Below, piece by piece: positions 1 to 29,460 of a stretch of DNA of 29,460 bases. Made by a program: the position numbers and the translations under genes. This DNA comes from a virus. The notes beneath the pieces were generated by a model. That model was not told the origin of the DNA, made no database searches, and saw only the letters and a list, made by a program, of their open reading frames with translations. The first letter of the stretch is position 1. Every line of letters starts with the position of its first letter. The stretch lies in IMG/VR virus record IMGVR_UViG_3300001460_000047, positions 15,036 to 44,495 of that record; one strand, 5' to 3'.

Positions 1-1313
1 TTGTACCCATATTCTGTAGATGTTAAGTCAGCCCGAATGTCCGGGTCATCGTCAAGCATAATACCACTAACCATAGCGTCACGCAGGTTGCCCCAGCATT
101 GCGCTCGTAAGTTTGCGTAGCCAGAGACGGTAGCTTTAGAACCAAAATTAACTTCTACTACTTCTAGTCCTAGCTGCCTACATCTGTCGATTACGCCACC
201 GCCAACACCACCGCCATCGATAAAAATTGTATTTGGATTTTTCTGGGCTGCTAGTGTTGCTACTTCTGACGCTAGGGTCATAGTATCTACGCCCCGGTAT
301 TTTTTAATTCCTTGTGACACACAGTCCCTGCCTTGTCTCATCCATATGACAGACTGGTCATCCCCAAAACGTGCAACGTCTACGCCCATAACTAATGGTT
401 CGTGTGGTTCTACATGCACGTCTTCTCTCATGCATTTGTCTACTAAGTCACTGGGTATAAACTGCATAGAGGCAGCGCTGGGAAACTCGCCCTTAATCCT
501 GACCTTTACAAAGTCGCTGTCTTCGCCATAGTCTTCCACCCATTGATTGAGCAAAGTCTTGTTAGTGATGGCTACGGTTCTGCTGTCTATAAATTTTCTG
601 ATATGACGGTGCTTGTATTTTCCAATCATGTTCTGAAAGAAACGCCCGGAGTTTCTGGTAGGGTTACCAAAGTCAAAGCACATAGGCTCTCCGTCAGTAA
701 GACCACCCTCACGCACCTCAAATATTTTTTCTGGGATAGCTGATGCCTCATCGAATATATAAAACGGTGAGCTGTTAGCGGCATGAAGACCAGCAAACGC
801 TTCCGAGTTTTCTTCTCGACTAGTCTGTGCATCAACACGCCATGTCTCTCGGTGCATTTTATGATATAAATTCATGGACCCACCCCCTGAGTTGAGATGA
901 TACCAATTTTTTGTCAGGCTTATGTTGTGCCACTTCGCAAGCTCTGCCCACGTTTTTGTCCGTAGCTGCTCCGCAGTGTTGGCTGTGACTACCCCCTTCG
1001 CAAAAGGTCTGGTGTCCATCACCCATTTTATCAGCCAAGCCGTCAGTGTCGACTTACCTATTCCATGCCCGGAGGCGCACGTCACTCTTAGGGGTGGGAC
1101 TGGGTCGTGACCGTTGAAGTTACGGCTGGAGACCTCATTGCCAATCATTGTCAGGTAGTCTTGCTGCCATTCCAGCGGTCCATCTCTTCCGGCTAGGATG
1201 CCACTGCCCCATGGATAACTCATCAGCACATGGCGCAATGGGTCAGCGTAGCACTCTGCCATAGCATCTGCTAGCTGCATGTCTATGTCTATTGCACTAG
1301 GCTGTTGGGTCAT
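1..1313 (-). CDS. terL: Terminase large subunit, 3' end outside the window
   Basis: ATP-driven DNA-packaging motor and nuclease. The first 437 codons are present. The N-terminal ATPase has a Walker A motif GHGIGKS at residues 82-88 and a Walker B FYIFDEAS with Asp188-Glu189. The C-terminal RNase H-like nuclease domain begins at MGVDVARFGDD (Asp312) and has a second acidic motif FIDGGG (Asp366). The remaining nuclease residues lie beyond base 1. The start MTQQPSAID is preceded only by a weak AAGAG ribosome site, and the gene overlaps the preceding small gene by 17 bp, so translation may be coupled. It is the last visible gene of the leftward transcript that also carries the small terminase. 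The family assignment is secure from the motifs; the packaging type cannot be judged from this fragment. Confidence 0.95.
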   Translation of the reverse strand, partial: MTQQPSAIDIDMQLADAMAECYADPLRHVLMSYPWGSGILAGRDGPLEWQQDYLTMIGNEVSSRNFNGHDPVPPLRVTCASGHGIGKSTLTAWLIKWVMDTRPFAKGVVTANTAEQLRTKTWAELAKWHNISLTKNWYHLNSGGGSMNLYHKMHRETWRVDAQTSREENSEAFAGLHAANSSPFYIFDEASAIPEKIFEVREGGLTDGEPMCFDFGNPTRNSGRFFQNMIGKYKHRHIRKFIDSRTVAITNKTLLNQWVEDYGEDSDFVKVRIKGEFPSAASMQFIPSDLVDKCMREDVHVEPHEPLVMGVDVARFGDDQSVIWMRQGRDCVSQGIKKYRGVDTMTLASEVATLAAQKNPNTIFIDGGGVGGGVIDRCRQLGLEVVEVNFGSKATVSGYANLRAQCWGNLRDAMVSGIMLDDDPDIRADLTSTEYGY

Positions 1314-1503
1314 AGTCACTCTTGGTTGGGATAGTTGGTGAGTGTGGTGCAGTGCTGCACGGCACTGAGTTGTAAGGCGCTATGTTGCGTTGACCGCAAT
1401 ACCTACAACATTGTGCTGCACCAAAGCCCGGGGGTGCGTCTACCCAGTCATGTCCACCAGAGTTCGATGACGTTATCTTCTCTATATCTGTACCGATTGC
1501 CAT
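1297..1503 (-). CDS. Small zinc-ribbon-like protein, 68 aa
   Basis: Not recognised as a named family. Residues 18-40 contain GGHDW followed by CCRYCG, the His-Asp-Trp plus CxxC arrangement seen in many small phage zinc-binding proteins, with another Cys further on. The C-terminal third is rich in Pro, Ser and Thr. The start at ATG 1503 has only a weak upstream GGA. The gene overlaps the preceding 75-aa gene by 56 bp and terL by 17 bp, which is a large overlap even here. It sits between the two terminase genes, so a packaging accessory role is possible but is inference. Confidence 0.6.
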   Translation of the reverse strand: MAIGTDIEKITSSNSGGHDWVDAPPGFGAAQCCRYCGQRNIAPYNSVPCSTAPHSPTIPTKSDYDPTA

Positions 1504-1675
1504 TCTTAGTTACCGTCCATTCATGTCCGTCTAGGCTAATGATGTCACCGTCTTCTACATCGTCCATGTTGACCAGCGTGACACCGGGACCGAGTACAGT
1601 CTCCAGCAATGTCTCTTGGTCAGCATTTAACCTGCGACTAGTCATCAGTAAATACACCTGTTCCAGATGGTCCAC
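1448..1675 (-). CDS. Hypothetical protein, 75 aa
   Basis: Unrecognised. It has an acidic stretch (VNMDDVEDGDI) followed by a beta-rich C-terminus ending in LWWT. The longest reading frame starts at a GTG at 1675 with AAGAAGG about six bases upstream, which is a good ribosome site overlapping the end of the preceding lysine-rich gene. An ATG ten codons in (MTSRRLNAD) is the alternative start. It lies in the terS-terL interval and is probably co-transcribed with both. No catalytic motif or membrane segment is seen. Confidence 0.55.
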   Translation of the reverse strand: MDHLEQVYLLMTSRRLNADQETLLETVLGPGVTLVNMDDVEDGDIISLDGHEWTVTKNGNRYRYREDNVIELWWT

Positions 1676-1676
1676 A

Positions 1677-1766
1677 TTAGACCTTCTTGGTGTTCTTAGC
1701 TGACTTCTTCTTAGTTACCTTTACTTTCGCCTTCTTCTTTGTTGTTGCCTTTACTTTGCCATACAT
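1677..1766 (-). CDS. Lysine-rich mini-protein, 29 aa
   Basis: A very short gene that starts at ATG 1766 behind a strong AAGGAAGG ribosome site and ends in TAA immediately before the next gene. The product begins MYGKVKATTKKK and is almost half lysine, with no acidic residue. It resembles the basic proteins at 15165-15320, 15777-16055 and 16736-16957 in repeating K-V-K-V-K-K patterns. Such composition suggests nucleic-acid or envelope binding, but no fold can be assigned. Its place directly after the small terminase gene, together with the good ribosome site and tight spacing, argues that it is real despite its length. Confidence 0.6.
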   Translation of the reverse strand: MYGKVKATTKKKAKVKVTKKKSAKNTKKV

Positions 1767-1768
1767 GG

Positions 1769-2539
1769 TTAGCCTTCCTTCCTGTGTGATGCGATGTCTA
1801 CAACATTAGCAGCTCGTTTGCGTCCAGCTTGCAGCCTGTCAACGATATCATCAGTCATTGTTATCTCTTTACGCTCTGCCGGGTACAAATCAGCAATCTT
1901 GCCCAGCTCACGGAATGCAGAGACCATTGCTCCAGCCTGTGCAGTCTGGTCTGCAAGGTCAGCAGCTCTCTGTAGTCCTGTAATGATGTCATGCAGCTTT
2001 AGCTGGGTTTTCTCAATGATTGGCGCTTTTATCACTTCAACCCTTTGGGTAATCTTTGGGTGACTACCAAGCTTGCTTGCCTCTTCATTCACCTGCTTGT
2101 CATTCATCCTACTTGTATCGTAAGCAGCTCTGTAACAGTCAGACAGTGTATGCTCAGCACTTGCAACTAGTTGGGCAAACTGCTCTTGCTTGGGAGTAAG
2201 CTTGTATCGTTTACCGTCAGCAGCTTTGGTCATCTCGCTCCTGTCTCCACCACCACCTGCAAGGCTGTTCTCTAAATCGGGTGTCTTCTCAATTAAGCTG
2301 GCTTCATATGCATATGCTTCATCCTCATCGACAAAGCGCTTGAGAATATTAACGACAACTTCCTCACCACTATCAATGATATCTCGCACACGCCTAGCCT
2401 TTGGACTAGCGTCAGTGTCACGGATGTCTAATCGATGAGTGTGTGCATAGCCTCGGGATGCTGTGCCTTTACCAACATAAAAAACCTTTAGGTCTCTCGG
2501 GTCAGTCAATGTGTAAACATAAAACTTTTGTGTAGCCAT
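1769..2539 (-). CDS. GIY-YIG nuclease fused to terminase small subunit-like domain
   Basis: A two-part protein of 256 aa. Residues 5-98 form a GIY-YIG nuclease domain of the LEM-3-like type: FYVYTL (Tyr7/Tyr9), FYVGKG (20-25), a conserved Arg29, and the metal-binding Glu79 in YEASLIE, followed by Asn91 and a glycine run. Residues 114-235 resemble the small terminase DNA-binding family (Terminase_2 type), opening LTPKQEQFAQLV, then a helix-turn-helix-like segment and the SKLGSHPKI signature, then helices for oligomerisation. It lies nine bases after the resolvase gene and shortly upstream of terL, as expected for terS. The nuclease part could nick or cut DNA at the packaging site or act against competing DNA; neither is shown. 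No separate terS is visible nearby. Confidence 0.8.
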   Translation of the reverse strand: MATQKFYVYTLTDPRDLKVFYVGKGTASRGYAHTHRLDIRDTDASPKARRVRDIIDSGEEVVVNILKRFVDEDEAYAYEASLIEKTPDLENSLAGGGGDRSEMTKAADGKRYKLTPKQEQFAQLVASAEHTLSDCYRAAYDTSRMNDKQVNEEASKLGSHPKITQRVEVIKAPIIEKTQLKLHDIITGLQRAADLADQTAQAGAMVSAFRELGKIADLYPAERKEITMTDDIVDRLQAGRKRAANVVDIASHRKEG

Positions 2540-2548
2540 GCGACTAGA

Positions 2549-3028
2549 CTAATCTACTTTGTTAAATTTGTCTACCAAGTAGATACAAAGTAGAGCAGCC
2601 TCAGCAATACCATCGTTCTTCTTTATGTTCCACAGCTCGTTTCTACCGAATGTAAGTTTAGCCATGTCGAGACTAGCCTGTTTATCTGAGACAAGCCCCA
2701 TAGCTTTCTTCCACACTGCTGGTGTCACATGCTCTACCTTCGGAGCAAGTAGCTGACAGAGAGCCTCAGCAGCACCGTAGCTCCTACCAAATTGGAAGCT
2801 GCTGGATACGCCTTGCCTTGGCATAGCGTTGACCTGCTCAATTATAGCAACGTCAAAATCCATGTCTTGAAGGTCCAGCATAATCGATGCAGCATCAATC
2901 ATCTTTTTCTTTTTGACATGCAGCACTGGGGTTCGCATCGCTTTTAATAGCTTAGGTGCATTGCCATTTAAAAACTTAACCACAGCTATTCCACCTGCTT
3001 GTCCCGGGTCAATGCCGAGAACTAACAT
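2549..3028 (-). CDS. RuvC-like Holliday junction resolvase
   Basis: Predicted structure-selective endonuclease that resolves branched replication or recombination intermediates before packaging. The N-terminus LGIDPGQAGG carries the first catalytic Asp (residue 7 from this start). AIIEQV supplies the Glu, SFQFGRSYGAAEAL is the usual RuvC-superfamily segment, and KNDGIAEAALL near the C-terminus gives the last Asp. The product is about 159 aa, a normal length. I chose the ATG at 3028 because LGIDPG is normally at the extreme N-terminus and because this ATG overlaps the stop of a well-initiated leader ORF. The alternative ATG at 3064 adds 12 residues and sits inside a hairpin-rich stretch. It lies between the primase-helicase and the terminase genes. 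Confidence 0.85.
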   Translation of the reverse strand: MLVLGIDPGQAGGIAVVKFLNGNAPKLLKAMRTPVLHVKKKKMIDAASIMLDLQDMDFDVAIIEQVNAMPRQGVSSSFQFGRSYGAAEALCQLLAPKVEHVTPAVWKKAMGLVSDKQASLDMAKLTFGRNELWNIKKNDGIAEAALLCIYLVDKFNKVD

Positions 3029-3105
3029 ACGAATGCCCCAAGGGGACTGTGTCCCCAAGACCATGTCCCCTTTAGGGGGAGCAAGTTCATCAAGTCTGTA
3101 ACCAT
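3022..3105 (-). CDS. Possible leader peptide coupled to the resolvase, 27 aa
   Basis: ATG at 3105 follows a strong AAGGAAGG ribosome site. The reading frame encodes 27 residues starting MVTDLMNLLPLK and stops at a TAG that lies two bases past the resolvase ATG at 3028 (ATGTTAG arrangement). No homology is recognised. Its value may be to deliver ribosomes to the resolvase start, which has no good Shine-Dalgarno of its own, through an RNA segment able to form several G-C hairpins. It could also be an accident of the strong ribosome site serving the longer resolvase form. Confidence 0.4.
   Translation of the reverse strand: MVTDLMNLLPLKGTWSWGHSPLGAFVC
3036..3080. repeat. Cluster of short G-C inverted repeats before the resolvase
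   Basis: Three mutually exclusive hairpins can form: CCCCAAGGGG at 3036-3045, GGGGAC/GTCCCC with a 3-base loop at 3042-3056, and CCCC/GGGG around 3067-3079. The latter two share GTCCCC-type arms, so alternative pairings are possible. The cluster lies inside the leader ORF and over the alternative resolvase start, where it could act in translational control. Function is inferred only from position. Confidence 0.5.
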
Positions 3106-3136
3106 TGTGTTTCCTTCCTTTTCTTTACTTGATACA

Positions 3137-3229
3137 AACTTGAGCAGCAACTTGAGCGCTCAAGTTTATAATCGTTGCTATATATGACGTTTGCACTGCT
3201 CAAGTTGTAAACTTGTTCTCAGCTTGAGC
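3137..3229. repeat. AACTTGAGC direct and inverted repeats with an 18-bp perfect palindrome
   Basis: AACTTGAGC occurs at 3137-3145 and 3149-3157. Its reverse complement GCTCAAGTT is at 3158-3166 and 3198-3206, and a partial CTTGAGC at 3223-3229. The second and third copies abut to make the perfect 18-bp palindrome AACTTGAGCGCTCAAGTT at 3149-3166. CAAGTT-GTA-AACTTG at 3201-3215 is a further inverted repeat. The TGA stop of the primase-helicase at 3200-3202 is inside one copy. Density and symmetry are typical of a replication origin, a regulator-binding array or a packaging site. Confidence 0.7.
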
Positions 3230-5350
3230 AATAACAAATGTCCACCGTCCATTAGTCTTCTTCTTTGTGTCGAGAACAAGCTGCACCGTACCACCAGAGA
3301 AATGCACTGCGTCTTCAAACATCATGTGCAGCTTCTCAGCGTCCCGGGTAAACATCCTGTCCCCTGTCACCGTCCATATATCTTCACCTCGCATCTTGTC
3401 GTGTATCTCAGCCAGCTTAGTAAACGAACCATAGCCAAGCCGTTCCCCCATCTTCTCAGCCAGCTCAGATGCAAAGAGTTTATCGATTGCACCGTCAAGC
3501 AGCACGTTAGCTGCCGTTTGCTCATCAGTCATTTCACATACACCGATAGCACTGCCCTCGCCTTCATCCATCTCTTGCCCCACCAGTTGATACATAACTG
3601 GTTGCAGTGGCTCACCTTCTCTAATCTTGCCTGTGTCCAATACAACGTACCGTGATAAAGCCAGCTCCAACTTCTTTTGCTTCCAAGCTTTACGCTGCTC
3701 ACCATTCTTTGGCATCCAATGGCTAAGAGTGTAACCACAATCAAGAGCAGAATAAATTGCACCGCTACCACGCCAAGCACTAGCATCGCCACGATACCAG
3801 TCATCGTCCTTGTTTCTGTCCTTGGGCGTGTGATGTGCATGTATTACCGCAGCTCCTGTCATGGACGATATCATTATAAATGCTTTAGTCAAAATGCCAG
3901 CACTGACTGCGCTGTTCTCATCCATTGCTTCAGACAGCGTAACGTAGGGGTCTAGGATGATAACACTTGCGTCAACACGCCTAGCTTGGGCAACTATCTT
4001 GGCTATACTTTTCTGGTCCAGCTCAGGTGTACCTATCTCATTCAAAGCTATCAGCCGAGCCGTTCCATTGTCCTTGCCACGGACCACAATGTCAGCACTG
4101 TCCTTGTCATTGTGTTGCAGCATAACTGCTTTCAGTCTGCGTTTGATATCATCTACTCGTTCTTCATTGGCAATCCACAAAGACGCATGGGTCGTGTCTA
4201 TTGGTGGTAGACCCATGCGCTTTGTATTACCAACGGAGAGTGAGACAGCCAGAGCAGCTAGCCATCTCGTTTTCCCTACATTCGATGTACCACCTAGAGA
4301 CACTGTCGAACCTTTGGGAACCATGCCGGGTATCACCCAGTCAATTGGATTAAGTTTTTCTAATCGTAAGCCCTGAGCATTAAATGTTTCATACTCAGTA
4401 TCCACTTGAGCTTCAGCAACGTAGGCTTCGATATCATCTATTGTGGCTTCACGTTGCACTCCTATCGGGCGTTGGGGAGCATCCTTAAAGAAGCTTTCGC
4501 CATCGCCAGTAATCTTATCAATTGCTGTCTGCGACACTTGCAGGTCAGCTTTTCTGTTTGCGCTTTCGACAAGGTCAGTAATTTTGTTGAACCTATCCAG
4601 CCAATCATCATGCCGCTTGTGTCCAGCATTCTTTGCATCACTGGTCAGCATAATATTCTTTAGCACTGCAAGCTGCTCATCTTTACTAAACAGGTCACCA
4701 TTGTCATTGCGTCTAGACGGTAGCCGATAAGACAGCGTCCGTAACGCTGGGTATAAGTCAGTGGCTGATGCTATGCGATTGATAAGGTCATCGTCTGTTG
4801 CATCGTTAAAACTCGATGTCGCTAATTTGCCGTTCACCTGCTGCCCGGTTGCATTGTGCAGCAAGCTCATTGGAAACGATTTGATAGAAGTATCATTTAA
4901 TACTTTATATCCAGCAGTCGGTGGGAAGCATATGTAACCAGCGCCAACAGCTTTGATATCCACACCCTCTCTTAATGTAGATGGAAACCGCATTGCCCCC
5001 GGGTGTTTAAATATAAAATGTTTGCCGCCTGACCGGGTGACATGGGTCAGCGTCTCTTCTAAACCTATCTGACCTTTCACCCACTCTTCTAGCTCTGGGT
5101 CTTTATAAACGTCTACGTCAACACACATCAGCCCGGACATATCTCCCATCGGGACAGCTATCTCAGTTGCTAATCGGTGACTAAATAATTTTTTGATTTG
5201 CTTGGGGTCTTGCGTTGCTATCTTGTAGCCGCCTTCACCTTTACCAACTTTCAGCTCTGCATTAGACCAGCAAGGCTTCTTGTCATTTGTTGGAAATACC
5301 GGGTAAGTCTTAGCGACTTCCAGCGCTTCCTTTACAATATCTCTGCTCAT
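3200..5350 (-). CDS. Prim-pol primase fused to RepA-like replicative helicase
   Basis: Bifunctional replication protein of 716 aa. The N-terminal half is a bifunctional primase/polymerase (prim-pol, AEP) domain with the metal-binding pair Asp78/Asp80 in MCVDVDV and the nucleotide-binding SGGKH at 107-111. The C-terminal half is a hexameric RecA-fold helicase of the RepA/AAA_25 type: Walker A GGTSNVGKT with Lys360, Walker B VIILDPY with Asp467, and AAVIHAHHTPKD as the sensor region. The start at ATG 5350 is preferred over an upstream ATG at 5389 because AACGGAG, the ribosome site shared by the early genes, lies just upstream of it. It overlaps the preceding 80-aa gene by 41 bp. It probably primes and unwinds for the family A polymerase at 10144. 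The stop codon is inside the AACTTGAGC repeat array. Confidence 0.93.
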   Translation of the reverse strand: MSRDIVKEALEVAKTYPVFPTNDKKPCWSNAELKVGKGEGGYKIATQDPKQIKKLFSHRLATEIAVPMGDMSGLMCVDVDVYKDPELEEWVKGQIGLEETLTHVTRSGGKHFIFKHPGAMRFPSTLREGVDIKAVGAGYICFPPTAGYKVLNDTSIKSFPMSLLHNATGQQVNGKLATSSFNDATDDDLINRIASATDLYPALRTLSYRLPSRRNDNGDLFSKDEQLAVLKNIMLTSDAKNAGHKRHDDWLDRFNKITDLVESANRKADLQVSQTAIDKITGDGESFFKDAPQRPIGVQREATIDDIEAYVAEAQVDTEYETFNAQGLRLEKLNPIDWVIPGMVPKGSTVSLGGTSNVGKTRWLAALAVSLSVGNTKRMGLPPIDTTHASLWIANEERVDDIKRRLKAVMLQHNDKDSADIVVRGKDNGTARLIALNEIGTPELDQKSIAKIVAQARRVDASVIILDPYVTLSEAMDENSAVSAGILTKAFIMISSMTGAAVIHAHHTPKDRNKDDDWYRGDASAWRGSGAIYSALDCGYTLSHWMPKNGEQRKAWKQKKLELALSRYVVLDTGKIREGEPLQPVMYQLVGQEMDEGEGSAIGVCEMTDEQTAANVLLDGAIDKLFASELAEKMGERLGYGSFTKLAEIHDKMRGEDIWTVTGDRMFTRDAEKLHMMFEDAVHFSGGTVQLVLDTKKKTNGRWTFVIAQAENKFTT

Positions 5351-5552
5351 AAGTTTTTCTCCGTTGTTTGTACCGCTCCAAATATTCACGGTTATTCATA
5401 TGCAACAGAGGTATCTTAACTTTCCACACCGCATCAATGTCTAACCCTGAGCCATCCGGCTTGTACATTTGCCGCTGCTCAATAGGCAGTTTAGCAATTG
5501 CAGCAAGTCTTCGCTCATGCTTATCGGGAAACAAATAGTGTAGAAAACTCAT
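5310..5552 (-). CDS. First gene of the leftward operon, 80 aa, unknown
   Basis: Unrecognised basic protein, MSFLHYLFPDKHERR at its start and a lysine/arginine-rich helical C-terminus (YLERYKQRRKTYEQRY). The start at ATG 5552 is chosen because AACGGAGAGGAG lies directly upstream; a more upstream ATG at 5573 has no such site. It is the promoter-proximal gene of the leftward transcript, which often means an early regulator or takeover protein, but nothing in the sequence fixes its role. Confidence 0.65.
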   Translation of the reverse strand: MSFLHYLFPDKHERRLAAIAKLPIEQRQMYKPDGSGLDIDAVWKVKIPLLHMNNREYLERYKQRRKTYEQRYCKGSAGSR

Positions 5553-5579
5553 AGTAGCTCCTCTCCGTTGCATTTAGAC

Positions 5580-5607
5580 ACGATATACTAAAAAATAATT
5601 TAGTCAA
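5580..5607 (-). promoter_or_regulatory. Leftward early promoter
   Basis: On the minus strand TTGACT (5607-5602) and TATCGT (5585-5580) are separated by 16 bp, the same spacing as the other early promoters here. The -35 box overlaps the left operator arm. The 80-aa gene and the prim-pol operon start about 30 bp downstream. Confidence 0.6.
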
Positions 5608-5636
5608 ACACTGATTATTTTGCTATCAGTGCTTGA
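5604..5636. promoter_or_regulatory. Operator: inverted pair of the ATCAGTGCTTGA motif between divergent promoters
   Basis: TCAAACACTGAT at 5604-5615 is, apart from one base, the reverse complement of ATCAGTGCTTGA at 5625-5636. Each arm overlaps the -35 box of one of the two divergent promoters. The right arm is itself a pseudo-palindrome, TATCA-GTGCT-TGATA (5624-5638). This arrangement lets one DNA-binding protein control both directions. The protein is not identified. Confidence 0.7.
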
Positions 5637-5660
5637 TAATTCTGAAAAAGTGCTTATATT
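5633..5660 (+). promoter_or_regulatory. Rightward early promoter
   Basis: TTGATA (5633-5638), a 16-bp spacer and TATATT (5655-5660). The region from the operator through the -10 is closely matched upstream of 11998 and 13797. It drives the gene at 5694 and probably the protease gene. Confidence 0.75.
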
Positions 5661-5693
5661 AATAGTGTAAGCAATTAACCAACGGAGAAAATT

Positions 5694-6005
5694 ATGATTT
5701 ACCAAGTCCTTCAAAACATCAAGCCAGAGACCAGAGGCACTGACGATTACTTTGCAGCTACCTTTGATGGCAAGCTCGACAGCAATTATTTCTTTTTTAA
5801 TTATGGTGTCGTTTGCGAAATCGAGGCTGATGACCTTGACCAAGTTTTCCAAATTGGAAACATCGGTCCACAAGAAAAAATCAATCGGGTTGCAGACCGG
5901 ATGCACAGCGTGTCTGTCGGTGATGTCATCCGGGTCAAAGGTGACGTGAGCAGCAGTGTAGTGGTTGCCAGTTTTGGTTTCAAAAAAATTGGAGAGGTGG
6001 CGTAA
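5694..6005 (+). CDS. Small early protein with SVGDV motif (YodL-like?), 103 aa
   Basis: First gene of the rightward early transcript, with AACGGAG six bases before the ATG. The C-terminal half reads RMHSVSVGDVI followed by a short strand and FGFKKIG. This matches my recollection of small YodL-like domains of plasmids and phages (RSLSVSDVV then GF), which can occur near antirestriction genes. The N-terminal half, with DDYFAATFDGKL, is not recognised. No enzyme motif is visible. The assignment to that family is tentative; the gene itself is well supported by promoter, ribosome site and position. Confidence 0.5.
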   Translation: MIYQVLQNIKPETRGTDDYFAATFDGKLDSNYFFFNYGVVCEIEADDLDQVFQIGNIGPQEKINRVADRMHSVSVGDVIRVKGDVSSSVVVASFGFKKIGEVA

Positions 6006-6039
6006 GCCACCCTCTTTCTTTCACAACGGAGATAATGCA

Positions 6040-6894
6040 ATGCAAAAAATAAATACAGCTTCAGTCGTTCCTTTTAAAGTTCGCCCTGTTAATCATGGTT
6101 CCACCAAGCGTGACAAGAACCGTTACTGTGGTCCAGCCGTCCTGTCTATCATGTCAGGCATTACAACAGGCGAGGCTTCACGTCTCATTCGTAACCTGTT
6201 CCCATATGTTCACGCTGTACGGGGTACAAGCACCGGGCAGATATCACAGGCGTTTGCTGCATTAAAAATCAGCATGGATAAAATTGCTTACCGCAAAGCT
6301 CAGGGTCGTAACCCTACTCTTGCTGGTTGGCTCAAGCAGACTGTCGAGGAACGTACTCCCGGGAGAGTGTTCTTGATTGTCGCTGGTAACCATTGGCAGA
6401 TTGTAACTGGCAGACGTTACATCTGTGGCATTGTCAAAGAGCTGGTCAGCATCAAAGACAAGCAGGTCAAGAGACGTGCCAGAGTAACTGAGGTGTTTGA
6501 ACTGACACCATCTCACCCAGATGGTCGGGTGCGGATACCGCATGACAAGGTAGCCCAGCCCAAATCAACACGCTCGGACCACGCTTACAACCGGGTCCAA
6601 AAACTCAAGCGTGATAATCCTAACCTTGGTTTCGATTATGAAATTGATAGATGGCTTGGTGGCGATAGCCAGTATTGGGTCGGGGTCAGTGGTGACTGGG
6701 AAGAGTTCATCTACCATGTGCGTGACACTGGTGAGTGTGAAAGTAACCCTGCCTTTGCTGACGTGCATGACCCATTCATTCTGGACAACCGTTGTTGCTA
6801 CGATTGGTCAGAGGTCGAGGAATGTATGCTTGGTCTGAAAGAGTTCGCAACCAAGTGGTATCCACAATATGCACTGTGGAAAGAAACCCAATAA
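6040..6894 (+). CDS. Papain/C39-like cysteine protease domain protein
   Basis: A 284-aa early protein. Residues 25-140 look like a papain-fold cysteine peptidase: NRYCGPAVLSIMSG puts the putative nucleophile at Cys30, the VRGTS turn is at 60-64, and VAGNHWQIVTG places the His at 118. The C-terminal half (150-284) is unrecognised and rich in Trp, Tyr and Asp, with CCYDW near the end. The start at ATG 6040 is chosen because AACGGAG precedes it; a longer frame from 5965 would overlap the upstream gene. It lies in the early region away from the structural genes, so it may process host or replication proteins rather than the capsid. The target is unknown. Confidence 0.65.
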   Translation: MQKINTASVVPFKVRPVNHGSTKRDKNRYCGPAVLSIMSGITTGEASRLIRNLFPYVHAVRGTSTGQISQAFAALKISMDKIAYRKAQGRNPTLAGWLKQTVEERTPGRVFLIVAGNHWQIVTGRRYICGIVKELVSIKDKQVKRRARVTEVFELTPSHPDGRVRIPHDKVAQPKSTRSDHAYNRVQKLKRDNPNLGFDYEIDRWLGGDSQYWVGVSGDWEEFIYHVRDTGECESNPAFADVHDPFILDNRCCYDWSEVEECMLGLKEFATKWYPQYALWKETQ

Positions 6895-6900
6895 AACCGG

Positions 6901-6914
6901 GGGGCGAAAGCCCC
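6901..6914 (+). terminator. GNRA-capped hairpin, weak terminator
   Basis: GGGGC-GAAA-GCCCC right after the protease gene, followed by TCGAATTTTA. The stem is strong and the loop is a GNRA tetraloop, but the T-run is short. It may attenuate or insulate just before the next promoter. Confidence 0.55.
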
Positions 6915-6923
6915 TCGAATTTT

Positions 6924-6956
6924 AGTGCTTGCATCAAGCACTGAAAAGAGTATGAT
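6924..6956 (+). promoter_or_regulatory. Early promoter with palindromic operator, upstream of the SNF2 helicase
   Basis: AGTGCTTG-CAT-CAAGCACT (6924-6942) is a perfect inverted repeat of the core AGTGCTTG found in the other operators. TTGCAT (6929-6934), 16 bp and TATGAT (6951-6956) form a sigma70-like promoter whose -35 lies in the palindrome centre. AACGGAG and the helicase ATG follow. Confidence 0.7.
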
Positions 6957-6981
6957 GCAGATATACAACGGAGAGAAATAC

Positions 6982-8322
6982 ATGAAACAATTACTACCAC
7001 ATCAAATATCGGATGCTAAGTTTTTAGCTTCCAAATCATTCGCTGGAAATTTCAGTGGAATGGGGTCAGGCAAAACATTGTCTGCCATCACAGCCATGCT
7101 GCATGTCGGACCAGACATTGATGACAGCACTGGTATCAAATCTATTAACATCGTCATAGCGCCACCCATTGCATTAAGCATGTGGTCACAAGAATTGTCG
7201 GCTGCTGGTTTTACACCGGGCGTTGTTAAAACTGCTAAACAAAAATTACCTGTCGGTGATGTCATGTTGATGTCATACGACATTGCAACTAAACGAGCTG
7301 CATCATTCGATAGAGTTAACATTCTTATATGCGATGAAAGCCACGCTCTTAAATCAGTCAAAGCAAAACGCACCAAAGCAATTCTAGGTGCAGGTGGTCT
7401 GGTCGAGCGTTGCCGTCATAGCTGGATGCTGACAGGCACACCCGTGACACGCTGGAATGATGACCTGTTCCCTTTCTTATGCCGAGCTGGTTATGAAGAG
7501 CTGAAAGAAAACATTGGCGGTATGAGCATGGAAAAGTTCCAGCTTAAATACTGCATCATGCAAAAGCGTACTTTCCCGGGAGCTAGGTTCCCCACAAAAA
7601 TGGTAGTCGGCTCACGCAATACCGAGGAGCTGAATGACGTTGTGTTTAAAAACAACATGGCTGTCAGACATGAGCTGGCTGATGTTTGGAAAAACATGCC
7701 ACCTATCACACACACCAGATTGCCAATTGAATTGTCACGCACTGCCGAGGTCGATGAGGTCTTGAAGATGCTGGACGAAACGAACATGCAAGACCTGCAA
7801 GATAAGATGACCAGCAAGGATGAAAGTATTAGCTCAGCTAGACGCATCATTGGTCTGGGTAAAGTTGCTGCATCCGCTGAGGAAATTATTACCCGGGTGC
7901 GTGATGGTAATAAACCTATACTCGTAGGCGCTTGGCATCGTCAGGTTATTGACCAGCTCGTAGAAGAAATAGGAGATGCTGGTTTGAACGTGGCTAGTTT
8001 GGATGGTCGCACCAGCTCAAAAGAAAAAGACAAGGTGGTCGAGGACTTCAACACAAAATCGCTGGACGTTCTGGTAGGACAAATTTCTGCGATGGGTGTT
8101 TCATTAAACCTACAGCGAGGCGGTTCACATATTATTGTCGTTGAGGAAGATTGGTCACCATCCATCATGGACCAGTTTTACGCACGGCTGCATCGTATGG
8201 GTCAAGAGCATGGGGTCCATGTTGATACGCTAATTGCTGAAACTAAACTGGACAGAGCAGTCGAGAGAATAAATAAAAATAAACGTACCCATCATGGGAC
8301 ACTAATGGAGAACGCAGAATGA
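6982..8322 (+). CDS. SNF2-family DNA helicase/translocase
   Basis: Superfamily 2 ATPase of 446 aa. Motif I is MGSGKT with Lys31, motif II is DESH at 118-121, and motif III is MLTGTP. Motifs V/VI are AMGVSLNLQ and RLHRMGQ (402-408), the RxxRxGQ signature of SNF2-like proteins. The start at ATG 6982 follows AACGGAGAGAAATAC. It overlaps the downstream nuclease by four bases (ATGA), so the pair is translationally coupled. Pairs of SNF2-like helicase and PD-(D/E)XK nuclease are common in phage replication modules, where they likely process DNA ends or recombination intermediates. Confidence 0.92.
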   Translation: MKQLLPHQISDAKFLASKSFAGNFSGMGSGKTLSAITAMLHVGPDIDDSTGIKSINIVIAPPIALSMWSQELSAAGFTPGVVKTAKQKLPVGDVMLMSYDIATKRAASFDRVNILICDESHALKSVKAKRTKAILGAGGLVERCRHSWMLTGTPVTRWNDDLFPFLCRAGYEELKENIGGMSMEKFQLKYCIMQKRTFPGARFPTKMVVGSRNTEELNDVVFKNNMAVRHELADVWKNMPPITHTRLPIELSRTAEVDEVLKMLDETNMQDLQDKMTSKDESISSARRIIGLGKVAASAEEIITRVRDGNKPILVGAWHRQVIDQLVEEIGDAGLNVASLDGRTSSKEKDKVVEDFNTKSLDVLVGQISAMGVSLNLQRGGSHIIVVEEDWSPSIMDQFYARLHRMGQEHGVHVDTLIAETKLDRAVERINKNKRTHHGTLMENAE

Positions 8323-9320
8323 TTACTAATAAAGATTTTATAAAAGAGCAGGTAGACTTCGGACGTACAGCAATTGAGAACCTGCACGTTTGGGATGTAG
8401 ACCGTTCTAAGTATATGAATGCCTCTGAAGCAGATAGCTGCATCAGACGGCAGTGGTATGAAAAGCACGATACAGAGAAAGGACCAGTTGACTGGGGCTA
8501 TGCCAGACGGGGTAGCCATGGTGAAAAGTATTTGGTCGAAAGCTTACGAGCTGCAAACATGCCTTTAGAGCTTGCAGGTGATGAACAGAAATCATTTGCC
8601 GACAGAGAAACCATGATATCGGCAACCCCGGATGGCGTAGCACTTCTAGATGACGGGCGATATCAATTTGAGTTCAAGACCGTTGACCCTCGGGTCAATA
8701 GAAGTAAGCTCCCTCGGTCTGGTCATGTCACCCAACTACGTCTGGGCATGGCTCTGTTGAATAAGTTGTACTATCGCAAAGAACCTATCAAAGCAGGTGT
8801 CCTAATTTATATGGATGCGAGTAACTTTAATGATATCACTCAGCATATCATTACACCTGAGCCGGGTATTTTAGAACGGTATGCACAACGTGCAAAAACC
8901 ATTTTAAAAGTACGAGCTGCTGATACGCTGGACCGTGAAGGTAAAGCGACAGGTGAGTGCAAGCTGTGTGCATTTAAACAAACCTGTGGCGTAGACTTTG
9001 CACCCCGTCCAACACAACAGTCCCGGGGCAACCGTGGCTCTGCTTTGGATGAGTTTGTCAAAAATTATAACTCTGCGAAAGAAGCTGAAGACTTAGCCAA
9101 AAGCACAAAGGCGGCTGCTGGCGAGGCTATCAAACAAGAGCTGATAAATCGCAGCACAACAGAATTAGTTGTCGGACCATATCATATTGTGGTGAAGACA
9201 ATTAAGGGTAGGCGTTCCCTAAACAGGAAGCTTATCGAACAGGCAGGGATTGACCTGTCACCGTTTGAAACTGAAGGCGCTCCTAGTGAACGTCTTGAGG
9301 TCAAACATTTAGCAACGTAG
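8319..9320 (+). CDS. Cas4/AddB-like PD-(D/E)XK nuclease with Fe-S cluster cysteines
   Basis: A 333-aa nuclease. PDG with Asp105 and EFK with Glu118 and Lys120 make the PD-(D/E)XK core. Cys41 near the N-terminus and Cys214, Cys217 and Cys223 (CKLCAFKQTC) are placed as in Cas4 and AddB, where they hold a 4Fe-4S cluster that clamps the fold. The C-terminal 110 residues are helical and not recognised. Coupled to the SNF2 helicase by an ATGA overlap. Likely an exonuclease for recombination or host DNA breakdown. No CRISPR components are nearby, so a Cas4 role is not implied. Confidence 0.85.
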   Translation: MITNKDFIKEQVDFGRTAIENLHVWDVDRSKYMNASEADSCIRRQWYEKHDTEKGPVDWGYARRGSHGEKYLVESLRAANMPLELAGDEQKSFADRETMISATPDGVALLDDGRYQFEFKTVDPRVNRSKLPRSGHVTQLRLGMALLNKLYYRKEPIKAGVLIYMDASNFNDITQHIITPEPGILERYAQRAKTILKVRAADTLDREGKATGECKLCAFKQTCGVDFAPRPTQQSRGNRGSALDEFVKNYNSAKEAEDLAKSTKAAAGEAIKQELINRSTTELVVGPYHIVVKTIKGRRSLNRKLIEQAGIDLSPFETEGAPSERLEVKHLAT

Positions 9321-9344
9321 CAACGTAAACAAAGGAGACTACAA

Positions 9345-10025
9345 ATGAGTAAATCACTCGCTACTTTCGTTCAAACCGCAGAGCTTCCAGCTCTGTCCGA
9401 GAACCAAATTTCTGACGCATTGTCAGAGATAACCCAAGACAGTGGTGTTCAAACCAATGTCGACTACATGTCTTTCTCAGGTAAAACTGGGCGCTATGCA
9501 ATGGGACGTGACCGCAATGAGCCAGAAGATACTCTGTTCATTGTTGAGCCACAGTCTGTTGTAGAGGGCTGGGTTTGCTGGAAAGGACAGAAGCCCGTGG
9601 ATAGGATTGAATGGTCCGTCTATGAAAGAGCCAAAGCTAAGAAAGATATGGAAGAGCTTCCTGACCACTCGCCCTACCGGGAAAGTGCTGGGGAAGGCTG
9701 GAACCGTCTACTAGGTTTTGGGTCCGTCAACACAAACAGTGACGATGGTGACCAAGTTAAATTCACCACTACATCTGTGTCTGGGCGTAACGCTGTCTCT
9801 GACTTACTGACTGCAATCTCCGACAGAGCTGCATCAGGCGAGGCGCATATCCCTGTCATTGAATACTCTAGTGAAGAGTTCACTGCTCAAGAGCAAAAGA
9901 ATTTCAAACCAAAGTTTGAGATACATGCTTGGATAGCACGGGACGCTGCTGGAGCTTTCTTGTCTGGTGATATGAAGCTGGACGATTTGCTTGCTGGTAA
10001 AAAGCCAAAAGCAAAAAAGAAATAG
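9345..10025 (+). CDS. Replication-module protein, 226 aa, possible ssDNA-binding protein
   Basis: Not recognised as a specific family. It starts behind AAAGGAG, 24 bases after the nuclease. The middle of the protein has a beta-rich segment with several Trp (EGWVCWKGQKP, IEWSVYERA). Then come an Asn/Asp-rich linker and a C-terminus ending in a lysine tail (KKPKAKKK). The position between an exonuclease and DNA polymerase, and the aromatic beta-rich core, fit a single-strand binding or annealing protein. This is inference from context. A terminator-like hairpin follows directly. Confidence 0.5.
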   Translation: MSKSLATFVQTAELPALSENQISDALSEITQDSGVQTNVDYMSFSGKTGRYAMGRDRNEPEDTLFIVEPQSVVEGWVCWKGQKPVDRIEWSVYERAKAKKDMEELPDHSPYRESAGEGWNRLLGFGSVNTNSDDGDQVKFTTTSVSGRNAVSDLLTAISDRAASGEAHIPVIEYSSEEFTAQEQKNFKPKFEIHAWIARDAAGAFLSGDMKLDDLLAGKKPKAKKK

Positions 10026-10037
10026 CATAAAAAGAAT

Positions 10038-10067
10038 TAAGCCCGGTTGCTTTCGCTTCCGGGCTTA
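10038..10067 (+). terminator. Hairpin terminator-like structure
   Basis: TAAGCCCGG and CCGGGCTTA form a 9-bp perfect stem with a 12-base loop just after the stop at 10025. The tail is GTTCTTC rather than a T-run, so termination may be partial and the polymerase gene downstream may depend on read-through. No operator-type promoter is seen between here and 10144. Confidence 0.55.
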
Positions 10068-10143
10068 GTTCTTCAAGTGTGTTTCTACATCGCTTCTTCG
10101 GTGGTGTAATCCAACGGAGATTGTCTACACAAAGGTTATAATA

Positions 10144-11928
10144 ATGGAATATCAAAAAATTACAAGTTATCAATCACTGAAAAGCGTATGCCGACAGTGT
10201 GCGGAAATTGGAGCTACAGCTCTAGACTTTGAGACCACAAGCTTGTCCCCCCGGGACGGCAAGGTGCGGCTCGTCAGCCTGTGCAACAAAAGAATAAAGG
10301 TGGTCGTAGACTTTGACCAGATTGGGGGCGGTTTTAGAAACTGCGCCAAGCTATTTAACAAAGGCAAATGGATTGTCTTCAATGTTGGCTTTGAAGCCAG
10401 ATGGTTCTTGGATGCCAAGTGCAGCCCAGAGCTATTAGATGTTGGCAATCTCCGCAGGGCTATCATTGGTGGCGGCAGCTTTAGTCTAGCTAATCTTGTC
10501 CAGTGGGACTTGAAGAAAGTTATGAGTAAAGAACAGCAGCGCAGTGATTGGTCTTTACCAGACCTTAGCCAAGAGCAATTAGATTATGCTTTCAAAGATG
10601 CTGAGCTGACTTACGAGCTGTGGAAGCATTGGGAAGCTGAAGCTGATGAAGGCAGATGGTCTGGGTTTAGATTATTAAATGACATGCACCCAGCGGTTAT
10701 TGAGATGGAAGATGCCGGGATGCTGGTCGACAAGACTGCACATAAAAAACTTATAGAAGCTTGGTACATTGCCAAGACCGACAGGGTCAAGCGCATCCGT
10801 GAGCTGGTGGGTGAAGACGAGGTATCTAACATTAATTCTGACGGGCAATGGTCTGACTACTTTGCCCGGACAATGCCAGACAAATTCTTGAGGGGCTGGA
10901 CTAAAACAGAAAAGACTGGTCAGCTTAGTATGACTACTGAGACGCTCAAGCGTTTAGCCGGGACTGTACCCGACACACCGCTAGAGACATTTTTTGACGC
11001 ACTAAGCGAATACAAAACTATCAGTAAATATATTAATTCGTTTGGTGAGAATATTATTAATGCTGCCAATTTAAATGGTGGGCGTATACAAGCGAGGTTT
11101 AATATTGGTTATGCAAGGACGTGTCGTTTTTCATCCTCGGGTCCGAACCTACAGCAGATACCCCGGGACAAAGAGCTGCTTGGCAAAGCCACCTCTGTCC
11201 GGTCTTCGTTTATTGCTGGTGTTGGGCGTAAGCTTGTGTCTCTTGATTATTCTGGAATTGAGCTGCGTGTTCTTGCTCTCTTGTCTAATGACGAGCAATT
11301 GCTGGAAGATGTGGTAGAAGGTGACGTTCATTCGGAAGTTGCTTCCGTGATGGCTGGCAGAAAGATTGATAAGACAAAGAAAGCTGATAAAGATTTACGG
11401 TCCAAAGCTAAGGGCGTGAGCTTCGGTATCATCTATGGGTCTGGTGCTAACGGGCTATCTAGCACAATGCGTGTCAGTCCAGAGAAGGCGCAAGACTATA
11501 TAGACTACTGGTCAACACGCTATGCCAAGGCGTTTAACTACCGTTTTAAAATGATGTCCGAGGCTGAGAAGTCCCGGTTCATTCGTATGGTGGACGGTGG
11601 GACTATCTATATGGGTAGACAGCCCGAGCTTCCTAAGTGTGCAAACTATCCTGTCCAACGTGCAGCGCTGTCTGTAATGGCTAGGGCTATAATACGCCAT
11701 AAAAACTCACTGACGGCTGCAAGAGCTTCCGGGGACCAACGGTTGTCTAGGATGCTAGCAACCATCCATGACGCTATTATTGATGAAGCGTCTAGTCGGG
11801 ACGCACCCCATTTGCTGGATATGATGCATGAAGACATGGTTCAAGGCTATTTGGACGTGTTTCCCGGGACACCTACTCACAATCTAGTTGAAGGCGGTTT
11901 CGGAGCTAATTGGGGAGAATTAGGTTAA
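10144..11928 (+). CDS. polA: DNA polymerase I, family A, with 3'-5' exonuclease
   Basis: Replicative phage polymerase of 594 aa. The DnaQ-like proofreading domain has LDFET (Asp28, Glu30), FNVGFE and YAFKDAELT with Asp152. The polymerase domain has motif A SLDYSG with Asp368, motif B RSKAKGVSFGIIYG (Arg419, Lys423, Phe427) and motif C TIHDA with His542-Asp543. There is no 5'-3' exonuclease domain, as usual for phage enzymes. The residue equivalent to E. coli Phe762 is Phe427. AAAGG lies eight bases before the ATG; the common early site AACGGAG is 25 bases upstream, which is odd. Works with the prim-pol/helicase encoded leftward. Confidence 0.97.
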   Translation: MEYQKITSYQSLKSVCRQCAEIGATALDFETTSLSPRDGKVRLVSLCNKRIKVVVDFDQIGGGFRNCAKLFNKGKWIVFNVGFEARWFLDAKCSPELLDVGNLRRAIIGGGSFSLANLVQWDLKKVMSKEQQRSDWSLPDLSQEQLDYAFKDAELTYELWKHWEAEADEGRWSGFRLLNDMHPAVIEMEDAGMLVDKTAHKKLIEAWYIAKTDRVKRIRELVGEDEVSNINSDGQWSDYFARTMPDKFLRGWTKTEKTGQLSMTTETLKRLAGTVPDTPLETFFDALSEYKTISKYINSFGENIINAANLNGGRIQARFNIGYARTCRFSSSGPNLQQIPRDKELLGKATSVRSSFIAGVGRKLVSLDYSGIELRVLALLSNDEQLLEDVVEGDVHSEVASVMAGRKIDKTKKADKDLRSKAKGVSFGIIYGSGANGLSSTMRVSPEKAQDYIDYWSTRYAKAFNYRFKMMSEAEKSRFIRMVDGGTIYMGRQPELPKCANYPVQRAALSVMARAIIRHKNSLTAARASGDQRLSRMLATIHDAIIDEASSRDAPHLLDMMHEDMVQGYLDVFPGTPTHNLVEGGFGANWGELG

Positions 11929-11933
11929 TTTGC

Positions 11934-11970
11934 TATCAGTGCTTGATATCTTTGTAAAAATCATTATATT
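11934..11970 (+). promoter_or_regulatory. Early promoter/operator repeat upstream of the DUF6011-like gene
   Basis: Operator TATCAGTGCTTGATA (11934-11948) overlaps the -35 TTGATA (11943-11948); after 16 bp comes TATATT (11965-11970). It begins six bases after the polymerase stop and closely matches the sites at 5624 and 13731. Confidence 0.75.
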
Positions 11971-11997
11971 AATACTATAACCACAACGGAGATGATT

Positions 11998-12435
11998 ATG
12001 AGCAAATTTGAAACAGCAGCAGATGCCAAAACTTTTATCCTTGGCGGTAGCGCAGTATTCACTATTACTAGCCTTAAAACTGGTAAGCACTTTACCTTTA
12101 AGGTCAAAGAGAAAAAAGAAAAAGAACTTAACGGTCCGAACATGAGGTTCGTTAATGTTCTGGCTGGTCCAGATAACCAATCTTTTGACGATAGCGTCTA
12201 CATTGGCTTTATCCCAGCAGACGGGTCAAAGATTGTAGCTGGTAAAAAGGGCAAGCCTGATGCCCCTAGCTTTAAAGCATTGGAGTGGGTTCTTGCTCAC
12301 CTCAATAACGACAACCTACCTGAGCAGGTTAAAATCCAGCATGAGGGTAGGTGTTGTAGATGTAACCGGGTACTAACACACCCGGACAGCATTGATAATG
12401 GTATAGGTCCAGAGTGCGCTAAGCACTTTGGTTAA
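11998..12435 (+). CDS. DUF6011-like C-terminal zinc motif protein, 145 aa
   Basis: The C-terminus has CCRCNRVL, then a SIDNGIGPEC segment and KHFG. This is the four-Cys treble-clef-like motif I know as DUF6011, found at the ends of phage and plasmid proteins. The N-terminal 110 residues look beta-rich and may bind nucleic acid. The start at ATG 11998 (MSKFETA) has AACGGAG at six-base spacing; an ATG at 11992 is too close to it. A G-C hairpin follows the gene. Exact function unknown. Confidence 0.7.
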   Translation: MSKFETAADAKTFILGGSAVFTITSLKTGKHFTFKVKEKKEKELNGPNMRFVNVLAGPDNQSFDDSVYIGFIPADGSKIVAGKKGKPDAPSFKALEWVLAHLNNDNLPEQVKIQHEGRCCRCNRVLTHPDSIDNGIGPECAKHFG

Positions 12436-12440
12436 TTAAC

Positions 12441-12455
12441 GGGGGCGTAGCCCCC
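12441..12455 (+). terminator. G-C hairpin after the DUF6011-like gene
   Basis: GGGGGC-GTA-GCCCCC, followed by ACAACTTTTAGG. A strong short stem with a weak T-run, placed between the stop at 12435 and the ribosome site of the next gene. It may attenuate transcription or protect an RNA end. Confidence 0.5.
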
Positions 12456-12477
12456 ACAACTTTTAGGAGAAGCTAAT

Positions 12478-12855
12478 ATGGCTATGACCACATTAAATAC
12501 CGACATGGATTATTCTGTGCGTGACACCCCTCGGGACCATGACCTGAGCAATATTTTGTTTCAGCATGGCAAAACTAACCCGTGGCTTTACGATGTTTTG
12601 CAAGAGCTGCAAGGTCTGCGTAACGAGCGTAAAAGCTTGGATGACAAAGTAGAAACTTTGGAGACCCAGCTTGAAGATGTAGGCGGTGACCTTAATCTTG
12701 TTAAGACCACTTTGTTTCAAGCTTATGGCGATACGCACAACCAGCTACAAAATGCTCATAATGAGTTAGGCAAAAAGATTAGCGCAATGCGCCAGTCAAT
12801 TGTTGAGGTAGCAAATGCCGTCCAGATGACTGACGATGAGCTGGATAATGGCTAA
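12478..12855 (+). CDS. Coiled-coil protein, 125 aa
   Basis: AGGAG lies eight bases before the ATG at 12478. Residues 40-105 show heptad spacing of Leu, Val and Ile with many charged residues (LRNERKSLDDKVETLETQL), predicting a long coiled coil. The N-terminus is acidic and Pro-poor, with no enzyme motif. The C-terminus is acidic (MTDDELDNG) and overlaps the next gene by eight bases. Likely an oligomeric scaffold or accessory protein of the early region; family not recognised. Confidence 0.65.
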   Translation: MAMTTLNTDMDYSVRDTPRDHDLSNILFQHGKTNPWLYDVLQELQGLRNERKSLDDKVETLETQLEDVGGDLNLVKTTLFQAYGDTHNQLQNAHNELGKKISAMRQSIVEVANAVQMTDDELDNG

Positions 12856-13174
12856 GCGTATTGCAAAAAACATGGGCGGTTTTGTCGTAGAGGAGTTCAA
12901 CACAAAACTGTCCACCGTTGTCGATGAGAGGGGTGCTGACTATGGTCACCCCTCTGATGACTTTGGCAGAGCTGATAAATTAATCTCAGTAATTAATGAA
13001 TGCCGTGACCCAGAGATGCGTCACGCATTGCGAATGGTAGCAGTTAAGATTGCCAGACTGATACATAGCCCGGAGCATTTAGACAGTATTGTCGATATTG
13101 CCGGGTACGCAAAAACCATGGCTTTAATTTTAGATAGGAGAAGTAATGAAACCCGAGACACAAAAGAGGCTTAG
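12848..13174 (+). CDS. DUF6378-like protein, 108 aa
   Basis: Contains DYGHPSDDFGRADKL near residue 30, an ALRMVAVKIARL helix and a DSIVDIAGYAKTM C-terminal segment. This is the pattern I know from the small phage/bacterial family DUF6378, of unknown function, which resembles MazG-type nucleotide-binding helical proteins in size and acidity. The start is at the ATG overlapping the previous stop (ATGGCTAA). Its 3' end overlaps the next small gene by 29 bp. Possibly involved in nucleotide metabolism; not demonstrated. Confidence 0.65.
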   Translation: MAKRIAKNMGGFVVEEFNTKLSTVVDERGADYGHPSDDFGRADKLISVINECRDPEMRHALRMVAVKIARLIHSPEHLDSIVDIAGYAKTMALILDRRSNETRDTKEA

Positions 13175-13322
13175 TCATATTGAAGCGCAGAAAAGATACG
13201 TTTCAAAAAAGACTGCCGATGGCGCTAAGCGCATGTGCGTATGGGTTCCAGCAGGGCGTGAAGTAGAATTTAAATTGGCGCTGAAAAGATTACAAAGAAG
13301 CTGGACATCAAGCACTGATTAG
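13146..13322 (+). CDS. Small basic protein, possible ribbon-helix-helix regulator, 58 aa
   Basis: ATG at 13146 follows AGGAG at five-base spacing. The product is strongly basic. A short strand-like segment RMCVWVP is followed by a helix EVEFKLALKRLQRSW, the order expected in a ribbon-helix-helix DNA-binding protein. It ends within the operator copy at 13307-13319, the kind of placement seen in self-regulating phage repressors. I see no proof of DNA binding. It is a candidate for the unknown protein that recognises the repeated early operator. Confidence 0.5.
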   Translation: MKPETQKRLSHIEAQKRYVSKKTADGAKRMCVWVPAGREVEFKLALKRLQRSWTSSTD

Positions 13323-13330
13323 TCCATAGT
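13302..13330 (+). promoter_or_regulatory. Candidate promoter with inverted operator copy
   Basis: ATCAAGCACTGAT (13307-13319), the exact reverse complement of the 13-bp operator core, lies between TGGACA (13302-13307) and CATAGT (13325-13330), which are 17 bp apart. It precedes the AACGGAG and ATG of the zinc-finger gene. The promoter boxes are less convincing than at the other sites; the operator match is exact. Confidence 0.55.
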
Positions 13331-13362
13331 GTGACTAGTCGATAAAACCAACGGAGAAAATG

Positions 13363-13698
13363 ATGTCTAAACTAAGAAAAAAATGCCATGAATGTGGCGC
13401 TGACTATTTGACTGTTAAAAAGGATGCCCGGTTCTGTGGAACCAAATGCCGTAAGTCATACAATAATCGCAGAGCAGTGCGAGGGGCAGAGCTGTATGAT
13501 TTATTCATGGCTAGTCGTTATGACAGACAATGGTCTGACCAGAATAAGATACGGTCCAAGATGGCAGCGCTAGCATGTCACTGGAACCAGCAAGACCAAA
13601 GCCGAGGCTTCAAAAGTTGGCAGCGTCCGGTTGTTTGGTTAAGGGATAACTGCACATGGTTAGCAGCCCAGATAATGGTAGCAACAAAGAGCCGCTAA
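13363..13698 (+). CDS. Small zinc-finger protein, 111 aa
   Basis: The N-terminus has CHECGADY and, after about ten residues, FCGTKCRKSYNNRRA, a CxxC...CxxxC zinc finger followed by a basic helix. The rest (ELYDLFMASRYDRQW onward) is helical with several Trp and no known motif. Small proteins with this layout occur in phages of alphaproteobacteria as far as I recall; their role is unknown and nucleic-acid binding is the natural guess. The start at ATG 13363 has AACGGAG at about six bases; a second ATG three bases earlier is too close. Confidence 0.75.
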   Translation: MSKLRKKCHECGADYLTVKKDARFCGTKCRKSYNNRRAVRGAELYDLFMASRYDRQWSDQNKIRSKMAALACHWNQQDQSRGFKSWQRPVVWLRDNCTWLAAQIMVATKSR

Positions 13699-13714
13699 AT
13701 GCGGCTCTTTTTTT
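13686..13714 (+). terminator. Rho-independent terminator overlapping the zinc-finger gene stop
   Basis: AAAGAGCCGC and GCGGCTCTTT form a 10-bp perfect stem with loop TAAAT, followed by TTTT. The TAA stop codon of the zinc-finger gene sits in the loop. The next promoter begins 16 bases downstream. Confidence 0.88.
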
Positions 13715-13730
13715 ATTTAAATTATTTTAG

Positions 13731-13767
13731 TATCAGTGCTTGATAATTCTGATATAATGCTTATATT
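13731..13767 (+). promoter_or_regulatory. Early promoter/operator repeat upstream of ardC
   Basis: TATCAGTGCTTGATA (13731-13745) overlaps TTGATA (13740-13745); a 16-bp spacer is followed by TATATT (13762-13767). The stretch is closely similar to the copies at 5624 and 11934, including the ACTATAACC just downstream shared with 11934. Confidence 0.78.
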
Positions 13768-13796
13768 AATACTATAACCAACCAACGGAGATTGAA

Positions 13797-14696
13797 ATGC
13801 CTACAAAACGCAACATTCAAAAAGAAGTTACTGACCAAATTATCGCCCAGTTAAAAGCTGGTACACGTCCATGGAACCAGCCTTGGGAAGGCGGCAAAGG
13901 TTTTGCTATGCCTAAGCGCCACAGCGGTGAAAGCTATCAGGGTATCAACGTGCTGCTGCTATGGTCTTCCGCTGCTGCTAACGGCTTTGTTAGCCCTTAC
14001 TGGATGACATACAACCAAGCTAAGAAGTATGGCGGTCATGTCCGTGCTAAGGAGAAAGGCAGCATGATTGTCTTTACTAAGCCGATACAGGTGCAAGACA
14101 AGACTAGCTCTGACCCAGATGCAAAAGCTTCTATTTATTTTTACAAGCCCAGCACTGTGTTTAATGTTGACCAGATTGACGGTCTTCCTGAGAAGTTTGC
14201 CCCACCTGTCGTTCTTACAGCAGTAGCAAACCCTGACCAGCGTGTCCCTGCTGTTGATGCATACATCGCCAACACACAAGCTTCCATCTCGGAAGACGGT
14301 GACAAAGCGTTTTATGCACCGGGTCCAGACAAGATTGTAATGCCAGCCTTTGACAAATTTCTGACTGCCATTGATTTTTATTCTACTGAGCTGCATGAGC
14401 TGGTTCACTGGACTGGTCATAAGAGCCGTGTAAACCGTGACTTTAAAATTGGTGAAGGTCGTAAAGATTACGCCAAGGAAGAGCTGGTTGCTGAGATGGG
14501 TTCAGCGTTCTTATGTGCTGAGCTTGGTCTTGAGAATACTGTGCGTGAAGACCATGCGTCTTATCTTGCTAGCTGGCTTAAAGCTCTTGAGAATGACCAG
14601 AAGTTCATTTTCCAAGCAGCCTCAGCCGCCAGCAAAGCAGTCAAGTTCATCAACGAATTGCAGCCTGTAGAAAATGAGGCATCTAAGGTTGCGTAA
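13797..14696 (+). CDS. ardC: ArdC-like antirestriction protein
   Basis: 299 aa. Residues 1-130 are the ArdC N-terminal ssDNA-binding domain: the opening RNIQKEVTDQIIAQLKAGTRPWNQPW, the NVLLLW segment, and the KYGGHVRAKEKGSMIVF stretch are typical. Residues 185-290 are the zincin metallopeptidase domain with HELVHWTGH (His200, Glu201, His204, His208) and a downstream ELVAEMG supplying a further Glu. ArdC proteins protect incoming single-stranded DNA from restriction; the protease role is less clear. It has its own operator-controlled promoter and AACGGAG site, and is closed by a strong terminator. Confidence 0.92.
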   Translation: MPTKRNIQKEVTDQIIAQLKAGTRPWNQPWEGGKGFAMPKRHSGESYQGINVLLLWSSAAANGFVSPYWMTYNQAKKYGGHVRAKEKGSMIVFTKPIQVQDKTSSDPDAKASIYFYKPSTVFNVDQIDGLPEKFAPPVVLTAVANPDQRVPAVDAYIANTQASISEDGDKAFYAPGPDKIVMPAFDKFLTAIDFYSTELHELVHWTGHKSRVNRDFKIGEGRKDYAKEELVAEMGSAFLCAELGLENTVREDHASYLASWLKALENDQKFIFQAASAASKAVKFINELQPVENEASKVA

Positions 14697-14722
14697 ATAA
14701 TTATTACAAAATGTTACAAAAG

Positions 14723-14750
14723 AAACCCCGGGCTATGACCCGGGGTTTTA
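14723..14750 (+). terminator. Strong terminator at the end of the rightward early region
   Basis: AAACCCCGGG and CCCGGGGTTT form a 10-bp perfect stem with loop CTATGA, followed by TTAG. The arms are symmetric with A before and T after, so it may also work for leftward transcription from the lysis genes. Confidence 0.85.
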
Positions 14751-14847
14751 GTTAGGGAGAAAGCAATGAATGTAGTCTGGTGCTAGCAGGTGCTTCGGAT
14801 TGACCTGCCAGCTCTCAAATCCTACAGAGATTAAAATACTAAATCAA
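14751..14847. other. Convergent intergenic stretch with a small hairpin
   Basis: Between the ends of ardC and the leftward EF-hand gene. It holds GGGAG followed by a 6-codon frame (MNVVWC), too short to call a gene, and an inverted repeat GCAGGT/ACCTGC with an 11-base loop near 14787-14810. The last 30 bases are A/T-rich. I see no convincing gene, tRNA or promoter in it. Confidence 0.4.
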
Positions 14848-15162
14848 TTATTTTTTGCTCATCCAAGTTGTCATTCCGATGTAAGCCCCTACGATGCCGC
14901 TGCCACTGATATAAAATAAATTGCTGATGTCTGCTAATGCGTTTACTCGCTCTATAGGGATAAAGAACATTGCAACAGTAAACAGCCCCATAGCAATCAA
15001 GGTGCATCTAGCCATGCGTAATTGGGCTAAGTGTTTACGCAGCTCTGTCTCTGTCTCTTTGATAGTCTTGATATGTGCCAGCTCAGCGTCACTGACGATG
15101 CCGTCACCGTCCTCATCGTATTCCGCAAACTTACTTTCTTTTTGCAGTTTTTTCTGTGCCAT
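14848..15162 (-). CDS. EF-hand membrane protein, 104 aa
   Basis: Residues 16-27 (DEDGDGIVSDAE) form a canonical 12-residue EF-hand calcium loop with Asp at 1, 3 and 5, Gly at 6 and Glu at 12. A charged helix (28-50) and two predicted membrane segments (about 53-70 and 78-98) follow. The start at ATG 15162 is two bases after the stop of the previous gene. It is the last gene of the lysis/membrane cassette before the terminator. Calcium-sensing holin or accessory lysis protein is a possible role; a stand-alone EF-hand would be unusual, so dimerisation might be needed. Confidence 0.65.
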   Translation of the reverse strand: MAQKKLQKESKFAEYDEDGDGIVSDAELAHIKTIKETETELRKHLAQLRMARCTLIAMGLFTVAMFFIPIERVNALADISNLFYISGSGIVGAYIGMTTWMSKK

Positions 15163-15164
15163 GG

Positions 15165-15320
15165 CTACTTCTGAATTTTTAAATTCTTAGATTTACTGTC
15201 ACTGGTCTTCTTCTTCTTTTTAACTTTAACCCTAGTAACTTTAGTGCCGCCATTTTGCTGTTCTTTAACTTTCGATATAAGCCCCATGCTTTCGGCTTGC
15301 TGTAATAAAGTTCCAAACAT
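15165..15320 (-). CDS. Small protein with lysine-rich tail, 51 aa
   Basis: ATG at 15320 lies one base after the endolysin stop, behind GGAGAG. The N-terminal 25 residues (MFGTLLQQAESMGLISK) form a mild amphipathic helix. The C-terminal half contains RVKVKKKKK and further lysines. It shares the K-V-K-V-K-K pattern with the 29-, 73- and 92-aa proteins of this window. Function unknown; an envelope or nucleic-acid binding role is guessed from charge. Confidence 0.6.
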   Translation of the reverse strand: MFGTLLQQAESMGLISKVKEQQNGGTKVTRVKVKKKKKTSDSKSKNLKIQK

Positions 15321-15321
15321 A

Positions 15322-15777
15322 CTAACTCTCCATCAACTCAAAATGTGGACCGTCAATAAATGGGCGTTTGCCCTCAGACCTACGCAAATCGATGTACTCG
15401 TTCATAGCCTGTTCCATGGTTCCTTCGTAAGCTGCTAGGTCATGTATGTGCCATGCAGCTCCCCAGCGTACCTTAGCGTTATAATACTTAGCGGCTAGTC
15501 GCATTGCCTCTGCTATGTTGTCATACACATTAATTTCCCAGCTTGCTCTGCTACCTACATACGCCATCAAATCGACAGCCTTACCTTCTAGGTGTTTACT
15601 TTTTAGCGTCTGGCTAGCTCCACTGTTAAACAGCTCTTGCTGCTCTTCTATGGTTCGCATACCGCAAATTACACCAAAGTCTGTATCTGTTTGCTGGATG
15701 GCGTGTTCCACTACCAGCACCAATTCTTTTTCTACGCCTTTTAATCTACCAAAAGACCGCTCACTTAGTTCAAACAT
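15322..15777 (-). CDS. M15 family endolysin (L,D-/D,D-peptidase)
   Basis: A 151-aa single-domain peptidoglycan peptidase. The zinc-site signature SKHLEGKAVDL gives His62 and Asp69; DGPHFEL at the C-terminus gives His145 with Glu147. The upstream GMRTIEEQQELFNSG segment is typical of VanY/Ply-type M15 enzymes. There is no signal peptide, so it needs the holin at 16057-16452 to reach the wall. Its ATG overlaps the stop of the lysine-rich gene upstream (TAATG). Cleaves peptide cross-links or stems of the host wall late in infection. Confidence 0.92.
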   Translation of the reverse strand: MFELSERSFGRLKGVEKELVLVVEHAIQQTDTDFGVICGMRTIEEQQELFNSGASQTLKSKHLEGKAVDLMAYVGSRASWEINVYDNIAEAMRLAAKYYNAKVRWGAAWHIHDLAAYEGTMEQAMNEYIDLRRSEGKRPFIDGPHFELMES

Positions 15778-16055
15778 TACTTCCCTTTCCTTGACCTTTT
15801 ACCACTACACTTCCATCTCTTACGAGATAGCCTTAGTGGACTGTTGGGGTCTTTTGCTGCTTTCGGGCTACGTTTCATTTGTCCGTAGCTTCTAGCGCAA
15901 TATGCATCCCCTTTTGATGTCCCGGGCTTTACTCTAGCCCCACCGCCTTTAGCTTTACCTGCTTGCCCGTAAGATACTTTCTTACCGCTTGCGGTAATTT
16001 TTACTTTAGCCTTTCCTTTTGCTGGCTTAGATTTTTTAACCTTAACCTTAGCCAT
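15777..16055 (-). CDS. Lysine-rich basic protein with Cys/Arg C-terminus, 92 aa
   Basis: The N-terminal half is a lysine-rich run beginning MAKVKVKKSK. The C-terminal half carries DAYCARSYGQMK, then a DPNSPLRLSRKRWKC segment and a basic end. I recall this C-terminal pattern as recurring in small proteins of marine phages but cannot name a characterised family. It has two Cys and is very basic, so DNA or envelope binding is likely. The stop overlaps the endolysin start (TAATG), indicating coupling, and the start is shortly after the holin stop. Confidence 0.65.
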   Translation of the reverse strand: MAKVKVKKSKPAKGKAKVKITASGKKVSYGQAGKAKGGGARVKPGTSKGDAYCARSYGQMKRSPKAAKDPNSPLRLSRKRWKCSGKRSRKGK

Positions 16056-16056
16056 G

Positions 16057-16452
16057 TCACTTCGTTAATCCTTGCTTCTTTTCATATGACCTAAGTCCAC
16101 CAATTCCGAGCATTCCACCCAAAACAGTTAAAAGTGTACCCATGTCAAATTCGGGCAGCTCGGGTAGTTCAACACCAGCCATTGCACATCCAAATATAAT
16201 TAAATCTTTTAAAATAAAGTGATATAGAAAAGCAAACGCACAGACCCACCCAACTGCTGGTCTCCAGCCGCCCTTAAATAATGAGCCGGAAGCTGCCTCA
16301 GCTTTATTAACTTCAATTTGAGCAAGGCTTAGTGCCTGAGCATGTTTTTCTGACATGGTTGCCAGCTCATGTGCGATACGAGCTTTCTCGTCAGCGTCAG
16401 GTATAAATTTATCAAGTAGTCCGGTGACGGGACCAATAAGCGAACTTAGCAT
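16057..16452 (-). CDS. Holin of the GTA 3-TM type
   Basis: 131 aa. An amphipathic N-terminus (LIGPVTGLLDKFIPD) and a charged helix lead to GGWRPAVGWVCAFAFLYHF, the hallmark of the GTA_holin_3TM family. A second hydrophobic segment (LIIFGCAMAG) and a third (LLTVLGGMLGIGGL) follow, ending with SYEKKQG. Forms inner-membrane lesions that release the endolysin. Its ATG overlaps the previous stop (TAATG). The family is best known from gene transfer agents and phages of alphaproteobacteria, which supports the host guess. Confidence 0.88.
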   Translation of the reverse strand: MLSSLIGPVTGLLDKFIPDADEKARIAHELATMSEKHAQALSLAQIEVNKAEAASGSLFKGGWRPAVGWVCAFAFLYHFILKDLIIFGCAMAGVELPELPEFDMGTLLTVLGGMLGIGGLRSYEKKQGLTK

Positions 16453-16739
16453 TATTTTTTCCCCATTAATGTTTCAATTTTTGTAATGCGTAGCTCAAGC
16501 TCTCGCACCCTTTGAATATTTGCTTTGACTGCCTCTGGCGGCTTCCAGTCATCTATCCAAGCATCGTTCTCTTGGATTTCTTCCCAGTGCATCTCTTGTT
16601 CATGCTCTAAGAAAGCCAGCCTTTCGATAATTCCGAAATACCCCCAAACGCTTACACCCGTGAATAGGATTAAACCGATTAGGTTCTTCAGTGGGATAGA
16701 AAACTCACTACCCTCATTTATACGAGTAGGCTTCGTCAT
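16452..16739 (-). CDS. Single-pass membrane protein with coiled coil, 95 aa
   Basis: A cytoplasmic N-terminus of about 15 residues, one membrane segment (LIGLILFTGVSVWGYFGII), then an acidic coiled-coil helix to the C-terminus (EMHWEEIQENDAW; RVRELELRITKIETL). This layout fits an inner-membrane spanin or a holin partner, and the position beside holin and endolysin agrees. No outer-membrane spanin lipobox gene is obvious nearby, so the spanin idea is tentative. Overlaps its neighbours through ATGA and TAATG junctions. Confidence 0.55.
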   Translation of the reverse strand: MTKPTRINEGSEFSIPLKNLIGLILFTGVSVWGYFGIIERLAFLEHEQEMHWEEIQENDAWIDDWKPPEAVKANIQRVRELELRITKIETLMGKK

Positions 16740-16957
16740 GCATATTTCACAGTTACTTTAGTTGTTACAGTTTCTTCTTTTTTGCCTTTAGTTAAAGACT
16801 TAGGTAGCGGCTTTTGGCTACGCTTTTTAATTTTTACTTTTTTAGGTTTGTTAACTTTAACGTCTGATTTTTTACTTGAAACTTTTTGGACGTTAGTTTT
16901 GCCGTAGTCTTTGTCAGACTGACCGTTCATATTTGTTTTGATTGGTACTCTAGCCAT
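16736..16957 (-). CDS. Lysine-rich protein, 73 aa
   Basis: Very basic: VKVNKPKKVKIKKRSQK in the middle and TTKVTVKYA at the end. The N-terminus MARVPIKTNMNGQSDKDYGK is more neutral and looks like a conserved head. Overlaps the next gene by ATGA and the previous one by TAATG. The third of four lysine-rich proteins with K-V-K-V-K-K patterns in this window. No fold or enzyme motif; function unknown. Confidence 0.6.
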   Translation of the reverse strand: MARVPIKTNMNGQSDKDYGKTNVQKVSSKKSDVKVNKPKKVKIKKRSQKPLPKSLTKGKKEETVTTKVTVKYA

Positions 16958-17427
16958 TAAAAATATCCCCTATTCTTTAGCCCGTAAACCACCCCGGCTA
17001 TCAATCCACAAAGCACTATAATTCCCAGCGCCCACAGTATCACTAACAGAATAGTTTCTTTTAAATCGTTCCATGCTTTTGCTTTTTCTTTTATGGCGTA
17101 TTCTCTAGACTTCCTAGCTTCAACACAAAACCTGACGTAATCTGCATGTAGCCCGGGTCTGCCATAATAAATCATAGCTTCTTTGAGCTGTTTTTGTTGC
17201 TCTTTGACTTTCTCAAGAGCCATGAAACTCTCCAAATCGCCATCTGATTTCCCAGATATCTTGGTCCAGAAACTATTCTTTTGCTGGTTAGATTTATTGC
17301 GTAGCGCATCTTCTGCATGAGTAATGTCAGCCACTGCCTTAGCGCAGTCATGTAGCTCTCTACCATTTTCAATTGCTTTTCGGATAACCGAGTAAGCCGC
17401 ATTAGCTGCCGCCACATATTCTAACAT
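16957..17427 (-). CDS. Helical protein with C-terminal membrane anchor, 156 aa
   Basis: Mostly helical: an N-terminal alanine-rich helix, a charged central part with KVKEQQKQLKEAM, and one strong membrane segment near the C-terminus (LLVILWALGIIVLCGLIAGVVY) followed by a short basic tail. TAGGACGGG precedes the ATG. Lies in the membrane/lysis cassette. It could be a tail-module or envelope protein; I do not recognise the family. Confidence 0.6.
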   Translation of the reverse strand: MLEYVAAANAAYSVIRKAIENGRELHDCAKAVADITHAEDALRNKSNQQKNSFWTKISGKSDGDLESFMALEKVKEQQKQLKEAMIYYGRPGLHADYVRFCVEARKSREYAIKEKAKAWNDLKETILLVILWALGIIVLCGLIAGVVYGLKNRGYF

Positions 17428-17433
17428 CCCGTC

Positions 17434-17673
17434 CTAATCCAGTTTTACGTTACCAATTACTTTTATTAACAGTCCTTCTAGCCTATCCAATTTTTTATCA
17501 ATTGAATTTAAATCTGATTGCAAATCTTGTTTACTCACATAATTTTCCCGAGTGTCCCTCAAGAGGTCTTTAGTCTCTTTAAGCTCTACTGCCACGTTAC
17601 GAAAGACCCATGCCATTGGACCCAGCACTAATGTTAAGACTGCTGTCCACAGTATCATTGGGTCTAATGTCAT
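17434..17673 (-). CDS. Small membrane protein with coiled coil, 79 aa
   Basis: An N-terminal membrane segment (MILWTAVLTLVLGPMAWVF) is followed by a charged coiled coil (LKETKDLLRDTRENY; LNSIDKKLDRLEGLLIKV). Similar in design to the 95-aa protein in the same cassette and to XhlA-like holin partners, but with the membrane segment at the N-terminus. The ATG directly abuts the TAG of the previous gene (TAGATG), so reinitiation is likely. Probably assists lysis. Confidence 0.6.
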   Translation of the reverse strand: MTLDPMILWTAVLTLVLGPMAWVFRNVAVELKETKDLLRDTRENYVSKQDLQSDLNSIDKKLDRLEGLLIKVIGNVKLD

Positions 17674-18087
17674 CTATGAAATATCCCATAACTCATCAAA
17701 CTCATCTTGCACTGATTTTTGCAGAGCAACGATGTCTGTTTTTATTGCATCTGTTGGAGCAGAAAGGTCTATAGCATCATACTTATCCTCTACCTTCCGT
17801 AGCTGCGCTTGCTTTATCGTTCCAGCATAGATAGCCTGTACCTCAGCAACACCGTCACTGTCCGTCTTTGTGAACTTGTCTGCGTTGGCTGCATTGTAAG
17901 CTGTAAGGTAATCGCCCCACATTGTTGCGTATACCTTGCTCCCGATAAAATGCCATGTAACAGGACTTACAAAGTCTTCGTTTTCTCCCGGTCCACCCTG
18001 TGACGGTAGCTTTTCGGGATGGACAATATTGTCCTTTGTTAAGCTGCATTCATACAGCTTCCTAGTTAAGTGTGGCGTATATGTCAT
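17674..18087 (-). CDS. Probable tail-fibre accessory protein, 137 aa
   Basis: Not recognised with certainty. Starts behind AAGGAGAG, 11 bases after the stop of the RCC1 tail protein. It contains VTWHFIGSKVYATMWGDYLTAY in the first half and a helical, Gln/Lys-rich C-terminus (DIVALQKSVQDEFDELWD). Small genes directly after receptor-binding proteins often encode fibre chaperones or short tail caps, which is the reason for the suggestion. No catalytic motif. Confidence 0.5.
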   Translation of the reverse strand: MTYTPHLTRKLYECSLTKDNIVHPEKLPSQGGPGENEDFVSPVTWHFIGSKVYATMWGDYLTAYNAANADKFTKTDSDGVAEVQAIYAGTIKQAQLRKVEDKYDAIDLSAPTDAIKTDIVALQKSVQDEFDELWDIS

Positions 18088-18098
18088 TCATGCTCTCC

Positions 18099-20168
18099 TT
18101 ATGGGTTCATTCTATGCCAATGATGGAAATCAACATTAACATTGATGCCATGTTGATAATAATAATTGTCGCCAATCATCCAAATACTGTTATCGGACAT
18201 TCTGGCAAAGTGTGTCCAATAACCGCTGTAATAATGTCCAACTGAATAAAGGTCTTCGATTTGAATATCATTACTACCAGCCCACCAACTAGTCTGACCA
18301 GTTAATGTATGCTGCCATGGACCCGGATACAGAAAGGCGTAACTATAACTTTCAGCATCTGTGTTTGCTTGATGGTAATAGTTAGCATTATTCATATATC
18401 CCCAAATCCACAAACGGTTTTGGTTATCCAATCCATACCAGCCCGGGGAGTTATACCCGTTAGTACGCATAGGAAATATCCGTTTCAGATTGTCTCTTGG
18501 GAAAGTTAGGTTAGCTGTTGTTAATGAGCCATCTGTTGACGCAGTAATATTTTTAATGAAGCTAGTTCCAAAGGTTAGCGTACTAGGTTGCAAGACAGAT
18601 TGGTTAGCTGTCGTGTTACCTTGTAGCAAACAGCCTTGACCGTTGTAGCCCATCATTCTCAAAGGCAACCCGGTGTTAGCAGCAACACAATATGTGTATG
18701 CGTCTCCCGGTCCGTCTACCCCAGATGAGTTACCTAGTAAAGCAGCCGTTGAAAGTGTGGATGCATTACCAGTACAATGAACAGCAGCAAAGTTAGCTGA
18801 GCCACCTATCTGGGTCCATGCACTTAGAGCAGTTGTGTTACCTTGACCTAATTGCCCTGACCCATTGTTCCCAATTCCGTACATATCTCCATCTGTCTGG
18901 ATAATGTACGCAGACGCTGTAATACCGCCATTGTAGTAATAGGTGTCCATATTCAAAATCTGAGCAATGTTATCAATGCTGGTCATTTGAGCGAATGATG
19001 TTCTAGCAGACCCAAGGGATGATATGCTGCTAGTGTTAGCACCAGTATGGAAACCTTGACCCGAGCTGTTCACAGCATAAGTATCATTATAACCTAATGA
19101 TAGCTGTGTAATATTAGTTAAGCCGGAAACCAATGTAGGCACTGTTCTGTTAGTGGTGTCACCGTGTCCACCTCTACCGCTGCCATTCCAGCCCCATGAG
19201 AATACTCGTCCATCGTGAGTAATTGCCATGTACCCGGTGTTACCCATGCCTTGATAGCCTCTAGCATCGTTAGTAGCGATAGCTGAAACTTCACAAGTAA
19301 TACTGTTGTTTGTGGCAAGAGGACCAAGATACGGATTTCTTACAAGATAGTATCTGTCAGTCGTGTCCCCTAATCCTAATTGTCCAGAGGCGTTTTCTCC
19401 ACCTACCCAGACATTACCTTTGCTAGTAAGTAGGCATACAGAATTTCCGTTATACCAAATTCTGACAAAATACTCATCAGCAGCCATGCCGCCAAATTCC
19501 ATGCTTAACATAGTCATGTTGTGAGGCTGGTCGTTGTAGTTACCCGTAGCGATACTGCCTAGACCTTGGTAAGCGTAGCCGACATTCATAGGCTCGTAGT
19601 TAGTGTTAATCCACTTTATACAAGTATTATTGCTGGCATAGTCGTTTCTGTCACGTTTGACAGGACCACACGCTCCGTTTGGCATTCCGTCATATGGTAT
19701 CCAATTTGCGCTGGCTCCTGACTTACCATTGTACTGAGCAAGCCACGGGTACTTACCATCAGTACCATACAAAACAGTAGCATTACTTTTTGCATAGGCT
19801 GGTATGTTAGTGCCTAAAATAAGTTGTGTGTCAAAGCCTGTTACGTTGCCATAGCCTAGTGTGTTAGCTGCTGTAACTTTAAGACCTTGTCCTACTGACC
19901 CGGCAGCTAGTCTAATGCTGCTAGACCCATCGTGGGTCATCATATCACCAGCAGTGGTTAACGGTGTTGCACCGTCTGCCATTAAATCCCAGTGTGCGCT
20001 GTTAGACGCAGACGGAGCTGCTGCTGCTGTTCCAGTTTTTGCCGTTGCGTTTACATATACCCAGCTAGAGCCAGAGTATGAAACCACGTCATTTAGGCTG
20101 TAAGTTGTCCCGGTAGCAAACGCCCCGGTCCAGTTAAACCTAATTTTCCCGATGTCGATTGTAGCCAA
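18099..20168 (-). CDS. Tail/receptor-binding protein with RCC1-like beta-propeller repeats
   Basis: A 689-aa virion protein. Residues 9-65 (FNWTGAF, then TYSLNDVVSYSGSSWVYV) form a carbohydrate-binding-like module common at phage tail proteins. From about residue 240 there are RCC1-type blade repeats: VWVGGENASGQLGLGDTTD, FSWGWNGSGRGGHGDTTN, MYGIGNNGSGQLGQGNTT and IWGYMNN, separated by variable Gly/Asn/Tyr-rich loops, giving a propeller-like head. It probably binds the host surface. The start is a TTG at 20168, chosen because AAAGGAG lies six bases upstream and MATIDIGKIRF is the natural N-terminus. It follows the tail-fibre adaptor gene. Confidence 0.82.
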   Translation of the reverse strand: MATIDIGKIRFNWTGAFATGTTYSLNDVVSYSGSSWVYVNATAKTGTAAAAPSASNSAHWDLMADGATPLTTAGDMMTHDGSSSIRLAAGSVGQGLKVTAANTLGYGNVTGFDTQLILGTNIPAYAKSNATVLYGTDGKYPWLAQYNGKSGASANWIPYDGMPNGACGPVKRDRNDYASNNTCIKWINTNYEPMNVGYAYQGLGSIATGNYNDQPHNMTMLSMEFGGMAADEYFVRIWYNGNSVCLLTSKGNVWVGGENASGQLGLGDTTDRYYLVRNPYLGPLATNNSITCEVSAIATNDARGYQGMGNTGYMAITHDGRVFSWGWNGSGRGGHGDTTNRTVPTLVSGLTNITQLSLGYNDTYAVNSSGQGFHTGANTSSISSLGSARTSFAQMTSIDNIAQILNMDTYYYNGGITASAYIIQTDGDMYGIGNNGSGQLGQGNTTALSAWTQIGGSANFAAVHCTGNASTLSTAALLGNSSGVDGPGDAYTYCVAANTGLPLRMMGYNGQGCLLQGNTTANQSVLQPSTLTFGTSFIKNITASTDGSLTTANLTFPRDNLKRIFPMRTNGYNSPGWYGLDNQNRLWIWGYMNNANYYHQANTDAESYSYAFLYPGPWQHTLTGQTSWWAGSNDIQIEDLYSVGHYYSGYWTHFARMSDNSIWMIGDNYYYQHGINVNVDFHHWHRMNP

Positions 20169-20186
20169 AATAATCTCCTTTCACGA

Positions 20187-21119
20187 TTAAGGTGTTGTTA
20201 CCACCAAATTACCGGATGCGTTTATCGAAAATGTCATACCTAATGATGCGTATTGCACATCAACATAGTCACTCTGAGTAAAAGTCTCAGACCCACCTGC
20301 CGTAGTGACATCTACCTTCAGACTAGCGCCATCCGTGCGAAAGCCGTAGAAGCAAGCGTTGTTAACAGTCCCTGCGTTAGCCGTAATCGCCTCTTGCACA
20401 CGCAAAGGGGTCATACCTACAACATTATCCGTGCCAGTGGTGGCTTCGGATGCTGTGGCTATTGCTGAGAATATCCCGTTACTACCGGATGGTCCGGTAG
20501 CTCCTGCGTTTCCGGCAGGTATACCTAATGTAAACGTAAGGTCTCCTGACGCTGCTGTAAATGTGACAGCCGCTGTTGGAGAAGCCCCTGCGCTTAAAGC
20601 TGAAGCAGATGCATTAGCGGTCAACACCCTGCCTGTAGTCGCTTCTGGTTCCCCGGTTGAGGTAAACCCTAAAATTTTGTTTGCTCTTGTTGCAGCCGTA
20701 GGAATAGTCGTGGATAAAGCGCTGTTATCAGATAAAGGTACTTTTAAAGCGGTGTCTGTACCACCAGCGTTATCTTGCACAATTTGAGTTAGTTTATCTA
20801 ACGCACCTTCCAGAATTTCTGGCTGCACACCACCTAAGTTAGCTAAGTCAACGAGCTGCGTTCTAGGAACGCTTCTAGTAAGAGTTATAAATTGCCCAGC
20901 AGCAGGTGCAGAGCTAAAAATTACTTTTCCACCTGATGCGTCACCCACGCCAGTAACTGAGTAACTACCAGACGATACCGTACTGTCCACCCCAGCAGAG
21001 CTGGTTAGTGTCACAACTAAATGGTCGGCATCTTGTATCTGGAATGTGTAATCAAATTCCGTTACGCTTGAGCCTGTATTTAGCGGTCCTGTCTTCGCAT
21101 TAACTGTTGCTATTGTCAT
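20187..21119 (-). CDS. Tail fibre protein with T7 gp17-like N-terminus
   Basis: 310 aa. Residues 15-125 follow the podovirus tail-fibre attachment domain: FDYTFQIQDADHLVVTL, a YSVTG turn, then FSSAPAAGQFITLTRSVP, LANLGG and EILEGALDKLTQIVQ. This part is expected to dock on the tail tube. The middle is Ala/Thr-rich and has a short collagen-like Gly-x-x run (GNAGATGPSGSNG) that would trimerise. The C-terminus is a small beta domain ending NASGNLVVTTP. CGGAG lies about ten bases before the ATG. It likely forms the adaptor for the RCC1 protein encoded next. Confidence 0.82.
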   Translation of the reverse strand: MTIATVNAKTGPLNTGSSVTEFDYTFQIQDADHLVVTLTSSAGVDSTVSSGSYSVTGVGDASGGKVIFSSAPAAGQFITLTRSVPRTQLVDLANLGGVQPEILEGALDKLTQIVQDNAGGTDTALKVPLSDNSALSTTIPTAATRANKILGFTSTGEPEATTGRVLTANASASALSAGASPTAAVTFTAASGDLTFTLGIPAGNAGATGPSGSNGIFSAIATASEATTGTDNVVGMTPLRVQEAITANAGTVNNACFYGFRTDGASLKVDVTTAGGSETFTQSDYVDVQYASLGMTFSINASGNLVVTTP

Positions 21120-21177
21120 ATTTTATATTCTCCGACTAGTCACACCCTACATTAAATTTTTAAAATTGTCTACCAGA

Positions 21178-24100
21178 CTAATCATTTAATCTCTTTTTAG
21201 CCTTTTCGTCTGTGTAGCCAGCCAAGTAGTCAAACCATGTTGGTTTTAAGTCATCGTCCATATCTTCGTCATTCTCTGCAATCCATGCAGATAGTCCTCT
21301 ATTAAACTGGATTGCTCCCGGGAGACCCAGAATAACTCCTAGTGTAGAGATTAAAGGTTTTATCTTTTTAAGCTCTGGCTTGTCTTCTTCTTCAGCATCT
21401 TCATCAAAATAATATTCGTAGTTGTCCCCTATGTAGTCCACAGCTCGTATTAAGTTTTCTCCAAAGCTCTCTACGGGTGACATGCTGTAACCAAAATCAC
21501 TTAACATGCCGCCAGCTATGTCCCTAACAAAAGGCACGGTCCCTGCTAATGTCCCAAAAGTTCTGGTGGCTAGCCATTGAGGTACTGAGTTAACTTTGTC
21601 ACCGTCTTCGTCCTCTTCTTCAAAATCTGGTATTTTGTCTGTCAGTAAAGCTTGGGCTGCTTCAGCTACCGTAATCAAAACTATTATTCTAGCTGCTGCT
21701 CTAGCAACAGTTAGTGGGTTTTTAAATTTAACTTCACCTGTTATCTGCCTAGTCACTCCGTACAGCAAAGCAAAGAAACTGTAGAACATTGTAAAGATTT
21801 TCATAACACCAGCTTTACGCTGCACTGCATTTAAATCTTTAAGACCACCTGCTGTCTGTGAAATTCTAACTACTCTGTCTGCGTAGTTAGATGCTCCTTG
21901 CACGTTGTTAGGCTCAGCTCTTAATGCCCGGTTATACGCAGCTATCCATGTCGGCACATCAACACCGTACATCTGGATGCCAGCAATCGCTAACATAGCC
22001 ATCTCTGAAACTCTGTTAGTTAACCCTTTTTTACCACTAAACTGACGTAATGCGTTCCGCACTTCTCTGTCTGTATTTTCCAGTCGGTGTCGCATCTCAC
22101 CAGACAGGGCAAACATATTTTTACGCACTTCTGGGTCAAATGCAGTGGTCGCTCCTATAGCAAGGTCTTTAGCAACGACAGCAGCGCTTATAGGTCCATA
22201 GGTTGTATCAGCCATTAGCCTATCAATAGTTGCTGTGTATCCCAGCAATTGAGCTGCCATAGTGGTGTAAGACAAACCTAAGACGGCTACTGTGACGTTG
22301 TTACGCACAGCTAAGGCTACCTGTTCCCAATCCTTAACTGGTGTTTGATTTTCATTGTTGGAAGCAATCGCCCCTACCCATTCTTTAAGCTCGTTATAAT
22401 ATGCCGAGCCGACTTTTTCATTTACAACAGTCTCGATTTCTTTAGAGCCTAAAATCTTGTTTGCGTTACGCACTGCTTCGTAATGCGTAATAAAATGAAT
22501 AGGACGGTTAAAGACAGACAGTAGCCGTTCAATTCTAAAATCGATAGGCGCTGAAAAGTTCTCTGACCTTTCTTTAGTCATAGAGCTGTTCAAAGAAGCT
22601 TTTAACGTCTGCGATTGAAACGCTGCTATAGCGTCCATCTTATCTATATTTTCTGCTGTGCTGCTTCGGCTATGGTCGTACATCATTGGGAAGTACCCAC
22701 CTGTCCAAGTACCATGCCTGTTAGTGAATACTGTAGGTTCTACCCGAGCTGGTGACCTGCCGTTTTCTTGTCTGTAAATTGCGTCTACCGCTGGGAATAG
22801 CTCTTCAGATATAGTCCATATATCTTGGATAAGCTGCCATTCTTCTTTGGTTAACTGGTCTAGCGCTTTGTCGATTAGCTCTTTGTTAATCTTTCTTCCA
22901 ACGCCTCGTTCACCTTCAATCATTTTGGTTAGGTTACTTTCGTTACCTATATTCAGCGCCATCATAATCAAAGCGCCACGCTGCCACGTCTCTCCCGGTA
23001 GCGCTAGCTCACCTACATCAACACGCTTTCCCAGAGCCTTCTTAACTTCTTTTGGAAGCGCTTCTAATTTCTGGTTAACCCGTTTAGCAATCTTATCTGT
23101 CAAATCGGATGAGGCTGCTGCTGCGTCTGCAAACGGCTGGTATACCGCTTGATGCCACGGACCATTAGCCTCACCGTCATCCATCATTTCTAATAGAAGT
23201 TCTACTTTTAAAAGCGCTGCATCTAGGTGAGCTAGTTTGATTGCACCCTTAGATATCAAACCTAAATCAGTGGTAGTAATATTTTTATCCCGAGCTTTTT
23301 TGGCTTTTGCTGTAGGACGGCTGGATAGTTTGGAGACCAGAGTAGCTATAACCTCTGCCCGGTCTCGCTTATCTTTACCGATTAGTAGTTTTTTCTTTAG
23401 CCTACCCTGCTTAATAATCGTCTGCACAGAGTTATATAAATCTTCAAAATCAGCTACTGACAAGTCGTTGTAATTTTTAACACGGTCTTCCTGTGCCAAA
23501 ACTGCCGGATACTCAAAGATAGCCCCGTCTTTTGCTTCCGCATCTGCCATCCACCTAGCTAGAGCTTCTAGCTTCAATTTAGTACGTTTACGCTGACCCA
23601 TCTTTGGACCTAGACTATAGATGTCCAAAATCTGGCGTACTCTGTCCATGTAGTCTGCATCGATGCCCGGGTGTTTTTTACGGTCACCTTTGTACTTAAC
23701 CAAAGTAGACTTCTGAGTAGCAATAGTTTTTTGTAAGCGGATAGCTTCTTTTGCCATCTCGTAATTTACAAGCTGATTAAATTTATGTTTGTACGCACTT
23801 ACCTTATCGCCAGCTCTTAAAGCTTTGCCAGCTTCCTTAGCTGCTTTTTTCTGAGCTGCCAAAAATAATGCAGGTTTTACTTCGCTAACTTTTTTGTTAA
23901 GCAAACGCTGTCTTGCCATTGCTCTTACAAATTTTAATTTGAAAGCAGTCTCGCTGGTACGCAGCGCATCTAGCTCTGCTTGTATTACTTCAGCTCTTAA
24001 ATCCGTTTCATGCACACTGGCTATAGCTAGCTCGGTAGCATCTTCATTAACTACCGGACCTTCATCTATTAAAGCACCTGCTATCTTTTGGTTAACCAGC

Positions 24101-27100
24101 TCGTCAAACGGTACATACAAAGACAGCGCTTTCAACATTGCGTCAGCGTCTGGAAAACCAAAATACGCAGCTACCGCTCCCGGGGACGTGGTGTCTTTAC
24201 CTGTTCCGTAAATAACTGAGGAACCTAACTTTGGTAGTTTAGCTAGAGCCTCTTTACCGCCTAGCATTTCGATTAACATTTTTCTATTAATCTTACCGAC
24301 TTCTGGTTCTACTTTATTACCAAGAGGGTCCGTTCCTTTACTAAGACCGTGCATTAGTTTGTATAAAGGAAGCTCCGCTACTTGTGCTTCAATATCGGGG
24401 CGTAGTTGTTCTTCTCTGTTCTTACGCTCTTCTAGAGACGCACTTTCCAAATCTTTTAGTTTCTTAGATAGCTGTTTTGCCTTAGCTTGTGCTACTGCTC
24501 TTTCTGCTTTCTGTCGATATTCATTAAATTCTTTCTGGGTCATACCAGCTTCTGCCGCTGTCTCAAACATAGCAGCAAGCTTGTACTGGCTTTTCATTTC
24601 GGCAATTTCAGTATCAGTAGCTAGCATCCTATCCAACACGCCATCTACCTCTGGGCTAAACTTTACATCTAGACCATTATAGCCGCCCATACGTTTAATC
24701 GCCCGATAGACGCTAGTCATCCAAGCAGCAAAACGAGTAAAGGCATCTAGCAAAGTAAATGATGGAGCTTCACCTGTTTTTAAATAATTTTCAAAGCCCC
24801 GGGCAAACTGTTCATGCATAGCTATAGCGACATAGCGTGTAGTAGCATCGCCTCTAAGCTCCCCACTCATAATAAATTTCTTGAGCTGGTTCTCTGTCAT
24901 GCTTTGTATTTTAGAAGCGGCATCGCTGTTTTTATCTTTTTTAGCTCGTTTGACTGCCTCTTCTCTAATTTGTTCAGTTCTGCCAGACCACCACCGTTTT
25001 ACAGTGGTCCAATCTTTATCTAGCTTTCCCCCTACTTCCATAGCATCTTGCTTTAGCTGCTCTAACCAAAAATGCCCACTCTCATGTAAAAATGTACTTC
25101 TATCTGCGCTTTCAAAAATTTGAATAAGCGAAACAGGTTTACCGTTTTGGTCTTGTATCTGGTCTTTAGGTGTAAACGTACCACCTGTGTTAGTCTGTCT
25201 GGTTTGTTCTAGCGTCAACCCTTCTGAGCCGGGTAGCTGCGCTAAGGTAGTGTCTACAGTAGGTTCCCCTGTTGTAACAAATTCTAGCGGCATCAGGTCT
25301 ACCTTTTGCTCGGCAAATTCCCGTTCAGATAATTTCTTACCCTTGGCATCCGGGTTAAAATTAGTCCAGCTATTTTGTCCTCTTGTCTCTGAGGTCAGCG
25401 CCCACCTAGCCCATGGGCTTCGGGTCATTAGCATATGGTTGCGCCACGCAGCTTCTTCGCCTAATGGTCCAAAGCCTACCGTACTCATTGTGTGTGCGTA
25501 GTAATCGTGTACCGCTCTTAACAAATCATTCATCAGTAGTGGCTGTCCGTTTACATCAACACGCCCACTGTCACGCAATAACGGGTGGTCTTCATACACC
25601 ACCCCTTCCGGTCCGAATGACCCGGGTTCTGTTTCTAATATAAATAGGTGATTGTTTTGGTTTATGTCTAAGCGCATTTTCTCAGACATAGCTGTACCAG
25701 TGTACGGCTCTTTAAAGTTTTTGATGTTGCCGTCTTTATCTCTTTTCTGCTGAAAGACTTCTACCTTGACAGGCAACGTATCAAACTGCTCTAGCAGTTC
25801 TACAATTAATTCTTCATAAGCACGTCTGACGTTAGGGTCAGCTAGATTGTCTAGCTGCATCGCCTCGTATGCTTCCATGATTTCTGTTTGAAGAGCTTCC
25901 TGAGCTGGTGTCATCTCACCAGCTTGCTCTGTGGGGTTTACGGTTTTCTTAGCTAAACGTGCAGCTAGTCTTATTGCTGTTTTGTTTGCTTGGTCTGTTT
26001 TCGGGGCTTGAAAGTTACCTCTGATTTCCCCGTAGCTATTTGTGGCTCCGTATCCTCTACCGTAAGCCCAGAGGCGTTCAACAGTCCGGGTAATCTTTCG
26101 TGCATTGCTTCCAATAAGTTTGTCGGCTCGTTGGATGGCGGTTTCAAATTCTTCGATTGCTTTTGCGTCATTTGGGTCTCCTAAGTAATACGCAAGCAGA
26201 CTGCCGTCCCCACCTACGGAGAAACCGACTAGACCGCTCTCGTCTATTATTTTTGTCAGCTCTTGTTCATTGAGCTGGTCGTTCAGTTCGTATTTTATCA
26301 CAGAAGTATTGAAACTTCCATCAGTATATTGATAACCTACTTTTTTCTTGTTTTTAGCTGGTGCTTCTCTAACGTGAATTTGCTCCTGATTAAACATCTC
26401 AGCAAACCTAGCCAGAGCTGCCAAAGCCCTTGGTTTGTCAGCATTAGTCATCTCAATGCTTAGGCTTAAAGACGGCTCAGCCTCGCCCCCATAAAAGCCG
26501 TAGCTAGGCACTTTGTTAATTACGACTAACGGGTTACCTTTTTTATCTACTAATCCAGAGGTGTGAAACTCTAGCGCATTAAAAGCAATTTCCTGTAGCG
26601 CTACAAATGCATCCCGGTCACCGCTCATAGCTGCTTTATGCAGATTATCTAAACCCGGTATGGTTCCGGTAGCTGAGGACAGACCTATCTGGATGCTGGT
26701 CTTTTCGCTTTCCCACTTTCTTTGCTTACGCAAATCGCCTAAACGCTTTGCTGTCTTCTTCAACAGAGCTAGGTCTTTGTCACTCATACCCTTAGTAACA
26801 TCGCCTTTTTCATTAGAGCGTCCCGGGATAGAAGCAGCATTTAAATTTGCTAATTGCTGTTGATAGCCACCTGCTTCCAAAGCCGCCTTATACTCACCTA
26901 CGTTTAGCAGCGTACTAAAATCAGGTACATCCCCAATCATTTCGTGAGTGAGGTCACCGTCTTCTAATATCTGTAGCTCTGTTCTGGTTTCGCCTTTAGC
27001 GCTAGCCCGTTCATACAGAGCCTTAGCCATAGACCAGATAGTCTCTTGGACTTCCATAGGGTCCATGTTTGCTTCAACCGCTGCTCTCCTCGCCAACACA

Positions 27101-29460
27101 GTCATAGCCATGTAACCCGGGCTTTTGCCGGGTCTAGCTATGTTAGCGTTTTGGCTGAATAACTGTTGGTCTACAAAACCCCAGTTTGCCATCCAAGCAT
27201 CATTCGTAACCTCGCTCTCAAACCCTTGCAGGTTTAAGCTGAACGAGTTTACTTTAGGACCAGACAACGTGATAGCATCGTCAGGCGTAAGCAGCGCTAT
27301 CATCGTGTTGTTTACCCAAGCGGATAAAACACTTGTCTCGCCTTTATCGCCTTGGACATTATCTGCCATTATCTTTTTAATGGTTGCTACGTCCTGTGGT
27401 CTCCCGGCAGCTACCCAGCCAGTCCATACATTCAGTGCGTTAATTAAATTACTTTCCACGCTAGTCTGTGGCGATAGAGCTGCTAGTAAAGCAGTAAACC
27501 TCGGTGCGTCTGCACCAAAAACAATATCCAAAGCTTGCTTGCTGCGTCTGTACCATCCTAGCTTGGCTCTACCAGCTCTGGCACTAGCGGCAGTCTCAGC
27601 CACGTTTGGTAAAGTTTTAAGTGTTTCTACTAGCTTAACTGCCTGTGCCGTTGTTAGAACCTGTATTTCGTCTGGCTGTAAAAAAGAAGCAATGGCAGAA
27701 AACCCCGGTACTTCCTTTCGTAAGGCTGCAAGTTTTTTCTTACTTTCTTTAGAAAGGGTCTGCTCTGGAGGAAAAACAGCCGGGGTCTTCTTATCGTTGA
27801 CAGGGTTATTCTGGTCGACTTCAAACTTAGCTTCGGCTTCTTCTTGAGCAGCGTTGTTCAGCGCAGTCACAACCTCTTCATCAGTCATTGTAGTAACGTC
27901 TATACCAGCCTTACTAATATCATTTAGTATCTGCTGTTGTTTCTTGCTACGCAGTTTTTCTTCACCTGTCTTGGCAAATTGTGCGCCAGCTTTTATAGAG
28001 CCTTGGAAACTAAAACTACCTTCGCTTGTTTCTTTTAAATTACCCCCTACCCCAAAACTGGGCTTAACGGTAACCATATCTATAGCAACAGAGTTATCTG
28101 CTCTAGGCGCTGTTGTTAGGTTTAACGCTTCAACAACACCATCAACTACCCCTGTTTCATCAGTTGCTGGGTTAATGTCGTTGCCTACCACTACATCGCT
28201 TTTGCCAAGTGGGGTATAGTACAAAACTCTAGGTATAGTCTTATTAGCATTAGGTATGCTGTTACTATCCGGGTTAGCTACTGGTATATCTATTGTCTGA
28301 CTAGACGCAGCTTCTACAGCACTGGTATTAGCCTCTGTAACACCATCTGGCACACCCTCGGTAGTAAGACTAGTACGGATGTCTTGAATGGTGCTTAAAT
28401 CGGCTTCAGTGTAAATAGGTGCTGCTGCGGTGGTCCGTTGCACGTTAGTTGGTGCTTCAGACCCAGTTATAATCAAATTGTCTTCGTTGAATAATTTCAT
28501 AGGACTGACGTACTCGCCAGTCTCTTCAGATATCCTAGCTGCTCGGACAGCGTATCTTTGTGCGGTCAACATTGACAGAAGCTCTGTTTGCTGGCTGTCA
28601 AAATTACCTGTCCGTCCAATCTGTTCTTTTATATTTTGCTCAATAGCTTTTGTGTCTGACACGGCTGCTGCTACATCAGCCTCATTCATAGAGGGTAGCT
28701 GTGTACTATTATCGGCTTCCTCTATAGTTTCATTAAGCTCTGTTTGTAGGTTAGCGTCAAAAGCTTCCAGCTCTGCCCCGGTCATACCGTCTGGGTCAGT
28801 TGTGGTGGACGTGGTGTGTAACTCCATAAATCCGTCAACACCAAGTATGTGCCGCACATAAGCGTCCGTATCTACAGCGATACGTTGTCCAGATGTAGCT
28901 GCCTCAGTAACTGCGTCTGCATCCAGTCCTAGTGTTTTTATTACGCTATCGCTATCAGGTCGGTCTTGGTCAAATTTAGTAAGTTTGTCAGCTTCTATAT
29001 AAACAGTGTCTACGCCTTTTTCTTTTAACTGGTCGGCAATAACAGTAGACCCATCAATTAAGTCCTGACCTTCTTTGCTTAACTTGCCTTTGTTTTTCTC
29101 AATTATTTCCCCGGTGGCTAACCAGCTACGAACAGTTTCTGCGTCTCTTTTTCTGCCATGCCATGTAGCAGTAGCAGTGGCTATATCCAGCGGCATTGTT
29201 ACTGTACCGCCAGCTACTTCTAGCACGACTTCATTCCAGTTAACTTTACCCACAGAAAATTTTTGGGCTAACCCTTCGCCTACGCCTTCAGCAGTTAAAC
29301 TAGTCCCTACCTGAGCCGTTGTACCAGCCGCTACGCTTTTAGTTTTAGCAAGTTTAGATATAATACCAAATTGCACTAGCTGAGTAAGACCTATAGTCGT
29401 TCCTCTAATACGCCCAGTCTTAATAGCAAAATCCACAGCTTCTTTATCATTTATAAAAGC
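21178..29460 (-). CDS. Giant polyvalent virion protein, 5' end outside the window
   Basis: 2,760 codons are present and the frame stays open through base 29460, so the true start is beyond. Numbered from an in-frame GTG at 29436: a DUF7178/HhH-like segment with ALSPQTSVESN at about 650; a conserved block HDYYAHTMSTVGFGPLGEE at about 1310 with ETRGQNSWTNF shortly after; a zincin-like HESGH at 1451-1455 (FLHESGHFW); a long Lys/Glu-rich helical stretch at 1600-2050; and a C-terminal part at 2440-2750 with KIFTMFYSFFALLYG and RIIVLITVAEAAQALL membrane-prone helices, an acidic linker and a typical polyvalent-protein end. Such proteins are probably packed in the head and ejected with the DNA. No methylase or SF2 helicase motif of the DarB type was seen. 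Confidence 0.88.
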   Translation of the reverse strand, partial: AFINDKEAVDFAIKTGRIRGTTIGLTQLVQFGIISKLAKTKSVAAGTTAQVGTSLTAEGVGEGLAQKFSVGKVNWNEVVLEVAGGTVTMPLDIATATATWHGRKRDAETVRSWLATGEIIEKNKGKLSKEGQDLIDGSTVIADQLKEKGVDTVYIEADKLTKFDQDRPDSDSVIKTLGLDADAVTEAATSGQRIAVDTDAYVRHILGVDGFMELHTTSTTTDPDGMTGAELEAFDANLQTELNETIEEADNSTQLPSMNEADVAAAVSDTKAIEQNIKEQIGRTGNFDSQQTELLSMLTAQRYAVRAARISEETGEYVSPMKLFNEDNLIITGSEAPTNVQRTTAAAPIYTEADLSTIQDIRTSLTTEGVPDGVTEANTSAVEAASSQTIDIPVANPDSNSIPNANKTIPRVLYYTPLGKSDVVVGNDINPATDETGVVDGVVEALNLTTAPRADNSVAIDMVTVKPSFGVGGNLKETSEGSFSFQGSIKAGAQFAKTGEEKLRSKKQQQILNDISKAGIDVTTMTDEEVVTALNNAAQEEAEAKFEVDQNNPVNDKKTPAVFPPEQTLSKESKKKLAALRKEVPGFSAIASFLQPDEIQVLTTAQAVKLVETLKTLPNVAETAASARAGRAKLGWYRRSKQALDIVFGADAPRFTALLAALSPQTSVESNLINALNVWTGWVAAGRPQDVATIKKIMADNVQGDKGETSVLSAWVNNTMIALLTPDDAITLSGPKVNSFSLNLQGFESEVTNDAWMANWGFVDQQLFSQNANIARPGKSPGYMAMTVLARRAAVEANMDPMEVQETIWSMAKALYERASAKGETRTELQILEDGDLTHEMIGDVPDFSTLLNVGEYKAALEAGGYQQQLANLNAASIPGRSNEKGDVTKGMSDKDLALLKKTAKRLGDLRKQRKWESEKTSIQIGLSSATGTIPGLDNLHKAAMSGDRDAFVALQEIAFNALEFHTSGLVDKKGNPLVVINKVPSYGFYGGEAEPSLSLSIEMTNADKPRALAALARFAEMFNQEQIHVREAPAKNKKKVGYQYTDGSFNTSVIKYELNDQLNEQELTKIIDESGLVGFSVGGDGSLLAYYLGDPNDAKAIEEFETAIQRADKLIGSNARKITRTVERLWAYGRGYGATNSYGEIRGNFQAPKTDQANKTAIRLAARLAKKTVNPTEQAGEMTPAQEALQTEIMEAYEAMQLDNLADPNVRRAYEELIVELLEQFDTLPVKVEVFQQKRDKDGNIKNFKEPYTGTAMSEKMRLDINQNNHLFILETEPGSFGPEGVVYEDHPLLRDSGRVDVNGQPLLMNDLLRAVHDYYAHTMSTVGFGPLGEEAAWRNHMLMTRSPWARWALTSETRGQNSWTNFNPDAKGKKLSEREFAEQKVDLMPLEFVTTGEPTVDTTLAQLPGSEGLTLEQTRQTNTGGTFTPKDQIQDQNGKPVSLIQIFESADRSTFLHESGHFWLEQLKQDAMEVGGKLDKDWTTVKRWWSGRTEQIREEAVKRAKKDKNSDAASKIQSMTENQLKKFIMSGELRGDATTRYVAIAMHEQFARGFENYLKTGEAPSFTLLDAFTRFAAWMTSVYRAIKRMGGYNGLDVKFSPEVDGVLDRMLATDTEIAEMKSQYKLAAMFETAAEAGMTQKEFNEYRQKAERAVAQAKAKQLSKKLKDLESASLEERKNREEQLRPDIEAQVAELPLYKLMHGLSKGTDPLGNKVEPEVGKINRKMLIEMLGGKEALAKLPKLGSSVIYGTGKDTTSPGAVAAYFGFPDADAMLKALSLYVPFDELVNQKIAGALIDEGPVVNEDATELAIASVHETDLRAEVIQAELDALRTSETAFKLKFVRAMARQRLLNKKVSEVKPALFLAAQKKAAKEAGKALRAGDKVSAYKHKFNQLVNYEMAKEAIRLQKTIATQKSTLVKYKGDRKKHPGIDADYMDRVRQILDIYSLGPKMGQRKRTKLKLEALARWMADAEAKDGAIFEYPAVLAQEDRVKNYNDLSVADFEDLYNSVQTIIKQGRLKKKLLIGKDKRDRAEVIATLVSKLSSRPTAKAKKARDKNITTTDLGLISKGAIKLAHLDAALLKVELLLEMMDDGEANGPWHQAVYQPFADAAAASSDLTDKIAKRVNQKLEALPKEVKKALGKRVDVGELALPGETWQRGALIMMALNIGNESNLTKMIEGERGVGRKINKELIDKALDQLTKEEWQLIQDIWTISEELFPAVDAIYRQENGRSPARVEPTVFTNRHGTWTGGYFPMMYDHSRSSTAENIDKMDAIAAFQSQTLKASLNSSMTKERSENFSAPIDFRIERLLSVFNRPIHFITHYEAVRNANKILGSKEIETVVNEKVGSAYYNELKEWVGAIASNNENQTPVKDWEQVALAVRNNVTVAVLGLSYTTMAAQLLGYTATIDRLMADTTYGPISAAVVAKDLAIGATTAFDPEVRKNMFALSGEMRHRLENTDREVRNALRQFSGKKGLTNRVSEMAMLAIAGIQMYGVDVPTWIAAYNRALRAEPNNVQGASNYADRVVRISQTAGGLKDLNAVQRKAGVMKIFTMFYSFFALLYGVTRQITGEVKFKNPLTVARAAARIIVLITVAEAAQALLTDKIPDFEEEDEDGDKVNSVPQWLATRTFGTLAGTVPFVRDIAGGMLSDFGYSMSPVESFGENLIRAVDYIGDNYEYYFDEDAEEEDKPELKKIKPLISTLGVILGLPGAIQFNRGLSAWIAENDEDMDDDLKPTWFDYLAGYTDEKAKKRLND

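Follow-up and report, generated by a model that had tools for sequence, protein, structure and literature searches.

Absence of GATC, GANTC and many other restriction-type words from the genome of a marine podovirus

The words GATC and GANTC are both missing from a 29,460-base window of viral DNA (bases 15,036-44,495 of a 44,495-base virus record), and exact counts over the whole record give zero for both across the full 43,301-base genome as well. They belong to a much longer list of restriction-type words that the genome does not contain. The analysis shows directly that these words are absent, that their absence is significant and has been maintained since a sister lineage split off, and that single words have been gained or lost from one lineage to another. 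The loss very probably represents restriction-site elimination under a large and changing set of host Type II systems.

The genome and its GATC and GANTC counts

The record opens with 1,194 bases that recur, with one mismatch, at the end of the window (positions 28267-29460). The sequence thus closes into a circle of 43,301 bases, and a circular or circularly permuted genome follows from this repeat; only 28,266 of the window's bases are independent of what lies elsewhere in the record. The genome is that of a marine podovirus with a capsid module of the BPP-1/epsilon15 type. It has a GC content of 44.5% and skewed dinucleotides, and no tRNA genes are found in it.

A primase-polymerase/AAA helicase replication protein is encoded at positions 3200-5389 on the minus strand (Pfam Prim-Pol and AAA_25). 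On the plus strand are a SNF2-type helicase at 6925-8322 (profile matches, including Pfam), a Cas4/RecE-like exonuclease at 8319-9320 (profile match), and a family A DNA polymerase at 10144-11928 that is 87% identical in L094/L099, a sister lineage in which nearly the same words are avoided. On the minus strand, positions 21178-29436 encode the larger part of a 3,201-aa protein, which runs on into the record start; its open reading frame closes across the circle, with 3,202 codons and one stop. It matches PHROG 9880 (1.3e-250) and phage proteins. BPP-1/epsilon15-type phages have a very large late-region protein, and by these matches the present one is its counterpart. An endolysin gene is also present in the genome.

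The gene at 13797-14696 on the plus strand encodes an ArdC-type antirestriction protein of 299 aa (Pfam ArdcN, 1.5e-36; MPTase-PolyVal, 1.4e-47; PHROG 7245 anti-restriction, 3e-93). It displays an ArdC-N ssDNA-binding domain and a zincin MPTase-PolyVal metallopeptidase domain, both above the Pfam gathering score. Protein profile scans of the genome detected no methyltransferase or hypermodification domain, and thus no modification gene that would spare the phage the need to avoid sites. No integrase or repressor was recognised among the proteins scanned, several of which are without any match.

Other features were seen in or near the window. The single open reading frame at 1769-2539 (minus strand) resembles a GIY-YIG nuclease in its N-terminal part and a small terminase in its C-terminal part. 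A tail-region protein at 18099-20168 (minus strand) has RCC1 (beta-propeller) repeats and is possibly a receptor-binding protein. Two N bases are present within the large terminase gene of the record (L001:14855-15100), just left of the window.

Base composition alone gives an expectation of about 112 GATC sites in the window. In the codon null used here, third codon bases are permuted among codons that have identical first two bases, amino acid and following base, and proteins, codon usage and strand-symmetric dinucleotides are preserved. Over 200 shuffles of the genome, GATC has a mean of 36.5 copies (minimum 24) and GANTC a mean of 33.2 (minimum 20); the window's unique 28,266 bases give means of 25.6 and 22.6, respectively. 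Asp codons that precede C are without exception GAC (129 GAC, 0 GAT), and before other bases GAT is slightly ahead (397 GAT, 361 GAC). Gly codons preceding TC are never GGA (0 of 46), thus the recoding is not confined to Asp. The 2,405 bases of noncoding DNA also have no GATC or GANTC site.

The initial annotation of the window had reported that both words are missing and that Asp before C is always GAC, and the exact counts agree with it on both points. It had proposed as checks a codon- and dinucleotide-preserving expectation and a count in the rest of the genome; the first proves to be far above zero and the second is zero for both words. Its observation of a two-word loss is correct in that both words are truly absent, but it is incomplete, as many other words are equally absent.

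A wider set of missing words

GGCC, CGCG, CCWGG, CGNCG and CCCGC also have 0 copies in the genome, and by exact counts about 20 more restriction-type words are missing from the entire window (positions 1-29460). A list of 28 motifs was obtained by a greedy search and then cleaned. Combined, these restriction-type motifs have 0 occurrences vs 546 in the codon null (range 493-606 in 200 shuffles); the null mean is at least 10 for 16 of the motifs and at least 5 for 25. It should be noted that the motif definitions were drawn from the same data, after seeing it, whereas a census of all 64 six-base palindromes is free of such choice. In this census 36 of the 64 are absent, compared with a mean of 3.1 and a maximum of 7 in the shuffles. 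The remaining palindromes are mostly near expectation, and the distribution is thus bimodal. Of the 1,923 six-mers that are eligible outside these motifs, the genome is missing only 11, three of which contain GGAGG.

Site avoidance has been defined as an observed/expected ratio below 0.1 with an expectation of at least 15 (Rusinov et al., PMC6286503). Zero copies against a null of at least 15 are found for GATC, GANTC, GGCC, CGCG, CCWGG, CGNCG and CCCGC, and among longer words for GGYRCC, RCCGGY, GRCGYC, YACGTR, GDGCHC, CAGCTG and CTGCAG. The affected words are mainly palindromic Type II words, as expected of site elimination. GGYRCC, RCCGGY, GRCGYC, YACGTR, GDGCHC, CAGCTG, CTGCAG and RGGWCCY, all on the list, are what we take to be known Type II recognition sequences, and we know of no enzyme that can be named for the absent words TTCAGG, GCAGGC, GCACGC, GACGAC and CGSCG.

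Two further words have unusual counts. CCCGGG is in excess genome-wide (e.g., at window positions 1427, 3003 and 3343), with 28 copies vs 7.2 in the codon null, and its expectation is 10-15 once the forbidden words are also excluded. The sister lineage has 24 and 20 copies, and many relatives have none. A pure by-product of recoding, with CCCGGG as a refuge from CCWGG, explains only part of the excess. GGAGG, the Shine-Dalgarno core, has only 3 copies vs about 26-49 expected and is also low in relatives G002-G004, G007 and G012; its scarcity could be due to translational selection or to another restriction word.

Maintenance and turnover of the list in relatives

All tabulated words are absent from the closest relatives (L005 and L092), and in L004 (97% identity) one of the 36 palindromes occurs once. 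Close relatives are found in several metagenomic samples, some of which we believe to be Tara Oceans assemblies. Nearly the same words are missing from the sister lineage, G002, G003 and G004 (capsid 97%, polymerase 87%). The present genome (G000) and G002 differ by 8,673 substitutions over 39,083 aligned bases (77.8% identity). When substitutions of the same kind and codon position are placed randomly (n = 50), they create a mean of 661 sites of the 25 shared motifs, with a minimum of 606. The aligned G000/G002 hybrid displays 20 sites, which are possibly indel-edge artefacts, and none of the 25 motifs occurs in the actual G002 sequence. With about 661 sites expected and none in either genome, new sites have thus been removed as they arose. 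The aligned sequences indicate that purifying selection is ongoing and that the avoidance is kept by selection, not by passive inheritance. The strong, long-term selection proposed in the initial annotation is therefore supported, both by this simulation and by the codon null.

The list also changes between lineages. CGSCG has 0 copies in G000 and G001 vs 34 in G002 and 27 in G003, and where G002 has such a site, G000 departs from it mostly in third codon bases. AGTACT has 0 copies in G000 vs 4 in G002 and 6 in G003, and GTCGAC has 7 in G000 vs 0 in G002 and 1 in G003. G007 keeps GATC at expectation (115/93), together with GGCC, CGCG and CAGCTG, and is without GANTC, CCWGG, GGYRCC, RCCGGY and GDGCHC. 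Each of the more distant relatives is missing a different subset of words. CCWGG and YACGTR are absent or almost so in most relatives, and most of the relatives with 50-67% GC have no GANTC or almost none. In G013 (L148-L149), CCNGG (0/180) and GANTC (0/160) are missing; CCNGG is broader than the CCWGG missing from its kin.

Among described phages, Bordetella phage BPP-1 has a capsid 59.5% and a portal 45% identical to those of the present virus, and the gene order of the BPP-1/epsilon15 podoviruses, from terminase through portal, capsid and tail to the very large late-region protein, is the same. BPP-1 is without 17 of 42 eligible six-base palindromes, but it keeps GATC (91), GANTC (81), GGCC and CGCG, all of which are absent here. 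BPP-1 and Vibrio phage 1.021.A encode DNA methyltransferases, whereas here none was found and ArdC is present instead. Nostoc phage Nsp-JY18 has no GANTC (0/244) or CCWGG (0/130) and is without 25 of 41 eligible six-base palindromes. It differs in having a GC content of 67% and in keeping GATC, GGCC and CGCG, and it is only distant kin.

The absence of GANTC from the Nostoc phage bears on the host. The initial annotation had considered an alphaproteobacterial host plausible, GANTC being the CcrM site; CcrM is usually a solitary methylase without a cutting partner. Since GANTC is also lost from a Nostoc phage, its loss does not identify an alphaproteobacterial host, and the proposal is left unsupported. 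The ArdC protein is 46% like those of Caulobacter and Brevundimonas phages, but plasmids from many phyla carry ArdC as well, and the matches of the DNA polymerase and of the helicase are scattered; they, too, give an alphaproteobacterial host no support. A capsid-profile search of a genome collection revealed no close prophage, and only small MAG contigs or distant prophages were found. The nearest capsid matches in the collection (78% and 73%) are on small contigs in MAGs, which are likely viral contamination.

Restriction-site elimination and other explanations

The bias towards palindromes, the exact zeros, and the way in which the list is both maintained and turned over are all explained by host Type II restriction. 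Host restriction had been named as a cause in the initial annotation, and it is the best explanation of a loss that is mainly palindromic and extends over all 28 motifs. Changes that are for the most part synonymous would have cleared the phage lineage of the sites that many Type II restriction enzymes recognise, and selection would eliminate any that newly arise. At infection the unmodified phage DNA would then present nothing for such enzymes to cut. Cutting enzymes of these specificities presumably occur in the hosts, and host populations that vary in their restriction-modification systems may have imposed the long list of words. ArdC proteins have been proposed to shield incoming DNA from restriction (PMC5512222); here ArdC may add protection of the DNA on entry, and the two defences may work together in this phage.

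Among non-temperate dsDNA phages site elimination is well established as a strategy; published work has found it in about 7.5% of cases, and in none for Types I and IIG (PMC6286503). The present virus is like these phages in its near-complete loss of mostly palindromic Type II words, in that no methyltransferase or hypermodification gene was found, and in that no integrase was recognised among the proteins scanned. It is unlike them in that many words are lost at once and in that the cognate host enzymes are inferred. The mean number of restriction-modification systems is about 2.5 for a genus, and about 16 for Microcystis (PMC8262939). With 16 motifs at a null mean of at least 10, or 25 at a mean of at least 5, the list is longer than the set of systems in a typical genome, which counts against site elimination as an explanation, as do the absent words for which no enzyme can be named. 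Several hosts or a long accumulation must therefore be assumed, and the length of the list suggests that several hosts or a varied host population are behind it.

The entire list could also have been imposed at once by a single host that, like Microcystis or Helicobacter, is unusually rich in restriction-modification systems. Some genera do have about 16 systems per genome, and two lineages at 78% DNA identity share almost the whole list, which fits a stable common host group. However the number of words exceeds the genus means that have been discussed, open-ocean cyanobacteria have few systems (PMC8262939), and the list differs between close relatives. A single host of this type is less likely than not.

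Much less probable is methylation-dependent regulation, also put forward in the initial annotation, whereby host Dam or CcrM methylation at GATC and GANTC would disturb transcription, replication or packaging. GANTC is depleted in about half of 33 pelagiphages, though GANTC methylation in their host is tied to the cell cycle (PMC9516812). The depleted pelagiphages and the present virus alike are marine phages from which GANTC has been removed, with a depletion that clusters by phage lineage; here, however, the missing words number at least 25, GANTC included, and the host is not known to be SAR11. A role of CcrM or Dam predicts the loss of one or two words and the retention of regulatory sites. 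Other restriction-type words, at least 23 of them and mostly palindromes, are missing as well, the sites are gone from all reading frames and from noncoding DNA with none kept at regulatory positions, and G007, with GATC at expectation and no GANTC, indicates that the two words are not lost together. Regulation therefore does not explain the data.

There is next to no chance that base composition, dinucleotide bias and codon preference suffice without selection on words. The dinucleotides are skewed at 44.5% GC, and the expectations for CGCG and GGCC vary with the model, but the codon null never gives zero for GATC or GANTC and always yields hundreds of sites of the 28 motifs; this explanation is rejected by the codon- and dinucleotide-preserving null and by the substitution simulation. 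Slighter still is the chance of a sequencing or assembly artefact, e.g., from restriction-based library preparation. The genome is known from metagenomic assemblies only, but the same absence is found in independent samples (3300023279, 3300025137, 3300020377, 3300020408, 3300020420, 3300018423 and 3300023281) and relatives from other records do contain these sites.

Restriction-site elimination of this extent is not unique. In a small background sample of 37 viral contigs of at least 9 kb, chosen by an arbitrary 14-mer, the loss of palindromic sequence in three is about as great as it is here. Among unrelated contigs, L208 is wholly without ACGT, CCGG, CGCG, GATC, GCGC and GTAC, L195 without CATG, CCGG, CTAG and CCNGG, and L193 without ACGT, CATG, GATC and GGCC. 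As each of these is without several four-base palindromes, multi-word elimination is not rare. The kind of strategy is already known, and the number of words removed here is at its extreme end.

A more tentative reading, somewhat less probable than even, is that the taboo words preserve, in readable form, the restriction repertoire pooled across a marine host population that is uncultured, in which CGSCG, TTCAGG, GCAGGC, GCACGC and GACGAC could be undescribed specificities. If so, the list would hold at least 25 specificities, more than one genome likely carries, and the mosaic of lists across the phage family would track host switches. The sister lists are almost equal after thousands of substitutions, and more distant relatives that share the same capsid hold other sets of words; together they serve as a clean natural experiment for the study of oceanic restriction pressure. 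Matching the lists to marine bacterial methylomes could lead to the hosts of an uncultured phage family, and the lists could also point to restriction specificities that are as yet unknown.
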